Below are positions 1 to 64,000 of a DNA stretch of 64,000 nt, piece by piece. Positions within the stretch are counted from its first letter, which is position 1, and each line of letters begins with the position of its first letter. Source of the DNA: Brevundimonas fontaquae (GTDB lineage Bacteria; Pseudomonadota; Alphaproteobacteria; Caulobacterales; Caulobacteraceae); the NCBI RefSeq assembly GCF_017086445.1, contig NZ_CP070968.1, positions 1,860,001-1,924,000 on the forward strand. The letters are read 5' to 3'. Both the position numbers and the translations under genes were made by a program. The notes under the pieces were generated by a model. It searched no databases. It saw nothing but the letters and a program-made list of their open reading frames with translations, and was not told where the DNA came from.

Positions 1-920
1 AGTTCGTCTGGGCCTTGATCGGGTTTCAACTCGCCTTCAACGTTCTGATGGCGCCGCTTTCTGCGGTGTTTGCAGATCGCGTGCCGATCGCCCTGAGAAG
101 CACCGTCTCTGCGATGCTGGGCCTGTCGTATCCGCTGGCGGTTGCGCTGGGGTCCAGCCTGATGGCGCTCGGGCCTCAGTATGAGCCCGGACGATTAGCG
201 CTCCTGGCCGGCATTCTTCTCGGCGCCGCTCTCATCTTCCTGATCGTTTACGACGAGCCGCCATGTCTGGAGCGGCCAGAAACGCCGCAACCCTCCGCTT
301 CCGGCGGCATAGGCTCGTTCATCGCGCCATTCAGATCGCGAAACTTCGCCGTGGTCTGGACCGGGCGGCTCTTCATCGCGACAGGTTACGCCCTGGTCAG
401 CATGTATCTGCTGTATTTCGTCACGGACGCGGTAGGATGGCCCGGTCGCTCACCGGAACGCGCGCATGCCTTGCTCACGGGCATCGCCTTTGTGAGTGTC
501 GTGGTCGTCGCGGGGGCCATCGCCTTGTTTGGACGGCGGATAATCTGGCGACAGCCTGTCGCGCTGATGGGAGCGCTGTTGCTGTGTGCGGCGACCGCCG
601 TGCTGGCGATCGCACCTTCCTGGACAACGGCGGTTCTCGCCCTCGCGGTCTATGGCTTGGGCCAGGGCGCCTATGGGTCGGTGGAGATGGGGTTGATGGC
701 GGATGCTCTTCCCACGCAGAACAATCGCGGGCGAGACATGGGGTTGAACAACCTAGCTGTCGCCCTGCCTCAGGCGATGGCCCCGGTCGCCGCCCTCATT
801 CTCGAGCGTTCCGGCGCCGATGTTCGGGGCCTGTATGTCGCAGCGGCCGCGTGTTTCGCCGCCGCCGTCCTGGTCATGAGCCTGTTTCGATCAACCCCGG
901 TGTTGGAGCACTCCAAATAG
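1..920 (+). CDS. MFS transporter, C-terminal part (5' truncated by window)
   Basis: The reading frame is already open at base 3 (Phe-Val-Trp-Ala ahead of the first possible start at 15), so the N-terminus lies outside the window. The visible 305 or so residues form about eight hydrophobic helices, with a polar central loop rich in Pro/Glu near residues 75-95, as in the two-bundle MFS fold. The late segment NNRGRDMGLNN is an amphipathic loop of the kind found before the last helices of sugar/drug MFS permeases. The substrate cannot be told from sequence. It converges on the polysaccharide operon and need not be related to it. Confidence 0.75.
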   Translation, partial: FVWALIGFQLAFNVLMAPLSAVFADRVPIALRSTVSAMLGLSYPLAVALGSSLMALGPQYEPGRLALLAGILLGAALIFLIVYDEPPCLERPETPQPSASGGIGSFIAPFRSRNFAVVWTGRLFIATGYALVSMYLLYFVTDAVGWPGRSPERAHALLTGIAFVSVVVVAGAIALFGRRIIWRQPVALMGALLLCAATAVLAIAPSWTTAVLALAVYGLGQGAYGSVEMGLMADALPTQNNRGRDMGLNNLAVALPQAMAPVAALILERSGADVRGLYVAAAACFAAAVLVMSLFRSTPVLEHSK

Positions 921-1013
921 GCGGCTCTGCTAGTCTGATGACGTGATCCGAATGGTGTCACGCTTCAGGGAAGGGCGCGACTTCGATTTCATCGCTACGG
1001 CCATGTGTCTGCG

Positions 1014-1946
1014 TCAGGCGTCTGACCGTGACAGCATCGCCGAACCATAGAGTTTCGGCTCGAAGCCTTTGGTCCAGAAGACCTTGCCGAGACCACGCGC
1101 GCAGCGGTCATAGATGATCGCGCGGTCGGGTCGGCGCAGGATCGCTGACAGGACGGACGCGGCGCCCCAGACGCCGGTCTGGGCCAGGCCGACCAGCATC
1201 CATTTGACGACGCCGGGCCAGTCGCGGCGGTCGGCGGCCATCTGGGTCGGGCTCTGGCCATAGGCGAAGGCGCGGGTCAGGGCGTAGGTCAGCGTGGCGC
1301 GGTGCGGCGGGGCGAACTCATCCACCCAGGCGTCGGAGGCCCAGCCGAAACGGCCGCCGCGCGCCGACAGGGCGGTGAACAGCCGGTCGTCCTCGCCGCC
1401 CGTCTCGTTCATGGCGACATCGAATGGGGCCTCGCCGGGCAGGGCCGTCGCCCGCACCATCAGACTGTTGCCGCAGCCGTGGATATCGTCGGTCAGGCCG
1501 GTTTCGCGCGGGCCGTCGCGACCGAAGAACCGCTCCAGATAGGTGGTGGTCCAGCCGGTGTTGTCTGGCACACGCCCGCGAATGGGGCCGAAGACGACAT
1601 CGGCGCCGGTTTGGGTTTGGGCGCTCAGCAGGGCGGCGAGCCAGCCGGGGGAGGCGGTTTCGTCGTCGTCGAGGAATGCGATCAGGGGCGCGTCGGTCGC
1701 GGCCAAGCCTACATTCCGCGCCGTCGCCACGCCGGGGATGGGGGCGTGGGCATAGGTCAGGGGCACGGGCGCCTCGGCGCGCAGCCGTTCGATGAGGGCG
1801 GCGGCGGAGCCTTGCGGGTCATTGTCGGCGACGACGATGGCGGCGACGCGATGCAGCGATCCGACTTGGACGAAGACAGAGCGCAAGGCCCGCTCCAGGC
1901 TGTCGAGGCGGCGCAGGGTCGGGATGATGACGGCGACGTCGCGCAT
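1014..1946 (-). CDS. Family 2 glycosyltransferase (GT-A fold)
   Basis: Predicted cytoplasmic or membrane-associated inverting glycosyltransferase that adds one sugar to a lipid-linked surface-polysaccharide precursor. The N-terminus VAVIIPTLRRLDSLERAL is the GT2 nucleotide-binding start, and LDDDE near residue 95 is the metal-binding DxD-type motif. A later ETGGEDDRLF segment is the acceptor/catalytic region usual in this family. I place the start at 1946, directly after the TGA of the upstream glycosyltransferase (TGA-c-ATG), giving 310 aa. ATGs at 1958 and 1964 would overlap the upstream gene. It is the last gene of the four-gene minus-strand operon. The sugar and linkage are unknown. Confidence 0.8.
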   Translation of the reverse strand: MRDVAVIIPTLRRLDSLERALRSVFVQVGSLHRVAAIVVADNDPQGSAAALIERLRAEAPVPLTYAHAPIPGVATARNVGLAATDAPLIAFLDDDETASPGWLAALLSAQTQTGADVVFGPIRGRVPDNTGWTTTYLERFFGRDGPRETGLTDDIHGCGNSLMVRATALPGEAPFDVAMNETGGEDDRLFTALSARGGRFGWASDAWVDEFAPPHRATLTYALTRAFAYGQSPTQMAADRRDWPGVVKWMLVGLAQTGVWGAASVLSAILRRPDRAIIYDRCARGLGKVFWTKGFEPKLYGSAMLSRSDA

Positions 1947-1947
1947 G

Positions 1948-2880
1948 TCAGACGGCATCCGCATAGACAGCAGCGCGGTAGAGCCTGAGCGCGAATGCGC
2001 GGGCCTTGACCGGCAGGGCCGTGGTCAGGGCGGCCCGCTTCATCAGGCGACGCGCCAAGGGCAGGGCGGGCAGGCGTTTCAGGGCGCGCGCGGCCTTGTA
2101 GCTGGGATAGGTCTGAACGATGGTGGGATGCAGGGCGACGACACGGGCGAAGTTGCCGGCGCCCTGATCGAACTTGCGCGCCAGATCCTCGACCGTATCC
2201 AGGCCCATATGGGTGGCGGGATTGTCGATATGGACGACGGCAAAGCGGCGCGAGACCCGCATGGCCCACTCCACGTCCTCCCAGCCCCAGCCGCTGAAAC
2301 CGGGATCGAAGGACTCGGCGGCGAAGACGTCGCGGCGCACCAGCAGATTGGAGGTGTAGACGTATTTCTCGGGCGTCACGGCGCGCTGGGACGCGGGCAG
2401 GCATTCCGAGGCGCCGGACAGGGCGCGGTGGACGGCGAACCGCGCGTCGGTCGGCGCCTGATCCAGCGAGAAGCCGCCGAAGGCCACGGCGGGCGCATTG
2501 TCGCTGACCAGCCGCAGCCAGTTTTGCAGGAAGACGGGCGTATCGGGCCGCATGTCGCTGTCGAGGAACAGATAGGCCTCGCCGCGCGCGGCGGTGGTCA
2601 GGCGGTTGCGACCCCTGGCGCGGCCCTCGTTGGCGGCCAGGGTGATGAGGCGGGCGGGCAGCCGCAACGTATTGATCGTCGTTTGTAACTGCTGGGTCAG
2701 GTGGAAGTCAGCGGTGCCGTCGTCCAGCAGAATCAGCTCGACGGCGCCTGCGAGGGTCGGGGCCTCGGTGTCCAGTTGGTGCAACAAGCCTTGCGGGTCG
2801 TCGCGCAGGAAGGGGATCAGTACCGAGATCGTCGGCGTCGCCTGAGACGAGGCGGCGTTGTCGTGGATATGGGCGCTCAT
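1948..2880 (-). CDS. Family 2 glycosyltransferase
   Basis: A 310-aa GT2 enzyme. TISVLIPFLRDDPQGLL near residue 17 starts the nucleotide-sugar binding domain, LILLDDGT is the first acidic motif, and LFLDSDMRPD near residue 110 carries the metal-binding DxD. FSGWGWEDVEWAMR near residue 215 is the catalytic ED/W motif of polysaccharide GT2 enzymes. The ATG overlaps the stop of the upstream flippase (ATGA), so the genes are translationally coupled. It presumably builds the repeat unit exported by the flippase. The donor sugar cannot be assigned. Confidence 0.85.
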   Translation of the reverse strand: MSAHIHDNAASSQATPTISVLIPFLRDDPQGLLHQLDTEAPTLAGAVELILLDDGTADFHLTQQLQTTINTLRLPARLITLAANEGRARGRNRLTTAARGEAYLFLDSDMRPDTPVFLQNWLRLVSDNAPAVAFGGFSLDQAPTDARFAVHRALSGASECLPASQRAVTPEKYVYTSNLLVRRDVFAAESFDPGFSGWGWEDVEWAMRVSRRFAVVHIDNPATHMGLDTVEDLARKFDQGAGNFARVVALHPTIVQTYPSYKAARALKRLPALPLARRLMKRAALTTALPVKARAFALRLYRAAVYADAV

Positions 2881-4322
2881 GCCGTCACGCTCCGGCGCGC
2901 GCGGATCAGGCGCAGCAGGACGTTTCGCACCCCGGCGGCGTTCAGCGTCAGGGCGACGACGGCATAGACGAGACCGCCCACACTGGCGTCCAGCATCAGC
3001 TCCACGAAACCGCCGATGTGCGGCAGCATCCATACGACCCCGGCCATGACGGCGGACGCGATCCCGCAACGGATCAGCGCCTCCCACGGCATTGGCAGGG
3101 CGATGGCGCGGCGGCTGAGCAGGATGCAGGCGATCAGGCCGATGGCGAAGCTGGCGGCGGTCGAGACGGCGGCGCCCGTCACGCCCATGCGGGGGATCAG
3201 CACCAGGTTCAGCGCCACGTTGCACAAGGCCGGGATCGCCATGGTCACCAGCAGCAGGCCGGTCTTCTTTCCAAGGGTGAAGCCGAAGCCGAAATAGTAG
3301 GCGATCATCCCTGACAGGAAGGATGAGGCGGCGATCCACGGCGTCACCAGAGCGGCGGCGGCGCGCAGATCCTGGCCGATCATCAACTCCGCCAGCGGTC
3401 GCGCGACCAGCGACAGGCCGACGGCGGCGGGCAGGCCGATCAGGATCAGGGTCGAACCCTGCTCGATGGCCGTCTGACGCAGCGCCTCGCGTCCTCCGCG
3501 CTCCAGCGCCATGACCATGGCCGGCGCGCCCGCTGCCCCCAGCCAGATGAAGATGACGTCGAGCGTCCGGTTCGCCAGGCTGTAGCTGGCGTGATAGGCG
3601 CCGACCGCCGCCGCATCCATGAAGGCCGCCAGCAGAAACCGATCCGTCGAAGCCAGCACCAAGGCTAAGGTCAGCGACGCCGCAATGGGATAGCCATAGA
3701 GGGCATAGGCCTTCAGCCGCGTGCGATCCACGGTTCCGCCACCCGCCTGTCGCAACTCGCCCGGCAGGATGAAGGGCAGGGCGAACAGGGGCGCGATGGC
3801 CAGGCCCAGCAGGGGCGAGGCCGCACCGGCGCCGGCCAGCGCGAACCCGGCCCCGACCAGAAAACCCAGGATGGCGACCCCGATGTCCACGGCGGCGGAT
3901 TTCGACACCTCGCCCGCCGCGCGATACCGCTCCTGCGCCAGCTTCGCGAGGTTGCGCACCGGCGCGCCCGCCAGGCCGAAGGCGACGGCGATCTTGAACG
4001 CCGGCGTCAGCGGCGCCAGCCACACGATCAGGGCCGCGATCGGGGTGAAGACGGCGATGATAGCGAAGGATGTGCGGTACAGGCTGGCGAAATGGGTCGC
4101 CATGCCCTCGGGCGTGCGCTCGGCCGCCCAGAAGCGCGCCATCGACGCCTCCAGCCAGGTGAAGGTCACGGTGTGGGCCAGCGTCGTGACCGAAAACGCC
4201 AGGGCGTAATGGCCGAAGTCGTCGGCGCTGAGCAGGCGCGTAAAGACGAAGATGGTCAGGAAACCGACCACCCCCTGGACGATCTGGGCCGGCAGATAGC
4301 CCCAGACGCCGCGCCAGAACAT
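2877..4322 (-). CDS. Polysaccharide flippase, Wzx/MATE-like (lipopolysaccharide biosynthesis protein)
   Basis: An inner-membrane protein of 481 aa with about 12-14 hydrophobic helices and the N-terminal pattern WGYLPAQIVQGVVGFLTIFVFTRLLSADDFGHYALA, typical of polysaccharide-biosynthesis flippases of the MOP superfamily. Expected role: to flip an undecaprenyl-diphosphate-linked oligosaccharide to the periplasmic side. The ATG at 4322 is 11 nt downstream of the sugar-transferase stop. A TTG at 4337, overlapping that stop, would add five residues. The 3' end overlaps the next glycosyltransferase by 4 nt. No Wzy polymerase or Wzc co-polymerase is present here, so the system must be completed elsewhere. 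Confidence 0.85.
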   Translation of the reverse strand: MFWRGVWGYLPAQIVQGVVGFLTIFVFTRLLSADDFGHYALAFSVTTLAHTVTFTWLEASMARFWAAERTPEGMATHFASLYRTSFAIIAVFTPIAALIVWLAPLTPAFKIAVAFGLAGAPVRNLAKLAQERYRAAGEVSKSAAVDIGVAILGFLVGAGFALAGAGAASPLLGLAIAPLFALPFILPGELRQAGGGTVDRTRLKAYALYGYPIAASLTLALVLASTDRFLLAAFMDAAAVGAYHASYSLANRTLDVIFIWLGAAGAPAMVMALERGGREALRQTAIEQGSTLILIGLPAAVGLSLVARPLAELMIGQDLRAAAALVTPWIAASSFLSGMIAYYFGFGFTLGKKTGLLLVTMAIPALCNVALNLVLIPRMGVTGAAVSTAASFAIGLIACILLSRRAIALPMPWEALIRCGIASAVMAGVVWMLPHIGGFVELMLDASVGGLVYAVVALTLNAAGVRNVLLRLIRARRSVTA

Positions 4323-4333
4323 CCGCTTCTCGC

Positions 4334-5818
4334 TCAACGCACGGCCGCCCGGTCGCCCAGAAGGACGGGAATGGTGACGGCGATGACCCACAGGTCCAGC
4401 CAAAAGGACTGGCGCTCGATATACTCGATGTCCAGTTGGACGCGTTCGCGCACCTGGGCCTCGGTGTCCACCGGTCCGCGCGAGCCCTTGATGGCGGCCC
4501 AGCCGGTCATGCCGGGCTTGATCCGGTGGCGATGGGCGTATTCTGCGACCAGCAGGGCGGACTCGGTCTCGCCGGTCTTCATGCCGATGGCGTGCGGGCG
4601 GGGGCCGACCAAGGACATCTCGCCCGACAGGACGTTGAAGATCTGGGGCAGTTCGTCCAGGCTGGTGGCGCGGATAAAGCGGCCGACACGGGTCACGCGG
4701 TCGTCGTCGGCGCAGACCTGGCGGCTTGCGGTCGCATCGGCGGCGGCGTGGCGCATGGAGCGGAACTTCCACACGACAATGGTCTCGTGATTGAAGCCAT
4801 GACGGCGCTGGCGGAAGAAGACGGGGCCGGGACTATCCAGCCGCACGGCCAGAGCCACCAGGGCCATGATGGGCGCAGCGACGACCAGGGCTGCGGCGCC
4901 AATCACCAGGTCCTGCATCCGCTTGTTGAAGGCGCGGCGGTCCGGGTTGGCAGGACCATCCAGAGGCGCGAGCGGCGCATTGGCCAGCCTGTTCAGCAGT
5001 CCATCGCGACCCAGTTCTGAATCAACCAGGACCGTCAGCGGATTGGGCAGGGCGTTCAAGGTCTGCGTCAGGTCGCGCACGCGCTGGCCGGCCTCGGGAT
5101 CTATAGCCAGCACGATCCGGTCGACATAGGGCGTCAGCCGGTGGGTCAACAGAGCCTTGGCAGTCCCCAGCACCGGCACGCCGGCCAAGCTGTCCGGCGA
5201 TCTGGCCAAGCGGTCGTCGAACACGCCCAGCACATTCATGTCGCGCCGCTCCAGCGCCTGTTCGATCAGACGTCGCGCGTTTCGGGTCGCGCCGACGATG
5301 ACGATGTTCGGCGAGAGCACGCCCAGTCGACGCCACCGCGCAATGACGACCAGCCACAGGCCGTGCAACAGCGCCAAGGCGGCCGTCGTCGTCAGCGCCC
5401 AGGGCGCGATGACGTCCAGCGCCGGGCGGTCCAGCAGCCAACCCAGGGCGAGCGCGATCGCGGCCGAGGCGACACCCACGCCCGCCACGCCCGCTATGTG
5501 CAGGGGCCAGGGCGTGTCTCGCCCGAATCGATAGAGCTGAAGCGCGCGCATCAGAACGAGCACAAGAACGGCGCCGACGACCACGGGTGCTGCGTCGCCC
5601 ACGATCATGTGAGCCAAGCCTGACGGGTGCATCACGACGATCGCGCCGAGCGCCAGCCCGCAAACCATCAGCACGTCGATTAGCCGGAAATAATGCGCCG
5701 ACAGCCGCACGGACGAGCGCTCGCGCGCATTCAGCCATATTTCCGGGCGGAACGGCCCGCGCGACGGCCGGCTCTTCAGCGGCGTGTCGGCGGCGAGACT
5801 GGCGGGACGGTCGAGCAA
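4334..5818 (-). CDS. Polyprenyl-phosphate sugar-1-phosphate transferase (exopolysaccharide initiating enzyme)
   Basis: A 494-aa membrane enzyme that loads the first sugar-phosphate onto undecaprenyl phosphate. The N-terminal third has about four membrane helices (residues 40-155), then a CoA-binding_3 Rossmann-like region (IVIVGATRNARRLIEQAL). The C-terminal bacterial sugar transferase domain begins near residue 295 with KRMQDLVIGAAALVV and carries VWKFRSMR, TSLDELPQIFNVL and MSLVGPRPH. The layout is that of WbaP/PssY/HfsE proteins, which in Caulobacter start holdfast or exopolysaccharide synthesis. It is first of a four-gene minus-strand operon. Whether it belongs to holdfast, capsule or EPS cannot be decided. 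Confidence 0.88.
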   Translation of the reverse strand: MLDRPASLAADTPLKSRPSRGPFRPEIWLNARERSSVRLSAHYFRLIDVLMVCGLALGAIVVMHPSGLAHMIVGDAAPVVVGAVLVLVLMRALQLYRFGRDTPWPLHIAGVAGVGVASAAIALALGWLLDRPALDVIAPWALTTTAALALLHGLWLVVIARWRRLGVLSPNIVIVGATRNARRLIEQALERRDMNVLGVFDDRLARSPDSLAGVPVLGTAKALLTHRLTPYVDRIVLAIDPEAGQRVRDLTQTLNALPNPLTVLVDSELGRDGLLNRLANAPLAPLDGPANPDRRAFNKRMQDLVIGAAALVVAAPIMALVALAVRLDSPGPVFFRQRRHGFNHETIVVWKFRSMRHAAADATASRQVCADDDRVTRVGRFIRATSLDELPQIFNVLSGEMSLVGPRPHAIGMKTGETESALLVAEYAHRHRIKPGMTGWAAIKGSRGPVDTEAQVRERVQLDIEYIERQSFWLDLWVIAVTIPVLLGDRAAVR

Positions 5819-5955
5819 CAGGCGATCCAGGAGCGATCCGGGGGCGAATGATGGCCGCGATACTGCCGCTTCGGCCTCTATGTCGCGTTAACGTGGACGC
5901 TTTCTCTCGAACCGGATTGCGCGACGCATCAGCCTCCGCTATCGACGCCCTCACC

Positions 5956-6047
5956 GGAGACGTGGCCGAGTGGCTGAAGGCAACGGTTTGCTAAATCGTC
6001 GTACCCCGTAAGGGGTACCGAGGGTTCGAATCCCTCCGTCTCCGCCA
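5956..6047 (+). tRNA. tRNA-Ser (anticodon GCU)
   Basis: A 92-nt class II tRNA. The 7-bp acceptor stem GGAGACG pairs with CGTCTCC and is followed by G and an encoded CCA (6045-6047). The anticodon loop TTGCTAA holds GCT at 5990-5992, reading AGC/AGU codons. The long variable arm GTACCCC-gtaa-GGGGTAC is diagnostic of serine tRNA, and GGTTCGAATCC is the T-arm. Confidence 0.96.
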
Positions 6048-6095
6048 CATTTTCTCACCACACTCAAATTGTTGGGTCTTCTGGGGCAAATCGTG

Positions 6096-6133
6096 CCGTG
6101 CCAAACGGGTCATTTGGCCCGTGTTTGGCACGG
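6096..6133. repeat. Imperfect inverted repeat downstream of tRNA-Ser
   Basis: The left arm CCGTGCCAAACGGG and the right arm CCCGTGTTTGGCACGG pair along their whole length except for a 2-nt bulge, around a short loop. No clear T-run follows, so an intrinsic terminator for the tRNA is possible but not clean. It could equally be a leftover of a mobile sequence next to the tRNA. Confidence 0.5.
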
Positions 6134-6447
6134 TTAGCAAGGTCTGGACGGGGGAATCATGCGCTATGGCACGGTTTCCCCGCCTCTGATTTTCGTAATA
6201 AAAAACAATCTCTTGACTCAATTTTTGGCGCGGTTGGGGAACGGCTTGGCTCTGCGTGCTCGAAGCCGCGATCCGCGCGGCGTCCAAAGCGCCGGACGCC
6301 GGGGATTTTGCACGAAACACGCGCGGCGTCGTCGAACGCAGCGCCCTTGATGCCCTGGAGCTGACGGGGCGGTCGCTCGGGACGCGCAGCGCCTTCGAGG
6401 GCGAGGGCCTCGCTGGATCGCGATCTCTGGGGCGAGGGCGACGCCCT

Positions 6448-6579
6448 ATGGTGACCGAGACGACCGGCCGGCTGGCGACCCTGGCGCTGGAGCGTTCGCC
6501 CTGGCGATCCGCGCGGTGGTTGGTTATTGCTCCGCATGCCGACGACGAGACACTGGGCGTAGGGGCTTTGATTCATCAG
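6448..6579 (+). pseudogene. Truncated PIG-L/LmbE-type deacetylase, N-terminal fragment
   Basis: After an ATG at 6448 the frame reads a short leader and then RWLVIAPHADDETLGVGALIHQ. This is the N-terminal metal-binding start of the PIG-L/LmbE N-acetylglucosaminyl deacetylase family (usually a PHxDDE motif). Homology stops abruptly near 6575: the frame continues only into Arg/Ser-rich sequence of shadow type, and the roughly 200 residues that should follow are missing. The fragment is best explained as the remnant of a gene removed by a deletion. Confidence 0.6.
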
Positions 6580-6854
6580 GCGCCGAGGCGGCGCAGCTTC
6601 TCTTCGCCGGCGGCGCGCCGGTCTTCCACCAGCACCATGAGGGCTATGATCCGCCCCTGCAGCATCTTCGCGCGCTGATCGCCAACGCCAAGCGCTTTCA
6701 CGCCGCCTGGTCGGTCTGGCCGATGGACGGTTGGCTGAGGGCGATGGCGGATCTCGGACTGGTCGACTGGTCGTCGGACGGATTGACCATCCGGCGCGAT
6801 CCCACGCCGGCCGAAATCGCCGCCGCACGAAAAGATCCTGCAAATCCCTTCTAG
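6516..6854 (+). pseudogene. Orphan 3' gene fragment joined to the PIG-L remnant
   Basis: From about 6570 a different frame becomes protein-like (EAAQLLFAGGAPVFHQHHEGYD, then a Trp-rich stretch WSVWPMDGWLRAMADLGLVDW) and ends at a TAG at 6852-6854. Upstream of about 6570 the same frame is only the shadow of the PIG-L fragment, and the only in-frame start is a GTG at 6516 inside it. I read it as the C-terminal part of a second gene, fused to the first by deletion. I do not recognise the family. A short intact gene starting further in cannot be ruled out. Confidence 0.4.
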
Positions 6855-6942
6855 GCCGGTTCCGTCACGCTGGCAGCTCAAATGAGCCGTCGGGGGTACG
6901 AAAGCGGGCGCAACCCTCGGCCGGGCTTTGGGTTGAGCCAGG

Positions 6943-9900
6943 ATGAAATCGTCTCCCGCCGACACAGATCTTTCCGCCACAGGCCAGCAGGTCCTGGTCG
7001 ATGGTCCAGCCCCCCAGGCGGACGACGGCAAGCGTTGGAAAATGCCGGCGGCGGCCGTGGCGGCCGGACTTGCTGAGATAACGACCAAGCGCTCGCAGGC
7101 CGTAGTGTTCATCGCGACCAGCGAACGTCGCGCCGATGAGATTGCGGCGGCCCTCTCGCCGATGGTGAAGGACGCCGAGGTGCTGGTCTTGCCGCCTTGG
7201 GACTGCCTGCCTTACGACCGCGCCGCGCCTTCGCGCGAGAGCATGGGGCGGCGGATGGCCGTCTTGGCCGCCCTGAACGAAGCCAGCGCAAGGCCCGTGT
7301 TCCTGGTCGCCTCGCCCGATGCGATCGTGCAGCGGACGCCGTCGCGCGGACGGATCAAGGCTCGCTTGTCGCTCGCGGCGGGCGAGGCGCTGGATCGCGA
7401 AGTCCTGGAGTCGTTTCTGACAGATACGGGCTATGCGGCGGATGAGCGGGTCGACGAACCTGGCGAGTACGCTCTGCTCGGCGCGGTAGTCGACGTCTTC
7501 CCGCCCGCGGCTGCAACGCCTTATCGCATCGTCCTGGATGAGGCGGACCGGATCACTGAGATCCACGCCTTCGATCCCGTATCGCAACGCCGGGGCGCCG
7601 CGATTGAGATGATCTGTTTGACCCCGGCCGCAGAGTGGAGCGACCGATCGGCCGAGGATGACGATCCCGATCATCAGGATACGGGGCCGTCGATCGATGC
7701 TGAGACCTCCAAGACCCTGTTTGACTTCCTCGACAAGCCTATGATCCTGACCGACGTGGGCGTCGAGGATCGGTTCGAACGCATTCGCGCGCATGTGGCC
7801 GAAGCCTATGACACGCGCCTGCGGTTCAGCGAGGGCGCGCGTCCTCCGAAACCCGACAGCCTCTATTTGACGGAAAAGGACGTTCGGCAGGCGTTGAAAG
7901 GCGCCAAACCCCTGAGCGTCGAGGGTTGGGCGCCGACGCCGGCCTTCGCACTGGAGAAGTCGCCGGGGCGGGCCCTGAAACAGTTCATTGCGGAGCGGCG
8001 CGAGGCGGGCGATCGCATCGTTCTGACAGGATTGCCTCATGAGCACAGGATCATCCTACGCCTGCTGCGTCGCCACGATATCGATGCGCCCACGGTGCTC
8101 GAGAACTGGAGCGCGATCGAGCCTCTGCAGCCCGGGCAGATCGCCATCGTAATCGCCGATCTGGACACAGGCTTCCGACAGTCGGCCGCCGGTCTTGTCG
8201 TCCTGACGCCTTCGGACATATTCGGCGGCCGGATCGCGCGAGGATCCGGCGACACGAACGATGCGTTCGGAGAGACCGAACTGCGGTTGGACGATGTGGT
8301 CATCCATGAAGACCACGGTCTGGGTGTGCTGAAGGCGTTGGAGCGGGTCGCTGCCGATGGTGTTGAGCGTGACGTTCTGCGCATCGAGTATCATGGCGGT
8401 GGGACCATTCTCGCGCCGATCGAGGAGTTCGGCAAAATCTGGCGCTACGGCTCGGAGCCAGACGCGGTGTCGCTGGATCGGCTGAATACTCAGGGATGGG
8501 TGAAGCGTCGCGCCAAGGTCAGCGCGCAGATCGATGAGGCCGCGGCGGCCCTGTCCGCCCGGGCCGAGGCGCGCGCAGCGCTGAGGACCGAGCCGATCGC
8601 CGCACCGCGTCAGGCGCTGGCCCGGTTCGCCGCCGGCTTCGCCTTCCCCGAAACGGCCGATCAGGCGCGCGCCATCGAGGCGGTCCTGTCGGACCTGGGA
8701 TCCGGCAAGCCCATGAACCGGCTCGTCTGCGGCGATGTCGGTTTCGGAAAGACCGAGGTCGCTCTGCGCGCCGCAGCAGCCGTGGCACTTGCCGGCAAAC
8801 AGGTCATCGTCGTCGCCCCGACCACCGTCCTGGCGCGTCAGCATTTCGAGGTGTTCAAGAGACGTTTCAAGGACACGGACATTCAGGTTGGCCACCTGTC
8901 GCGCGCCGCAGACAGTGCGGAGGCGCGGGCGGTCAAGGCAGGGCTCGCGGACGGCTCCATGCGCGTCGTGGTGGGTACGCAGGCCCTGGCGTCCGAAGGG
9001 TTGGCGTTTTCCGACCTTGGGCTTGTCATCATCGATGAGGAACACCGCTTCGGCGCGCAGATGAAATCTGCCTTGGCAGCGAAGGCGCCGCATCTGTTGT
9101 CGATGTCGGCCACCCCGATCCCGCGGACTCTTCAAAGCGCCATGGTCGGCATTCAGGACGTCAGCCTGATCGCCAGTCCCCCTGCGCGACGTCGACCCAT
9201 CCGAACCTTCATGACCCCGTTTGACGCCGGGGCGGTTCGCCTGTCGCTGATGCGCGAGAAGGCGCGGGGCGGGCAGAGTTTCGTGGTCGTGCCGCGTATC
9301 GAGGACATGGAACCCTTGGCGGAACGCTTGAAGACCCTGACGCCAGAGCTGTCCGTGGTCTCGGCGCACGGCGACATGTCCCCGTCCGCGATCGACGAGG
9401 TCATGAGCCGCTTCTCCGACGGCGAGGGGGACGTGCTTCTGGCCACGAACATCATCGAGACCGGCCTGGATGTACCGCGCGCCAATACGATGTTGATCTG
9501 GCGGCCGGACCGCTTCGGCCTGGCGCAGTTGCATCAGCTGCGCGGGCGTGTCGGCCGGGGGCGGCGCCAGGGCTTCACCTATCTGCTTTCCGATCCCGAA
9601 GCGCCGATGGCGGCGGCGACGGAGGCCCGCCTGCAGACCTTGGAGGCTTTGGACCGACTGGGGGCGGGCTTCGCGATCAGCGGGCGCGATCTGGACCTGC
9701 GCGGCGGCGGCGATCTGGTGGGCGAGGAACAGGCCGGACATGTCAGGCTGATCGGCTCGGCCCTTTATCAGGCCGTCCTGGCTCGAGCGCTCGCGGCTGC
9801 AAAAGGCGATTTCGATCCTGACCAGGCCTCTCCCAGTCTGAACGTCGGCGCGACAGGGCATTTGCCGGCGGACTACATCCCCGACGAAACCGTGCGCATC

Positions 9901-10248
9901 AATCTGTATGCCCGATTGGCACGCGCCACGACGGCGGAAGATGTCGACGCCTTGCGAGACGAAGCCGAAGATCGGTTCGGCCCTTTACCCGACCCGGCAG
10001 AGGATCTGTTCACCGCGCGTCGCCTCGCGGCGCTCGCGCGTGATGCCGGCGTCACGGAAATCGTATCGGGACCGAAGGCGACGGCGTTGCGAATCGCGGC
10101 GGCGCGTCGGCCCGGCATGGAAGCCGCCTTCCCGTTGAGCGATGATCGACGCTGGTCGGAGGATCGCATGATCGTCGACGCCGCCAACGATCAACCGCAC
10201 GACACGGCCTTCATCGAGAAGCTTCTGACCGAATTGGCGGCGGCCTGA
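6943..10248 (+). CDS. mfd: Transcription-repair coupling factor Mfd
   Basis: A 1101-aa DNA translocase that removes stalled RNA polymerase from lesions and recruits UvrA. In order: N-terminal UvrB-like region (about residues 1-380), the CarD/RNA-polymerase-interacting domain around the stretch RLDDVVIHEDHGLGVLK, then the RecG-like motor. Walker A is GDVGFGKTE (597-605), the DEAD-type box is DEEH (698-701), and QLRGRVGRG is motif VI. The C-terminal TRCF regulatory domain follows. Length is close to the usual 1150. The start follows an AGG-containing stretch (gagccagg). It stands alone on the plus strand, downstream of the decayed region. Confidence 0.97.
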   Translation: MKSSPADTDLSATGQQVLVDGPAPQADDGKRWKMPAAAVAAGLAEITTKRSQAVVFIATSERRADEIAAALSPMVKDAEVLVLPPWDCLPYDRAAPSRESMGRRMAVLAALNEASARPVFLVASPDAIVQRTPSRGRIKARLSLAAGEALDREVLESFLTDTGYAADERVDEPGEYALLGAVVDVFPPAAATPYRIVLDEADRITEIHAFDPVSQRRGAAIEMICLTPAAEWSDRSAEDDDPDHQDTGPSIDAETSKTLFDFLDKPMILTDVGVEDRFERIRAHVAEAYDTRLRFSEGARPPKPDSLYLTEKDVRQALKGAKPLSVEGWAPTPAFALEKSPGRALKQFIAERREAGDRIVLTGLPHEHRIILRLLRRHDIDAPTVLENWSAIEPLQPGQIAIVIADLDTGFRQSAAGLVVLTPSDIFGGRIARGSGDTNDAFGETELRLDDVVIHEDHGLGVLKALERVAADGVERDVLRIEYHGGGTILAPIEEFGKIWRYGSEPDAVSLDRLNTQGWVKRRAKVSAQIDEAAAALSARAEARAALRTEPIAAPRQALARFAAGFAFPETADQARAIEAVLSDLGSGKPMNRLVCGDVGFGKTEVALRAAAAVALAGKQVIVVAPTTVLARQHFEVFKRRFKDTDIQVGHLSRAADSAEARAVKAGLADGSMRVVVGTQALASEGLAFSDLGLVIIDEEHRFGAQMKSALAAKAPHLLSMSATPIPRTLQSAMVGIQDVSLIASPPARRRPIRTFMTPFDAGAVRLSLMREKARGGQSFVVVPRIEDMEPLAERLKTLTPELSVVSAHGDMSPSAIDEVMSRFSDGEGDVLLATNIIETGLDVPRANTMLIWRPDRFGLAQLHQLRGRVGRGRRQGFTYLLSDPEAPMAAATEARLQTLEALDRLGAGFAISGRDLDLRGGGDLVGEEQAGHVRLIGSALYQAVLARALAAAKGDFDPDQASPSLNVGATGHLPADYIPDETVRINLYARLARATTAEDVDALRDEAEDRFGPLPDPAEDLFTARRLAALARDAGVTEIVSGPKATALRIAAARRPGMEAAFPLSDDRRWSEDRMIVDAANDQPHDTAFIEKLLTELAAA

Positions 10249-10386
10249 GAGCAGGGCGGATTTCAGCCGGTTTCGGCGTGCGGGATCTGTTTTGATGGGA
10301 GCAATTCCGCCGCTGGCGCGCTGATCGACGACCGCCGGCCCCCCACGGCGGGCGGTCTCGCGCCTTCGCTTTCGAAAAATCCCTGC

Positions 10387-11745
10387 ATGCCCACAGACAC
10401 TCGCCTCACTGTCGTCTTCCTTCATTCCCTGGGCTCAAGTCGCCACGATTGGGACGCGGTGATCGACCGGCTTTCCCATGGAGTGGTGACGGTCGCGATC
10501 GATCTTCCGGGGTTCGGGGACAGGGCGGGGGAAGGCTATGGCGATGTCCAAGTCGTGCTCGACGACCTGAGCCGCCGCCTGACCGATCTCGATCTCGCGC
10601 GCTGGATCCTTGTCGGCCACAGCATGGGCGGCAAGTTTGCGACCTTGATCGCTGCGCGGGCGCGTGACGGGACGGCGGGTCTGAGCGGGTTGCTCGGCGT
10701 GGTGCTGGTCGCCGGATCGCCACCCTCGCCGGAGCCGATGGACGAGAACAGGCGTGCGGATATGCTGACCTGGTTCGACGATCCGACCGGGATCGAGGAT
10801 CGGGGGCGCCAGTTCATCGACGCCAATACCGCCGCCGGTCTGCCGCAAGCTGCCTTCGATCAGGCGCTGGCCGATTTCACCCGAACCAGCCCCGACGCTT
10901 GGCGCGGATGGCTGGCCGAAGGATCGCGCGAGGACTGGTCCGATCAAGTCGCCGTCCTGCCTTTCCCCGCCCTGATCATCGCCGGCGCGGAGGACGGCGA
11001 TCTGGGCGAGGCGGCGCAGCGGCGTGTCAACGCCCCCCACTATAGCGCCGCTGACGTGGTGGTCGTGCCGAATGCCGCGCATCTGATCCCTCAGGAACAG
11101 CCGGATCGTCTCGCGGGCCTGGTTCTAGGGTTTGTCGCGAAAGTCGGTTCAGTCGCGCTCCCTCCACGCTTCGTGGGTCTGATGGCGTCCGATCGCGTGT
11201 CGGATCGCACGCGACGCGCAATGCTGGATCGTCACTTCGGTCCCGCCCAAGCCGAGGGCGGCGTCCTGAACCCGACCCAGCGCGCCGTCCTGTCGGCGAT
11301 GATCGCGCGCATTCTGCCTGATGCAGGCGATCCGGGTGATCTGACGCGGCGTCTGGATGTGGGGCTCGCCAGCGGACCGGGCGACGGGTGGCGGTTCGCC
11401 GATCTTCCCTCCGATGCCGAGGCCTGGCGACGCGGGCTGGATGAGATCGCCGCCATGGCGCCGGAGTTCGCAACCCTGGTCCCTGATCTCCAGGACGACA
11501 TCCTGCGCGCCATTTCACAGGGCGCATGGGCCGAGCCGGGCCGGCTTTCGGCGGACGCCATGAGGCTGTGGTTCGAGGACGTCGTGTCTGAGGCTGCACG
11601 CCTGTGGATGTCGCTGCCGGCCACCTGGGCCCAGATCGGTTACGACGGTTTCGCCACTGGCGGCGAAGGCCGGTTTCAGGGCTACGATCAGACGGCGGCG
11701 GACCACACCGAACCTTGGCGTCTGCCGATGGAGGGCGTGGGTTGA
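10387..11745 (+). CDS. Fusion: alpha/beta hydrolase plus gluconate 2-dehydrogenase subunit 3-like domain
   Basis: A 452-aa protein of two parts. Residues 1-255 are an alpha/beta hydrolase: an FLHSLG oxyanion stretch, the nucleophile elbow GHSMGG with Ser79, an acid region AGAEDGDLGE, and a late His in NAAHLIPQEQ. Residues 285-452 (VLNPTQRAVLSAMIARILPDA to the C-terminus) resemble gluconate 2-dehydrogenase subunit 3, the small helper subunit of membrane GMC dehydrogenases. The following gene is the GMC flavoprotein and starts at a TTG inside this gene's stop codon, which supports the partner reading. No Sec or Tat signal is visible, although free subunit 3 proteins usually carry a Tat signal. 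Hydrolase substrate unknown. Confidence 0.75.
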   Translation: MPTDTRLTVVFLHSLGSSRHDWDAVIDRLSHGVVTVAIDLPGFGDRAGEGYGDVQVVLDDLSRRLTDLDLARWILVGHSMGGKFATLIAARARDGTAGLSGLLGVVLVAGSPPSPEPMDENRRADMLTWFDDPTGIEDRGRQFIDANTAAGLPQAAFDQALADFTRTSPDAWRGWLAEGSREDWSDQVAVLPFPALIIAGAEDGDLGEAAQRRVNAPHYSAADVVVVPNAAHLIPQEQPDRLAGLVLGFVAKVGSVALPPRFVGLMASDRVSDRTRRAMLDRHFGPAQAEGGVLNPTQRAVLSAMIARILPDAGDPGDLTRRLDVGLASGPGDGWRFADLPSDAEAWRRGLDEIAAMAPEFATLVPDLQDDILRAISQGAWAEPGRLSADAMRLWFEDVVSEAARLWMSLPATWAQIGYDGFATGGEGRFQGYDQTAADHTEPWRLPMEGVG

Positions 11746-13286
11746 GCGCGCCTGCAAGGACGGCCGGCGAAACCGATGTCGTCATCATCGGCAGCGGGGC
11801 CGGCGGGGCTCCGATCGCGGCCAGGCTGGCGAAGGCCGGGCTGTCGGTCACGGTGTTGGAGGCAGGGCGGGCTTTCGATCCGGCGGAGCATACGCCCGAC
11901 GAAACGACGGCCGATCTCTATTGGATGGAGGAGCGCCTGAGCGGAGGGCGCGACCCGACCGCCTTTGGGGCCAACAACTCCGGCCAGGGCGTCGGCGGCT
12001 CGCTCCTGCACTGGGGCGCCTTCTGCCCACGACCCGATCCCCGTGATCTGACGCTGGCCTCGGAGACGGGACGCGGGCGGGACTGGCCGTTCGGCTGGGA
12101 CGAATTGAAATCCTATGTCGAGACCGTAGAGACGGTGATCGGGGTCTCAGGCCCGGCCGACTATCCTTGGGGCGGGCGACAGTTCACCTATCCGCCTGTC
12201 CCGCGCAACGCCCCGGCGGATGCGATGGCCCGTGGCGCGACGGCCGTCGGGCTGACCGTTACGGATGCGCCGGCGGCCGTGCTGTCCCGCGATCGCGAGG
12301 CGGGGGCGACGCCCCACCGCATGGCCTGCGTCAACTGCGGCGCCTGCCATCAGGGATGCAGAACAGGCGCCAAGGGCGGAGTGGACAACAGCTTTCTGCC
12401 GATGGCCGCAGCCAATGGCGCCACGATCATCGCCAACGCCCGGGCGATAGGCGTCGAGCGTGACGCCGGTGGACGGATCAAGTGCGTGATCTATCGTCGC
12501 GACGGGCAGGAGCATCGGCTGAACTGTCGAGCGCTGTTCCTTTGTGCGGGCGGTGTCGAGACGCCGCGCCTGCTGCTGAACTGGGAATTAGGCAACGCCG
12601 GCGGCGAGGTCGGCCGCAACTTCATGACCCATGTGGCGACCCAGGTTTGGGGCCGGTTCGACGCCGATATGTCGATGAACCGCGGCTATCCGTCTTCCCT
12701 GATCAGCGAAGAAATGGTGCGTCCCTCGGACGCGAACTTCGCCGGCGGCTATCTGATCCAGAGCCTTGGCGTCATGCCGGTCACCCTGGCGGGCGGGTTC
12801 GCGCGCGGCGCCGGCCTGTGGGGCGCGCCGCTGGTCGATACGCTGCGCAACTATCGCCGGCTCGCCGGGATCGGCATCAATGGAGAGTGTCTGCCGAACG
12901 ACGACAACCGCCTGACCCTGTCCGATGAGGTCGACGCCGTCGGGCTGCGCAAGGCGCGGATCGACTTCAGCTATGGCGAGAACGAGCGGCGTCTGGACGC
13001 CCATGCCCGGCGCATCATGACGGAGATTTGGACCGCCGCCGGCGCCGAGGACATCTTCGCGGTGGCCCGGTCGGCGCACACAATCGGCGGCTGCCGGATG
13101 GGGGACAAATCGGACGGGGCGGTCGTCGACGTCGACGGGTGCAGCGTCGAGATCGACAATCTGTACGTTTGCGACAACTCGGTTTTCCCCAGCGCGCTTT
13201 CGGCCAACCCGGCCTTGACCCTCATGGCCGTCGCCCTACGCACGGCCGATCGCTTCCTCGAACGTCAACGAACAGGAGATTTGTGA
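11742..13286 (+). CDS. GMC-family FAD-dependent oxidoreductase (gluconate 2-dehydrogenase large-subunit type)
   Basis: A 514-aa flavoprotein. The FAD-binding motif DVVIIGSGAGGAPIAARL starts at residue 12. ASEA-like GMC signatures are weak, but NSGQGVGGSLLHWGAFCPR, CVNCGACHQGCRTGAKGG and the C-terminal SAHTIGGCRMG plus NPALTLMAVA (active-site His and FAD-binding end) are clear for the gluconate/polyol dehydrogenase branch. The only sensible start is TTG 11742, overlapping the upstream TGA, so translation is coupled to the fusion protein. The stop overlaps the next ATG (TGATG). It probably oxidises a hydroxyl on a sugar or terpenoid-like molecule. No cytochrome c subunit is nearby. Confidence 0.85.
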   Translation: MSAPARTAGETDVVIIGSGAGGAPIAARLAKAGLSVTVLEAGRAFDPAEHTPDETTADLYWMEERLSGGRDPTAFGANNSGQGVGGSLLHWGAFCPRPDPRDLTLASETGRGRDWPFGWDELKSYVETVETVIGVSGPADYPWGGRQFTYPPVPRNAPADAMARGATAVGLTVTDAPAAVLSRDREAGATPHRMACVNCGACHQGCRTGAKGGVDNSFLPMAAANGATIIANARAIGVERDAGGRIKCVIYRRDGQEHRLNCRALFLCAGGVETPRLLLNWELGNAGGEVGRNFMTHVATQVWGRFDADMSMNRGYPSSLISEEMVRPSDANFAGGYLIQSLGVMPVTLAGGFARGAGLWGAPLVDTLRNYRRLAGIGINGECLPNDDNRLTLSDEVDAVGLRKARIDFSYGENERRLDAHARRIMTEIWTAAGAEDIFAVARSAHTIGGCRMGDKSDGAVVDVDGCSVEIDNLYVCDNSVFPSALSANPALTLMAVALRTADRFLERQRTGDL

Positions 13287-14089
13287 TGGACCTCGGGATC
13301 AAGGGGCGTATCGCCCTAATTTCCGGCGCCGATTCCGGCATGGGCAAGGAGACAGCGCGGCTGCTGCTGGAAGCCGGCGTACGGGTCGCCCTGACCGACA
13401 AGCCGGACGGCACGCTGGATGAAGCTGTCCAGGAGCTTTCCGCGTTGGGGGAATGCATCGGCGTGACGGGCGACGTGACCAAGGCCGGCGATGTCGAACG
13501 GCTGTGGGCGGAGGTCCGAGACCGCATGGGCGATCCGGACATCTATGTGAACGCAGCGGGCGTTACGGGCGCCACCGGCGATTTCCTGGATGTCGATGAC
13601 GCCGGTTGGCTGGAGACGCTCGACATCAATCTAATGGGCGCGGTGCGGATGTGCCGCCAGGCCATTCCGGCCATGCGGCGTTCGGGTTGGGGCCGCATCG
13701 TTCTGTTCGCTTCGGAAGATGCGGTGCAGCCCTACGTCGATGAGCTGGCCTATTGCGCCTCAAAGGCCGGTATTCTCAGCCTGGCGAAGGGTCTGTCCAA
13801 GGCCTACGGCTGCGACAATGTGCTGGTGAACACGGTCTCGCCCGCCTTCATCGCCACCCCGATGACCGACGCCATGATGAAGAAGCGCGCCGAGGAACGC
13901 GGCGAAACCTTCGAGGAGGCGATCAAGAGCTTCCTGAAGGAAGAACGCCCCGGCATGACGCTGGATCGCAGGGGCAAGCCGGAGGAGGTCGCTGCGGCCG
14001 TCGCCTTCCTGTGTTCGGAGCGCGCCAGCTTCATCAACGGCGCGGGCATCCGGGTGGATTCCGGCTCCGTCGCCACCATCGCCGGCTAG
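13286..14089 (+). CDS. Short-chain dehydrogenase/reductase
   Basis: A 267-aa classical SDR. SGADSGMGKETARLLL is the cofactor-binding TGxxxGxG variant, YVNAAG is the NNAG-type motif, and the catalytic set is a Ser in FASEDA and YCASK (Tyr/Lys). The C-terminus INGAGIRVDSGSVATI is typical. It starts in the TGATG overlap with the GMC gene, with AGGAG upstream at about 13273. As last gene of the hydrolase-GMC-SDR operon it may further oxidise or reduce the same substrate. A perfect hairpin terminator follows. Confidence 0.88.
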   Translation: MDLGIKGRIALISGADSGMGKETARLLLEAGVRVALTDKPDGTLDEAVQELSALGECIGVTGDVTKAGDVERLWAEVRDRMGDPDIYVNAAGVTGATGDFLDVDDAGWLETLDINLMGAVRMCRQAIPAMRRSGWGRIVLFASEDAVQPYVDELAYCASKAGILSLAKGLSKAYGCDNVLVNTVSPAFIATPMTDAMMKKRAEERGETFEEAIKSFLKEERPGMTLDRRGKPEEVAAAVAFLCSERASFINGAGIRVDSGSVATIAG

Positions 14090-14110
14090 TCGCCCGGCAG
14101 AACGAGAGAG

Positions 14111-14145
14111 ACCGGCGGCGGGACGATCCCGCCGCCGGTTTTGTC
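14111..14145 (+). terminator. Rho-independent terminator
   Basis: A perfect 13-bp stem, ACCGGCGGCGGGA / TCCCGCCGCCGGT, with a CGA loop is followed by TTTTGTCTT. It ends the plus-strand hydrolase-GMC-SDR operon, between convergent genes. Confidence 0.9.
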
Positions 14146-14148
14146 TTG

Positions 14149-15042
14149 TCAGGCGACGCCCATGCCGCCGGTGACGCCGAAAACTTCGCCCGTGATGTAG
14201 CTGCCTTCCTGCGAGGCCAGCAGCACATAGACCGGGGCGATCTCGACAGGCTGGCCCGGACGACCCAGCGGCACCTGCTCGCCGAACTTCATCACGGCTT
14301 CCTGCGGCTGTCCGCCAGACGACTGCAGCGGCGTCCAGAAGGGGCCGGGCGCCACGACATTGGCGCGTATGCCCTTTTCGATCAGCTGCTTGGACAGGGC
14401 CTTCGTATAGGCGACGATCCCGGCCTTGGTGGTGGCGTAGTCCAGCAGGATGGCCGAAGGCTCATAGGCCTGGATCGAGGCGGTGGTGATGACCGAGGCG
14501 CCAGCCGGCAGATGCGGGACGGCCGCCTGGGCGATCCAGTGCATGGCGTAGAGGTTGGTCTTCAAGGTCTTGTCGAAGTCTTCCGACGTCACCTGCGAGA
14601 TGTCCTCGCGATACTGTTGGCGGCCGGCGTTGATGACCAGGATGTCCAGTCCGCCCAGCTGAGACACGGCCTGTTCGACCATCTGCCGGCACCAGTTTTC
14701 ATCGGTGATGTCGCCGGGCAGATCGATGGCCTTGCGCCCTTCAGCCTCGATCAGCGCGATGACTTCGGCGGCGTCCTTGCGCTCGGACGGCAGATAGGAG
14801 AGGGCCACATCGGCGCCTTCCCGAGCATAGGCGATGGCGGCCGCGCGGCCGATGCCGCTGTCCGCGCCGGTGATCAGGGCCTTGCGTCCTTTCAGCTTGC
14901 CGGAACCCTGATAGCTGTCCTCGCCATGATCGGGCTTGGGGTCCATCTCGCGCGCTTCGCCGGGCACGGGCTGCGGTTGGCGCGGGAACGGCGGCTTTGG
15001 ATATTGCTCGCGCGGATCCTGAAGGGTCAGTCGATCAGTCAT
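14149..15042 (-). CDS. SDR family oxidoreductase, general-stress type (YhdF/YghA-like)
   Basis: A 297-aa SDR with the long polar N-terminal extension typical of this group (QYPKPPFPRQPQPVPGEAREMDPKPDHGEDSYQGSGKL as a sparse outline). The core has ITGADSGIGRAAAIAYAREGADV, VINAG in place of NNAG, TTASIQAY with the catalytic Ser, and YATTK (Tyr/Lys). The start overlaps the GH15 stop by 8 nt, so it is last of a three-gene minus operon. Relatives in Bacillus and Enterobacteria are general-stress proteins of unknown substrate. Confidence 0.88.
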   Translation of the reverse strand: MTDRLTLQDPREQYPKPPFPRQPQPVPGEAREMDPKPDHGEDSYQGSGKLKGRKALITGADSGIGRAAAIAYAREGADVALSYLPSERKDAAEVIALIEAEGRKAIDLPGDITDENWCRQMVEQAVSQLGGLDILVINAGRQQYREDISQVTSEDFDKTLKTNLYAMHWIAQAAVPHLPAGASVITTASIQAYEPSAILLDYATTKAGIVAYTKALSKQLIEKGIRANVVAPGPFWTPLQSSGGQPQEAVMKFGEQVPLGRPGQPVEIAPVYVLLASQEGSYITGEVFGVTGGMGVA

Positions 15043-16882
15043 GGAACGTCTCCGTTTCGGGCTGGGGGGAAGTGGTCTGCGCCTTGCCGACGGCGGTCAG
15101 GGCGGTCAGATGCGCGAGGTGGCTGAGCCCCTGCGGCATGTTGCCGAGGTAGGCGCCGGTGTCCGGGTCGATCATCTCGGTCAGCATGCCCCAGCGGCCG
15201 CTGAGGGCTTCGCGCAGGCCGTCGATGCGGGCGCGCGCCTTGTCCGATTCGCCTAGCGTCGCCCAGGCTTCGGCGATCCAGAAGGAACAGGCGATGAAGC
15301 ACCCTTCCTCGGCTTGCATGCCGGAATAGCGATAGTGGAAAACGCCAGCGCCGAGATGGCGATCCAGCGCCTCAAGGGTTGCGCGCAGTCGATCCTCGCC
15401 ATCGAACCGGAACCGCACGGCCAGGGCCAGGGCGGCATCCAGCTTGTCGCTGCCCGGATACATGACGAAGGCCTGAAGGCTTTCGGACCAGCAATGCGTC
15501 TCGACCCAGTCGAAAATCCGGTCGCGCTCGCGCCGCCAGCGGTCCCGGCATGTCGTCGGCAGTTGTCCCGCGTCGGCCAGTTCGACCGCGCGGGCCAGGG
15601 CCTGCCAGCAGCTGATCTTGGACATGGTGTAGTGCTGTTGATCCTCCAGCTCCCACATGCCCGCGTCCGGCTGTCGCCAGGCGTCGGCGCACTGATCCGC
15701 CAGTTCGGATAACTGCTGGGCGCTGGCGCTGTCGAGGATGTTGCCGCAGCCGACGAAGCGCGAGGCGGTTTCAAAGATGTCGCCGAATACGCCGTGCTGG
15801 GCCTGGTCGGCGGCGCGATTACCCGTGACGACCGGACGCGAGCCTTTATAGCCCGGCATGTCCCAGTGCGTTTCCGGCGGCACGAGTGCGCCGTCCAGGC
15901 TGTAGCAGACCTTGGCGCCGTGACGCTTCAACTGCATCAACAGCCAGCTGAAGGCGGCTTTGGCCTCCGCCTGGGCTCCGGCCGCCAGGAAGGCCTCGAT
16001 CGTATAGCCGGCATCGCGCAGCCAGGCGTAGCGGTAGTCCCAGTTCTTGTCGCCGCCCAGACGCTCGGGCAGGGAGGTCGTAGCCGCCGCGGCGATGGCC
16101 CCCGACGGTGAGTACAGCAGCAACTTCAACGCCAAGGCGCTGCGGATGAAGTCGTCGCGATACAGGCCGGGGCAGTTCAGGCGCGCCGCCCAGTCCCGCC
16201 ATTCCTGATCCGACAGGTCGATGCGGGCGTCGATCTCTTCGATGGACGGCACGACCAGCGGCTCGTCCCGTCCGGCAACGATGGCCACCGTGCGACGCTC
16301 GCCTGCGCCGACAACGATGGTTCCGACAATGCCCTCATCGGACCATTCGCATGAGATGCGGGGATCGTGGACGAACAGGCCGAGCACCCGCTCGACGTGG
16401 AAGACCGTGTGTTCGCCGATCTTCGAATGATACGGATTGGCCGTATCCCCCCGACGCCCCAGACGCATATCCAGGGCGAACCTCACCTCTCCCTCCAGCC
16501 CATCGAGACGGCGGGCCAGCTCGCACCATGGCAGGCGGCCGGCCGTGCCGCTGTTCAGGCTCTCGGTCAGACGCGCGCGGCCGGTGGCGGTGGCGAACTC
16601 CGTCTCCAGCACATTGCTGTCGGGACGATAGCGGCGGGTCGCCGTGAAGGCCTCGGTGGGCGTGATCGAAAACCGGCCGCCCTCCGGATCCAGCAGGCGG
16701 TCAAAAAGCGGCGGCGCATCGATCGCCGGCACGCACCACCAGTCAATGCCGCCATCCAGCGCTGAAAGCGCCACCGTCCGGCCCTCGCCCAGAACGCCAT
16801 AGTCTTCCAGAGCGACGTATCCGTCGGGACGGAGCGCTTGCGATGAGCGCGCCGGATGGGGCGTGAAGGTCGTCTCTGTCAT
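15035..16882 (-). CDS. Glycoside hydrolase family 15 (trehalase/glucoamylase-like)
   Basis: A 615-aa protein with an N-terminal beta-sandwich (about 1-250) and an (alpha/alpha)6 barrel. GGDKNWDYRYAWLRDA (276-291) is the GH15 signature. MWE with Glu411, in the context ELEDQQHYTMSK, fits the general acid. QAEEGCFIACSFW (Glu525/526) fits the general base. No signal peptide, so it is expected to be cytoplasmic. Actinobacterial and proteobacterial relatives of this layout cleave trehalose. It overlaps the upstream SDR by ATGA and the downstream SDR by 8 nt. Confidence 0.88.
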   Translation of the reverse strand: MTETTFTPHPARSSQALRPDGYVALEDYGVLGEGRTVALSALDGGIDWWCVPAIDAPPLFDRLLDPEGGRFSITPTEAFTATRRYRPDSNVLETEFATATGRARLTESLNSGTAGRLPWCELARRLDGLEGEVRFALDMRLGRRGDTANPYHSKIGEHTVFHVERVLGLFVHDPRISCEWSDEGIVGTIVVGAGERRTVAIVAGRDEPLVVPSIEEIDARIDLSDQEWRDWAARLNCPGLYRDDFIRSALALKLLLYSPSGAIAAAATTSLPERLGGDKNWDYRYAWLRDAGYTIEAFLAAGAQAEAKAAFSWLLMQLKRHGAKVCYSLDGALVPPETHWDMPGYKGSRPVVTGNRAADQAQHGVFGDIFETASRFVGCGNILDSASAQQLSELADQCADAWRQPDAGMWELEDQQHYTMSKISCWQALARAVELADAGQLPTTCRDRWRRERDRIFDWVETHCWSESLQAFVMYPGSDKLDAALALAVRFRFDGEDRLRATLEALDRHLGAGVFHYRYSGMQAEEGCFIACSFWIAEAWATLGESDKARARIDGLREALSGRWGMLTEMIDPDTGAYLGNMPQGLSHLAHLTALTAVGKAQTTSPQPETETFHD

Positions 16883-17868
16883 CGTTTGGACGATCCGATC
16901 GCAAAGCCAGCCGTTACGGCAAGGCCGGCAAGGACGCCGACCGCCGCGACCTTGAGCGCCGCAATCTGGCGGCTGGACACGAAACCGATCAACGGTCTGA
17001 TCACCCGCTCGGTGTCCGGGCCGTCGATCGCCGCCGGACCTTCCTCCGGGCGGTCGAGATTGCCCATGCGGGGAAGTTGGGGGCCGCCTTGCTGCGCTGT
17101 GATCATCTTGGCTGCCTGGCGATCCGCCAGCGCCGGTGCGAACTGTTGCCCCAGCGCCATCAGCCATGTCGTGCGACCCACGAAGACCTTGCGGCTGGGG
17201 CGCTGCACGGCCGACCACACGGCAGCTGCACACAGGCGGGGATCAAACAGGGGATCTGGAATGACCTGGGCTCGGTCGGTCCGGTTGCGTGACCACAAAG
17301 GCTGGGGCGTGTTTACGGCCGGCAGATAGACGGTGGTCAGGGTGACGTTGGAGGATGCGGCGATCAGTTCGGCCCTAACGGCCTCGGTAAACCCGTCGAC
17401 GGCCGCCTTGGCGCCGCAGTAGGCGGCTTGCAGGGGCGCCGGGCGGAGCGCCAGACCCGAAGAAACCTGGATGATCGCGCCCCGGTCTACCGGGCGCATG
17501 GCGTTGAGCGCGGCCCGCGTGCCGTAGACCTGCGACAGATAGGTGGTTTCGGTGACGCGACGATAGTCGTCGTCGGTGAGATCCTCGTCGCGGCCGATGA
17601 CAGTGGACATCGCGTTGTTCACCCAGACGTCGATACCGCCGAACGCTTGGGTGACTTCGCGGCCCACACGCGCGACGAACTCAGGGTCGGATACGTCGCC
17701 CGCCAAGCCCATGGCGCAACCGCCGGCACCTTTTAGCAGATCCACAGCGCTAGCGAGACGCTCGGCCTCTCTGGCGACGACCACGACTTGCCAGCCCGCC
17801 TTGGCGAAGCGCTCCGCTACGGCCAGGCCGACACCGGCGCTCGCCCCTGTAATAACAATGACGGACAT
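16879..17868 (-). CDS. SDR oxidoreductase with C-terminal membrane anchor
   Basis: A 329-aa protein. TGASAGVGLAVAERFAKAGW is the cofactor motif, WVNNAM the NNAG position, VSSGLALR carries Ser, and YCGAKAA supplies Tyr/Lys. Beyond residue 250 there is an extension ending in one hydrophobic helix (AALKVAAVGVLAGLAVTAGFAIG) and a basic tail, suggesting membrane anchoring. It is the first gene of the SDR-GH15-SDR operon, with an AGGA ribosome site 8 nt ahead of the ATG. Substrate unknown. Upstream, a poor match to a general-stress (EcfG) promoter exists and I do not rely on it. Confidence 0.85.
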   Translation of the reverse strand: MSVIVITGASAGVGLAVAERFAKAGWQVVVVAREAERLASAVDLLKGAGGCAMGLAGDVSDPEFVARVGREVTQAFGGIDVWVNNAMSTVIGRDEDLTDDDYRRVTETTYLSQVYGTRAALNAMRPVDRGAIIQVSSGLALRPAPLQAAYCGAKAAVDGFTEAVRAELIAASSNVTLTTVYLPAVNTPQPLWSRNRTDRAQVIPDPLFDPRLCAAAVWSAVQRPSRKVFVGRTTWLMALGQQFAPALADRQAAKMITAQQGGPQLPRMGNLDRPEEGPAAIDGPDTERVIRPLIGFVSSRQIAALKVAAVGVLAGLAVTAGFAIGSSKR

Positions 17869-18095
17869 GGCGATCCTGCTGACGTTGGAATGGAACGGCG
17901 CTCGCCGCGATCAGGGAGGGGCTGTGACAACGGAGCGCTGTTGGGAAGGTTGCGGCGAAGAGCAAACCAATCCCGGAAATGAGGTTCGCTGGAGTCACGA
18001 CGCACAAGGCCGTAAACCATGGCTTCGCGCCGCCGAAAATCGGCCGAGCTCTTGCATCGCCGCAGACGTGAGTTGCCTAGATTGATGAACGACAG

Positions 18096-19076
18096 TCAGT
18101 GCGCGCGTTTCAGAAAAGTGTCGAGGAGGGCTTCCCAAGCGGGCGGACCTGGCTGGCCGGAATCGGTCAGGCCGTGTCCCCCCTTTTCGAACACATGCAG
18201 TTCGGTGGGCAGGTTCTGCGCGCGCAGGGCCTGCCACAGCATCACACTGTTCTCGACCGGCACCACGCGGTCGTCGGCGGCCGAAGCGATGAAAGTCGGC
18301 GGCATGTCGGCGGGCACATGGCGTTCGATGGACCAGGCGTCGCGGGCGGCGTCCGTGGGGGCGGCGCCGACCAGGGCGCGGGCTGACGGGCCGTGGGCGT
18401 AGGGCTGCGTCAGGGTGACGACCGGGAACATCAATCCGGCGAAGTCGGGCCGGGTCGGCAGGCGGTCGATGGCGTCGACGGGAGCGTAGGCGTCCTGAAC
18501 GAACCGGGTCGCCAGCAGGCCCGCCACATGACCACCGGCCGAGAAGCCGGCGACCGCGACACGGTTTGGGGCGAAACCCAGTTCCACCGCGCGTGAACGC
18601 ACGATGCGGATGGCGCGCTGGGCGTCCTGCAACGCGACGGCGGGACCGGCGGCCCAGCCGTCGCCGGGCAGGCGGTAGTCCATCACGAAGACGGTGTAGC
18701 CCATTTCGGCCAAACGCGCGTCGATGGCGCCGCCCGCCTTGCTGACGGCGACGCGCTGATAGCCGCCGCCAGGGATCATCAGGATGGCCGCGCCATTGGG
18801 CCGGGCCGGGCGACGCAGCATGATCCACGGATCGCGCACGTGGACGAAAGCTGTGTCGTTGGGATCGCCATTCGGATTGCGCAGGACGACCTGTTCCTGA
18901 ACCGTCACCGCTTCACCGCCTGGCGCGGCGCCGGGCCACAGGGGGCGGACCTCGAATGGCGCTGAGACGGCAGGCGTGGTCGAAGACGCCGTTTGCGCGC
19001 GGGCGACGGCGGGCGCAATGAATGCGCCCGCGCCGAAGGCCAGGAGGGTCCGACGCGGAAGGCGAGGCGTGTTCAT
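18096..19076 (-). CDS. Exported alpha/beta hydrolase (acyl esterase of the pectin island)
   Basis: A 326-aa hydrolase with a Tat-like signal (PRRTLLAFGAGAFIAPAVARAQ). The oxyanion motif is IPGGGYQ, the nucleophile elbow GFSAGGHVAG, the acid a late Asp in SAADDRVVP and the His in EKGGHGL, matching the BD-FAE/esterase-lipase family often found as acetyl-xylan or pectin esterases. The start overlaps the GH35 stop (ATGA), so it belongs to the rhaM-GH35 operon. It likely removes acetyl or other acyl groups from imported or periplasmic oligosaccharide; the exact ester is inferred. Confidence 0.82.
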   Translation of the reverse strand: MNTPRLPRRTLLAFGAGAFIAPAVARAQTASSTTPAVSAPFEVRPLWPGAAPGGEAVTVQEQVVLRNPNGDPNDTAFVHVRDPWIMLRRPARPNGAAILMIPGGGYQRVAVSKAGGAIDARLAEMGYTVFVMDYRLPGDGWAAGPAVALQDAQRAIRIVRSRAVELGFAPNRVAVAGFSAGGHVAGLLATRFVQDAYAPVDAIDRLPTRPDFAGLMFPVVTLTQPYAHGPSARALVGAAPTDAARDAWSIERHVPADMPPTFIASAADDRVVPVENSVMLWQALRAQNLPTELHVFEKGGHGLTDSGQPGPPAWEALLDTFLKRAH

Positions 19077-22060
19077 CGATGCGATCCTTCCGTCGTGGTC
19101 TGAACGCCGCCGCGCACATTGCGCTGGATGATCAGCCGCACGTCCTCCAGCACATTGCCGGGCGCGCCGTCGGTCGAGACGGCCAGGGCGATGCTGTTGT
19201 GGCCGCGTGGGTTCAGTATGCCTTCCGGCAGGGTGAAGACCCGTTGCGGCCCGACGTTGGCGATGAACTGGCCCATGTGCCAGCCATTGACGAAGATCAG
19301 CACGCGATAGGCCGTGTCCGAACGCGGCTTGTCGATGTCGCCGAACGCCAGGGCGATGGAGGCGTCCTGGCCCTGGGGCACGTTCAGGTCGAAGTTGGTG
19401 CGATACCAGGTCACGCCCGGCTGAAGGGGCTGACCGACCGTGGCGGCGCTCCAGCGCGTATCGTCGAACTGCGGCAGGTGCCAGCCGTTGCGCTCGCCGA
19501 ACAGGCCGCCGTTGTTGGCGACCCCGCGCACGGTGTCGGTGAAGTCCTCGCCGCCCTGACGGCCCTGGATCTTCCAGGCGACAGGCACCGAGAAGCCCGG
19601 CCCGCTGCGTGGTCCGACCGAGGCCGAGACCAGGCCGCGCGCCTCCTTGTGAAAGTCATTGGCGTCGAGGTTCCAGTTATGGCCGTTGTTGCGCACCATG
19701 ACCGACAGGACGTGCGGCCCCGGCGTACGGGCGGCGTCGGGCAGGGTGAAGCGCGCCATGCCGGTGGTGATCGGACGCGGCATGCCGGTGGGCAGTTCGT
19801 CCTGACCGACCAGTTCGCCGTCCATGAACAGTTGCAGCATCCCGGCGCCGCCTGCGCCGTAGAACAACTCGATCGTCTCGGCGTTCGGACCGCCCTCGAA
19901 CCGGCCGCGATACCAAACGTCGCCTTCGTGGAAGCCATAGGCGTCCATCAGCATGTTCGGCTGGCCGTCGGGTCGCAGGGTGTTGCTGGCGTAGGCGCGG
20001 TTGTCGATGGTCTGCCAGTCGCGGTCGTCGAAGTCCGGCTTGGCCTCGGGCGATCCGGGGGCCGCGCGCCAGTTCGTCAGGGCAGGCAGGGCGAAATCGG
20101 CCGGGCCGGGCAGGGCGGACCGGGCTTCCAGTCCGCCAGAGGCCGTGGTGCGCGTGGCGACGGTCGCGCCGTTCCAGCGCACGGACCGGACCGGCTGGGA
20201 CGACCACAACTCCAGCGGCGTCGCCTCGCGGGTGTCGCCGGTCAGCAGCAGCTGGCCGCGCTCGATGCGGGCGTGACGCAGCAGAGCTGGGCCACGGACC
20301 AGGACATCACCCTGACGCCAGAAGCGGGCGGCTTCCTTTTCTTCGCCGATCAGCAGCAGGAGGTCGGGACGACCGCCGCCGCTGATCTTCACGCGGGCCA
20401 GGCCCTGATGGGCGTAGTCCAGCTTCAGGTCGCCGGTCGCCGGCTCGAAGGCGGAGCGGACCTGACCGTCCAGCACCGTCACGTTAGGGGCCGAGGCGAA
20501 GCGCAGCACGGTCTGGCCGGGCTCGTCCTTGCGGCCATACATCAACGCGACCGGCTGGCGCGCCGACGGCAGGACCGCTTGGACCTCCGACGTCGAATAG
20601 ACCAGCCGCTGACCGGCCAGATCGACCCCGGCGACCAGCCATTTGGCGTCAAAGCCGTTCAGCGTCATCGGTACAACGTAGCGGCCGTCGGGCAGGTTTG
20701 CGGTTACGGTGAAGTCGTCGTTCGTCTGGCCGTTCGACGGCTTGTGCGTGACCAGCAGGAAGCGGGCGTCCGTCTCCAGGCTGCGGTTATGATAGACTTG
20801 GATGTTCGGCGACGAAATCTCGACCGGCCCGGCGGGGATCATGCCGGCCAGATCGGGAACCGACTCCAGCAGGCCCGCCAGTTGCTTCATTTCCTCGGCC
20901 TTGACCCGCAACTCGCGCGCCTCGGAGATGGCCGCGCCATAGTCGTAGCTAGTGAAGACCACCGGCGCCGCCAGCCAGCCCCAGCTGGTGCCGCCGAAGC
21001 CGACATAGATGCTCTGCAGCGTGATGCCGTTGGCCAGGTTCACGCCGTAGAAGACGCGCTGGAACCGCTCGCCCCGCTGGCGGGCGTTGCATTCATAGCC
21101 GCCGTTGGAGCCCCAATAGTCGAACCAGCCGCCGCCGATCTCGGCCATGAAGCCGGGTGTCGAAGGCGAGGCCGAGGCGCCGCCCTTGGCGCCGCCCGGA
21201 CCATAGAAGCCCCAGTCGGGCGCCGCCGCGCCGCGCGTGGTCTGGCCGCCGACGGTGCAGGTGCCGCCGGGATAGCCGTCGAAGGCATAGAGATCGACGG
21301 GGCCGTGCACCACCTTGTCGACGGGCGAGGTCTCGGGCGCCCAATAGCCGTTGCGGCCCTGATCGTTATGGAAGATCGGCACATTGATGCCGTCCGCCCG
21401 CGCCTTGGCGTACAGATGGTCCATGTAGCGGCGGTGCGCCGGGGTGGTCAGCGCCAGCTCGTTCTCGATTTGATAGAGGATGACCGAGCCCTGGTTGCCC
21501 TTGCCGTCGCCATTGATCTGATGGCGGGCGATGATGGCGTTGATCTGGGTCATCCACTCGTCGGCGGCGGCCAGATAATCCGGTGAATCCGTGCGCGACG
21601 GCGCGCGCTGATTGACCAGCCAGCCGGGGAAGCCGCCGCGTGTCAGTTCGGCGTTGGCATAGGGGCCGGGCCGGACGATGACATAGAGGCCCTCTTCCTC
21701 GGACATCTTCAGAAGCCGATCCAGGTCGCGGATGCCGGTGAAGTCGTAAACCCCCTGCTTGGGGCTGTGGTAGCCCCAGTCGAAATAGAAGGCGACGGTG
21801 TTGAACCCGCTGGCCTTCATCTTCTGCAGCACGTCACGCCACAGCTCGGGGCTGGGCAGGCGGAAGGGGTGCATTTCGCTGGACCAGATGACTAGGCGCT
21901 TGCCGTTGATCATCAGGGACCGGGCGTCATAGGAGACGCGGCCGAAGGTCTGGGCGGGGGCGGTTAAATCGGCGGTGGCCTGGGCCGTCTGCGCGACGGC
22001 GGTCGAGGCTTGAACCAGCGGGGCGGCGGCGATGGCGGCCGCGAGGAGAAGCGCGCGCAT
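19073..22060 (-). CDS. GH35 beta-galactosidase, large multidomain form
   Basis: A 995-aa secreted or periplasmic enzyme: signal peptide MRALLLAAAIAAAPLVQASTAVAQ, then the GH35 TIM barrel (VIWSSEMHPFRLP, NTVAFYFDWGYHSPKQG, GLYVIVRPGPYANAEL). QIENEL holds the acid/base Glu and MAEIGGGWFD the likely nucleophile Glu. Residues beyond about 420 are beta-rich, with jelly-roll modules containing DVWYRGRF and TWYRTNFD, usual for long GH35s. It is expected to trim galactan side chains from rhamnogalacturonan I. The ATG sits in a TGATG overlap with rhaM; the stop overlaps the esterase start. Confidence 0.88.
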   Translation of the reverse strand: MRALLLAAAIAAAPLVQASTAVAQTAQATADLTAPAQTFGRVSYDARSLMINGKRLVIWSSEMHPFRLPSPELWRDVLQKMKASGFNTVAFYFDWGYHSPKQGVYDFTGIRDLDRLLKMSEEEGLYVIVRPGPYANAELTRGGFPGWLVNQRAPSRTDSPDYLAAADEWMTQINAIIARHQINGDGKGNQGSVILYQIENELALTTPAHRRYMDHLYAKARADGINVPIFHNDQGRNGYWAPETSPVDKVVHGPVDLYAFDGYPGGTCTVGGQTTRGAAAPDWGFYGPGGAKGGASASPSTPGFMAEIGGGWFDYWGSNGGYECNARQRGERFQRVFYGVNLANGITLQSIYVGFGGTSWGWLAAPVVFTSYDYGAAISEARELRVKAEEMKQLAGLLESVPDLAGMIPAGPVEISSPNIQVYHNRSLETDARFLLVTHKPSNGQTNDDFTVTANLPDGRYVVPMTLNGFDAKWLVAGVDLAGQRLVYSTSEVQAVLPSARQPVALMYGRKDEPGQTVLRFASAPNVTVLDGQVRSAFEPATGDLKLDYAHQGLARVKISGGGRPDLLLLIGEEKEAARFWRQGDVLVRGPALLRHARIERGQLLLTGDTREATPLELWSSQPVRSVRWNGATVATRTTASGGLEARSALPGPADFALPALTNWRAAPGSPEAKPDFDDRDWQTIDNRAYASNTLRPDGQPNMLMDAYGFHEGDVWYRGRFEGGPNAETIELFYGAGGAGMLQLFMDGELVGQDELPTGMPRPITTGMARFTLPDAARTPGPHVLSVMVRNNGHNWNLDANDFHKEARGLVSASVGPRSGPGFSVPVAWKIQGRQGGEDFTDTVRGVANNGGLFGERNGWHLPQFDDTRWSAATVGQPLQPGVTWYRTNFDLNVPQGQDASIALAFGDIDKPRSDTAYRVLIFVNGWHMGQFIANVGPQRVFTLPEGILNPRGHNSIALAVSTDGAPGNVLEDVRLIIQRNVRGGVQTTTEGSHR

Positions 22061-22377
22061 CAGGCTTGATGGAACATCAGTTGCAGGGGCCATTCGCGCG
22101 GCTGGTCGCCCGGCTCGACCTCCATCAGCGGCGCCATATAGGTCCACCACTTCCGCATTACCGGGTGGCTCGGCAAGTCGTCCAACGTATGGTTTTCCGC
22201 CCGGCGCAGAACCGCGAACAGGGACAGGGTCTCTTCATCCAGGAAGATCGAATAGTCGCTGACCCCGCTGGCTGTCAGCAGTTCGGCCAATTCGGGCCAG
22301 ATGGCGTCGTGCCTCGCCTTGTATTCGGCGACCGCGCCCAGCTTGAGCTGCATGCGGAAAGCGTGAAGCGCGCCCAT
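22060..22377 (-). CDS. rhaM: L-rhamnose mutarotase
   Basis: A 105-aa dimeric alpha/beta-barrel enzyme interconverting alpha and beta L-rhamnose. Family hallmarks: an early AFRMQLKLGAVAEYKARHDAIWPEL (His/Trp/Pro core), an SIFLDEET strand, and the C-terminal MRKWWTYMAPLME with paired Trp. Full length for the family. First gene of the rhaM-GH35-esterase operon. It feeds the rhamnose dehydrogenase encoded 19 kb away. Confidence 0.93.
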   Translation of the reverse strand: MGALHAFRMQLKLGAVAEYKARHDAIWPELAELLTASGVSDYSIFLDEETLSLFAVLRRAENHTLDDLPSHPVMRKWWTYMAPLMEVEPGDQPREWPLQLMFHQA

Positions 22378-22384
22378 GATTCCT

Positions 22385-22430
22385 CCAGTTCCGATTATTC
22401 GGTATTCTGTTTCATCATTTGGTAGATTGT
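22385..22430. promoter_or_regulatory. Candidate regulatory region ahead of rhaM
   Basis: The 86-nt gap between the acetylesterase and rhaM is AT-rich for this genome. It contains TTTCATCATTTGG at 22410-22422, which differs by one inserted base from TTTCATATTTGG in the TonB-receptor promoter. This suggests a shared regulator, but only half of the inverted repeat is preserved here. Confidence 0.35.
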
Positions 22431-22463
22431 CGGAGGCGGCGCGTCAAACGGCATGCAGCGCGG

Positions 22464-23672
22464 TCAATCGCCGCGCGGCCGCTCCTGGCTGGCCGCCAGG
22501 CTGGGTGCGATGTCGGTCTCGGCCATCGGCGGGGCGTCCGGCGTGAACGTGCGGAGGTCGGGCGCGATGTGCGTCGCCAAGCCGGGAGCCTTCTCGGCGA
22601 GCTGAGCGGCGACGGCGCGGGCCAGCAGCCAGGCGCCGGCGTTGTCGTGATGGGTGCGGTCCGCCCCGCCGTCATTGAACAGGCTCGCTGCCTGATCGGG
22701 TCCCAGCGCCTCATAGATGCGTCGCGACGCGTCGTTCAGGTCGATCATCGGCACGTCCTCTTCGCGAGCGACCTTGCGCGCCGCCTCGGCATAGGCGCCC
22801 AGGGTGTCCTGGATGCGTCCGTCACGGAAGTTCCGTCGCTCGGGCGAAGTCACCAGAACCGGATGCGCGCCGCGCCGCTTCGCCTCTGCGATGAAGATCT
22901 TCAGATAGGCGGGATAGGTGGTCTCGGGATCGACGTAGGTCTGGGGCCACTGGACCTTCTGGTCGTTGTGGCCGAACTGGATCAGCAGCCAGTCTCCAGC
23001 CTTCAGCGTGGTCAGGATCTTGGCTAGCCGCAATTCGCTGATGAAGGACTTCAACGTCTCGCCTGATTGGGCGTAGTTGGCCACGGCGATGTCGGGGGTC
23101 ATCAGGGCGGGCAGCATCTGCCCCCAGCTGGCCGCCGGTTCGGACGATTGGTCAGTGACGGTGGAATCCCCCGCCAGATAGATGACGGGCCCCTCGACCG
23201 GCGCGATGTCGATGGCCGCGACCTGCGGGTGGCCCAGAAATTCCAGCGTCAGCCGATCGTCCCAGTTGCGCGAAGCGACTTCCTGTGGCGACAGGGTGAC
23301 AGCCGACCGGCCCGGCGCATTGGCGGGCGGCGCGGGCAGGGCGGGGCCGCGCACTGAAACGATGAAGCTGCGGGTCTGATAGACGTCCGGCGCAGTGACG
23401 ATGTCTCGCGCCATCAGCCGCCGGGCCTCGGCCTTGACCGTGGTGCGTCCGGCCTCGGGTCCGCCGAAACGGATGGTGACGCGATAGAAACCCTCGGGGA
23501 CAGCCGCCGAGAAGACATATCCGTCCGACGTCGCCTGTGGCTCGAAGCCATAGCCGCCTGGCTGATAGGTCTGGCTGGGCGGAACCGCGATCCGGCCCGG
23601 CGAGCTCGGCTGGGTCGCCAGGTCGAAGCGCCAGGTCGATATCGTCGCCGCCATCAGGATCGCCGTCAGCAT
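22464..23672 (-). CDS. Rhamnogalacturonan acetylesterase, CE12-like SGNH hydrolase
   Basis: A 402-aa esterase. A short hydrophobic N-terminus is followed by a beta-sandwich carbohydrate-binding-like region (residues 15-160, GFYRVTIRFGGPEAGRTTV) and an SGNH domain: block I LAGDSTVTDQ (nucleophile Ser), block II Gly in YAQSGETLKSF, block III FGHNDQK (Asn), and DRTHHDNAG with the catalytic Asp-x-x-His. This order is characteristic of CE12 rhamnogalacturonan/pectin acetylesterases. Start ATG at 23672, 26 nt after kdgK, so it is in the kdu operon. It removes acetyl groups that block RG lyases. Confidence 0.88.
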   Translation of the reverse strand: MLTAILMAATISTWRFDLATQPSSPGRIAVPPSQTYQPGGYGFEPQATSDGYVFSAAVPEGFYRVTIRFGGPEAGRTTVKAEARRLMARDIVTAPDVYQTRSFIVSVRGPALPAPPANAPGRSAVTLSPQEVASRNWDDRLTLEFLGHPQVAAIDIAPVEGPVIYLAGDSTVTDQSSEPAASWGQMLPALMTPDIAVANYAQSGETLKSFISELRLAKILTTLKAGDWLLIQFGHNDQKVQWPQTYVDPETTYPAYLKIFIAEAKRRGAHPVLVTSPERRNFRDGRIQDTLGAYAEAARKVAREEDVPMIDLNDASRRIYEALGPDQAASLFNDGGADRTHHDNAGAWLLARAVAAQLAEKAPGLATHIAPDLRTFTPDAPPMAETDIAPSLAASQERPRGD

Positions 23673-23698
23673 CGGGGTGTCTCTTCGCGAGGGGCGGC

Positions 23699-24757
23699 CT
23701 ATCGCCGGATATCGAAGCCGCCGTCGCCCATGGCGGCGCGCACGTCGTCGGCGGTGAACAGGTTGAAGTCGCCGGGCACGGAGTGTTTCAGGCCGGCGGC
23801 AGCGAGGCCGAAATCCAGAGCTTCTTGATCCGACCATCCGCTCCACAGCCCGAACAGGACGCCGGAGGCGAAGGCGTCGCCGCCGCCGACCCGGTCGACG
23901 ACCCCGGCCATGTGAATGGCCTCGGCTTTGGTCTCGATCACGTCGTCGCCGTTCCGCGTCAGCATGACAGCCGACAAGGCCTGGTCGGCGACGCTGTCCT
24001 GAATCCGCAGCGTACAGGCGATGCGTTGCAGGCGAGGGAAGGCGGCGAAGGCGTCGGCGGCGGCCTGGCGACGACGTACGGTCGGATCGGGATCGTCGAA
24101 CTTGGTCTTCAGCACCAGGGCGAAGTCCCGGTCGTCGGCGAAGGCGACCGTGGCGCCGGCCAGCATCTTGCCAAGCGTGGTCGGCGGATCGCCATCCCAC
24201 TGCTCCCACAACTTGCCGCGGAAGTTGCCGTCGTAGCTGATCTTCACGCCTTTCCTAACGGCGGCCTCGATGAGGGCGACAGCGGCGGCCGAACCATTGG
24301 GACCCGTCGCCGGGGTCACGCCCGAGGCGTGCAGCCATTCGACGCCCTCTAGCAGCCGGTCCCAGTCGAAGGCGGTGTGCACATGTTCGACAAAGGCCGA
24401 ACCGGCGCGATCGTAGAGGACTTTCGACGGACGACGAACAGCACCCGGCGTCAGGAAATACAGACCCATGCGGCCGGGTTTGAAGACGACCTGAGCGGTG
24501 TCGACCCCGTGCTTGCGCACTTCGTCACGCACGCCGCGGCCCAGCGCATTGTCGGCCAGGACCGTCGCCATAACGGTCGGCGCGCCGAAGCGGGCCAGGG
24601 ACACGGCGACATTGGCCTCGGCCCCGCCCGGACGCACGGTCAGGGCAGGGGACTGCATCAGCAGTTCGTTGTGGTTGGGCGAAAACCGCAGCAACATCTC
24701 GCCGAAGCAGAGGATGGTGCGAGAGGCGGCCATAGAGCCCGAGGCGGTGTTGGTCAT
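23699..24757 (-). CDS. kdgK: 2-dehydro-3-deoxygluconate kinase
   Basis: A 352-aa PfkB-family sugar kinase. CFGEMLLRFSP starts the substrate domain, RPGGAEANVAVSLARFG is PfkB signature 1, and DRVGGGDAFASGVLFG is signature 2 with the catalytic Asp and anion hole. It phosphorylates KDG, the product of KduI-KduD, to KDPG. It lies between kduD (20-nt gap) and the acetylesterase. No KDPG aldolase (eda) is in the window, so the last step must come from the Entner-Doudoroff genes elsewhere. Confidence 0.9.
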   Translation of the reverse strand: MTNTASGSMAASRTILCFGEMLLRFSPNHNELLMQSPALTVRPGGAEANVAVSLARFGAPTVMATVLADNALGRGVRDEVRKHGVDTAQVVFKPGRMGLYFLTPGAVRRPSKVLYDRAGSAFVEHVHTAFDWDRLLEGVEWLHASGVTPATGPNGSAAAVALIEAAVRKGVKISYDGNFRGKLWEQWDGDPPTTLGKMLAGATVAFADDRDFALVLKTKFDDPDPTVRRRQAAADAFAAFPRLQRIACTLRIQDSVADQALSAVMLTRNGDDVIETKAEAIHMAGVVDRVGGGDAFASGVLFGLWSGWSDQEALDFGLAAAGLKHSVPGDFNLFTADDVRAAMGDGGFDIRR

Positions 24758-24777
24758 GTCGGAACGCTAGTCTGGTA

Positions 24778-25536
24778 TCAGCGCGCCTGCCAGCCGCCGT
24801 CGACCGGCAGGATGGCGCCCTGGACATAGTCCGAGGCCCGGCTGGCCAGGAAAACGGCCGCGCCGCCCAGGTCCGACGGCTCGCCCCAGCGACCGGCGGG
24901 GATGCGGCCCAGAATCTCGGCCGAACGGACCGGGTCCTCGCGCAAGGCCTGGGTGTTGGCGGTGGCGAAATAGCCGGGGGCGATGGCGTTGGCGGTGATG
25001 CCGTGGGGCGCCCACTCGTTGGCCATCAGCTTGGTCAAGCCGGCCACGCCAGACTTGGACGCGGTGTAGGAAGGCACGCGGATGCCGCCCTGGAAGGACA
25101 GCATGGAGGCGATGTTGATGATCTTGCCGCCGTCGCCCTGTTGGATGAACAGGCGCGCCACCGCCTGGCTCATGAAGAAGACGGTCTTCAGATTGATGTT
25201 CATTACGAGGTCCCAGTCGGCCTCGGTGAAGTCCACCGCGTCGGCGCGGCGGATCAGGCCGGCGTTGTTCACCAGGATGTCGATCCGGCCCATGGCGGCC
25301 AGGGCTTCCTGAACCACGCGTCCGACCGGCTCGATCGAGGTCAGGTCGGCGCTGATGGCGTGGGCGCGGCGGCCCATCGCCTGGACCTTGGCGACCGTTT
25401 CGTCGGACTCCGACAGGGCGACCGAGACGATGTCGGCGCCCGCTTCGGCCAGAGCCAAGGCGATGCCTTGACCCAGACCCACATTGCCGCCGGTGACCAG
25501 GGCGACCTTGCCGGTCAGGTCGAACGGATTGCTCAT
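24778..25536 (-). CDS. kduD: 2-dehydro-3-deoxy-D-gluconate 5-dehydrogenase
   Basis: A 252-aa SDR: VTGGNVGLGQGIALALAEAGADI cofactor site, NNAGLIRRADAVDF, Ser in IASMLSFQGGIRVPSYTASKSG with the catalytic Tyr-x-x-x-Lys. The segment PAGRWGEPSDLGGAAVFLAS and the end PVDGGWQAR are hallmarks of KduD. It reduces 2,5-diketo-3-deoxygluconate from KduI to KDG. It sits 22 nt downstream of kduI. Confidence 0.93.
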   Translation of the reverse strand: MSNPFDLTGKVALVTGGNVGLGQGIALALAEAGADIVSVALSESDETVAKVQAMGRRAHAISADLTSIEPVGRVVQEALAAMGRIDILVNNAGLIRRADAVDFTEADWDLVMNINLKTVFFMSQAVARLFIQQGDGGKIINIASMLSFQGGIRVPSYTASKSGVAGLTKLMANEWAPHGITANAIAPGYFATANTQALREDPVRSAEILGRIPAGRWGEPSDLGGAAVFLASRASDYVQGAILPVDGGWQAR

Positions 25537-25558
25537 GATGTTTCCTCTCCAGCCCTGA

Positions 25559-26416
25559 TCAGCGCAGTTGGCAGATGTCGAGCTTGCACATGTCGGTGTA
25601 GTCGAGGTTCTCGCCGCCCATGCCCCAGATGAAGGTGTAGTTGGAGGTGCCGGAGCCCATGTGGATCGACCACGGCGGGCTGATGACGGCTTCGCCGTCG
25701 GCCATGACGATGTGTCGCGCGTTGTCCGGCTCTCCCATGAAGTGGAAGACGCGGTCGTTCTCGCCTAGGCCGAAGTAGAGATACGCCTCCGAGCGACGGT
25801 CATGCAGGTGCGGCGGCATGGTGTTCCACACCGAGCCGGGCTTCAGCACCGTCACGCCCAGAAGCAGTTGGCAGGACTTCACCTTGGCCGGGACGATGTA
25901 CTGATAGATGGTCCTTTCGTTGGACGTCTCCAGCGACCCCATCTCCAGCGGCACGGCTTCGTCGATCGAGATCTTGGTCAGGTCGTAGCGGGCGTGGGCC
26001 GGCATGGCGATCAGGTAGAATCTGGCCGGTTCGGCGGCGTCCTTGGAGGCGAAGCTCACTTCGGTCGACCCCATAGGCACATAGAGGCCGTCGCGGAAGG
26101 CCAGTTCTATGGTCTCGCCATCGACCGTCACCGAACCGGCGCCGCCGATATTGACTACGCCCAGTTCGCGCGCGTGCAGGAACGGTTTGCCGGCCAGGGA
26201 CGGCGGCTCCGAATGGCTGGGCAGCCCCAAGGCGCCTTCGACCGGCATCGCGCCGCCCAGGACCATCCGCTCATTGTGGGAATAGTTCAGGCTGACCTTG
26301 CCCGGCGTGAACAGCCCGCCGACCAGATAGCGGTCCCGCAGCTGCTGGTTCGTGGCGCCTTCCATCATGTCCGGGTGGGTGGCCTGATAAATCTTGTCGT
26401 ACATCGGATCGGACAT
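25559..26416 (-). CDS. kduI: 5-dehydro-4-deoxy-D-glucuronate isomerase
   Basis: A 285-aa cupin isomerase converting 5-keto-4-deoxyuronate (from unsaturated galacturonate) to 2,5-diketo-3-deoxygluconate. Family marks: [19 protein letters not shown] near residue 15, [20 protein letters not shown] with the metal-binding His-x-His and Glu, and the C-terminal [20 protein letters not shown]. Start chosen at MSDPMYDK; an ATG at 26431 would add five residues. First gene of the minus-strand kduI-kduD-kdgK-acetylesterase operon, divergent from the GH105 gene. Confidence 0.93.
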
Positions 26417-26503
26417 GGTCTGGGGTCTCATACAGGTTTGATGGGGCGAGGCGGCTGGAGTGGACGCTCGCTCATAGCGCGATCTTAGAGCCGGTTCCTC
26501 GCC

Positions 26504-26540
26504 TTGACGAGGCATTTCAGCTCACATAATGAGAGAGCTG
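26504..26540 (+). promoter_or_regulatory. Promoter and inverted repeat ahead of the GH105-symporter operon
   Basis: TTGACG (26504-26509), 17 nt, then TAATGA (26527-26532) make a good sigma-70 promoter for the plus-strand genes. An inverted repeat CAGCTC-N11-GAGCTG (26518-26540) overlaps the -10 and probable start site, the place of a repressor operator. The long 5' leader to 26713 also contains the palindrome GGCGCC-TC-GGCGCC. No gene is seen in 26417-26712. Confidence 0.5.
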
Positions 26541-26712
26541 TATAAAAAATGGGACGGCGATACCAGCCGCCGTTTCGAGGAATAGGGTGGAAACTGTCGG
26601 GGACGCCGAAGGCGCGCAGGACGGCTTAGGGCTGTCGCGCCAGCGGACGGACCTGCCTGCTGACGCCCCATATTGTCTGAGTGACGGCGCCTCGGCGCCT
26701 TGGGAATCCGTC

Positions 26713-27819
26713 ATGCCGAACCTGATCCACGACCTGCCTTACGCCGACGTCCGCGACGCCATCGCTCGCCTGATGGACAATCTGGTGAACATCAAGGACG
26801 ACACCGGCGAGTTCCTGCTGCGTCTGGAAGACGGCCGCGTCATCGACACCAAAGGGTGGAACGACTGGGAGTGGACCCACGGCATCGGCCTTTACGGCAT
26901 CTACAAGCTGTATGAGCAGACCAATGATCCGGCGGCGCTGGAGATCATGCTGAACTGGTTCCGCGACCGGTTCGCCGCCGGGACGCCGACCAAGAACATC
27001 AACACCGTCTCGCCTTTCCTGACCCTGGCCTATCTGTACGAGCAGACAGGCGACCAGACCTTCATCCCCTATCTGGATGCGTGGGCGGAATGGCTGATGG
27101 ACGGCCTGCCCCGCACCGAGGAGGACGGGTTTCAGCACATCGTCTTCAACGACGAGAACCCGCAGGAACTGTGGGACGACACCTTGATGATGAGTGTCCT
27201 GCCACTGGCCAAGATCGGCCTGGTTCTGGATCGCCCGCACTATGTCGAGGAAGCCAAGAAGCAGTTCCTCATCCACATCAAATACCTGTTCGACCGCAAG
27301 ACCGGCCTGTGGTTCCACGGCTGGACCTTCCTGGGGCGACACAACTTCGCCGACGCCCTGTGGGCGCGCGGGAACTGCTGGGTCACCATCGCCATCCCGG
27401 AGTTCATCGAGCTGCTGGATCTGCCCCCCGAGGACAGCCTGCGCCGCTTCCTGATCGAGACGCTGGATGCCCAGGTGAAGGCCTTGGCCGAGCATCAGGA
27501 CGAGAGCGGCCTGTGGCGCACCCTGATCCCCGATCACGACAGCTATCTGGAGGCTTCGGCCACCGCCGGCTTCGCCTACGGCATCCTGAAGGCTGTCCGC
27601 AAACGCTACATCGGCGCCGAATACGCCCCGATGGCGCTGAAGGCAGTCAAGGGCGTGTTGGCCAACATCTCGGACGACGGCGAACTGCAGCAGGTGTCTT
27701 TCGGAACGCCCGTCTTCGATGAGTTGCAGGGCTACAAGGACATTCCGCTGACTTCCATGCCTTACGGCCAGTCGCTGGCAATCCTGTGCCTGGGCGAATT
27801 CCTGCGTCAGTACATCTGA
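26713..27819 (+). CDS. Unsaturated rhamnogalacturonyl hydrolase, GH105
   Basis: A 368-aa (alpha/alpha)6-barrel enzyme, YteR/YesR type. Marks: WEWTHGIGLYGIYKLYE near residue 55, WDDTLMMSVLPLAKIG near residue 155 with the catalytic Asp, LWFHGWTF, and the RGNCWVTIAIPEF stretch. It adds water across the double bond of deltaGalA, releasing L-rhamnose and 5-keto-4-deoxyuronate. No signal peptide, so it acts in the cytoplasm. Start ATG 26713; the upstream in-frame extension has no coding character. 25 nt ahead of the symporter gene, likely one operon. Confidence 0.92.
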   Translation: MPNLIHDLPYADVRDAIARLMDNLVNIKDDTGEFLLRLEDGRVIDTKGWNDWEWTHGIGLYGIYKLYEQTNDPAALEIMLNWFRDRFAAGTPTKNINTVSPFLTLAYLYEQTGDQTFIPYLDAWAEWLMDGLPRTEEDGFQHIVFNDENPQELWDDTLMMSVLPLAKIGLVLDRPHYVEEAKKQFLIHIKYLFDRKTGLWFHGWTFLGRHNFADALWARGNCWVTIAIPEFIELLDLPPEDSLRRFLIETLDAQVKALAEHQDESGLWRTLIPDHDSYLEASATAGFAYGILKAVRKRYIGAEYAPMALKAVKGVLANISDDGELQQVSFGTPVFDELQGYKDIPLTSMPYGQSLAILCLGEFLRQYI

Positions 27820-27844
27820 CGCGACGCGGCCTGGAGAAGCTCAG

Positions 27845-29434
27845 ATGACGTCCACGCTATCGTCCGTCCGCAGCCCGCGCTGGTACAACTACTGGGGCTG
27901 GGGCTCCGGCGACATGCTGGGGGCGGGGGCCCAAGCCGTCATCACCGGCTGGCTGTTCTACTTCTTCACGACCTTCTGCGACCTGGCGCCGGTCGAGGCT
28001 GGCCTGATCCTGGGCCTGCCGCGTCTGCTGGAGGCCATCACCTGTCCGTTGATCGGCTATGTGTCGGACAATCTGCGCCATACCTGGATCGGCAGGACGG
28101 TGGGGCGGCGCAAGATCTTCCTCCTGATCACTATTCCTCTGCTGCCCAGCTTCGCCCTGATCTTCATCAGCGGCCAGACCTTCGTCTATTACCTGACGAC
28201 CTTCATCTTCTTCGAGCTGCTCTACACGATGTTTCTCATCCCCTGGGAAACGCTCGCGGCCGAGATGACCAAGGACTATAAGGAAAAGGCCAAGTTCGCC
28301 GGAGCGCGTATGCTGGTGGCGCAAAGCTCGGCCATCCTGGCCTCCTATCTGCCGACCCTGATCATCAACAACTTCGGGGGCAAGGATTCGGCCCAGACCT
28401 TCCTGATCATGGCGACCATCTTCGGCCTGTTGTTCAGCGCCGTGGTGATCCTGGTCGTGATCTTCACCTGGGAGCGGCCGTTCACGGAGGCGGAAAAGGC
28501 GGTAAAGGCCGAGCCGCCCAGCCTGCGCAAGGCGCTGCTGATCCCGGTGAACATGTTCCGCGACCTGTTCTCGACGCTGCGCATTCGCGCTTTTCGCCAG
28601 CATCTGTCGATCTATCTGGGCGGCTATATCTCGCAGGACATCTTCAACACCGCCTTCCCGATATTCGTGGCCACGGTGATGCTGGGCGCGACGGTGATGA
28701 TCTCGCAGATGATGACGGTGATGTATGTCGCCCAGCTGCTCTCGGTCATGGTGGCGATCCATCTCGTCATTCGCATTGGGCCTGTGATCGCCTATCGCAT
28801 CGCGGCAGGCTTCTTCACCTCCGCCCTGATGCTGTTGCTGATCTTCTACTTCGTGCGGCCGATGGTCGGGGGGCAGGATCTGTTCGCCCCGATCAATCCG
28901 GTCTCGGGCGGCTTCAACCTGAGCGCCGCCTTCTGGCTGCTTGGCCCGATCGTTCTGGCGGGGCTGGGGCGTGGCACGCTGAACTTCGTGCCCTGGTCGG
29001 TCTATAACTATCTGCCGGACGTCGATGAGGCGGTCACGGGTCAGCGTCGCGAGGGCATCTTCGCCGGCGTAATGACCCTGGTGCGTAAGGTCGCCCAGTC
29101 CGGGGCCATCATCCTGACCGGCTGGATTATTGAGGCCGGTGGCTATGTCTCGCCCAAGGCCGGGGCGGCGGGGGCCGTGGTCGTGCAGACGCCGGGCGCG
29201 GTGGCCACGGTCGCCGGTCTGCTGGTGTTCGGGCCGATGCTGGTCATGGCGGCTGGCGCGATCCTCTCCTGGTCGTTCCGATTGGATCAGCCTAGCCATG
29301 CGGTTCTGATGAATGAGATCGACCGGCTGAGAGCCGGTGAGACAGAGCCTTCGAGTCCCGAAGCCAAGACCATAGTCGAAGGCCTGACGGGCTGGAGATA
29401 CGACCGTCTTTGGGGTCGTAACAGATTGACATAG
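27845..29434 (+). CDS. GPH-family sugar:cation symporter (MelB-like MFS_2)
   Basis: A 529-aa inner-membrane protein with about 12 helices. The opening WYNYWGWGSGDMLGAGAQAVITGWLFYFFTTF and the first cytoplasmic loop DNLRHTWIGRTVGRRKIF (charged R-x-GRRK loop) are typical of the GPH/MelB family. GPH carriers take up glycosides and disaccharides. Placed directly behind GH105, it is the best candidate for import of deltaGalA-Rha or a short oligomer from periplasm to cytoplasm. Substrate inferred from context only. Confidence 0.85.
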   Translation: MTSTLSSVRSPRWYNYWGWGSGDMLGAGAQAVITGWLFYFFTTFCDLAPVEAGLILGLPRLLEAITCPLIGYVSDNLRHTWIGRTVGRRKIFLLITIPLLPSFALIFISGQTFVYYLTTFIFFELLYTMFLIPWETLAAEMTKDYKEKAKFAGARMLVAQSSAILASYLPTLIINNFGGKDSAQTFLIMATIFGLLFSAVVILVVIFTWERPFTEAEKAVKAEPPSLRKALLIPVNMFRDLFSTLRIRAFRQHLSIYLGGYISQDIFNTAFPIFVATVMLGATVMISQMMTVMYVAQLLSVMVAIHLVIRIGPVIAYRIAAGFFTSALMLLLIFYFVRPMVGGQDLFAPINPVSGGFNLSAAFWLLGPIVLAGLGRGTLNFVPWSVYNYLPDVDEAVTGQRREGIFAGVMTLVRKVAQSGAIILTGWIIEAGGYVSPKAGAAGAVVVQTPGAVATVAGLLVFGPMLVMAAGAILSWSFRLDQPSHAVLMNEIDRLRAGETEPSSPEAKTIVEGLTGWRYDRLWGRNRLT

Positions 29435-29469
29435 CACGTATTTATAGGCGCTGCTTGCGAGGTTCCCAT

Positions 29470-29493
29470 AATATGAAACTACAATTTCATATT
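29470..29493. promoter_or_regulatory. Perfect inverted repeat, candidate operator of the TonB-receptor promoter
   Basis: The arms AATATGAAA and TTTCATATT are exact complements, separated by CTACAA, and abut the -35 box. The inner TGAAA...TTTCA pattern resembles the enterobacterial KdgR (IclR-family) box, which spaces these arms by 5 rather than 6 nt. The island encodes its own IclR regulator. The link is inference. Confidence 0.55.
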
Positions 29494-29521
29494 TGGCACA
29501 AAGCTTCTGTGATGCTATAAG
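29493..29521 (+). promoter_or_regulatory. Sigma-70-type promoter of the TonB receptor
   Basis: TTGGCA (29493-29498), 17 nt, TATAAG (29516-29521). Transcription would start near 29528, leaving a leader of about 225 nt before the GTG at 29755. The whole gap 29435-29754 otherwise holds only the inverted repeat and very short reading frames. Confidence 0.6.
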
Positions 29522-29573
29522 TGTGTCACAACAAGAAGATGAGTCCGCAAAGGACCGCTTGCCGGAGGGAAAC

Positions 29574-29636
29574 GTGAAGGCCGCGTCAGCGGGGCAGACG
29601 TCCATCGACGCCGCCGCTAACGCCAACTGCAGATGA
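29574..29636 (+). CDS. Possible 20-aa leader ORF in the TonB-receptor 5' UTR
   Basis: GTG at 29574 has a good GGAGG site at 29564-29568 and runs 20 codons to TGA (MKAASAGQTSIDAAANANCR, with GTG read as Met). An overlapping 12-codon ATG frame starts at 29539. No similarity is recognised. It may be a chance frame or a translated leader. Confidence 0.2.
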   Translation: MKAASAGQTSIDAAANANCR

Positions 29637-29754
29637 TCTGACGGGCGTGAATGACGCTCGCAACCTCAGCCTTCGAAACCAGGATCGCCAATGGGGAGCG
29701 GTCACGAGGGCGTAGCTCAAACAATAAGGCCGCCGGGCCAGAGGAGGAACTTCA

Positions 29755-32700
29755 GTGACGAAACAGTCGAACGGGCGATGGGCTCGCCGCTTCATGTATA
29801 CCGCCGGCGCCGCCGCCCTGATGCTGGCCTCCGCCAGCGCCGCGAACGCGCAGCAGGCGACGGAAATCCAGGCGTCGGACGCCCCGGTTTCGAACGTCGA
29901 TGAAGTCGTGGTCGTCGGCACCCGCTCCAGCCTTCAGTCTGCGATGAACCGCAAGCGTTCCGCCAGCACCGTTTCGGACTCCATCGTCGCCGACGACATC
30001 GGCCAGTTTCCCGACAAGAACGTAGGTGAAGCGCTGGGTCGCGTCACCGGGGTTCAGCTTTCGCGTGATTTCGGCGAAGGCAACGCCGTCTCGATCCGGG
30101 GCGTCGAGCCGGACCTGAACCGTGTCGAGATCAACGGCGTCAGCGTCCTTTCCACGGCGGGCAATCTGAACGTCTATGGCGGCGGCGGTCGTTCCAACGA
30201 TTTCCGCGAACTGCCTGCCGAGATCGTCAAGTCCATCGACGTCTTCAAGGGCTTCACCGCCGACATGACCGAAGGCGCAGTGGGCGGCACAGTGTCGGTC
30301 CAGACGCGCAAGCCTTTGGACTTCCGCAACTCCACCTTCTCCATGACGTTGTCGGGCCAAAAGCTGGACACCCTGCCTGACTGGAAGCCCCGCGCTAGCG
30401 TTTTCGGCGCGACCCAGCTGCTGGACGGCCGCTTGGGTCTGATGGCCAATGTCACCTATGACAGCGTTCAGACGCGAGGCGACTTCTACGACGACCACTC
30501 TTGGGCGCGTCTGGCGGATTTCGACAATTCGGCGGAAAAGACAGTCAACTACTACAACCAGTCCTACAGCCGAGCCGTGAACGATGCGATCGCCGCCGTC
30601 GGCAGCGAGGCGGCGTGCGCAACCTTTACGACGCCGGACGCCAACACCCTGACGACAGCACAAGCGCGCACTGCGTGCCAAAGCCAGTGGTACGACTATA
30701 ACCCCCGCGTTCCGCGCTATCGCGTGTGGACGCGCGATGACAAACGGACGTCGGGGGAGTTCACGGCGGAATACAAGTTCGCTGAAAACCTGCGCGGCTT
30801 TATCACCTATCAGACCAACAGCCGGACCCAGCAGTTGAACGACATCAACTACGGGACGGATTTCACCAGCCTTGATCGTCTCAACTACGCTGTCGGAAAC
30901 ACCTGCCCGCGGGTGACGACGACCACGGCCGAAGCTGTGCCAGGCGTGGTCGTGGATGCAAACCACAACGTCATCCAGTACAGAGTCGGCAACTGCCTTG
31001 GCACCTCTGGGCGCGGCGGCGATACCGCGTTCAGCATCTCGTCGCGCGACTTCCGCTACGAAACCAGCTCCGATTACATCACCTATGGACTGAAGTGGTA
31101 CAACGACCGCTTCAAAGTCGACTTCCTGGGCGCTAACGCCAAGAGCGAGACGCTGAGCCAGACCAACAACGTCTCCGTCAGCTTCAACACGCCGGGCATG
31201 GTTGTCAGCCTGGAGCCCGGAACCTCAGCGCCGATTTTCACCTTCGCGCCGGGCTTCTCGCCGTCGGACGCCTCTGCGGTCAGCCAGTATCAGATCCAGT
31301 ATCGCCCGTCGCAATCGTCCAACAAGGAAGATCAGTACAAGCTGGACGTCGACTTCGATCCGCGCACGACCTTCCTGACCAACATCAAGTTCGGCGGGCG
31401 GTATTCGAACGCCGAGACCCAGGGCTACGACTACGGCGGCTTCATCGTCAGCCCCGGCGCCAACCTGGCGTCTGAACTCGACAACATCGTCATCTACGCA
31501 AACTCGATCAACTCGACGGCGCGCGTCAGCGACACGGCGACGGTGGATCAGACGGCGGCGCTATATGGCAATCCATATCAGACCAACTACTGGAACACGA
31601 CCGAGACTTGGTCGCGCGCTTTCTCGAATTCGGTGTTCGGATCTGCCATGACGGCGCTGCCGTCGGACTTTTACTACGGCGGCGGCGCTCTGCCGGCCAA
31701 CTGGCTGTATCCGAACTTCAACGCCATCGCCCAAAACTTGGATACCAGCCACTTCAATCTGGACAACCTGTATTCCGGCGTCGGCAACGACGGAAAGACC
31801 TACGATCAAATCCCGTATCGCGTGAAGGAGCAGACCGACGCCCAGTACGTACGCTTGGATTGGGCCCTCCCGATCTTCGGCCTGGATCTCGTTGGGAACT
31901 TGGGTCTGCGTCGCGTTCATACCCAGACCAATACGGCGGGCAAGTTCACGCGCAGCGAGACCCGGCTGGTCAACGGCGTGACGACGACGGCAGTGGTGTC
32001 GAACACCCTGGTTGAGCAGACGCGCGACTACACGAAGTGGCTGCCCAGCTTCAACGTCAATGCCTGGTTGATCGACAACGTGCTGAGCATGCGGGTCGGT
32101 TACGCCAAACTGATGGCGCGGCCGCTATATAACTATCTGCTGCCTAACATGACCTGCACCCTCAACTTCGCCAACGACGGCACGGCGGAAGATGGTCCCG
32201 ACAGCTGCTCGGCCGGAAATCCCGACCTGAAGCCGTATGAGGCGGCGCAGTACGACCTGTCGTTCGAGTGGTATCCGAACCGCGACACCCAGTTCTCGGC
32301 CGGCTTCTTCTACAAGGACATCCAGACCTTCTATCTTCCCTCGCGCACCAGCCTGGGCCAGCGGGATGTGTTCGGCGACGGCGTGCTGTACTTCTATAAC
32401 AGCTATATCAACGGCGAAGGCGCCAAGATTTCGGGCGTTGAGCTAACGGCCAAAACCGCCTTCACCTTCCTGCCCGGCCTGCTATCCGGCCTGGGCGCCG
32501 ACGTAAACTACACCTATCAGGAAGCCTCGGACGTCGGCGTCTTCAGCCAGCTCGATGGTTCGGAACTGTCGTATCCCGGCCTGTCCAGCAACAGCTACAA
32601 CGCGACCCTGTGGTACGAGCGCGGTCCGATCAACGCGCGCCTGGCCTACAACTATCGGTCGGAATATCTGGTGACGGCGGCCGACCAGTCGGGCAATCCG

Positions 32701-32892
32701 ATCATCAAGGAGCCGACCGGCTATCTAGACGGCAAGATCTCGTGGAAGCCGGGCCTGAAGGGGCTGACCCTGTTCGCGGAAGGCAAGAACCTGACCGAGG
32801 AGGATGAAAGCACCTATGCGGGCGACATCCGCCTGATCAACAGGGGCTATTCGGGCCGCCGCTTCTTCCTGGGCGCGACCTACAAATACTGA
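29755..32892 (+). CDS. TonB-dependent receptor for pectic oligosaccharides
   Basis: A 1045-aa outer-membrane transporter. The signal peptide ends near ASAANA, a TonB-box-like DEVVVVGTR follows at about residue 42, then the plug (IVADDIGQFPDKNVGEALGRVTGVQLSRD, SIRGVEPDLNRVEINGV) and a 22-strand barrel ending in the aromatic RRFFLGATYKY. The start is GTG with AGGAGGA 6 nt upstream. Length and plug type fit the carbohydrate TonB receptors of Caulobacterales and sphingomonads. Context makes rhamnogalacturonan oligosaccharides the likely ligand. A terminator follows immediately. Confidence 0.9.
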   Translation: MTKQSNGRWARRFMYTAGAAALMLASASAANAQQATEIQASDAPVSNVDEVVVVGTRSSLQSAMNRKRSASTVSDSIVADDIGQFPDKNVGEALGRVTGVQLSRDFGEGNAVSIRGVEPDLNRVEINGVSVLSTAGNLNVYGGGGRSNDFRELPAEIVKSIDVFKGFTADMTEGAVGGTVSVQTRKPLDFRNSTFSMTLSGQKLDTLPDWKPRASVFGATQLLDGRLGLMANVTYDSVQTRGDFYDDHSWARLADFDNSAEKTVNYYNQSYSRAVNDAIAAVGSEAACATFTTPDANTLTTAQARTACQSQWYDYNPRVPRYRVWTRDDKRTSGEFTAEYKFAENLRGFITYQTNSRTQQLNDINYGTDFTSLDRLNYAVGNTCPRVTTTTAEAVPGVVVDANHNVIQYRVGNCLGTSGRGGDTAFSISSRDFRYETSSDYITYGLKWYNDRFKVDFLGANAKSETLSQTNNVSVSFNTPGMVVSLEPGTSAPIFTFAPGFSPSDASAVSQYQIQYRPSQSSNKEDQYKLDVDFDPRTTFLTNIKFGGRYSNAETQGYDYGGFIVSPGANLASELDNIVIYANSINSTARVSDTATVDQTAALYGNPYQTNYWNTTETWSRAFSNSVFGSAMTALPSDFYYGGGALPANWLYPNFNAIAQNLDTSHFNLDNLYSGVGNDGKTYDQIPYRVKEQTDAQYVRLDWALPIFGLDLVGNLGLRRVHTQTNTAGKFTRSETRLVNGVTTTAVVSNTLVEQTRDYTKWLPSFNVNAWLIDNVLSMRVGYAKLMARPLYNYLLPNMTCTLNFANDGTAEDGPDSCSAGNPDLKPYEAAQYDLSFEWYPNRDTQFSAGFFYKDIQTFYLPSRTSLGQRDVFGDGVLYFYNSYINGEGAKISGVELTAKTAFTFLPGLLSGLGADVNYTYQEASDVGVFSQLDGSELSYPGLSSNSYNATLWYERGPINARLAYNYRSEYLVTAADQSGNPIIKEPTGYLDGKISWKPGLKGLTLFAEGKNLTEEDESTYAGDIRLINRGYSGRRFFLGATYKY

Positions 32893-32908
32893 AATCTCTC
32901 TGAGGACT

Positions 32909-32943
32909 GGGCCGTCGCTTCCGAGCGGCGGCCCTTCTTTTTT
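32909..32943 (+). terminator. Intrinsic terminator after the TonB receptor
   Basis: An 11-bp stem, GGGCCGTCGCT / AGCGGCGGCCC (one T-G wobble), with a tccg loop is followed by TTCTTTTTTT. It lies only 36 nt before the next plus-strand start, so readthrough may limit lyase expression, or the lyase uses a promoter within the receptor gene. Confidence 0.88.
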
Positions 32944-32978
32944 AGCGTAAGGCGCCGCTGGGGCGGCGGGAGTTGACC

Positions 32979-35714
32979 ATGGCGTTCCAACCTTCTCGGC
33001 GTCACCTGCTTATGGGCGCCGTCTCTCTCGCAGCGGCTCAGGCTGTGTCCGGCTCCGCCCTGGCCGCGCCCCGCCGCAGCGCGCCCGCCACACCGCTGCG
33101 CTGGCTGGATGGCCATAAGCCCGCCCGGCTGGAGGGAACGACCTTCGGCGTGCCGTGGCCCCGCGGCGCCCTTCGCCCTAATCAGGCGTTCAGCATTCGC
33201 GACGGATCAGGGCGCGCAACGCCCGCCCAATCCTGGCCGATCGCCTATTGGCCGGACGGCTCGCTGAAATGGTCGGCCCATGCGGTGACGAGCGACGCGG
33301 CGCTGGATGGCCTGACGCTGGCGCCGGGCGCCTCGCCTGCACCCGCCAAAGCTGTGAAGGTCGCCGATCAGGGCCAGCAGATCGTCGTTACGGTCGGCGA
33401 TCTGGAATGGCGCGTGCCGAAGTCGGGCGACGCCTTGGTTTCCGGCGCCACGCGTGGCGGCCGTCCCGTCGTGGGCAAGCTGTCGCTGGTCGCCCTGTCG
33501 CAGGACAAGCCTGAACTGGAGGCGGGCGGCGCGGTGAAATCATCGCGCTACGGCGTGCGCATCCGCCAGGCCGTGGTCGAACAGTCCGGCCCCGTGCGCG
33601 GGGTGATCAAGCTGGACGGCGTTCACACCGATGGGACGCGCGAGTGGCTGCCGGTTTCGGTGCGGCTGTATTTCTATGCTGGATCGGACGCCGTGCGGAT
33701 CGTCCACAGCTTCATCTTCGACGGCGACCCGAAGACCGATTTCATCCGGGGGCTGGGCGCCGTCGCCGAGACGCCGATGGCCGACGAAAGCTATAACCGC
33801 CACATCCGTTTCGCCGGAGAGGACGAGGGGGTGTGGGGCGAGGCGGTGCGGACCCTGACGGGCCTGCGAACGCGTGCAAATCCGGCGGCCGCCGTGCGCC
33901 AGGCCCAGATCGAGGGTCGTGCGGTGGCCTTCGCCGACCTGCCCGACATCCTGAAGAACGACGGGCTGCAATGGGTGCCGGAGTGGGGCGACTTTTCCTT
34001 CAGCCAGCTGTCGCCGGACGGTTTCACCCTGCGCAAGCGGACCAGCGAAGGTCATGCCTGGATCGATTCCAATGCGGGCAAGCGCAGTCGGGGCCTGGCC
34101 TATGTCGGCGGCGCCTCGGGCGGGGTCGCCTTGGGGCTGAAAGACTTCTGGCAACGCGCGCCAGTCGCCCTGGACATCCGCAACGCCCATACCGACACCG
34201 CGCAACTGACGGCCTGGATGTGGTCTCCGGAAGCCCCGGCGATGGACCTGCGCCCCTATCGCAGCGCCAACGGCATGGACACCACTGCTGAAGAACTGGT
34301 CGGGCTGGACATCACCTATGAGGACTATGAAGCCGGCTGGGACGACGCCCACGGCATCGCCCGCACGTCCGAGCTGACCCTTTGGGCTCTGGACGCGACG
34401 CCGTCGCACGCGGACTTCTCGGCCATGGCCGAACAGATCGCCGATCCGGCGCGTCTGACGGTCGAGCCGGCGCGACTGCATATGGCGGGCGTGTTCGGCG
34501 AATGGTCGCTGCCCAATGCGTCCACGCCTATCCGCGCGGCGCTGGAAGGGCGGCTGAGACATCTGCTGGATCACTATCTCCAGGAGGTCGATCAGCGGCG
34601 CTGGTACGGCTTCTGGTCCTATGGCGACGTCATGCACACCTATGACCCGGATCGTCACATGTGGCGCTACGACGTGGGCGGATACGCCTGGGACAACTCC
34701 GAGCTTTCGACCGACCTGTGGCTTTGGACCAGCTATCTGCGGACGGGCCGCGCCGATGTGTTCAAGCTGGCCGAGGCCATGACGCGCCACACGGGCGAGG
34801 TGGATGTCTATCACCTGGGCCGGTTCAAGGGGTTCGGCACGCGCCACGGCGTGCAGCACTGGTCGGATTCGTCCAAGCAGCCGCGCGTGTCGAATGTCGC
34901 CTACCGCCGCATCTACTACTTCCTGACGGCGGACGAGCGGGTCGGGGATCTGATGCGCGAACTGAACGAGTCGGATTACGCGCTTCAGAACGTCGACATC
35001 TCGCGCAAGCTGCCACCCGCACCCGGCCGCGCCGTGCCCGAGGGGCAGGTGGTCTCGGGCTTCGGCACGTCATGGGGCGCGTTCATCTCGGCCTGGCTGA
35101 CGGAATGGGAGCGGACGGGCGACCGCCGCTGGCGCGACCGGATCGTCAACGGCATGACCACCATCGGCGGCATGAAGCGCCGCTGGTTCGCCGGGGAGGC
35201 TCCGTTCGACCTGGCCACCGGCCGATATCAGGGCCAAGGCGACTATGTCGCCGTGTCGCATCTGAACGCCGTCTTCGGCGTGGCGGAGATGAACGCTGAG
35301 CTGCTCGATCTGCTGGACGTGCCGTCCTATCGCCGGGCGTGGCTGGAATATTGCCGCTATTACAACGCCCCTGACAACGACATCGCCGGCCTGCTGGGCG
35401 AGGCGCCCAAGGGCCGATCGCTGACCGAGGCGCACTCACGCCTGACCGCCTATGCGGCCAACAAGGAAGGCGACGCCGCCCTGGCGCAACGGGCCTGGAG
35501 CGAGTTCCTGGGCAAAGATCCGACCAAGTTGCAGGCGCTCCTGGGGGCTCGTTCGACGACTGTGGGCGGTGTGGATGTTCTGCGTCCCATCCAGGAGGAC
35601 GCGCAGGTCTCCACCAACGACGCGGCGCAATGGAGTTTGGCCGCCATCGAAAACCTGGCTCTGATCGGCGACAGTCTGGAAGAGGCGGCGGCGCGTCTGG
35701 GGTACAGGCCCTGA
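32979..35714 (+). CDS. PcRGLX/YetA-like exo-rhamnogalacturonan lyase (PL26)
   Basis: A 911-aa exported enzyme with a twin-arginine signal (SRRHLLMGAVSLAAAQAVSG). The N-terminal RIFT-barrel region (LEGTTFGVPWPRGALRPNQAF, then YWPDGSLKWSAHAV, residues 40-95) is the hallmark of the PcRGLX/YetA family. A beta-sandwich follows, then an (alpha/alpha)-toroid with WYGFWSYGDVMHTYD and NSELSTDLWLW. PL26 members split the rhamnogalacturonan-I backbone exolytically, giving unsaturated GalA-Rha. ATG 32979 has GGAG 6 nt upstream; a TTG at 32973 is less likely. A non-lyase function cannot be excluded, as few family members have been tested. Confidence 0.75.
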   Translation: MAFQPSRRHLLMGAVSLAAAQAVSGSALAAPRRSAPATPLRWLDGHKPARLEGTTFGVPWPRGALRPNQAFSIRDGSGRATPAQSWPIAYWPDGSLKWSAHAVTSDAALDGLTLAPGASPAPAKAVKVADQGQQIVVTVGDLEWRVPKSGDALVSGATRGGRPVVGKLSLVALSQDKPELEAGGAVKSSRYGVRIRQAVVEQSGPVRGVIKLDGVHTDGTREWLPVSVRLYFYAGSDAVRIVHSFIFDGDPKTDFIRGLGAVAETPMADESYNRHIRFAGEDEGVWGEAVRTLTGLRTRANPAAAVRQAQIEGRAVAFADLPDILKNDGLQWVPEWGDFSFSQLSPDGFTLRKRTSEGHAWIDSNAGKRSRGLAYVGGASGGVALGLKDFWQRAPVALDIRNAHTDTAQLTAWMWSPEAPAMDLRPYRSANGMDTTAEELVGLDITYEDYEAGWDDAHGIARTSELTLWALDATPSHADFSAMAEQIADPARLTVEPARLHMAGVFGEWSLPNASTPIRAALEGRLRHLLDHYLQEVDQRRWYGFWSYGDVMHTYDPDRHMWRYDVGGYAWDNSELSTDLWLWTSYLRTGRADVFKLAEAMTRHTGEVDVYHLGRFKGFGTRHGVQHWSDSSKQPRVSNVAYRRIYYFLTADERVGDLMRELNESDYALQNVDISRKLPPAPGRAVPEGQVVSGFGTSWGAFISAWLTEWERTGDRRWRDRIVNGMTTIGGMKRRWFAGEAPFDLATGRYQGQGDYVAVSHLNAVFGVAEMNAELLDLLDVPSYRRAWLEYCRYYNAPDNDIAGLLGEAPKGRSLTEAHSRLTAYAANKEGDAALAQRAWSEFLGKDPTKLQALLGARSTTVGGVDVLRPIQEDAQVSTNDAAQWSLAAIENLALIGDSLEEAAARLGYRP

Positions 35715-35733
35715 CCGCCGTAAGGCAGCGACG

Positions 35734-36636
35734 TCAGAGGCGGTAAATCGCCTCGGCGTTGCCCGCGAACAGGCGGTCGCGCTCGTCGGGCGAGAAGTCG
35801 GCGGTGATCGCGTCGAAAGCGGAATAGAAGGCGTCGAAGGTTCCGTGGACGCTCTCGACCGGAAAGTCCGAGGCGAACATGGCGCGCTCGGTTCCGAAGG
35901 CGTCGATGCACTCCAGAACGATGGGGCGGATGCTGTCGGGCGTCCAGGCGCGGTCGGTGATGCCCAGACCTGAGATCTTGATAGAGACCTGCGGCTGAGC
36001 AGCCAGCAGGCGCAATCCGGTGCGCCAGCGCTCCATTCCGGCCTCGTCTCGATCGGTCGGCAGGCCGGCGTGGTTGACGATCATCGGGATGTCGGGATGG
36101 CGGGCGGCGATGATGGCGGCGGTCGCCATCTGGGACGGATAGAGCTGGAGGTCGAACGACAGGCCATGCTTGGCCAGCTTGGCGAAGCCCTCGACCCATT
36201 GGGGATCACGTAGCAGATCGCGCTCAGTGTAAGACTTCAGCGGGTCTTCGTGCCAGCAGACGATCTGGCGCACGCCGCGCACGTTCGGACGCGCCGCATG
36301 TGCCTCCAGCAGGGCGTCCAGTTCGGGGTCCAGCATATCGGCGCCGGCGACGATGCCGTGAGGATAGCCGCGCTGGTCCGCGAGGGCTTGCAGCCATTCG
36401 GTCTCGGCCAACTGCTGGCCGATGGGCTGACCGGCTTCGACATGGACGATCTTGTCCACGCGCCAGCCCCCCGTACCGGCCAGATAGTCGTCCAGCAGAT
36501 AGTTGCGGTGGGCGATCGGGCTCATATCTCCCGCCGGATTGTTTGGCAGGGGATCGTCCTGAAGCCAGCCGTAGCGGGCGTGTGACAGGTCCCACAGGTG
36601 GACATGGCTGTCGACAATGCGAAAGTCGGACATCAT
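35734..36636 (-). CDS. L-rhamnono-1,4-lactonase (amidohydrolase_2 family)
   Basis: A 300-aa metal-dependent hydrolase. IVDSHVHLWD near residue 7 is the first metal motif, IVNHAGLPTD near residue 187 the second His, and FASDFPVES near residue 260 the catalytic Asp. This COG3618 group contains sugar lactonases. Standing with rhamnonate dehydratase and the diketo-hydrolase, it should open L-rhamnono-gamma-lactone to L-rhamnonate. Its first ATG overlaps the upstream esterase stop (ATGA). Last gene of the minus-strand rhamnose operon. An L-fucono-lactonase role would look the same in sequence. Confidence 0.82.
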   Translation of the reverse strand: MMSDFRIVDSHVHLWDLSHARYGWLQDDPLPNNPAGDMSPIAHRNYLLDDYLAGTGGWRVDKIVHVEAGQPIGQQLAETEWLQALADQRGYPHGIVAGADMLDPELDALLEAHAARPNVRGVRQIVCWHEDPLKSYTERDLLRDPQWVEGFAKLAKHGLSFDLQLYPSQMATAAIIAARHPDIPMIVNHAGLPTDRDEAGMERWRTGLRLLAAQPQVSIKISGLGITDRAWTPDSIRPIVLECIDAFGTERAMFASDFPVESVHGTFDAFYSAFDAITADFSPDERDRLFAGNAEAIYRL

Positions 36637-37610
36637 GGCTTAGCCAAAGGCTCTTTGTTGAAATATCCGCGTGTGCGCAGCCAGTTTTCCAGCGCCTGAG
36701 GCCACAGGCCAAGCGCCGCATCGCCGCCGCCCAGACCCGAGCCGTGAGAACCATGGGCGAAAAGGTGCATCTCCACGTCCTTACCAGCCGCCGCTAAGGC
36801 CGAATACAGCGCGACCGAGCCGCCGACCGGCACGAGACCATCGTCGGTCGTATGATAGATGAAGGTGGCCGGCGCCTTGGCGACCACGCCAGGCAGGGGC
36901 GTATAGGCCACGTAGTCCTGGGGATTGCACTCCAAACGGGCCATGGGTGCGAAGCGGCAGTATTCCGAACCGCCTTCGGTGTTCACGGCCGTCGCTTCCA
37001 GCCAGGGATAGGCAAGGACCAGATAGTCGGGGCGGCTGGAGACGCGCTCGACCGTATCGGCGGCGGCCGGATCGCCAGCGTCCGACAGACTGACCGTCAT
37101 GGCTGCCAGATGACCGCCCGCCGAAAAACCCATCAGACCGATCCTGTCGGGATCGACGCCCAAAGCTAGCGCGTTGGAGCGGACGTAGCGGACCGCGCGC
37201 TCGCCGTCCTCGATCGGCTGGGGCAGGGGATGGCCTGCGCCATAGCGGTATTTCAGAACGAAGGCGATCACGCCCCGCGCAGCGAACCAGTCGGCGACCT
37301 GACGGCCTTCCAGATTGGCGGCCAAGCCGACATAGCCGCCGCCGGGCGCGATGATGATCGCCGCGCCGCTGCGCCGTCCGTTCTGCGGCGCGAGCAGGGT
37401 CAGAGACGTCTCGTCGTCGCCCGCCCGCAGTGCGTAGCGCCAGGTCTGAAAGAAATCGTCCTGAGATATGATGGGCGGGACGACGGCCGCCGGCGCGGTT
37501 TGCGCCAAGGCTCCCTGCGCGAGAAAACCGGCGGCGATTGCGCCAAAGACCGCCGCCATAAGCATCGAACGGCCGCGCGCGACCGAAGGTCTAGAAACGC
37601 GGCCGCTCAT
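36633..37610 (-). CDS. Exported alpha/beta hydrolase (esterase)
   Basis: A 325-aa BD-FAE-type esterase with a signal peptide (RSMLMAAVFGAIAAGFLAQGALAQ). IAPGGGYVGLAAN is the oxyanion site, GFSAGGHLAAM the nucleophile elbow, HTTDDGLVPV the acid, and AHGSHGSGLGG the His. It is related in plan to the esterase at 18096 but clearly diverged. Embedded between KDR dehydrogenase and lactonase genes, it probably deacylates pectic oligosaccharides in the periplasm; substrate unproven. Confidence 0.8.
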   Translation of the reverse strand: MSGRVSRPSVARGRSMLMAAVFGAIAAGFLAQGALAQTAPAAVVPPIISQDDFFQTWRYALRAGDDETSLTLLAPQNGRRSGAAIIIAPGGGYVGLAANLEGRQVADWFAARGVIAFVLKYRYGAGHPLPQPIEDGERAVRYVRSNALALGVDPDRIGLMGFSAGGHLAAMTVSLSDAGDPAAADTVERVSSRPDYLVLAYPWLEATAVNTEGGSEYCRFAPMARLECNPQDYVAYTPLPGVVAKAPATFIYHTTDDGLVPVGGSVALYSALAAAGKDVEMHLFAHGSHGSGLGGGDAALGLWPQALENWLRTRGYFNKEPLAKP

Positions 37611-37622
37611 GTCGCCACCTGC

Positions 37623-38375
37623 CTAGTAGGTGGTGCGTCCGCCCGACGTGTCGAACGTCGAGGCGGTGGTGAAGCTGCATTCCTCGGAGGCCATGAAGCA
37701 GACCATGGCGGCGCTTTCGTCGACCTCGCCGAGGCGGCCCATGGGGATCTTGGAACGCATGTAGTCGACTTGGCTCTGGGGCAGTTGCTCCAGGATGGGG
37801 CTTTCGAAGGTGGCGGGGGTCAGGCTGTTGGCGACGACGCCCTTGCCGGCCAGTTCCTTGCCCAGCGACTTGGTGAAGCCGATCACCCCGGCCTTGGAGG
37901 CGGAATAGGCGGAGGCGTTGGGGTTGCCCTCCTTGCCCGCGACCGAAGCCACATTGACGATGCGGCCATAGCCGTTGGCCAGCATGAAGGGCACGACGGC
38001 GCGGCAGCAGTAGAAGACGCCGTTCAGATTGATGTCGACCACGCGCTTCCAACTGTCGACGGGAAAGTCCTGCACCGGCACGGTGGCGCCGGTGATGCCG
38101 GCCGAGGCGACCAGGATGTCGATGCGGCCTTCCAGCGCCTGGGCCGAGGCCTGGGCGGCGGCGGCGACGGCGTCAGGGTCGGCGACGTCCAGGGCGATCA
38201 CATGGGCGGCCCTGACCTCGGCGGCGGCGGCCGTCAGCGCCTCGGCGTTGAGGTCCCACAGCACGACCTTGCCGCCCTCGGCGACGATGCGGGCGGCGGC
38301 AGCCTTGCCTAGGCCCGAGGCGCCGCCGGTGACGACGGCGGTGCGGCCCGCGAAACGGCCCTGATAGGCGCTCAT
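37623..38375 (-). CDS. 2-keto-3-deoxy-L-rhamnonate 4-dehydrogenase (SDR)
   Basis: A 250-aa SDR: VVTGGASGLGKAAAARIVAEGG cofactor site, VASAGITG at the NNAG position, catalytic Ser in NVASVAGKEG and YSASKAG (Tyr/Lys). Located one gene below the FAH hydrolase with an ATGA overlap. In the Sphingomonas-type pathway (LRA5) this SDR oxidises 2-keto-3-deoxy-L-rhamnonate to the 2,4-diketo acid. A GTG nine bases upstream is possible but the ATGA-coupled ATG at 38375 is preferred. Role assigned mainly from gene order. Confidence 0.82.
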   Translation of the reverse strand: MSAYQGRFAGRTAVVTGGASGLGKAAAARIVAEGGKVVLWDLNAEALTAAAAEVRAAHVIALDVADPDAVAAAAQASAQALEGRIDILVASAGITGATVPVQDFPVDSWKRVVDINLNGVFYCCRAVVPFMLANGYGRIVNVASVAGKEGNPNASAYSASKAGVIGFTKSLGKELAGKGVVANSLTPATFESPILEQLPQSQVDYMRSKIPMGRLGEVDESAAMVCFMASEECSFTTASTFDTSGGRTTY

Positions 38376-39220
38376 CGGGTCCACTCCACAAAGGTCTGAC
38401 CCTGTTCACCCAGCTTCTGGATGCCCAGACGCACTGTGTCGCCAGCCTTCAGGTAGAGCGGCGGCTTCTGGCCCAGACCCACGCCGGGCGGGGTGCCGGT
38501 GGTGATCAGATCGCCGGGCTCCAGCGTCATGAATTCCGACAGATAGGAGACGATCTCGGCGACGCCGAAGATCATGGTTTTGGTATTGCCGGTCTGCATC
38601 CGCTTGCCGTTCAGATCCAGCCACATGTCCAGGTTCTGCACGTCGCCGACCTCGTCAGTGGTGACCAGCCAGGGGCCGACGGGGCCGAAGGTGTCGCAGC
38701 CCTTGCCCTTGTCCCAGGTGCCGCCGCGCTCGGTCTGATAGGCGCGCTCGGACACGTCGTTGATCAGGACATAGCCGGCGACGTGATCCAGGGCCTCGGC
38801 CTGGGTGACGTAGGAGGCGGGCTTGCCGATGACGATGCCCAGCTCGACCTCCCAGTCGGTCTTCTCCGAGCCGCGTGGGATGACCACGTCGTCGTTCGGC
38901 CCATTCAGACAGGTGATGGCCTTGGTGAACAGCACCGGCTCGGCCGGGATCGGCAGGTTCGATTCCGCCGCGTGATCGGCGAAGTTCAGGCCGATGGCCA
39001 GGAATTTGCGCACGCCATTGATCGGCACGCCATAGCGGGGCTGGCCCTCGACCAGGGGCAGGGTGGTCGGGTCGATGGCCTTCAGTGTCTCAAGCGCGGG
39101 GCCATGCAGTTGGTCTGGCGTGATGTCGGCGATAAAGCCAGACAGGTCGCGGATGCGCCCCTCGGCGTCGAGCGTGCCCGGCTTTTCCTGGCCCTTGGGG
39201 CCGTAACGCAGCAGTTTCAT
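38372..39220 (-). CDS. 2,4-diketo-3-deoxy-L-rhamnonate hydrolase (FAH family)
   Basis: A 282-aa fumarylacetoacetate-hydrolase-fold enzyme. KFLAIGLNFADHAAES starts the core, KTDWEVELGIVIGK carries the metal-binding Glu-x-Glu, VLINDVSERAYQ the Asp, and GDLITTGTPPGVG the conserved end. In the non-phosphorylated rhamnose route this hydrolase (LRA6) splits the diketo acid into pyruvate and L-lactate. An L-lactate dehydrogenase gene in the facing operon supports that reaction over the aldolase alternative (LRA4), which would give L-lactaldehyde. Second gene after rhmD, 30-nt gap. Confidence 0.87.
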   Translation of the reverse strand: MKLLRYGPKGQEKPGTLDAEGRIRDLSGFIADITPDQLHGPALETLKAIDPTTLPLVEGQPRYGVPINGVRKFLAIGLNFADHAAESNLPIPAEPVLFTKAITCLNGPNDDVVIPRGSEKTDWEVELGIVIGKPASYVTQAEALDHVAGYVLINDVSERAYQTERGGTWDKGKGCDTFGPVGPWLVTTDEVGDVQNLDMWLDLNGKRMQTGNTKTMIFGVAEIVSYLSEFMTLEPGDLITTGTPPGVGLGQKPPLYLKAGDTVRLGIQKLGEQGQTFVEWTR

Positions 39221-39250
39221 AGTGTCGGAGGAGCTTTCGTCTTGGCGAAG

Positions 39251-40447
39251 TTAGGGGCGCGCGTACGGGCGATGCAGGGCGATGTCGCGGTTCAGCTCGA
39301 CGCCGAAGCCGGGGGTATCTGGAACCTTCAGGCGGCCGTTTACGGGGACGGGTTCGCCGATCAGTTGCGGATGGAACATCGGCACGACCTCGTCGGCGCC
39401 GGGGGCCATCATCAGGAACTCGGCGAACGGGCTGTTATGGCGGGTCACCACGAAGTGGTAGGAGTAGACCGATGAGCCGTGCGGGATCATCAGCACGCCC
39501 TTGGCGTCGGCCAGGGCTGAAATCTTCTGCAGTTCGGTGACGCCGCCGCACCAGCCCACGTCCGGCTGGATGATGTCGCAGCATTCCATCTCCAAGAGCA
39601 TGCGAAAGCCCCAACGGGTGGCCTCATGCTCGCCGGTCGTGACCAGCATTCCCTTGGGGGCGTTCTTCTTCAGCGCCTGATAGCCCCAGTAGTCGTCGGG
39701 GCTGAGCGCCTCCTCTATCCACTTCAGACCCAGTTTGTGGGCCTCGTGGGCCAGCCGCGTGGCGTAGTTCAGATCCAGCGCCATCCAGCAGTCGAACATC
39801 AGCCAGAAGTCGTCGCCGCAGGCGTTCCGCATGGCTTCGAGTTCAGCGATGGTCTTGTGCAGGCCTTCTTCGCCCTCGGCCGGGCCGTGGTGCAGGGGCA
39901 TCTTGCCGCCGATGAAGCCCAGTTCCTTGGCTTTGTCCGGCCGCGCGCCGGTGGCGTAGAAGATCAGTTCGTCGCGCACCGCCCCGCCCAGCATGGCGAA
40001 AACCGGCTCCTGACGCAGGCGGCCCAGCAGGTCCCACAGCGCCAGATCGACGCCGGAGATGGCGTTCACGACCAACCCCTTGCGGCCATAATACTGGGTT
40101 GAGAAATACATCTGGTCCCAGATCTTCTCGACCTCGGACGGATCGCGGCCTTCGAGGAAGCGGGCCAGGTGTTTCTCGACGATATAGGCGGCGGGTTCGC
40201 CGCCGGTCGTCACCGCAAATCCGACCACGCCGTTCTCGGCCTCGATCTCGACGACCAGGGTGCCCAGCACATTGATGCCGAAGCTGCGGCGGCTTTGGCG
40301 GTACTCGGGGTATTTCGCCATGGGCGTGGCGATGTGGTCGTCGATCCAGTGGCCATCGCCCTGATCGTGGTAGTCGGCGCCGCCGCCCGTGCCGTCGTTC
40401 TTCACGACGAAGGCGCGAACGTGTTTGATGCGGGGAAGGCGGCTCAT
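39251..40447 (-). CDS. rhmD: L-rhamnonate dehydratase
   Basis: A 398-aa enolase-superfamily enzyme dehydrating L-rhamnonate to 2-keto-3-deoxy-L-rhamnonate. Family marks: [18 protein letters not shown] near residue 32 (20s loop), [13 protein letters not shown], the barrel ligands in [22 protein letters not shown] and [12 protein letters not shown], and the catalytic His in [12 protein letters not shown]. Length equals the E. coli protein (about 400). First gene of the five-gene minus operon, divergent from the IclR gene. Its Shine-Dalgarno region lies inside a perfect inverted repeat (40454-40472). Confidence 0.93.
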
Positions 40448-40453
40448 CGCGTC

Positions 40454-40472
40454 ATCACCAAGGATTGGTGAT
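40454..40472. promoter_or_regulatory. Perfect 19-bp inverted repeat just upstream of rhmD
   Basis: ATCACCAA-GGA-TTGGTGAT, 8-bp arms with a 3-nt centre, ends 6 nt before the rhmD start. In the rhmD mRNA the 3' arm contains GGTGA, the only plausible ribosome-binding stretch, so it may work as an operator on DNA or as an RNA hairpin hiding the ribosome site. Confidence 0.6.
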
Positions 40473-40505
40473 TTGCTCCCATAATGCGGGATTTCACTGG
40501 CGTTC

Positions 40506-40543
40506 CTCCGTGCGGAGCGTCAAAGTCAGGTCCGTGTAACGGA
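40506..40543. repeat. Two short inverted repeats in the rhmD-iclR gap
   Basis: CTCCG-TG-CGGAG at 40506-40517 and TCCGT-GTA-ACGGA at 40531-40543. Both have 5-bp perfect arms. They lie in the central part of the divergent promoter region, where regulator binding would affect both directions. Confidence 0.4.
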
Positions 40544-40563
40544 GCGACTTGTGCGTTTTGCTA

Positions 40564-40576
40564 CATTCTGAGAATG
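40564..40576. promoter_or_regulatory. Candidate operator ahead of the iclR-type regulator
   Basis: CATTCT-G-AGAATG is a perfect 13-bp inverted repeat directly in front of the AGGA ribosome site of the IclR gene. IclR regulators commonly bind short palindromes and repress their own gene; autoregulation is inferred. Confidence 0.5.
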
Positions 40577-40587
40577 AGGATTACGAA

Positions 40588-41394
40588 ATGGGACGAACGC
40601 CGTCAATCAAGACCGCACAGGTCGATGGGGATGAAGAGGTCGGCGCCAAGGCGTCCGGCAGCCAGACCCTGTTGCGGGGTCTGGACGTTATCGAGGCCCT
40701 GATCGACGGCTCACTGCCGCTGGCCGAATTGTCTGAAAAGCTGGAACTGACGCGCAGCACGACCCATCGTCTGGCCTCGGCCCTGGTCGAGCGGCGGCTG
40801 CTGTCCTTCCGCCCGCGCGAGGGCTACTCGCTCGGCCCCAAACTGCTGGAGCTAGGCCATGCGGCCAGCCAGCAGATGCATTTGCCGCGCGTCGCGCGGC
40901 CCTGGTTGGAACAACTGTCGGCTCAGACCGACGATACGGTCCACTTGGGCGTGCTGGACGGGCGTCATGCGCTGTATCTGGACAAGGTGGCGGGGCGCAG
41001 GCGGATCAACATCGGCTCGCGCCTGGGCGAACGTCATCCGATCGCCTCGACCGGCCTGGGCAAGGCGTTGATCCTGGACAAGACCGAGGCGGACTGGATC
41101 GACTTCTACGCCGAGCCGGGCGCCACCTATGACTCATCCGCCCGCGCCGTCTGGCTGGAGCGGATGCATGGCTACGCCCAGAAGGGTTACGCCTTCGACC
41201 TGGAAGAGAACGAAGACCAGATCCGTTGCGTCGCCGCGCCGATCCGTTCGGTGAACGGCCAGATCGTCGCCGCGCTCAGCGTGTCTTCCGCCGCGCAATA
41301 TATGTCGGACGCCCGGATGACCGAACTGACCAAGACCGTGACCGAGGCCGCCAACGCGATCAGCGCCGACCTGGGCTGGTCGCCCAAATCCTGA
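40588..41394 (+). CDS. IclR-family transcriptional regulator
   Basis: A 268-aa regulator. A short polar leader, then the winged helix-turn-helix (about residues 25-85: TLLRGLDVIEALIDGSLPLAELSEKLELTRSTTHRLASAL in outline) and an IclR effector domain (95-260) with LDGRHALYLDKVAGRRRINI, HPIASTGLGKAL and IRCVAAPIRSVNGQIVAALSVS. The ATG at 40588 has AGGA 7 nt upstream; a GTG at 40549 would cover the operator and is less likely. KdgR of enterobacteria, the regulator of pectin catabolism, belongs to this family. The inducer is probably an intermediate such as KDG or KDR. Confidence 0.92.
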   Translation: MGRTPSIKTAQVDGDEEVGAKASGSQTLLRGLDVIEALIDGSLPLAELSEKLELTRSTTHRLASALVERRLLSFRPREGYSLGPKLLELGHAASQQMHLPRVARPWLEQLSAQTDDTVHLGVLDGRHALYLDKVAGRRRINIGSRLGERHPIASTGLGKALILDKTEADWIDFYAEPGATYDSSARAVWLERMHGYAQKGYAFDLEENEDQIRCVAAPIRSVNGQIVAALSVSSAAQYMSDARMTELTKTVTEAANAISADLGWSPKS

Positions 41395-41418
41395 AACCGA
41401 ACCATCGCCGGAGCCCCC

Positions 41419-42180
41419 ATGCTGCTTGAGAACAAGGTCGTCCTAATCACGGGCGCATCGCGGGGCATCGGGCGGGCGACGGCGATCGAGGCCGCGCGCC
41501 AGGGGGCCGATGTCGCCCTCAATACGTTCCGGGACGGGGCCGCCGCCGCCGATGTGATCGCCGAGATCGAGGCGCTGGGCCGCCGGGCCATCGCCGTCGA
41601 CGGCGACGTGGCCCAGTCCGAGAGCGCCGCAGCCTTCGTCGCCGCCGCCGTTCAGGCGCTGGGCCGGGTAGACGTCTTCGTCTCGAACGCCGGCATCTGT
41701 CCTTTTCACGCCTTCCTCGACATGCCGGTCGAGACCCTGCGCCGGACGATGGAGGTCAACCTGCACGGCGCCTATTTCATGGTTCAGGCGGCGGCCAATC
41801 AGATGGTGAAGCAGGGAGACGGCGGCGCTGTTGTCGCCATCAGCTCGATCTCGGCGCTCGTCGGCGGTGAGATGCAGACCCATTACACGCCGACCAAGGC
41901 GGGGGTGCACAGCCTGATGCAGTCCTGCGCCGTCGCCCTAGGCCGCCACGGCATCCGCTGCAACTCGGTCCTGCCCGGCACGATCGCCACCGACATCAAC
42001 AAGGACGATCTCGCCGATCCCCAGAAGCGCGAATATATGGAAGGTCGCATTCCTCTGGGCCGTCTGGGCCGGCCTGAGGACATCGCCTCGGTCGTCGCCT
42101 TCCTGGCCTCGGATATGGCGGGCTATATGTCCGGTGCGGCCCTCTTGGTCGACGGCGGCGCTTTCGCAAACTTCCAGTAG
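41419..42180 (+). CDS. L-rhamnose 1-dehydrogenase (SDR)
   Basis: A 253-aa SDR: LITGASRGIGRATAIEAARQGADVALNTF cofactor site in outline, VSNAGICPFHAFLDMP, catalytic SSISALVGGEMQTHYTPTKAG (Ser, Tyr, Lys). The pattern DINKDDLADPQKREYMEGR near residue 190 and GRLGRPEDIASVVAFLASD closely fit characterised bacterial L-rhamnose dehydrogenases (Azotobacter, Sphingomonas). The product is L-rhamnono-lactone. It follows the regulator gene by 24 nt and precedes lldD by 9 nt. Confidence 0.88.
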   Translation: MLLENKVVLITGASRGIGRATAIEAARQGADVALNTFRDGAAAADVIAEIEALGRRAIAVDGDVAQSESAAAFVAAAVQALGRVDVFVSNAGICPFHAFLDMPVETLRRTMEVNLHGAYFMVQAAANQMVKQGDGGAVVAISSISALVGGEMQTHYTPTKAGVHSLMQSCAVALGRHGIRCNSVLPGTIATDINKDDLADPQKREYMEGRIPLGRLGRPEDIASVVAFLASDMAGYMSGAALLVDGGAFANFQ

Positions 42181-42189
42181 GACTGGCTC

Positions 42190-43323
42190 GTGATCATTTC
42201 GTCGCCGAGCGATTATCGGGAATCCGCGCGGCGCAAGCTGCCGCCCTTCCTGTTCCACTACATCGATGGCGGCGCCTATGCCGAGCAGACCCTGCGTCGC
42301 AATGTCGAGGACTGGCAGTCCATCGCCCTGCGTCAGCGCGTACTGCAGGACATGACCAGCCTCTGCCTTGAGACCAAGCTGTTCGACGAGACCCTGCGCC
42401 TGCCCATCATCCTGGGGCCGGTCGGCCTGACGGGGATGTATGCGCGCAGGGGCGAGGTCCAGGCGGCCAAGGCGGCGGCCTCGCGCGGCGTGCCGTTCAC
42501 GATGTCGACTGTATCTGTCTGCCCGATCGAGGAGGTCGCGCCGGCCATCGACCGACCCATGTGGTTCCAGCTGTATGTGCTGCGCGACCGGGGCTTCATG
42601 AAGAATGCGCTGGAGCGGGCCAGGGCGGCAGGGGTGAAGACCCTGGTCTTTACCGTCGATATGCCGACGCCCGGCGCCCGCTATCGCGACGCCCATTCGG
42701 GCATGAGCGGCCCCAACGCCGAAATCCGCCGGATGGTCCAGGCGATGACCCATCCGGCCTGGGCCTGGGACGTCGGGGTGCGCGGCACGCCGCACGACCT
42801 CGGCAATGTCTCGGCCTATCTGGGCAAGCCGACGGGGCTCGCTGACTACATCGGTTGGCTGGCCAATAATTTCGATCCCTCGATTTCGTGGAAGGACCTG
42901 CAATGGATCCGCGACTTCTGGGAGGGCCCAATGATCATCAAGGGCATACTTGACGCTGATGACGCTCGTGACGCCGTCAGCTTCGGCGCAGACGGCATCG
43001 TGGTGTCGAACCACGGCGGGCGTCAGTTGGATGGGGTGCTGTCGTCGGCCCGCGCCCTGCCCGCCATCGCCGACGCGGTGAAGGGCGAGCTGAAGATTCT
43101 GGTGGATTCCGGCATCCGCAACGGGCTGGACGTTGTCCGCGCCATCGCCCTGGGCGCCGACGCTGTGCTGCTGGGCCGGGCCTTCATCTATGCGCTGGCG
43201 GCGAACGGTCAGGCGGGCGTCGAAAACCTGCTGGATCTGTTTGAAAAGGAAATGCGCGTCGCCATGACCCTGACCGGCGCCAAGTCGGTCGCGAGCATGA
43301 CCCGCGAGATGCTGGCGATCTGA
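42190..43323 (+). CDS. lldD: FMN-dependent L-lactate dehydrogenase
   Basis: A 377-aa alpha-hydroxyacid dehydrogenase: [17 protein letters not shown] at residue 18, [15 protein letters not shown], Lys251 in IIKGIL, and [10 protein letters not shown] with His275 as base. It oxidises L-lactate to pyruvate and passes electrons to the quinone pool. Start is GTG with AGGA 7 nt upstream. In an operon with the regulator and rhamnose dehydrogenase, it would consume the L-lactate released by the FAH hydrolase, so one rhamnose gives two pyruvates. Related hydroxyacid substrates remain possible. Confidence 0.9.
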
Positions 43324-43348
43324 CCCGCGTCAGACCGCCAGCCGTTTC

Positions 43349-44560
43349 TCAGCGATAGGGCGTCAGGTCGATGGCGTCGGCCATGGCGCGGAAGCCTGCA
43401 TCATTGGGGTGAAGATGGTCGCCGCTGTCATAGGCGGCGGCCAGTTTCAGCGGCTCGGCCGGGTCGCGCATCACGGCGTCGAAGTCGACGACGCCGTCCG
43501 CCTCTGTGTTTGAACGGATCCAGGCGTTGACGGCTTGGCGGGTCGCCTCGCCCTGGTCGGACCAGTAGTTCGCGTCCTTGTAGGGCAGGATGGTCGCCAG
43601 CCTGATTTTCAGGCCGGCGGCATGGGCGCGAACGATCATCTGGCGGTAGCCCGCGATCAGATCGGCCGGGGTCGGCGGCTGCGGATCATGATCGCGCCAG
43701 CCCATGCCGAAGTCGTTGACGCCTTCCAGAACGATCACATCGGTCACACCGGGCACAGCCAGAACGTCGCGGTCGAAACGCGCCAACGCCGCCGCACCCA
43801 AACCGGGCTTGGGCTTCAGGATGCGGTTGCCGGAAATCCCTGCGTTGGCCACCGCGACTGAGGTCAAACCGGCGGCCTGAAGCCGGGCCGCCAGTAGGTC
43901 GGGCCAGCGTCGGTCGGCGTCGCGCGTGCCGTTAGCGCCGTCTGTGATGGAGTCGCCCAGGGTGACGATGACCCGCGTCGGCTCGGCACGCTCCACGTCT
44001 ATGCCCGAGATCAGGACGCGCTGAGTGACCAGCACCGGGTCCGTCAGTTCGGCCGCCGCCGTCTGGTCGCCCGGCGCGATCCAGGCTGACGAGAGGCCCA
44101 GCAGGTGGATGGTCGGCTCGGCTATCTCGTCCGGCAGATAAAGGCTGATCGACAGGCGGCTGAGCGCGGGCAGGGCCAGATCGACCGGATCGCTGAGCAG
44201 GGGCGCATCCGGCGCCAGCACGGCGCCCGCCGATCCATCGAAGGTCAGGTCGCGCGCCGTGCCGGGCACGGGCTTTCCATCGGCGGCCAGTTGCACGATC
44301 CGCACCCGTCCGATCCGAGCGGCGGTCGGGCCGTATTCATTGGTCAGTCGCAGGCGGAACCGTTCGCCGCCCGCGCTGACGCGGACCACCTGGCGCACGG
44401 TGACGTCCTTCAGCGTCGGCGGGCCGCGGTCGGGCGCGGCGCCCAAGGGCGAGGCGTTCCAGCTTCTCGCCCAATGGGCTTCGGCATTGGCGCAGGGCGC
44501 CAAGCCCGTCTGCGCCAAGGCGGCCAGGGCCAGCGTCAGGATCAGGGCGTGCTTCTTCAT
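43349..44560 (-). CDS. Exported SGNH/GDSL hydrolase (esterase)
   Basis: A 403-aa protein with a signal peptide (MKKHALILTLALAALAQTG...ANA). An N-terminal beta-sandwich domain (residues 30-190, VRQVVRVSAGGERFRLRLTNEYG) precedes the SGNH domain: VTLGDSITDG (nucleophile Ser), ANAGISGNRI (Gly), LEGVNDFGM (Asn), and DHLHPNDAGF (Asp/His). This architecture is common in esterases acting on plant polysaccharides. It closes the PL11-lipoprotein-esterase operon and converges on lldD. Acyl group unknown. Confidence 0.85.
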   Translation of the reverse strand: MKKHALILTLALAALAQTGLAPCANAEAHWARSWNASPLGAAPDRGPPTLKDVTVRQVVRVSAGGERFRLRLTNEYGPTAARIGRVRIVQLAADGKPVPGTARDLTFDGSAGAVLAPDAPLLSDPVDLALPALSRLSISLYLPDEIAEPTIHLLGLSSAWIAPGDQTAAAELTDPVLVTQRVLISGIDVERAEPTRVIVTLGDSITDGANGTRDADRRWPDLLAARLQAAGLTSVAVANAGISGNRILKPKPGLGAAALARFDRDVLAVPGVTDVIVLEGVNDFGMGWRDHDPQPPTPADLIAGYRQMIVRAHAAGLKIRLATILPYKDANYWSDQGEATRQAVNAWIRSNTEADGVVDFDAVMRDPAEPLKLAAAYDSGDHLHPNDAGFRAMADAIDLTPYR

Positions 44561-44573
44561 CGGCTTCCTCGGA

Positions 44574-45269
44574 CTAGGCGACGGTCCAGACCGAGAAGTC
44601 TCGGACGGTCATATGATTCCAGGTGGTGCGCAGCCCGAACCAGCCGCGCCGATAGGGGGCCGGGTCGTCCAGGGCGAACATGCGCCTGTCATCGCGCCAG
44701 TATTCGATGCGGCTTCCATCGGCGATCAGGCGGATGCGGTAGGGGCGATTGGCCACGATCAGATCGCCCGCCGCCGACAGATCGTGCTGGGGCAGCAGCG
44801 GTCGTTCTCCATTGCCGACATAGCGACGAAAACGCGAGGAGGTGTTCGAATTGCCGCCAAGCCCGACATAGTAGGTCCGCAGCGTGTCATAGTCGGCGAA
44901 GGCGCCCGAACGCGGCCGGGCGATCAGATCGCCGGGACTGCGTGGGTCGTCGGCCATCCAGAAGCAGTTCAGGTCGCTGACCCGGTCATATGCACCGCCG
45001 CTCGATACGGCTTCAGCCGTGAAACGGATTTCGACCGGCGAGGTTAGTTCGCGCCGGAACCAGGCGGTGGCTCCCTTGGGCACGTCGAAGGTCATTACTC
45101 CGTCGGCGGCGCTCACCGTTCCCTGTACCTGTTCTAACTCAACCAGCCATTGGTCCAGGCCGTGACGAAAATCGTCGGCGTAAAGACACATTGGGCCGGA
45201 CCGGGGCAGGGCAGCGCATCCGGCCAGACCGGCGGCTCCGAGCAGAACTCCGCGTCTATTCGCGCTCAA
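44574..45269 (-). CDS. Lipoprotein of DUF6250 type, concanavalin-like fold, function unknown
   Basis: A 231-aa protein with a short lipoprotein signal (RRGVLLGAAGLAGCAAL, lipobox LAGC). The rest is beta-rich with many Trp/Tyr: YADDFRHGLDQWLVELE, DVPKGATAWFRREL, LNCFWMADDP, TLRTYYVGLGGNSNTSSRFRRY, NRPYRIRLIADGSRIEYWRDDRRMF, GWFGLRTTWNHM. This outline matches the DUF6250/LamG-like sandwich found next to pectin genes. Its ATG overlaps the PL11 stop (ATGA), so it is made together with that lyase. Carbohydrate binding or a lyase/hydrolase activity are both conceivable. I am fairly sure of the location and fold class, not of the activity. Confidence 0.7.
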   Translation of the reverse strand: MSANRRGVLLGAAGLAGCAALPRSGPMCLYADDFRHGLDQWLVELEQVQGTVSAADGVMTFDVPKGATAWFRRELTSPVEIRFTAEAVSSGGAYDRVSDLNCFWMADDPRSPGDLIARPRSGAFADYDTLRTYYVGLGGNSNTSSRFRRYVGNGERPLLPQHDLSAAGDLIVANRPYRIRLIADGSRIEYWRDDRRMFALDDPAPYRRGWFGLRTTWNHMTVRDFSVWTVA

Positions 45270-47221
45270 TGCCCGCTTTCCGCAGGCTGAGCTGTCTCGA
45301 ACGCGAAACTGGGGTGCGAGGGCTGGTTATAGGCCGAGTTCTGCCCCGACACCTGTGACCGATATTGCGCATCGTGCATCAGAGTGACGTGGCGGATGGC
45401 GGTCGGATGCGGGGTCACATAGATGCGCAGCGCCGAGTTATCGGCCGTGCGCCAGATCACCTCTTCACGCCAGTCGCCCAGGATGTCGGCGACCAGAACC
45501 GGATTGGCCTTGGTGCCGTTGTTGGAGGCAGCGCCCTCGGCGCTCAGAAGGGGGACGGACCGCTGGTTTTCCCAGTCCCATTTGAAGATCCGCGTGCCGT
45601 CCAGCAGTTCGCGCAAGGCGTCGCCGTCCCACCAGATGCCGAAGTTCATCTGCTGCGGGCGGGTGGGAGAGATGACCCGGCCGTCCGCCGAATACAGGTC
45701 GTTGCTGTTCGACGCCCAGACCTCGGCCCCCGGATAGCGGGGATCGATGTCGATGGCGACGCCGCGCCCGACATCCTGCTGTCCGGGCGTGAGCCACAGG
45801 ACTTCGCCGGTGCGGGCGTCGACCATAGCCGACCCGATGCCGCCATTGCCGACGACGTTTTCATGCACCCCGAACTTCTCGAGCCCCGGCCGGGTCGGGT
45901 CCAGGTCGCCGACGTGCATGGCGTCGCCGTGACCCAGCCGCGTGGTCCACAGCGCCGTTCCGTCGTCGTTCAGCGCCATCGCGCCGTAAATGATTTCCTG
46001 GCGGCCGTCGCCGTCCACGTCGGCGACGCTGAACTGGTGATTGCCCTGACCGGCGTAGCCTTCGGGCGCTGTGTCGCTGTCGAACACCCAACGCTGGCCC
46101 AGCCGTCCGTCGCGCCAGTCCCAGGCGGCGACCACAGTGCGCCCGTAATAGCCGCGCGCCATGACGATGCTGGGCAGACGCCCGTCCAGATAGGCGGCGC
46201 CGCCCAGATACCGCTCGGACCGATTGCCATAGCCGTCGCCCCAGAGGGCCGCCATCTCTTCCGATGTCGCTTGATCCCCCGTCCGACCGCGCGAGGGGAC
46301 ATAGGGCGCGCTGGCCAAGGCCGCGCCGGTGCGGCCGTCGAAGACGGTTATGAACTCCGGCCCAGACAGGATGCGGCCGACCAGACCGGCCGCCAGGCTT
46401 CCGTCCGGTTTGCGCTCGGCGCCCGTGCGGTCATGGCTGGGGATTTCGCCGCCGTCTTCGCGCCAGTCGGCTTTGGCGTCGCCGATCACCCGACCGGCGC
46501 CGTCGATCGTGCCGTCCGCGGTTTTCAGTGCGACCTCGGCCCGTCCATCGCCGTCGAAGTCCTGCACGACCATCTGGGTGTAGTGGGCGCCCGAACGAAT
46601 GTTGCGGCCCAAGTCGATGCGCCACAGCCGCCGTCCATCCAGCGTATAGGCGTCGATCAGCGTGGGGCCGGTGAAGCCGGCGAAGGCGTTGTCCTTGGCG
46701 TTGGTCGGCTGCCATTTCAGGATGATTTCGTAGCGCCCGTCGCCATCCAGATCGCCGACCGTCCCGTCGTTGGCCTCATATTCATAGGTCACCCCGTCGG
46801 GCGTAACGCCGCCATCGGGGCGATCCAGCGGGATTGTGAGATAGCCGGAAGGTAGGTTCAGCGCGTCCGACGCATTTGGGTCGCCCACGCGGCGCACGGC
46901 ATAGCGCGCCCGCAGATCTCCGGTCACGTCGTGCCAGTTCGTCGCTTCCCCTGCGCCTGTCCGGGCGACTCTCACGCCATTCTTGAACACGTCGAAGCGG
47001 GCGTCTGAAGAGTCCGTCTCCATAAGCCGCCACTGCACCAACATGCCTCTGCCGGAATTCAGCGTAGCCACCACGGACCGATCCAGCCGCTCCGGACGCG
47101 GCAACTCGGCGTTGGCGAACCCAGAGGCCATGACGAAAATCGCGCCCGAGCAGACCAAAAATCCGCGTGGTGGCGCCATGCTAAAACGAGCCAAAACCGC
47201 CTCCCAGCGCCGATGGCCCAT
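45266..47221 (-). CDS. Rhamnogalacturonan endo-lyase, PL11
   Basis: A 651-aa secreted eight-bladed beta-propeller lyase. A signal region (APPRGFLVCSGAIFVMASGFANA) leads into LPRPERLDRSVVATLNSGRGMLVQWRL, then a fibronectin-like segment and propeller blades with calcium loops: DLDGDGRYEIILKW, DFDGDGRAEVALK, DVDGDGRQEIIYGA and DILGDWREEVIWR. Conserved SGPEFITVFDGRTG and GYYGRTVVAAWDW are typical of YesW/YesX-type PL11. It splits Rha-GalA bonds of rhamnogalacturonan I by beta-elimination. The start at 47221 or the internal ATG at 47179 are both possible; the longer upstream frame has no coding character. Confidence 0.92.
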   Translation of the reverse strand: MGHRRWEAVLARFSMAPPRGFLVCSGAIFVMASGFANAELPRPERLDRSVVATLNSGRGMLVQWRLMETDSSDARFDVFKNGVRVARTGAGEATNWHDVTGDLRARYAVRRVGDPNASDALNLPSGYLTIPLDRPDGGVTPDGVTYEYEANDGTVGDLDGDGRYEIILKWQPTNAKDNAFAGFTGPTLIDAYTLDGRRLWRIDLGRNIRSGAHYTQMVVQDFDGDGRAEVALKTADGTIDGAGRVIGDAKADWREDGGEIPSHDRTGAERKPDGSLAAGLVGRILSGPEFITVFDGRTGAALASAPYVPSRGRTGDQATSEEMAALWGDGYGNRSERYLGGAAYLDGRLPSIVMARGYYGRTVVAAWDWRDGRLGQRWVFDSDTAPEGYAGQGNHQFSVADVDGDGRQEIIYGAMALNDDGTALWTTRLGHGDAMHVGDLDPTRPGLEKFGVHENVVGNGGIGSAMVDARTGEVLWLTPGQQDVGRGVAIDIDPRYPGAEVWASNSNDLYSADGRVISPTRPQQMNFGIWWDGDALRELLDGTRIFKWDWENQRSVPLLSAEGAASNNGTKANPVLVADILGDWREEVIWRTADNSALRIYVTPHPTAIRHVTLMHDAQYRSQVSGQNSAYNQPSHPSFAFETAQPAESGH

Positions 47222-47747
47222 TTTGTAGGATATTATCCCAAATATGCCAAGCAGCTGCGCCTTCAGGCAATGTTTGCCGGAGTGCGAGGACGTGGAGGCC
47301 TTCCGTTTTGGTAGGTGCGAGACGCAAGTCGCAGACTTGCGCAAGAACTTAGGTGGGGTCGCCAACCCAGGTCGGCTCGGCTTGGACTGACTAGATCTCG
47401 TTGAGTTTTCATGGGCGCTTCCTACGGCGCTTTGAATGACGAGAAAGCGCAAGGTTGGCGTCTATCGCTTGAACAACTGACGACATTCTGGGGCGCAAGA
47501 GATAGAAAGGCGTGAAAGCTCTTCGGTTGATCGGCGACTTGCCCCGCAAAGTTGATCGTCCAGCAGCGCAGGTTTCGGCAGCTACGATGTGTGGCACCGC
47601 CGTCTATTCGTCGAGCCGCGTAGGACTAGGCTGAAGCGAAAGGAGAGCTGAATAGCTTGGCTGCCTATCGACGTAAGGGACAGGCGGCATTTGAGGGGGG
47701 CTGCGCCAAGATAATGTGACCCACGCTGTGCTTCGCGCTCGAGCGCC
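47222..47747. promoter_or_regulatory. Non-coding gap upstream of the PL11 operon
   Basis: No convincing gene. Next to the PL11 start it holds GGATA-T-TATCC (47228-47238) and, on the minus strand, TTGGCATATTTGG followed by GATAAT. The 9-mer CATATTTGG (complement of 47238-47246) also occurs in the TonB-receptor promoter. A second perfect inverted repeat, CGCAAGTC-GCA-GACTTGCG, is at 47323-47341, without a T-run. The rest, up to the insertion sequence, is featureless to me. Confidence 0.4.
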
Positions 47748-48525
47748 CTAGGCTCCGGACTCAATCGGCATCCACCAAGTGACGGCGGCGGCGATAAGCA
47801 CGGCGGACAGGAAGTTGTCGGCCCGTTTGTCGTATCGGGTTGCGATGCGCCGGAAGTCCTTGATGCGGCAGAACATCCGTTCGACGGCGTTGCGGCTCCG
47901 ATAGGCAACGGGGTCCTAGGTGTGGGGATGTTTGCGCGTCGGGTTGGGCGGGATGACGGGTTCGCAGCCTCGTTCGGCGAGCCAGTCGCGCAACTTGCGG
48001 GCGTCGTAGGCGCGGTCGGCCAGGAGCTTGCGAGGCGTCGGCACAATCCTGAGCAACGCCGCAGCTCCGACGAGGTCATGGGTGTTCCCAGCCGTCAGAA
48101 CCAGGGCTCGGGGCCGGCCCAGGTCGTCGGTCAGGGCGTGAATCTTCGTCGTCCGACCGCCCCGGGAGGCTCCGATGGCGTTTTCGAAGGCCCCCCTTTT
48201 GCGCCCGCCGCCGAGCGGTGGGCTTTCACGTAGGTGGCGTCTATCGCGCCAGTGAACACGTCGCTCTTGCCGGTCAGGCGTAGAAGACCTCGCTCTAAAC
48301 GCCCTGTCGGCTCCAGCGATTGAAGCGGTTGTATACCGTCGTGTACGGCCCGTAATCGGTCGGACAGTCCCGCCATCGGGCGCCCGACCGCAGCATGTGG
48401 ACGATCCCGCTGATCACCCGGCGATCATCTACACGCCGCGCGCCGCTACGGCCTCTCGGCAGATGCGGCTCGATCGCCGCCCACTCCACATCCGACAACC
48501 AGTAAACCGACTTCGACTTCGACAT
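47748..48525 (-). pseudogene. Broken IS5/IS427 transposase
   Basis: Starts at the MSKSKSVYWLSDVEWAAIEPHLP region (48525). It continues through SGIVHMLRSGARWRDCP and VYNRFNRWSRQGV, then meets TAG at 48295-48297. Homology resumes in another frame (LTGKSDVFTGAIDATYVKAHRSAAGAKGG, with the DDE Asp) and shifts again at a C6T4 tract (48191-48200) into GGRTTKIHALTDDLGRPRALVLTAG and LLADRAYDARKLRDWLAERG. There is then another TAG at 47916-47918 before DPVAYRSRNAVERMFCRIKDFRRI. The A4G6 mRNA tract could be the group's programmed frameshift; the other lesions are disabling. The final TAG is supplied by the CTAG target copy. Confidence 0.88.
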
Positions 48526-48591
48526 CCGGAGCACCTCCGGAATCTTGGAATCAGCCTTCGCATTCCAAAGCAAGCTGATTGAGTACGGAGC
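47752..48591 (-). mobile_element. IS5-family (IS427-like) insertion sequence, 840 bp, inactive
   Basis: Terminal inverted repeats of 18 bp with two mismatches: GCTCCGGACTCAATCGGC at 47752-47769 and, inverted, GCTCCGTACTCAATCAGC at 48574-48591. Both ends are flanked by CTAG (47748-47751 and 48592-48595), read as a 4-bp target duplication. The single transposase frame is broken. Length and coding plan fit the IS427 group. It sits exactly at the 3' end of crtW. Confidence 0.9.
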
Positions 48592-49317
48592 CTAGCTGAA
48601 CAGGCTCCACCAGGGCTTCCAAGGGGTCAGATGATGTTCGTGGTGACGGCCGAAGTGGAAGCAAGTCAGCAACGACAGGACCGGGCCGAAGGGGCTGGTG
48701 CGGGCGTTGTGGTGGTCGGGGAAGGCTTCGTCCGTATGCCTGTGAGGCAGCCAGGTTCCGAAGGTGAACAGCTGTAGCGCTGAGAGCAGGGCGGGCGCAG
48801 CCCAGAAGACCAGAAGATTGGGCATGCGGGCGCCGAGGATCAGCACAGCGACGGCCACGAGCACCGTCAGAACGGCCAATTCTCGCCAGCCGAAATAGGT
48901 GCGGAAAAAACCGTAGAACCACGGCAGGAAGGCGCGGGGGGCGTCGGCGTGAAAGTCGGGGTCGTCCGCCGTGCCGGGGCCCGCGTGATGGGCGTGGTGT
49001 GCTGTCTTCAACGGCGCGAACCGAAAACCGGCGTAGAGGGCCAGCGCCAGGCTGCCGATCGCCTTGTTCAGCCGTGGGCGTCCCGGCGCCAGCGAGCCGT
49101 GCATGGCGTCGTGGGCGACGATGAACAGGCCCACGGACAGCCAGGTCTGAACGGCGACGATCAGCGGAACGGTCAGGACGCTCCAGATCGTCCAGCGATG
49201 AAAATAGACGCCGTAGACATGCAGGCTCAGCCAGGCCGCCGCGATCAGGCCAGCCAGCGTCAGACCGATCAGGGCCTGGTTCGGGACGACCCGTGACATT
49301 GGCGTGACGGCGGACAT
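48592..49317 (-). CDS. crtW: Beta-carotene 4,4'-ketolase
   Basis: A 241-aa membrane di-iron oxygenase that adds keto groups at C4/C4' of beta-ionone rings. His boxes: HDAMHGSL, HHAHH in KTAHHAHHAGPGTADDPDFH, HRHTDEAF, and HFGRHHEHHLTPW. Strongly Brevundimonas-like. Start chosen at MSAVTPMSRVV (49317); the frame is open further up but loses family likeness. The TAG stop lies in the CTAG copy flanking the insertion sequence; the uninterrupted site would give the same stop, so the protein should be intact, though it ends a few residues earlier than I recall for relatives. Divergent from crtY. Confidence 0.93.
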   Translation of the reverse strand: MSAVTPMSRVVPNQALIGLTLAGLIAAAWLSLHVYGVYFHRWTIWSVLTVPLIVAVQTWLSVGLFIVAHDAMHGSLAPGRPRLNKAIGSLALALYAGFRFAPLKTAHHAHHAGPGTADDPDFHADAPRAFLPWFYGFFRTYFGWRELAVLTVLVAVAVLILGARMPNLLVFWAAPALLSALQLFTFGTWLPHRHTDEAFPDHHNARTSPFGPVLSLLTCFHFGRHHEHHLTPWKPWWSLFS

Positions 49318-49326
49318 GGCGCGACA

Positions 49327-49350
49327 CTTAGCGCATCGCGGTCCGCTAAG
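49327..49350. promoter_or_regulatory. Inverted repeat in the crtW-crtY divergent promoter
   Basis: CTTAGCG-N10-CGCTAAG, perfect 7-bp arms centred one helical turn or so apart, 10 nt from the crtW start. The 80-nt gap must hold both promoters, so a bound regulator could control both directions. No regulator gene is present in the cluster. Confidence 0.5.
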
Positions 49351-49397
49351 CATCCTGTTCGCTTGCCGCATGCGTCGTCGCGTGCCACCTGTCTGGA

Positions 49398-50564
49398 ATG
49401 CAGGTCGACGCCTCTGACACTTCCGCGCCGGACCTTTTGCTGGTCGGCGGCGGCCTGGCCAATGGCCTGCTGGCGCTGCGGCTGTCGCAGCTGCGGCCCG
49501 ATCTGGACTTGCGAATCGTCGAGGCGGCGCAGACCCTGGGCGGGGTCCACACCTGGTCCTTCTTCGACAGCGACCTGACGCAGGCGCAGCGCGACTGGAT
49601 CGCGCCCTTGGTCGTGCATCGCTGGCCAGGATACAGCGTCCGTTTTCCCCAGTTCGAGCGCGCGCTGTCGACCCCCTATTGCAGCGTCACGGCCGAACGG
49701 TTCGCGGCGGTGGTCGAGGCGGCTTTGCCCGGAAGGGTCATACTGGGTGCGCCGGTCGCTTCGGTGTCGCCGACCGAAGCGGTGCTGACTGATGGACGGC
49801 GTCTGAGCGCCAAGGCGGTGATCGATGGGCGCGGGCCGACCGCGACGCCGGATCTGGCGCTGGGTTTTCAGAAGTTCGTCGGGCTGGAGGTGCGGCTGGC
49901 GGCGCCGCACGGTCTGACCACCCCCATCGTCATGGACGCCTGCGTCGATCAGGCCGGGGGCTATCGGTTTCTCTACACCCTGCCGTTCGATAATCGTACG
50001 CTGCTGATCGAGGATACGCGCTATACCGACGGCGATGCGCTGGATCGCGAGGCGTTCCGTCAGGGCGTGCTGGATTATGCGCGCGGGCAGGGCTGGACGA
50101 TCGACACGGTGCTGCGCGAGGAGGACGGCGTCCTGCCCGTGGCGCTTGATGGGAACATCGGCGCGCATTTGTCGCGGATGGGGCCGACGGCGCTCAGCGG
50201 TCTGCGCGCCGGGCTGTTTCACCCGACCACCGGCTATTCCCTGCCGGACGCCGTGCGCCTTGCCGACCGGTTGGCGCGGGATTTCGAGCCGGCGACGGTC
50301 GCCGAGGACATCCGCCGCCACGCGCATCACGTATGGGCCGGACGAGGCTTTTATCGGTTGTTGAACCGGATGCTATTCCGTGCGGCACGGCCCGATGAGC
50401 GATACAAGGTGCTGGAGCGGTTTTATTGTCTGCCCCAGCCTTTGGTCGAACGCTTCTACTCTGCGGGATCGACCCTCGCCGACAAGGCGCGGATCCTGAG
50501 CGGAAAACCCCCGGTGCCGATCGGCGCCGCACTGACCTGTATGGTCGAAAGAGGACGTGCGTGA
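49398..50564 (+). CDS. crtY: Lycopene beta-cyclase
   Basis: A 388-aa flavoprotein cyclising both ends of lycopene to beta-carotene. The dinucleotide motif is DLLLVGGGLANGLLALRL at residue 12; VHTWSFFD, PYCSVTAERF, KAVIDGRG and YRFLYTLPFDNRTLLIEDTRY (the FLEET-equivalent region) are CrtY marks. Stop overlaps the crtI start (TGATG), so crtY-crtI-crtB form a coupled operon. Confidence 0.95.
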   Translation: MQVDASDTSAPDLLLVGGGLANGLLALRLSQLRPDLDLRIVEAAQTLGGVHTWSFFDSDLTQAQRDWIAPLVVHRWPGYSVRFPQFERALSTPYCSVTAERFAAVVEAALPGRVILGAPVASVSPTEAVLTDGRRLSAKAVIDGRGPTATPDLALGFQKFVGLEVRLAAPHGLTTPIVMDACVDQAGGYRFLYTLPFDNRTLLIEDTRYTDGDALDREAFRQGVLDYARGQGWTIDTVLREEDGVLPVALDGNIGAHLSRMGPTALSGLRAGLFHPTTGYSLPDAVRLADRLARDFEPATVAEDIRRHAHHVWAGRGFYRLLNRMLFRAARPDERYKVLERFYCLPQPLVERFYSAGSTLADKARILSGKPPVPIGAALTCMVERGRA

Positions 50565-52045
50565 TGCGGGCTGCTGTCATCGGATCGGGCTTCGGAGGCT
50601 TGTCGCTGGCCATACGGCTGCAGTCGGCGGGCATTCAGACCACGGTGTTCGAGGCCCGCGATCTGGAGGGCGGCCGGGCCTATGTGTTCAAGGACAAGGG
50701 CTATACCTTCGACGCCGGTCCCACCGTCATCACCGACCCGTCGGCGCTGGAGGAACTGTTCGAGGCCAGTGGGCGCAAGCTGTCGGACTATGTCGAACTG
50801 CTGCCGGTCGCGCCCTTCTATCGGCTGTGCTGGGAAGACGGCGACGTCTTCGACTACGTCAACGATCAGGACGAGCTGGATCGCCAGATCGTGGCGCGCA
50901 ATCCGGCCGACAAGGAAGGCTATCGCAAGTTCCTGGCCTATTCGCAGGACCTGCTGAAGGAAGGCTATCTGAAGCTGGGGGCCGTGCCGTTCCTGGACTT
51001 CGCCAGCATGGTCAAGGCGGCGCCAGAGCTGATGCGGCTTCAGGCCTGGCGGTCGGTCTATGACAAGGTCGCCAGCTATATTCAGGACGAGCATCTGCGT
51101 CAGGCGTTCAGCTTCCACTCCCTGCTGGTCGGCGGCAATCCGTTCGCGACATCGTCGATCTATGCCCTGATCCATGCGCTGGAGCGGCGCTGGGGCGTGT
51201 GGTTCCCGCGCGGCGGTACTGGTGCGCTGATCCAGGCCATGGTGCGTCTGCTCAAGGATCTGGGCGGGGAAGTGCGGCTGAACAGTCCGGTCGAGCGCAT
51301 CACCATGGCGAACGGGCGCGCGACCGGCGTGGTCGTAAACGGCGAGACGCTGGCCTTCGACATGGTCGCCTCCAATGCCGACGTGGTGCACACCTATCAG
51401 CGCCTGCTGGGTCAGGAACCGCGCGGTCAAAAGGAGGGCGCCAAGCTGGCGTCGCGGCGTCACTCCATGTCGCTGTTCGTCATCTATTTCGGCCTGAAAC
51501 GCGTCCACCCGGAGGTGCGCCACCACACGGTGCTGTTCGGGCCGCGCTATCGCGAGCTGATCGCCGAAATCTTCAAGGGGCCGGACCTGCCCGATGACTT
51601 CTCGCTGTATCTGCATGCGCCGACGCGGACCGATCCGTCACTGGCGCCGGAAGGCTGCGACGCCTTCTATGTGCTGGCGCCGGTGCCGCACCTAGCCTCG
51701 GCCGACATCGACTGGGAGGTCGAGGGGCCGCGCTATCGCGACCGGATTCTGGCCTATCTGGAAGAACGCTACATCCCCGGTTTGACGGCGGACCTGGACA
51801 CCTGCCGGATCTTCACGCCGGTCGATTTCCGCGACCAGCTGAACGCCCACCAGGGTTCGGCCTTCTCGCTGGAGCCTATCCTGACCCAGAGCGCCTGGTT
51901 CCGGGTGCATAACCGCGACGACCAGATCCCCAACCTGTATTTCGTGGGCGCCGGCACCCACCCCGGCGCCGGCGTGCCGGGCGTGGTCGGATCGGCCAAG
52001 GCCACCGCCGCCCTGATGATCGAGGACGCGAGGCAGCCGGCATGA
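50564..52045 (+). CDS. crtI: Phytoene desaturase (lycopene-forming)
   Basis: A 493-aa FAD-dependent desaturase. AVIGSGFGGLSLAIRLQSAG at residue 4 binds FAD; DLEGGRAYVFKDKGYTFDAGPTVITDP, FPRGGTGALIQAMV and the C-terminal NLYFVGAGTHPGAGVPGVVGSAKATA (bacterial carotenoid desaturase signature) are all present. It introduces four double bonds into phytoene. The start lies in the TGATG overlap with crtY; the upstream in-frame extension is a shadow of crtY. The end overlaps crtB by ATGA. Confidence 0.96.
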   Translation: MRAAVIGSGFGGLSLAIRLQSAGIQTTVFEARDLEGGRAYVFKDKGYTFDAGPTVITDPSALEELFEASGRKLSDYVELLPVAPFYRLCWEDGDVFDYVNDQDELDRQIVARNPADKEGYRKFLAYSQDLLKEGYLKLGAVPFLDFASMVKAAPELMRLQAWRSVYDKVASYIQDEHLRQAFSFHSLLVGGNPFATSSIYALIHALERRWGVWFPRGGTGALIQAMVRLLKDLGGEVRLNSPVERITMANGRATGVVVNGETLAFDMVASNADVVHTYQRLLGQEPRGQKEGAKLASRRHSMSLFVIYFGLKRVHPEVRHHTVLFGPRYRELIAEIFKGPDLPDDFSLYLHAPTRTDPSLAPEGCDAFYVLAPVPHLASADIDWEVEGPRYRDRILAYLEERYIPGLTADLDTCRIFTPVDFRDQLNAHQGSAFSLEPILTQSAWFRVHNRDDQIPNLYFVGAGTHPGAGVPGVVGSAKATAALMIEDARQPA

Positions 52046-52974
52046 CCGACGCCGTCCTGGATCACAGCCGCCAGTCGATGGAGCAGGGGTCCAAGAGCTT
52101 CGCCGCCGCCGCGCGCCTGTTCCCGGCGGCGATCCGCGACGACGCCTGGATGCTGTATTCCTGGTGCCGGCACTGCGACGACGAGATCGACGGACAGGTG
52201 TTGGGCCACGGCGCGGTCGGCATTGATCCGGTGCTGGCCGGCGAGAAGCTGGACGAACTGCGCCTGCGCACCGCCGCCGCCCTGGCCGGAGAGCCGCAGA
52301 CGGACCCGGTCTTCACCGCCTTCCAGCGCGTGGCCATGCGTCATGGCATTCCTGCTGACGAGGCGATGGACCTGTTGCACGGGTTCGAGATGGACGTGGT
52401 CGGCCGGCGCTACGACACGCTGGAGGACACGCTGGACTATGCCTATCACGTCGCCGGCGTCGTCGGGGTGATGATGGCGCGGATAATGGGGGTGGAAGAT
52501 GCGCCGACCCTGCGACGCGCCCAGGACCTGGGGCTGGCGTTCCAGCTGACGAACATCGCCCGCGACGTCGTCGAGGATGCGAAGGGGGGGCGCGTCTACC
52601 TGCCCGGCGCCTGGCTGGATGAGGCGGGCGTCCCGCGCGATCAGGTCGATCAGCCCCAGCACCGCGCCGCCGTGGCCAAAACGGCGCAGCGTCTGGTGGC
52701 GGCGGCCGAGCCCTTCTACGCCTCGGCGCGCTGGGGTTTGCGCGATCTGAACCCACGTTCGGCTTGGGCCATCGCCACGGCGCGCGGCGTCTATCGTTCG
52801 ATCGGCCGCCATGTGTCGCGCGCCGGCGTGAGCGCCTGGGACGGACGGACGTCGGTCGACAAGGCGGGCAAGTTGATACTGCTGGGGCGGGGTGGTCTGA
52901 TCGCCCTGTGGTGCAAGACGCTGGACGCTTGGCGCGAGCCGCCGCCGCGCCCGGCGTTGTGGACCCACGTCTGA
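52042..52974 (+). CDS. crtB: Phytoene synthase
   Basis: A 310-aa prenyl synthase joining two geranylgeranyl diphosphates head to head. SKSFAAAARLFP, YSWCRHCDDEIDG (first Asp-rich motif), YAYHVAGVVGVMMARIMG and NIARDVVEDAKGGRVYLP (second Asp-rich motif) are diagnostic. Third gene of crtYIB, ATGA-coupled to crtI. It converges with the ABC permease gene with only 3 nt between. Confidence 0.95.
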   Translation: MTDAVLDHSRQSMEQGSKSFAAAARLFPAAIRDDAWMLYSWCRHCDDEIDGQVLGHGAVGIDPVLAGEKLDELRLRTAAALAGEPQTDPVFTAFQRVAMRHGIPADEAMDLLHGFEMDVVGRRYDTLEDTLDYAYHVAGVVGVMMARIMGVEDAPTLRRAQDLGLAFQLTNIARDVVEDAKGGRVYLPGAWLDEAGVPRDQVDQPQHRAAVAKTAQRLVAAAEPFYASARWGLRDLNPRSAWAIATARGVYRSIGRHVSRAGVSAWDGRTSVDKAGKLILLGRGGLIALWCKTLDAWREPPPRPALWTHV

Positions 52975-52977
52975 CGA

Positions 52978-54045
52978 TCAACGGGCGGCGCGCCGCCTCT
53001 CCAACATCAGGGCGACCGCGAGGCCCCCTGCGCCCAGACCGGCCATGATCGCCCAGGCGGCGATGACGGTCGGGGTGAATTGGCCGCGCCAGATCACGGC
53101 CTGATAGGCCTCGATCGCCCAGGCGTGGGGCGTGATCCAGCCAAGCTCACGAAAGGCCTCGGGCATCAAAAAGCGCGGCGCCATCGACCCGCCCAACGCC
53201 GCCAGCAACAGCACCACGAAGGTCGTCAGCGGCTGGGCCTGTTCGCGCGATCGACACGCCGCCGTCAGCGCCAGGGCCAGGCCGGCGGCGCAGAAACCGA
53301 CCGTCAACGCGGTGATCACAGCCGCCGCCATCTGCCAAGGCTCCAGGGCGGGCAGCTTGACCCAGGCGGCGACGAAGACCGCCGCCGACTGCATCACGCC
53401 CACCGCCGTCAGCCAGACGGCCCGCCCGCCAAGGATGGGCGAAAGGCCGCCGCGCGCCAGGGCCAGGCGTGACTGCAGGCCGGATCGTCGCTCGTCCAGC
53501 CCGCCCATGGCCCCGTGCATGGCGGCGAAGAAGACGAACATGACGCTGACCGCGCCCGCATAATAGGTCGCCTGCACATCACCCTGAGGCCCGATCTGCA
53601 GGGTCTGAACGCGCGGCGTGGGTCGTGCGATCTGCCCCGACAAGGCGGCGGCCATCGGCTCCAGCCGCGCCTGAAGCGCCGACGCCGCCACGTCCCGGCC
53701 GGCGGCGGAAACGATCACCAGCTTCGGCGGTCCCAGCGTCGAGGGACGGATCAGTATGCCCGCGTCGGCGCGACCGTCGATGACGGCGCGGTCGAAGGCC
53801 TCGCGATCGTCGACGATGCGAAGGCGCGCGCCCATTTCCTTCGACACCGCCTCGCGGATCGCCGCCGTCGCGGGCGTGCGCGACGCCTCGTGCAGCACGA
53901 CGGTCGTGTCGATGTCGCCGCGCGCGCCCGCGCCGAAGATCGCCGCGAACAGCAGATAGACCAGGGGCGGCAACAGCAGAGTCAGGATCACGCCTGCGCG
54001 GTCGCGCCAAAACCCTCTCGCCCAGGCACCCGTCACCGCCATCAT
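52978..54045 (-). CDS. ABC-2 type transporter permease
   Basis: A 355-aa membrane protein: one N-terminal helix (GVILTLLLPPLVYLLFAAIFGAG), a soluble periplasmic region of about 150 residues (TTVVLHEASRTPATAAIREAV...), then five helices including VSVMFVFFAAMHGAMGGLDERRSG and FVVLLLAALGGSMAPRFLMPEAF, the ABC-2/YhgE-like layout of exporters. The ATG overlaps the ATPase stop (ATGA), so both form one transporter, downstream of crtE. Substrate unknown; a hydrophobic or isoprenoid cargo is a guess from the location. Confidence 0.87.
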   Translation of the reverse strand: MMAVTGAWARGFWRDRAGVILTLLLPPLVYLLFAAIFGAGARGDIDTTVVLHEASRTPATAAIREAVSKEMGARLRIVDDREAFDRAVIDGRADAGILIRPSTLGPPKLVIVSAAGRDVAASALQARLEPMAAALSGQIARPTPRVQTLQIGPQGDVQATYYAGAVSVMFVFFAAMHGAMGGLDERRSGLQSRLALARGGLSPILGGRAVWLTAVGVMQSAAVFVAAWVKLPALEPWQMAAAVITALTVGFCAAGLALALTAACRSREQAQPLTTFVVLLLAALGGSMAPRFLMPEAFRELGWITPHAWAIEAYQAVIWRGQFTPTVIAAWAIMAGLGAGGLAVALMLERRRAAR

Positions 54046-54959
54046 GACGGAGCCTGCGACAGTTGCGCGACCAGATCGTCCAGTCCGGGGCGGCGCACGG
54101 CGACCTCGCCATCCTCGCCATCGACGACGGCGGCCAGCATCTGGGCGATTGCTAACGCGTCCTCGCAGAGCCGCCGCCACTCCAGCCCGTCCTCGGACGC
54201 GCTCAGCCCCGCCTGGGCGAACCATTGGGCGGCAAGGTCTGACGCCGGTCGGGTCAGGCGAATGCTGAGCAGTCGGGCTGAGCCGAACGCGCGATGAAGC
54301 AGGGCGTTCGGCGCGCCTTCCGCCAGAAGTCGCCCCTGCGCCAGGACGCCGATCCTGTCGGCCGTATCGGCGACGAAGATGGCGTCGTGACTGATCAGCA
54401 GGCAGCCGGCGCCGGCTTTTGCGGTTTCGCGCAGTGCGATTGACAGGACGCCGCGGGTCGCCGCATCCACCCCTTCCGTCGGTTCGTCGGCGATCAGCAG
54501 CCGCGGTTGCCCCACCAGGGCGGCGCTGAGGTTGGCGCGCCGCTTCCAGCCGCCCGACAGGGTGCGCACCGGCTGATCCGCGCGCGGGCCGCAGCCGGTC
54601 AGGTCGAGCGCGCGGTTCACCGCCGCGCTGCGATCACGCTTGGGCACGCCGCATAGCCGGGCCGTCACATCGACGTTCTCGCGCGGCGACAGGGCCGGGA
54701 ACAGGGCGCTGTCCTGCGGCGCCAGCCCGATGCGCCCGCGTGGTCCGCCGCCTTCGCCCAGGACGACACGCCCGCGCCGAGCAAGCAGCAGCCCTGAGGC
54801 GACACGCGCCACCGTGGACTTGCCCGCGCCATTCGCCCCGAGCAGGGCATAGACCTCGCCCGCAGCGATGCTCAGGCTGAAGTCACGCAGCACAGGTCGG
54901 CCGTCGTAGCCCGCATCGATCCCGCTCAGCGACAAGGCCGGCGCGATGTCAGACCCCAA
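54042..54959 (-). CDS. ABC transporter ATP-binding protein
   Basis: About 305 aa. Walker A GANGAGKST (about residues 41-49), Q-loop LAPQDSALFPALSPREN, signature LSGGWKRR, Walker B LLIADEPTEG and the H-loop ISHDAIF are all intact; the C-terminal 90 residues are a DrrA/CcmA-like extension. No ATG fits: TTG 54959, overlapping the crtE 3' end, is my choice, with TTG 54935 as alternative. The reading frame above this is a shadow of crtE. Translation is evidently coupled to crtE. Confidence 0.88.
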   Translation of the reverse strand: MGSDIAPALSLSGIDAGYDGRPVLRDFSLSIAAGEVYALLGANGAGKSTVARVASGLLLARRGRVVLGEGGGPRGRIGLAPQDSALFPALSPRENVDVTARLCGVPKRDRSAAVNRALDLTGCGPRADQPVRTLSGGWKRRANLSAALVGQPRLLIADEPTEGVDAATRGVLSIALRETAKAGAGCLLISHDAIFVADTADRIGVLAQGRLLAEGAPNALLHRAFGSARLLSIRLTRPASDLAAQWFAQAGLSASEDGLEWRRLCEDALAIAQMLAAVVDGEDGEVAVRRPGLDDLVAQLSQAPS

Positions 54960-55845
54960 GTTCGGCCTGCTGGAATAGGTCCAAGACGTAGAGGGCCAGG
55001 GGGCTGTCATGGCCGACGGCCTCGACCGCCTTGGCCAAGGATTGCCGCACCGCCGCGCGGGTCCGGCATTCGCCCCACAAATCGACGAAGGTGGTGGTGT
55101 CGTCGTCCTGACCCACGTCCTTGCCGACGGCGTCCACGGTCGAACAGACATCCAGCAGATCGTCGCAAAGCTGGAAGGCGAAGCCGATCGCCTCGCCGAA
55201 GATCGACAGCCGCGCCAGATCCTGCGCATCGCCGCCGCCGAGCAGACCGCCGCCGTGCACGGTGGCGACGAACAGGGCGCCGGTTTTCAAATCGTTGATC
55301 TGGCGCAAGGCGGTTTCGTCGCGATCCCGCGCGTTGTCGCGCAGGTCGCGCATCTGACCCTCGGACAAACCGTCGAATCCGATCGCCTGCGTCAAAAGGT
55401 CCAGGGCAGCCAGACGCGTTTCCGCCGGCGCCGGGGTCTGTAGCACCAGACGCGTCGCCTGGTTCAGCAGGGCTACGGCCGCCAGAACCGCCGTATCCTC
55501 GCCGTGGCGACGATGCAGGGTCGGCTGGCCCCGACGCAGCGAGGCGTCGTCCATGCACGGCAGATCGTCCAGAACCAGTGATGCGGCATGAACCATTTCC
55601 AGCGCGCAGGCATAGTCCAGGGCGTCTTCCGGATCGCCGCCGACATGCGCCGCCGCCAGCATGGCCAGCACCGGCCGGACCCGCTTTCCCTGTCCCAGCA
55701 AGGCCTCGCGGGCCGCTGTGGACAGCAGGCCGCCATGCGCGGGCGCGACCTCGGCCAGGTGCGCCTGAACCTGCAGACGCAGATCGTCGGGGTCGCACGA
55801 TGCGTCCGCCAGGGGCGGTTGGCGCCGGATGCCGACGATCGCCAT
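54949..55845 (-). CDS. crtE: Geranylgeranyl diphosphate synthase
   Basis: A 298-aa trans-prenyltransferase. GQGKRVRPVLAMLAA, DDLPCMDDASLRRGQPTLHR (first Asp-rich motif), DLKTGALFVATV and FQLCDDLLDVC (second Asp-rich motif) are clear. It makes the C20 precursor for crtB. ATG 55845 has GGGAG about 8 nt upstream. Divergent from idi and followed directly by the ABC ATPase. Confidence 0.94.
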   Translation of the reverse strand: MAIVGIRRQPPLADASCDPDDLRLQVQAHLAEVAPAHGGLLSTAAREALLGQGKRVRPVLAMLAAAHVGGDPEDALDYACALEMVHAASLVLDDLPCMDDASLRRGQPTLHRRHGEDTAVLAAVALLNQATRLVLQTPAPAETRLAALDLLTQAIGFDGLSEGQMRDLRDNARDRDETALRQINDLKTGALFVATVHGGGLLGGGDAQDLARLSIFGEAIGFAFQLCDDLLDVCSTVDAVGKDVGQDDDTTTFVDLWGECRTRAAVRQSLAKAVEAVGHDSPLALYVLDLFQQAELGV

Positions 55846-55898
55846 ACAGATCTCCCATACTCGCCGGCGTCGCGTTGCGACCACGCGCCGAACCTTTA

Positions 55899-55916
55899 TG
55901 ATGCCATACGGCATCA
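55899..55916. promoter_or_regulatory. Inverted repeat between crtE and idi
   Basis: TGATGCC-ATAC-GGCATCA, perfect 7-bp arms with a 4-nt centre, in the 109-nt divergent gap. It differs from the crtW-crtY repeat, so one shared operator is not supported. Confidence 0.45.
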
Positions 55917-55954
55917 CGACTGCGTCGGATGCAACCCGCCAGGAGCCGTTTGCG

Positions 55955-56998
55955 ATGTCCACCGACGCCGATGCCTTGATCCGGCGCAAGGACGAACACA
56001 TCGACCACGTGCGGGCTGGGCGAGGCGTCAGCCAGACGACCTCGGGTCTGGACGCCGTCCGTTTTGTTCACGACGCCCTGCCGGATATCGATCATGACGC
56101 CATCGATCTGGCGACGCGCTTTCTGGGGCGACGGGTCGCCTTGCCGTTCCTGATCAGTTCGATGACCGGCGGGCCGTCGCGGGCCGAGGCGATCAATACG
56201 CGGTTGGCCGAGGCGGCCCAGGCCCTGGGCGTCGTTCTGGCTGTCGGCTCACAGCGTGTGGCGCTGGAGACGGAAGGTGGTGTGGGTTTGGGACTGGATC
56301 TGCGACGCCGCGCCCCCGATGCGATGATTTTAGCCAACCTGGGCGCCGTGCAGTTTGCCCTGGGCTATGGCGTCGACGAGGCGCGGCGGGCCATGGAGAT
56401 GATCGGCGCCGACGCCCTGATCCTTCATCTCAATCCATTGCAGGAAGGCATTCAGCCCGAGGGCGATCGAGACTGGCGCGGCGTGGCGCAAGGCATCGAA
56501 CAGGTCGCGGCGGCTTTCCCGGGTCGTCTGATCGTCAAGGAGACCGGCGCCGGCCTGTCGGGCGCGGTGGCGCGCCGCTTGGCGGACATGGGCGTCGCCG
56601 CGCTGGACGTGGCCGGAGCGGGGGGCACCAACTGGGGCCTGATCGAGGGCGCGCGAGCCACGGGCGGTCGGGCGGAAGCGCTGGCCGCACCCTTCGCCGG
56701 CTGGGGCGTACCGACGGCGCGCAGCCTGCTAGACTGCGCCGAGGCCGCGCCGGAACTGGATCTGATGGGGTCGGGCGGCATCCGCGACGGGCTGGATGCA
56801 GCGCGCGCGATCCGGCTAGGCGCTTGCCTAGTCGGTCAGGCGGCCGGGGTGCTCGAGGCGGCGCTGACCTCGACCGAGGCGGTGGTGGATCATCTGGACC
56901 TGATGGCGGCCCAGCTGCGACTGGCCTGTTTCTGCACCGGATCGGCGGACCTCGCCGCCCTGGCTCAGGCTCCGTTGCTGGATGAGCCGCGTTTCTGA
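55955..56998 (+). CDS. idi: Isopentenyl-diphosphate delta-isomerase, type 2 (FMN)
   Basis: A 347-aa FMN/NADPH-dependent TIM-barrel isomerase interconverting IPP and DMAPP. IRRKDEHIDHVRAG at residue 8, LPFLISSMTGGPSRAEAIN, LAVGSQRVAL, HLNPLQEGIQPEGDRDW, VKETGAGLS and MGSGGIRDGLDAARAI fit the type-2 family. The start is ATG 55955 with AGGAG 9 nt upstream. Its 3' end overlaps the convergent crtZ by 34 nt. Confidence 0.95.
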   Translation: MSTDADALIRRKDEHIDHVRAGRGVSQTTSGLDAVRFVHDALPDIDHDAIDLATRFLGRRVALPFLISSMTGGPSRAEAINTRLAEAAQALGVVLAVGSQRVALETEGGVGLGLDLRRRAPDAMILANLGAVQFALGYGVDEARRAMEMIGADALILHLNPLQEGIQPEGDRDWRGVAQGIEQVAAAFPGRLIVKETGAGLSGAVARRLADMGVAALDVAGAGGTNWGLIEGARATGGRAEALAAPFAGWGVPTARSLLDCAEAAPELDLMGSGGIRDGLDAARAIRLGACLVGQAAGVLEAALTSTEAVVDHLDLMAAQLRLACFCTGSADLAALAQAPLLDEPRF

Positions 56999-57450
56999 GA
57001 CAGTTCGGCCTTCAGCGCGCGCGCCGACCGCACCCATAGGAAGCCGAACGACACGCAGCCCTCGCGCGTCCGCACCGCATGATGCAGCCTATGCGCCTGA
57101 ATGCGGCGCGTCCAAAACCCCGAGCGCCCCGCGATCCCCGTCGGGAAACGGCGATGCACCAGCCCGTCGTGAAAGAAGAAATAGATCAGTCCATAGGCTG
57201 TGACACCCAGGCCGATCGGCAGTGCCCAGGGCCAGACGTGCAGGCCCAAGGCGACGAAGACGATGGCCGGGGCGGCGAACACCACGGCGAACAGGTCGTT
57301 CTTCTCCAGCACGTCGTCGTGCGGCTCGTGATGGCTGCGGTGCCAGGTCCACAGCAGGCCGTGCATGACATAGCGATGCATCGCCCAGGCGAAGACCTCC
57401 ATCCCCAGGAAGGTAGCGAGGAACAGCAGGATCATCGTCGGCCAGGACAT
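56965..57450 (-). CDS. crtZ: Beta-carotene 3,3'-hydroxylase
   Basis: A 161-aa membrane di-iron hydroxylase. His motifs: HRYVMHG, HRSHHEPHDD, FFHDGLVHRRFP and AHRLHHAVRTREGCVSFGFLW. It hydroxylates C3/C3' of beta-ionone rings; with crtW it gives astaxanthin. Start at MSWPTMILL; an upstream in-frame ATG (57486) adds 12 unlikely residues. The last 33 or so bases are also the end of idi on the other strand. Confidence 0.95.
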   Translation of the reverse strand: MSWPTMILLFLATFLGMEVFAWAMHRYVMHGLLWTWHRSHHEPHDDVLEKNDLFAVVFAAPAIVFVALGLHVWPWALPIGLGVTAYGLIYFFFHDGLVHRRFPTGIAGRSGFWTRRIQAHRLHHAVRTREGCVSFGFLWVRSARALKAELSQKRGSSSNGA

Positions 57451-57524
57451 GACCGCATCATAGGCGCTTTCAGCCCTGCGCGTCACGACTTGACCCGGCG
57501 TGACGTTTCGCCGTCTGTGCGCCC

Positions 57525-58274
57525 ATGTTGAAGGACCTGTTCGTCACCACCCTCGCGCTCAGCCTGATCATCGGCGTCCGCTACCTACTGGTCGGCGTTG
57601 TGACCCATGGCTTGCTGTGGGGCGGTGCAGGACGGGGACGTCAGCTGAACCACAGGCCGCCAGTGGCGAAACGCGTCCGCGCCGAAATCATCGCGTCCCT
57701 GATCGCGTGCCCGATCTACGCCTTGCCGGCCGCATTCGTCATCGAACTCTGGAAGCGCGGCGGGACGGCGATCTACGACGATATCCATGCCTGGCCGGTG
57801 TGGTGGCTGCCCGCCAGCTTCATCGTCTATATGCTGGCGCACGACGCCTTCTACTATTGGGTCCACCGCGGGCTGCACCACCCGCGCATCTTCCCCTGGG
57901 CCCACGCCGAACACCACCGGTCGCGCGATCCCAGCGCCTTCGCCTCCTTCGCTTTTGATCCGGCCGAGGCGATCGCCACGGCCTGGTTCCTGCCGGCCCT
58001 GACCCTCTTCATCCCTATTCACTGGGGCGTAGCTCTGGCGCTGCTGACCCTGATGACCGCCACGGCCGTGCTGAATCACGCGGGTCGGGAGGTCTGGCCC
58101 GCGTCCTGGCTGAAACGCGCCCCCCTGTGCTGGATGATCACCGCCACCCACCACGACGCGCACCACAAACGTTTCAACGGCAACTATGGCCTCTACTTCC
58201 AGATGTGGGACCGATGGGCAGGCAGCGAGATTTCACAGCTAGATCGGCCATCGCCGCGAAACCCTCTCACTTGA
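57525..58274 (+). CDS. crtG: Fatty-acid-hydroxylase superfamily protein, probable 2,2'-beta-ionone-ring hydroxylase
   Basis: A 249-aa membrane protein with four or five helices and the sterol-desaturase/fatty-acid-hydroxylase His clusters: HDAFYYWVHRGLHH, HAEHHRSRDPSAFASF and HHDAHHKRFNGNYG. In Brevundimonas carotenoid clusters the gene next to crtZ encodes CrtG, which adds hydroxyls at C2/C2' to give 2-hydroxy-astaxanthins. The assignment rests on family and position; another membrane lipid hydroxylase is possible. Start ATG 57525. Confidence 0.75.
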   Translation: MLKDLFVTTLALSLIIGVRYLLVGVVTHGLLWGGAGRGRQLNHRPPVAKRVRAEIIASLIACPIYALPAAFVIELWKRGGTAIYDDIHAWPVWWLPASFIVYMLAHDAFYYWVHRGLHHPRIFPWAHAEHHRSRDPSAFASFAFDPAEAIATAWFLPALTLFIPIHWGVALALLTLMTATAVLNHAGREVWPASWLKRAPLCWMITATHHDAHHKRFNGNYGLYFQMWDRWAGSEISQLDRPSPRNPLT

Positions 58275-58349
58275 AGACGGTGACGACCTTCACCGCCTCG
58301 CCGCGGGGCGATCTGACGCAAACCTGACCCAGCCATAGCCCCAAACACA

Positions 58350-58385
58350 ACACGACCCGCAGGCGACTGCGGGCCGTGTCCTTTT
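58350..58385 (+). terminator. Intrinsic terminator after crtG
   Basis: A 13-bp stem with one mismatch, ACACGACCCGCAG / CTGCGGGCCGTGT, with a GCGA loop is followed by CCTTTT. It lies between convergent crtG and the MFS gene and may serve mainly the plus strand. Confidence 0.8.
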
Positions 58386-58402
58386 GTGAATGATCCGAAG
58401 GA

Positions 58403-59755
58403 TCAGGCCGTCTTGGCGCGGTCCTTGTCGGAGGAGCTGCGGGCCAGTTCGCGGTTAAGCCACAGGGCCAAGAGGGTGCAGACGGCGCCCGACAGCAGAT
58501 AGGCGCCGGCGGCGATCAGACCGAACTGGCTGGAGATCCACAGGGCCGCCAGGGGCGCAAATCCGGCGCCGAACAACCAGGCCAGGTCTGAGGTCAGGGC
58601 CGAGGAGGTATAGCGGTTGGTCAGGCTGAAGCTGGAGGCCACCGGGCCCGAGGCCTGGCCGAACGACAGGCCCAGCAGGATGAAGCCGGAGATCATGAAG
58701 GTCAGCTCGCCGACCGGGCCGCCGTTCAGCAGCTGCGGCGCAAAGCCCGAGAAGGCGGCGATGCCGGCGGCCGTGATGGCCAGCAACGTGCGGCGGCCGT
58801 AGCGGTCGGCCAGAATGCCCGAAGCCAGGATGGCCAGCAGGCCAAAGACGGCGCCGACCATTTCGATCAGCAGGAAGCGGACCGGCGTTTCCTTGGTGAA
58901 CAGGAACACCCACGACAGCGGGAAGACGGTGACCATGTGGAACATGGCGAAGCTGGCGAGCGGGGCGAAGGCGCCGATGGCGATCTTGGGGCCTTCGTCG
59001 CGCAGGGCCTGACTGATCGGCGTGGGCTGAAGCTCGCGCGTCTCGAACAGCTTCTGGAAGGCCGGCGTCACCACGATGCGCAGACGGGCGAACAGGGCCA
59101 CGACGTTGATCGCGAAGGCCACGAAGAACGGATAGCGCCAGCCCCAATCCAGGAAATCGGGCGCCGAGAGCGTGTTCAGGAAGAAGGCGAACAGCGCCGA
59201 GGCCACCAGCAGGCCGATGGGCGCGCCGAGTTGCGGGATCATGGCGTACCAGCCGCGCTTCTTCTCGGGCGCGTTCAGCGCGAGCAGCGAGGCCAGACCG
59301 TCCCAGGTGCCGCCCAAGGCGACGCCTTGGCCGATACGGGTCAGGGCCAGCAGCACCGGAGCCCACATGCCGATGCTTTCATATCCGGGGATGAAGGCGA
59401 CCGACACGGTGGAGGTGCCCAGCAGCAGCAGGGCGGTCGTCAGCTTCGCGCCGCGCCCGAACTTGCGGTCGATGGCGATGAACAGGACCGTGCCCAGCGG
59501 ACGGAACAGGAAGGCCAGGGCGAAGACGGCGAAGGAGAGCAGGGTGCCGCCCACCGCGCCCGCATAGGGGAAGATCAACTGCGGGAAAACGACCACCGAG
59601 GCGATGGCGTAAACAAAGAAGTCGAAAAACTCGGAAGTTCGGCCGATAATGACGCCGATGGCGATCTCGCCGGCGTCAACCTTGCCATGACCCGTGTGAA
59701 GGGCGGCGGCGTCGCGTTCCAGCGACTCTGACGAAGGGGTCGTCGAGGCGGACAT
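58403..59755 (-). CDS. MFS transporter, metabolite:H+ symporter (MHS) type
   Basis: A 450-aa inner-membrane protein with 12 helices. GVIIGRTSEFFDFFVYAIASVVVFPQLIFP at residue 35, RPLGTVLFIAIDRKFGRGAKLTTALLLLG (loop 2-3 motif), RIGQGVALGGTWDGLASLLALNAPEKKRGWYA and GILADRYGRRTLL are typical of the MHS (ShiA/KgtP/ProP-like) branch. Substrates in that branch are organic acids and osmolytes; this one is unassigned. Start chosen at MSASTTPSS, as the longer frame above has no membrane-protein character. Divergent from cyoA. Confidence 0.85.
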   Translation of the reverse strand: MSASTTPSSESLERDAAALHTGHGKVDAGEIAIGVIIGRTSEFFDFFVYAIASVVVFPQLIFPYAGAVGGTLLSFAVFALAFLFRPLGTVLFIAIDRKFGRGAKLTTALLLLGTSTVSVAFIPGYESIGMWAPVLLALTRIGQGVALGGTWDGLASLLALNAPEKKRGWYAMIPQLGAPIGLLVASALFAFFLNTLSAPDFLDWGWRYPFFVAFAINVVALFARLRIVVTPAFQKLFETRELQPTPISQALRDEGPKIAIGAFAPLASFAMFHMVTVFPLSWVFLFTKETPVRFLLIEMVGAVFGLLAILASGILADRYGRRTLLAITAAGIAAFSGFAPQLLNGGPVGELTFMISGFILLGLSFGQASGPVASSFSLTNRYTSSALTSDLAWLFGAGFAPLAALWISSQFGLIAAGAYLLSGAVCTLLALWLNRELARSSSDKDRAKTA

Positions 59756-59855
59756 GGGCTTGGTCGCTCCGTGTGAGACTGAATTATCGGCCGTACGGCA
59801 GGTCGCCGCATTATGACCGCGCGGCCTTTGCGATGAAAGCGGCCTCAAGAGGATA

Positions 59856-59868
59856 GGACAGATTGTCC
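59856..59868 (+). repeat. Small inverted repeat beside the annotated cyoA start
   Basis: GGACA-GAT-TGTCC lies directly before the ATG at 59870, where a ribosome site would be expected. It may be chance, or a sign that the working start is the TTG at 59966. Confidence 0.25.
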
Positions 59869-59869
59869 A

Positions 59870-61195
59870 ATGTCGTTCCAGGTTGAAGCTGACTATCGGG
59901 CGCAGTTCGAACGCCAACCGTCGCGGCGCCTCCCGCTTGCCCGACGCTTTCCGATTGGACCCGCCTTGCGCCGTTTGCGTCTACTTTTGCTCGCGCCCGT
60001 CGTGGCCCTGCTGTCGGCCTGCAATCTGGTCGTGCTGAACCCTGCCGGCGACGTCGCCGCCCAGCAGGGCGATCTGCTGATGATCTCAACCCTGTTGATG
60101 CTGATCATCATCGTGCCGGTCATGGCGCTGATCGTGTTCTTCGCCTGGAAGTATCGGGCGTCGAACAAGGAGGCCGAGGCCGACTACCGTCCCGACTGGG
60201 ACCACTCCACGTCGTTGGAGCTAGTCATCTGGGCCGCGCCGCTGATGATCATCATCTGCCTGGGCGCCCTGACCTGGGCCGGCACGCACCTGCTGGACCC
60301 CTATCGTCCGATCGACCGGATCAAGCCGGGTCAGGCCGTCGAGGAAAGCGTGGAGCCGTTGCAGGTCAATGTCGTCGCGCTCGACTGGAAGTGGATGTTC
60401 ATCTACCCACAGTACGGCGTCGCCACGGTCAATGAGCTGGCCGCGCCGGTGGATCGCCCGATCCGTTTCCACATCACCTCATCCTCGGTGATGAACAGCT
60501 TCTACATTCCCGCCCTGGCCGGTCAAATCTACGCCATGCCTGGCATGGAGACGAAGCTGCACGCCGTCATCAACCGTCCGGGCGAATACGAAGGCTTCTC
60601 GGCCAACTATTCCGGCGACGGCTTCTCGCACATGCGCTTCGCGTTCCACGGTCTGGATCAGTCCGGGTTCGATCAATGGATCGCCGGCGTGCGCCAGGGC
60701 GGCCAGACGCTGGACCGCGACCGCTATCTGGAGCTGGAAAAGCCCAGCGAGAAGGTGCCGGTCATGCGCTTCTCCAACGTTGACGGCATGTTGTGGGACG
60801 CAATCCTCAACATGTGCGTCGAGCCGGGCAAGATGTGCATGGGCGAGATGATGGCCATCGACAAACAGGGTGGCCTGTCCATGGCGTCGGTGCGCAACAC
60901 CATGCCGCTGGTCTATGACAAATACGCCGGTCGCGGAAAATCGCCCGCCTACTTCGGCTCCAACGACAGCTACGTCATGACGATCTGCACCCCGCTGCAG
61001 GCCGAGGCGGCCGCCGCCGACCGCATGCGCCGCGCCGAACTGGATACGGTCGCCGGACCGACCAGCCTGGAGCGCCTGACCGGGCAGGGGTTGTCGCCCG
61101 GTCAAACTCCGATGGCCTCGCTGACGACGCTGGCCCGCAATCCCTTCGCCACGGGGCCGGTTCCGACCGACGTCCGTTCCGCCCCCAACGCCTGA
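59870..61195 (+). CDS. cyoA: Cytochrome bo ubiquinol oxidase subunit II
   Basis: A 441-aa lipoprotein subunit of the quinol oxidase. Lipobox LLSAC (Cys near residue 51), two membrane helices ([25 protein letters not shown] and [21 protein letters not shown]), then a cupredoxin domain ([46 protein letters not shown]). The Cu-A Cys/His ligands of cytochrome c oxidase are absent, as expected for a quinol oxidase. The signal would be more compact from a TTG at 59966 ([13 protein letters not shown]). First of cyoABCD. Confidence 0.94.
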
Positions 61196-61208
61196 GCGAA
61201 CACAGTCG

Positions 61209-63212
61209 ATGAACGCTGATCAACTCATTCCGCTAATCTTCGGGCGCCTCACGCTTGAGGCTCTGCCGTTGCACGAGCCGATACTGGTCGTGACCATGTC
61301 GGTCGTGCTGCTGGGCGGTCTCGCCCTGTTCGGCGCCCTGACCTATTTCAAGCTATGGGGCTATCTCTGGAAGGAATGGTTCACCACGGTGGACCACAAG
61401 AAGATCGGGATCATGTACATGATCCTGGGTCTGATCATGTTCGTGCGCGGCTTCGCCGACGCCATCATGATGCGCCTGCAACAGGCGATGGCCTTCGGCG
61501 GGTCCGAAGGTTATCTGAACGCGCACCACTATGATCAGATCTTCACCGCCCACGGCGTGATCATGATCTTCTTCGTGGCCATGCCGCTGGTGACGGGCAT
61601 CATGAACTATGTCGTGCCGCTGCAGATCGGCGCGCGCGATGTCTCCTTCCCCTTCCTGAACAACTTCAGCTTCTGGATGACCACGGCCGGCGCCATCATC
61701 GTCATGGCCTCGCTGTTTGTGGGCGAGTTCGCACGCACAGGCTGGCTAGCCTATCCGCCGCTGTCGGGTATCGGCTACAGCCCCGGCGTCGGGGTCGACT
61801 ACTACATTTGGGCGTTGCAGATCGCGGGGGTCGGGACAACGCTGTCCGGCATCAACCTGATCGCGACGATCGTGAAGATGCGCGCGCCCGGCATGGGCAT
61901 GATGAAGATGCCGGTCTTCACCTGGACCTCGCTGTGCACCAACGTGCTGATCGTGGCGTCCTTCCCGGTCCTGACCGCCGTCCTGGCCCTACTGACGCTG
62001 GACCGTTACGTCGGCACCAACTTCTTCACGAACGACTTCGGCGGCAACCCGATGATGTACGTGAACCTGATCTGGATCTGGGGGCACCCGGAAGTCTACA
62101 TCCTGATCCTGCCGCTGTTCGGCGTCTTCTCGGAGATCGCCTCGACCTTTTCGGGCAAGAAGCTGTTCGGCTATACCTCCATGGTCTACGCCACGGTCGT
62201 CATCACGATCCTGTCCTACCTGGTCTGGCTGCACCACTTCTTCACCATGGGCTCGGGCGCCTCGGTGAACAGCTTCTTCGGCATCACGACGATGATCATC
62301 TCGATCCCGACGGGCGCGAAGATCTTCAACTGGCTGTTCACGATGTACCGCGGGCGCATCCGGTTCGAGCTGCCGATGATGTGGTTGGTCGCCTTCATGC
62401 TGACCTTCGTGATCGGCGGGATGACGGGTGTGCTGCTGGCGGTGCCGCCGGCCGACTTCGTGCTGCACAACTCGCTGTTCCTGATTGCCCACTTCCACAA
62501 CGTCATCATCGGCGGCGTGCTGTTCGGCCTGTTCGCGGCGATCAACTTCTGGTGGCCCAAGGCGTTCGGCTTCAAGCTGGACAAGAAGTGGGGCCTGATC
62601 AGCTTCTGGTGCTGGGTGCCCGGCTTCTGGCTGGCCTTCCTGCCGCTGTATGTGCTGGGCCTGATGGGCGTGACGCGCCGGATGCGGGTGTTTGACGATC
62701 CCTCGCTGCAAATCTGGTTCGTCATCGCGGCCATCGGCGCCGGCGTCATCGCCCTAGGCATCGCGGCCATGTTCATCCAGTTCGCCGTGTCGATCATCAA
62801 CCGCGACAAGCTGCGCGACACCACGGGGGACCCGTGGGGCGGCCGCACGCTGGAGTGGGCGACCTCGTCGCCGCCGCCGGCCTACAACTTCGCCGCCACG
62901 CCCTACGTCCATGACGCCGACGCCTGGTGGGACATGAAGAAGCAGGGCTATCAGCGTCCGCTGAGCGGGTACAAGGCGATCCACATGCCCTCGAACACCG
63001 GGGCGGGGATCATCATCTCGGGCCTGTGCCTGGTGATGGGGCTGGCCTTGATCTGGTACATCTGGTGGCTGGCCGCCATCAGTTTCATCGGGGTGTTGGC
63101 CGTCTCGATCGGCCATACCTTCAACTACAAGCGTGACTACTACATCCCCGAGGATGAGGTCCGCGCGACAGAAGAGGCGCGCACCCGCGCCCTGGCCGGA
63201 ACGGAGGCCTGA
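61209..63212 (+). CDS. cyoB: Cytochrome bo ubiquinol oxidase subunit I
   Basis: A 667-aa haem-copper oxidase core with 15 predicted helices, close to the E. coli length of 663. [38 protein letters not shown] (low-spin haem His), [14 protein letters not shown] (Cu-B His and cross-linked Tyr), [10 protein letters not shown] (His pair) and [15 protein letters not shown] (haem His ligands) are intact. It reduces oxygen to water and pumps protons. 13 nt after cyoA and 2 nt before cyoC. Confidence 0.97.
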
Positions 63213-63214
63213 TC

Positions 63215-63838
63215 ATGAGCGCGACTGCGACCGAGATCGACCGGACCGTCTTCCACCTGGAAGAGGAGCCGCATCACGAGGAAGGCTCCAGCACCATGCT
63301 GGGCTTCTGGCTCTATCTGATGAGCGACTGCCTCATCTTTGCGATGCTGTTCGCCGTGTTCGGCGTGCTGGGCGGCAACTACGCCGCCGGGCCGGGGCCC
63401 AAGGAGCTGTTCGATCTAGAGCTGGTGGCGGTCAACACCGCCATGCTGCTGTTCTCGTCGATCACCTATGGCTTCGCCATGCTGGCGATGGATCGGAACA
63501 ACCAGCGTCAGACGCTCGTTTGGCTGGCGATCACCGGCCTGTTCGGCCTCGCGTTCTTGGGGATCGAACTCTACGAGTTCGCGCACCTGATCCATGAGGG
63601 CGCGACGCCCCAACGCAGCGCCTTCCTGTCGGCCTTCTTCACCCTGGTGGGAACCCACGGCCTGCACGTCACCTTCGGCATCATCTGGCTGGTGACGCTG
63701 ATGGTTCAGGTCAGCATGAAGGGCCTGATCCCCGCCAACAAACGCCGCCTGATGTGCCTGTCGATGTTCTGGCACTTCCTGGACGTCATCTGGATCGGCG
63801 TCTTCACCTTCGTCTATCTGCTGGGCATGCTGCGATGA
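63215..63838 (+). CDS. cyoC: Cytochrome bo ubiquinol oxidase subunit III
   Basis: A 207-aa subunit with five helices: [88 protein letters not shown] and [22 protein letters not shown]. These are the standard COX3-type segments of CyoC. Stop overlaps the cyoD start (ATGA). Confidence 0.96.
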
Positions 63839-64000
63839 GCGCCGACATGAACGACCATTCGCCGGAGTCTCACGAGACCGACCACCTGGGTCACGAGGGG
63901 CACAATCACGGCTCCTTCAAGAGCTATATGATCGGCTTCGTGCTGTCGGTGATCCTGACGGCCATCCCGTTCGCCCTGGTCATGACCGGCGTTCTGCCGA
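63835..64000 (+). CDS. cyoD: Cytochrome bo ubiquinol oxidase subunit IV (partial, runs off window)
   Basis: The visible 55 residues have a His-rich polar N-terminus ([17 protein letters not shown]), then [24 protein letters not shown], the first helix of CyoD. It starts in the ATGA overlap with cyoC. The window ends inside the gene. Confidence 0.93.

Follow-up and report, generated by a model that had tools for sequence, protein, structure and literature searches.

Utilisation of rhamnogalacturonan I (RG-I) through the unsaturated disaccharide deltaGalA-Rha is already known from Bacillus (YesX/YesR), from Dickeya (RhiT/RhiN) and from a 2015 reconstruction of Latescibacteria. The island analysed here is a different combination of parts. 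In Bacillus subtilis, secreted lyases make mainly the unsaturated RG disaccharide, an importer takes up the product, and the disaccharide is then processed by a hydrolase in the cytosol (PMC7596534). The Bacillus system (YesWX, YesOPQ, YesR, RhgT, YesU) and the island have PL11 in common. Where Bacillus uses the exolyase YesX and an ABC importer, the island has PL26, a GPH symporter and a TonB receptor, and no ABC importer of the YesOPQ kind was found among its 21 scanned proteins. Instead of YteR it has a distant GH105, and its rhamnose pathway is of the non-phosphorylated type.

In Dickeya/Erwinia, rhiTN is one operon for a transporter of unsaturated rhamnogalacturonides and a cytoplasmic hydrolase (PMC3870299). 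The island has a GPH-GH105 pairing likewise, a likeness drawn through two enterobacterial loci (L231 and L232), in which a GPH gene immediately precedes a GH105 with 64-66% identity to that of the island, rather than through Dickeya's own locus. RhiT we take to belong to the GPH family. The Rhi system has RhiE, presumably a PL4 enzyme, and RhaS, whereas the island has PL11 and PL26, an IclR-type regulator and a predicted oxidation of rhamnose without phosphorylation; no PL4 domain was found in the 21 island proteins scanned. The Latescibacteria reconstruction had already written out an RG-I route, in which the exo-lyase is a PL11, monosaccharide symporters are listed for uptake, and rhamnose goes to a microcompartment (PMC4454575). 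The island differs in all of these respects.

Gene content and conservation of the island

The window is the whole stretch of 64,000 nucleotides of Brevundimonas fontaquae DNA that was analysed, and the island occupies positions 18096-47221 (Table 1). The PL11, PL26, TonB receptor, GPH symporter and GH105 listed in a preliminary description were all present, each with a strong family match, and a domain scan of the 21 island proteins found no GH78, GH106 or GH28, in agreement with the same description. The gene order was identical in seven genomes of the genus (window genome counted, one broken by a contig end), so the island is not a chance assembly. The second PaeX-like esterase is variable, being present in 3/7 of these loci, window counted. 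A palindrome at 40454-40472, considered as a shared operator for the island, had no second copy in the window with up to 3 mismatches allowed; since no regulon can be argued from a single occurrence, it was dropped.

Table 1 Genes of the island, with positions in the window and supporting matches
Feature	Position	Strand	Basis
PaeX-like alpha/beta esterase, Tat-like signal, probable pectin/RG acetylesterase	18096..19076	-	BD-FAE, Abhydrolase_3; NCBIfam PaeX 267.5 bits, under cut-off 550; signal by eye
GH35 beta-galactosidase	19073..22150	-	PF01301 2.1e-77 + BetaGal domains; start uncertain, signal peptide probable after it (N-terminus by eye)
GDSL hydrolase, probable RG acetylesterase	22464..23672	-	PF13472 2.5e-14 (scanned as 22464-23690); start by eye
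PfkB kinase, probable 2-keto-3-deoxygluconate kinase	23699..24757	-	PF00294 1.6e-29
KduD dehydrogenase	24778..25536	-	TIGR01832 406.7 bits, cut-off 338.85
KduI isomerase	25559..26515	-	NF002091 395.5 bits, cut-off 250
GH105 enzyme, cytoplasmic by sequence, probably an unsaturated rhamnogalacturonyl hydrolase	26713..27819	+	PF07470 9.8e-101
GPH (MFS_2) symporter, candidate deltaGalA-Rha importer	27845..29434	+	PF13347 5.4e-44
TonB-dependent receptor	29755..32892	+	TIGR01782 572 bits, cut-off 310
PL26 lyase, probable exo-acting, Tat-like signal	32973..35714	+	Three PcRGLX domains, PF21346 3.1e-176
Amidohydrolase-type lactonase, probable L-rhamnonolactonase	35734..36636	-	PF04909 1.3e-45
Second PaeX-like esterase	36633..37610	-	Domain scan + NCBIfam
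SDR dehydrogenase, probable L-2-keto-3-deoxyrhamnonate dehydrogenase	37623..38384	-	SDR family; role by context
2,4-didehydro-3-deoxy-L-rhamnonate hydrolase (LRA6)	38372..39220	-	NF053535 503.4 bits, cut-off 500
L-rhamnonate dehydratase	39251..40447	-	NF011968 745.9 bits, cut-off 393
IclR-family regulator	40549..41394	+	PF01614 1.5e-35; KdgR model 121.8 bits, under cut-off 275
L-rhamnose 1-dehydrogenase Lra1	41419..42180	+	NF053807 455.9 bits, cut-off 400
FMN L-lactate dehydrogenase LldD	42190..43323	+	NF033901 764 bits, cut-off 550
Second GDSL hydrolase, probable RG acetylesterase	43349..44560	-	PF13472 4.4e-28
DUF6250 probable lipoprotein, predicted YesU-like fold, candidate glycan binder	44574..45269	-	
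PL11 rhamnogalacturonan lyase, probably endo	45266..47221	-	PF21348 1.2e-220; ATG at 47221

Lyases, GH105 and symporter

All three PcRGLX domains of PL26 (PF19501, PF21345, PF21346) were above cut-off, and the protein matched the solved chain 5xq3 (7.8e-222); exo release of the unsaturated disaccharide is its probable activity. PL11 carries both the RGI_lyase and the RGL11_C domain. Aligned with 4cag, YesW and YesX, it has only 2 inserted residues at the site of the longer YesX loop, which we take to be what makes YesX exo-acting. The island PL11 is probably an endo-lyase.

The solved chains nearest to GH105 were 3pmm, 3qwt and 4xuv, the first two being closest to its GH88/105 domain. The protein probably is an unsaturated rhamnogalacturonyl hydrolase, with predicted activity on deltaGalA-Rha. 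YteR is only a distant match (E 8.3e-21), with Asn97 of the island protein aligned opposite the residue counted as YteR Asp88; together with the clade name BglB, discussed below, these features count against the disaccharide route. GH105 has 368 aa, and the open frames of two close relatives (G068 and G142, 93-94% identical) have 378 aa. An export signal is unlikely, because the reading frame of these relatives stays open for no more than 10 residues ahead of the start. A periplasmic GH105 was rejected, as no room is left for a signal peptide in them; the sequence fits the cytoplasmic location claimed in the preliminary description, and the enzyme is unlikely to be exported.

Across the family, 62/62 genomes with PL26 had a GPH homologue adjoining the same GH105 clade; 10 of these came from the window together with the PL26-locus comparison, and 52 from the GH105-locus survey. 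The loci of Brenneria and Biostraticola also have a GPH gene, 42% identical to the window's GPH, directly upstream of GH105. The GPH symporter is a candidate importer of deltaGalA-Rha.

Predicted catabolism of rhamnose and ketodeoxyuronate

According to the preliminary description, every later enzyme for both halves of the disaccharide except KDPG aldolase was encoded in the island. This held for Lra1, rhamnonate dehydratase, LRA6 hydrolase, KduI, KduD and LldD, all six above their NCBIfam cut-offs; the lactonase, SDR and PfkB kinase could be assigned by family and context only, and their roles (for the SDR, 3-deoxy-L-rhamnonate dehydrogenase) are probable. The lactonase matched the L-fucono-1,5-lactonase model at 112.1 bits, under cut-off 400; the best NCBIfam match of the PfkB protein, also under cut-off, was to the kinase portion of a fused aldolase/kinase; and no model exceeded its cut-off for the SDR among the matches listed. 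The aldolase was absent from the island as described, with two KDPG-family aldolases located elsewhere in the genome, one of them, at C1:1135016, over cut-off. The alternative L-rhamnose pathway of Sphingomonas, reportedly described by Watanabe and Makino in 2009, is said to comprise Lra1, a lactonase, a dehydratase, a dehydrogenase and the LRA6 hydrolase, with L-lactate as product. The island has a similar set, its lactonase and dehydrogenase being probable, and combines it with RG-I lyases and transport.

Rhamnosidases and galacturonidases in the genome and the family

A genome scan for GH78, GH106 and GH28, named as a check in the preliminary description, gave no match to GH106 or GH28 in the whole one-contig genome. 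The single GH78 match, at C1:1365504, was under cut-off and was not taken for a rhamnosidase, since its GDE_N_bis and MGH1-like domains are glycogen-debranching-like. GH88/105 had one match genome-wide, the island's GH105.

The survey covered 390 genomes of the family, 62 with PL26 and 328 without. Strong PL11 was found in 58/390 genomes (58 of 60 kept, two weak matches, G235 and G247, being left out), and all 58 have PL26. Within the genus, 11/11 PL26 genomes carry PL26 on the same contig as GH105, at a distance of 7.7-25.2 kb. GH106 was present in 22/62 PL26 genomes versus 14/328 others, and GH28 in 53/62 versus 41/328. Strong GH78 was present in 33/62 PL26 genomes, counted in relatives only at E <= 1e-10 and with the domain scan confined to the window genome's match; 24 had weaker matches alone, which were left out, and 5 had none. 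A family-wide rule that PL26 excludes rhamnosidases was rejected, as GH106 and GH28 both go with PL26. Strong GH78 and GH106 were both missing from 23/62 PL26 genomes, and any GH28 match as well from 7/62, all belonging to the window's genus (7/11 there). Because the genomes share ancestry, the Fisher values for these co-occurrences do not amount to independent evidence.

Proposed disaccharide route

We consider it likely that the island serves RG-I utilisation through deltaGalA-Rha. Esterases and the GH35 beta-galactosidase would remove acetyl groups and galactose, and PL11 would make internal cuts in the backbone. Oligosaccharides would enter the periplasm via the TonB receptor, PL26 would release deltaGalA-Rha stepwise, and the GPH symporter would move the disaccharide inward. 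Cytoplasmic GH105 would split it into rhamnose and 5-keto-4-deoxyuronate. Rhamnose would yield pyruvate and L-lactate by the successive action of Lra1, the lactonase, the dehydratase, the SDR and LRA6, with LldD converting lactate to pyruvate; the uronate would be turned by KduI, KduD and the kinase into KDPG, for cleavage by an aldolase encoded elsewhere. We infer these substrates, compartments and fluxes from the observed gene families, their order and conservation, and the genome-wide absence of GH78, GH106 and GH28.

The same reading had been put forward in the preliminary description. It is the best one because GH105 leaves no room for a signal in close relatives, a GPH homologue adjoins it in every PL26 genome, and GH78, GH106 and GH28 are absent from the genome. 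Against its strong form count the rhamnosidases (strong GH78 or GH106) in 39/62 PL26 genomes, the GH105-GPH pair near PL26 in just 1/21 genomes outside the genus (the surroundings compared reached up to 20 kb in each direction, stopped short where a contig ended, and in G031 took in a single side), and this GH105 without PL26 in 8/67 genomes.

Alternative readings

It is unlikely that the symporter imports deltaGalA-Rha-Gal, a trisaccharide, or still longer unsaturated oligosaccharides of RG, with galactose removed afterwards. In favour of this reading, and against the proposed route, the crystal of B. subtilis YesO contained deltaGalUA-Rha-Gal rather than the bare disaccharide (PMC7596534). 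However, galactose should be trimmed before import, since the island GH35 has a probable signal peptide, and no further galactosidase was found in the 21 proteins scanned. We think it quite unlikely that PL11 is the main disaccharide source and PL26 has a different role: the PL11 enzymes YesW and YesX reportedly yield the unsaturated disaccharide (PMC8787155), but the short insertion at the YesX loop site and the presence of PL26 in every strong-PL11 genome speak against it. That a rhamnosidase or galacturonidase of a further family trims the oligosaccharides, so that the disaccharide is not obligatory, seems very unlikely. It gains from the scope of the genome-wide searches, which covered GH78, GH106, GH28 and GH88/105, but no such enzyme was found in the 21 island proteins scanned.

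The reading of GH105 as a beta-galactosidase, with the island directed more at the side chains of RG-I than at its backbone, is highly improbable. It draws on NCBIfam NF051900, which names the clade beta-galactosidase BglB and matched above cut-off (485.7 bits, cut-off 420); nothing that settled the name was found among the papers listed by a literature search. Against it, the clade adjoins GPH throughout the PL26 genomes, and rhamnose, Kdu or lyase genes are frequent neighbours of the pair in relatives' loci. This neighbourhood argument is weak either way, because GH35 stands next to GH105 in about 37/53 surveyed loci, which also fits a side-chain role. As the genome has one GH88/105 gene, none of that family would otherwise act on the unsaturated unit.

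DUF6250 and implications

DUF6250 sits between a GDSL hydrolase and PL11. No solved relative was found by sequence and no mention in the literature searched, but comparison of its predicted structure pointed to a fold resembling that of YesU. In Bacillus, YesU adjoins the RG acetylesterase RhgT (PMC6120924). We tentatively suggest that PL11-PL26 and GH105-GPH form a self-sufficient module able to replace exo-acting rhamnosidases and galacturonidases in the family, and that DUF6250 may be the counterpart of YesU in a Gram-negative setting, acting for the module as a lipoprotein that binds RG-I or its fragments. The predicted fold is a first functional lead for DUF6250.

Whether PL26 and the GPH symporter act as partners can be tested cleanly on this island, and the doubtful name BglB is testable as well. 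Of the 11 genomes of the genus with the island's lyases, 7 lack GH78, GH106 and GH28, and the others can be used as natural controls. The island is compact and largely self-contained, and its exo-lyase seems to take away the need for exo-rhamnosidases.

Content of the island

The rhamnogalacturonan I (RG-I) island comprises 21 genes. Pfam and NCBIfam scans upheld the core named in the preliminary description, with domain models backing PL11, PL26, the TonB receptor, the GPH symporter and GH105. The same scans backed genes for side chains and esters (GH35, two PaeX-like esterases, two GDSL hydrolases) and for catabolism (KduI, KduD, a PfkB kinase, a rhamnose set and LldD), as well as an IclR regulator and a DUF6250 protein.

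Positions of features in the window and in fetched loci of relatives
Feature	Position	Strand	Remark
RG-I island	18096-47221		
GH105	26713-27819	+	above cut-off of NCBIfam BglB
GPH symporter	27845-29434	+	
Perfect inverted repeat	29470-29493		9-base arms, 6-base spacer; in gap preceding TonB receptor gene
PL26	32973-35714	+	
Second PaeX-like esterase	36633-37610		
Perfect palindrome	40454-40472		8-base arms, 3-base spacer; between rhamnonate dehydratase and IclR genes
DUF6250 protein	44574-45269		
PL11	45266-47221	-	
Fatty-acid-desaturase-type gene, lycopene cyclase	48592-50564		adjoin island; probably carotenoid genes
PL11 of G155	L053: about 10100-11800		split over frames
GH115-type gene	L187:11116-13473		between GH105 and GPH
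GH115-type gene	L192:11119-13578		between GH105 and GPH
Sodium:solute symporter gene, Colwellia	L209:12180-14501		shortly downstream of GH105

The window's genome is one contig of 3,300,602 bases. Searched whole, it gave zero matches to GH106 or GH28 and a single sub-cut-off match to GH78, in a protein with glycogen-debranching-type domains, in keeping with the proposed route without rhamnosidases. These genome-wide absences are limited to the three families named. The island's own GH105 was the sole GH88/105 match in the genome. KDPG aldolase, described as missing from the island, is indeed encoded elsewhere: two KDPG-family aldolases lie outside it, one above the cut-off of the bifunctional KDPG aldolase model and the other above that of the KDPGal aldolase model.

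Signals were read from the sequence by eye. PL26, one PaeX-like esterase and the DUF6250 protein have Tat-like N-terminal signals, and signal peptides are probable for GH35 and PL11. A signal peptide is absent from GH105: in relatives 93 and 94% identical, the open frame has 378 residues, versus 368 for the protein. The DUF6250 protein also has a lipobox-like LAGC and is probably a lipoprotein; YesU (1oq1) was the nearest to its predicted fold. The palindrome, which has no second copy within the window, is a possible operator of the IclR protein.

Conservation within Brevundimonas

PL26 and GH105 shared a contig in all 11 PL26-bearing genomes of the genus, 7.7 to 25.2 kb apart, and DUF6250 was present in each. 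Seven of the 11, that of the window included, had a common gene order, setting aside the end of a contig in G068 and the second PaeX-like esterase, which varies and occurred in only three of these seven loci, again counting the window. The other four genomes (G101, G136, G165, G170) carried a rearranged set of PL11, PL26, GH105, GPH and rhamnose genes, with no KduI, KduD or kinase in the stretches fetched. The split PL11 of G155 is probably broken or a sequencing error; other island genes there matched at full length.

GH106 was absent from all 11 genomes, strong GH78 (E at or below 1e-10) from nine, GH28 from nine (the G170 match being weak), and all three together from seven. The GH106 absence is weak evidence, since just one genome of the genus (G100) has GH106 at all.

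Lyases and the GH105-GPH pair in Caulobacteraceae and beyond

PL26 was found in 62 of 390 family genomes, spread over five genera. Strong PL11 was found in 58, from four genera, every one of which also has PL26. All 62 PL26 genomes had a close relative of the window GH105 with a GPH homologue adjoining it (the window and nine genomes, plus 52 others). Gaps ranged from 19 to 242 bases across 53 loci of 52 genomes, and identity to the window GPH was mostly 60-96%, down to 42-49% in a few. The GH105 clade occurred in 67 of 309 family genomes drawn, eight of them without PL26; three PL26 genomes were outside this draw or not found in it.

Outside Brevundimonas, PL26 surroundings were taken for 21 of 51 genomes. 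PL11 lay near PL26 in six, and GH105 with GPH in one (G323). The gene pairs thus recur there, but separately, and the single island is a Brevundimonas feature.

A GH105-alignment scan of the genome collection confirmed at least 574 places. Among the best 80, a GPH homologue lay within 600 bases of GH105 in 54 and at 665 bases to 6.5 kb in 16; ten had none in the examined stretch. In Brenneria (L232) and Biostraticola (L231), a GPH 42% identical to that of the window lies just upstream of GH105, an order that fits the operon name rhiTN. In two examined loci, from a Sphingomonas and a Novosphingobium, a GH115-type gene separates GH105 from GPH, which suggests a variant substrate. The Colwellia locus carries this GH105 clade but no GPH homologue, and its sodium:solute symporter is a possible replacement transporter.

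The probable disaccharide route

In the mechanism judged most likely, PL11 and PL26 would degrade RG-I to the unsaturated disaccharide deltaGalA-Rha, the GPH symporter would take it in, and GH105 would split it into halves that would both enter near-complete pathways. The GPH substrate, PL26 exo action and GH105 activity are inferred from family membership. The main caution is the NCBIfam name of the GH105 clade, beta-galactosidase BglB; despite that name, the surrounding genes suggest an unsaturated rhamnogalacturonyl hydrolase. Confidence in the disaccharide reading is slightly reduced because the GH105-GPH pair usually lies away from PL26 outside Brevundimonas.

The route itself is already known. 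RhiT and RhiN are described in Erwinia chrysanthemi (PMC3870299), YesX yields mainly unsaturated disaccharide and YesR is cytosolic (PMC7596534), the same series of endo-lyase, exo-lyase and GH88 is set out (PMC4454575), and PL26 is counted among RG lyase families (PMC8787155). No title on this island type stood among the matches listed from the searched literature, which has few subscription papers. The preliminary observation was sound and its interpretation right for the most part. The island combines different parts for a strategy already known, and its newness is modest.
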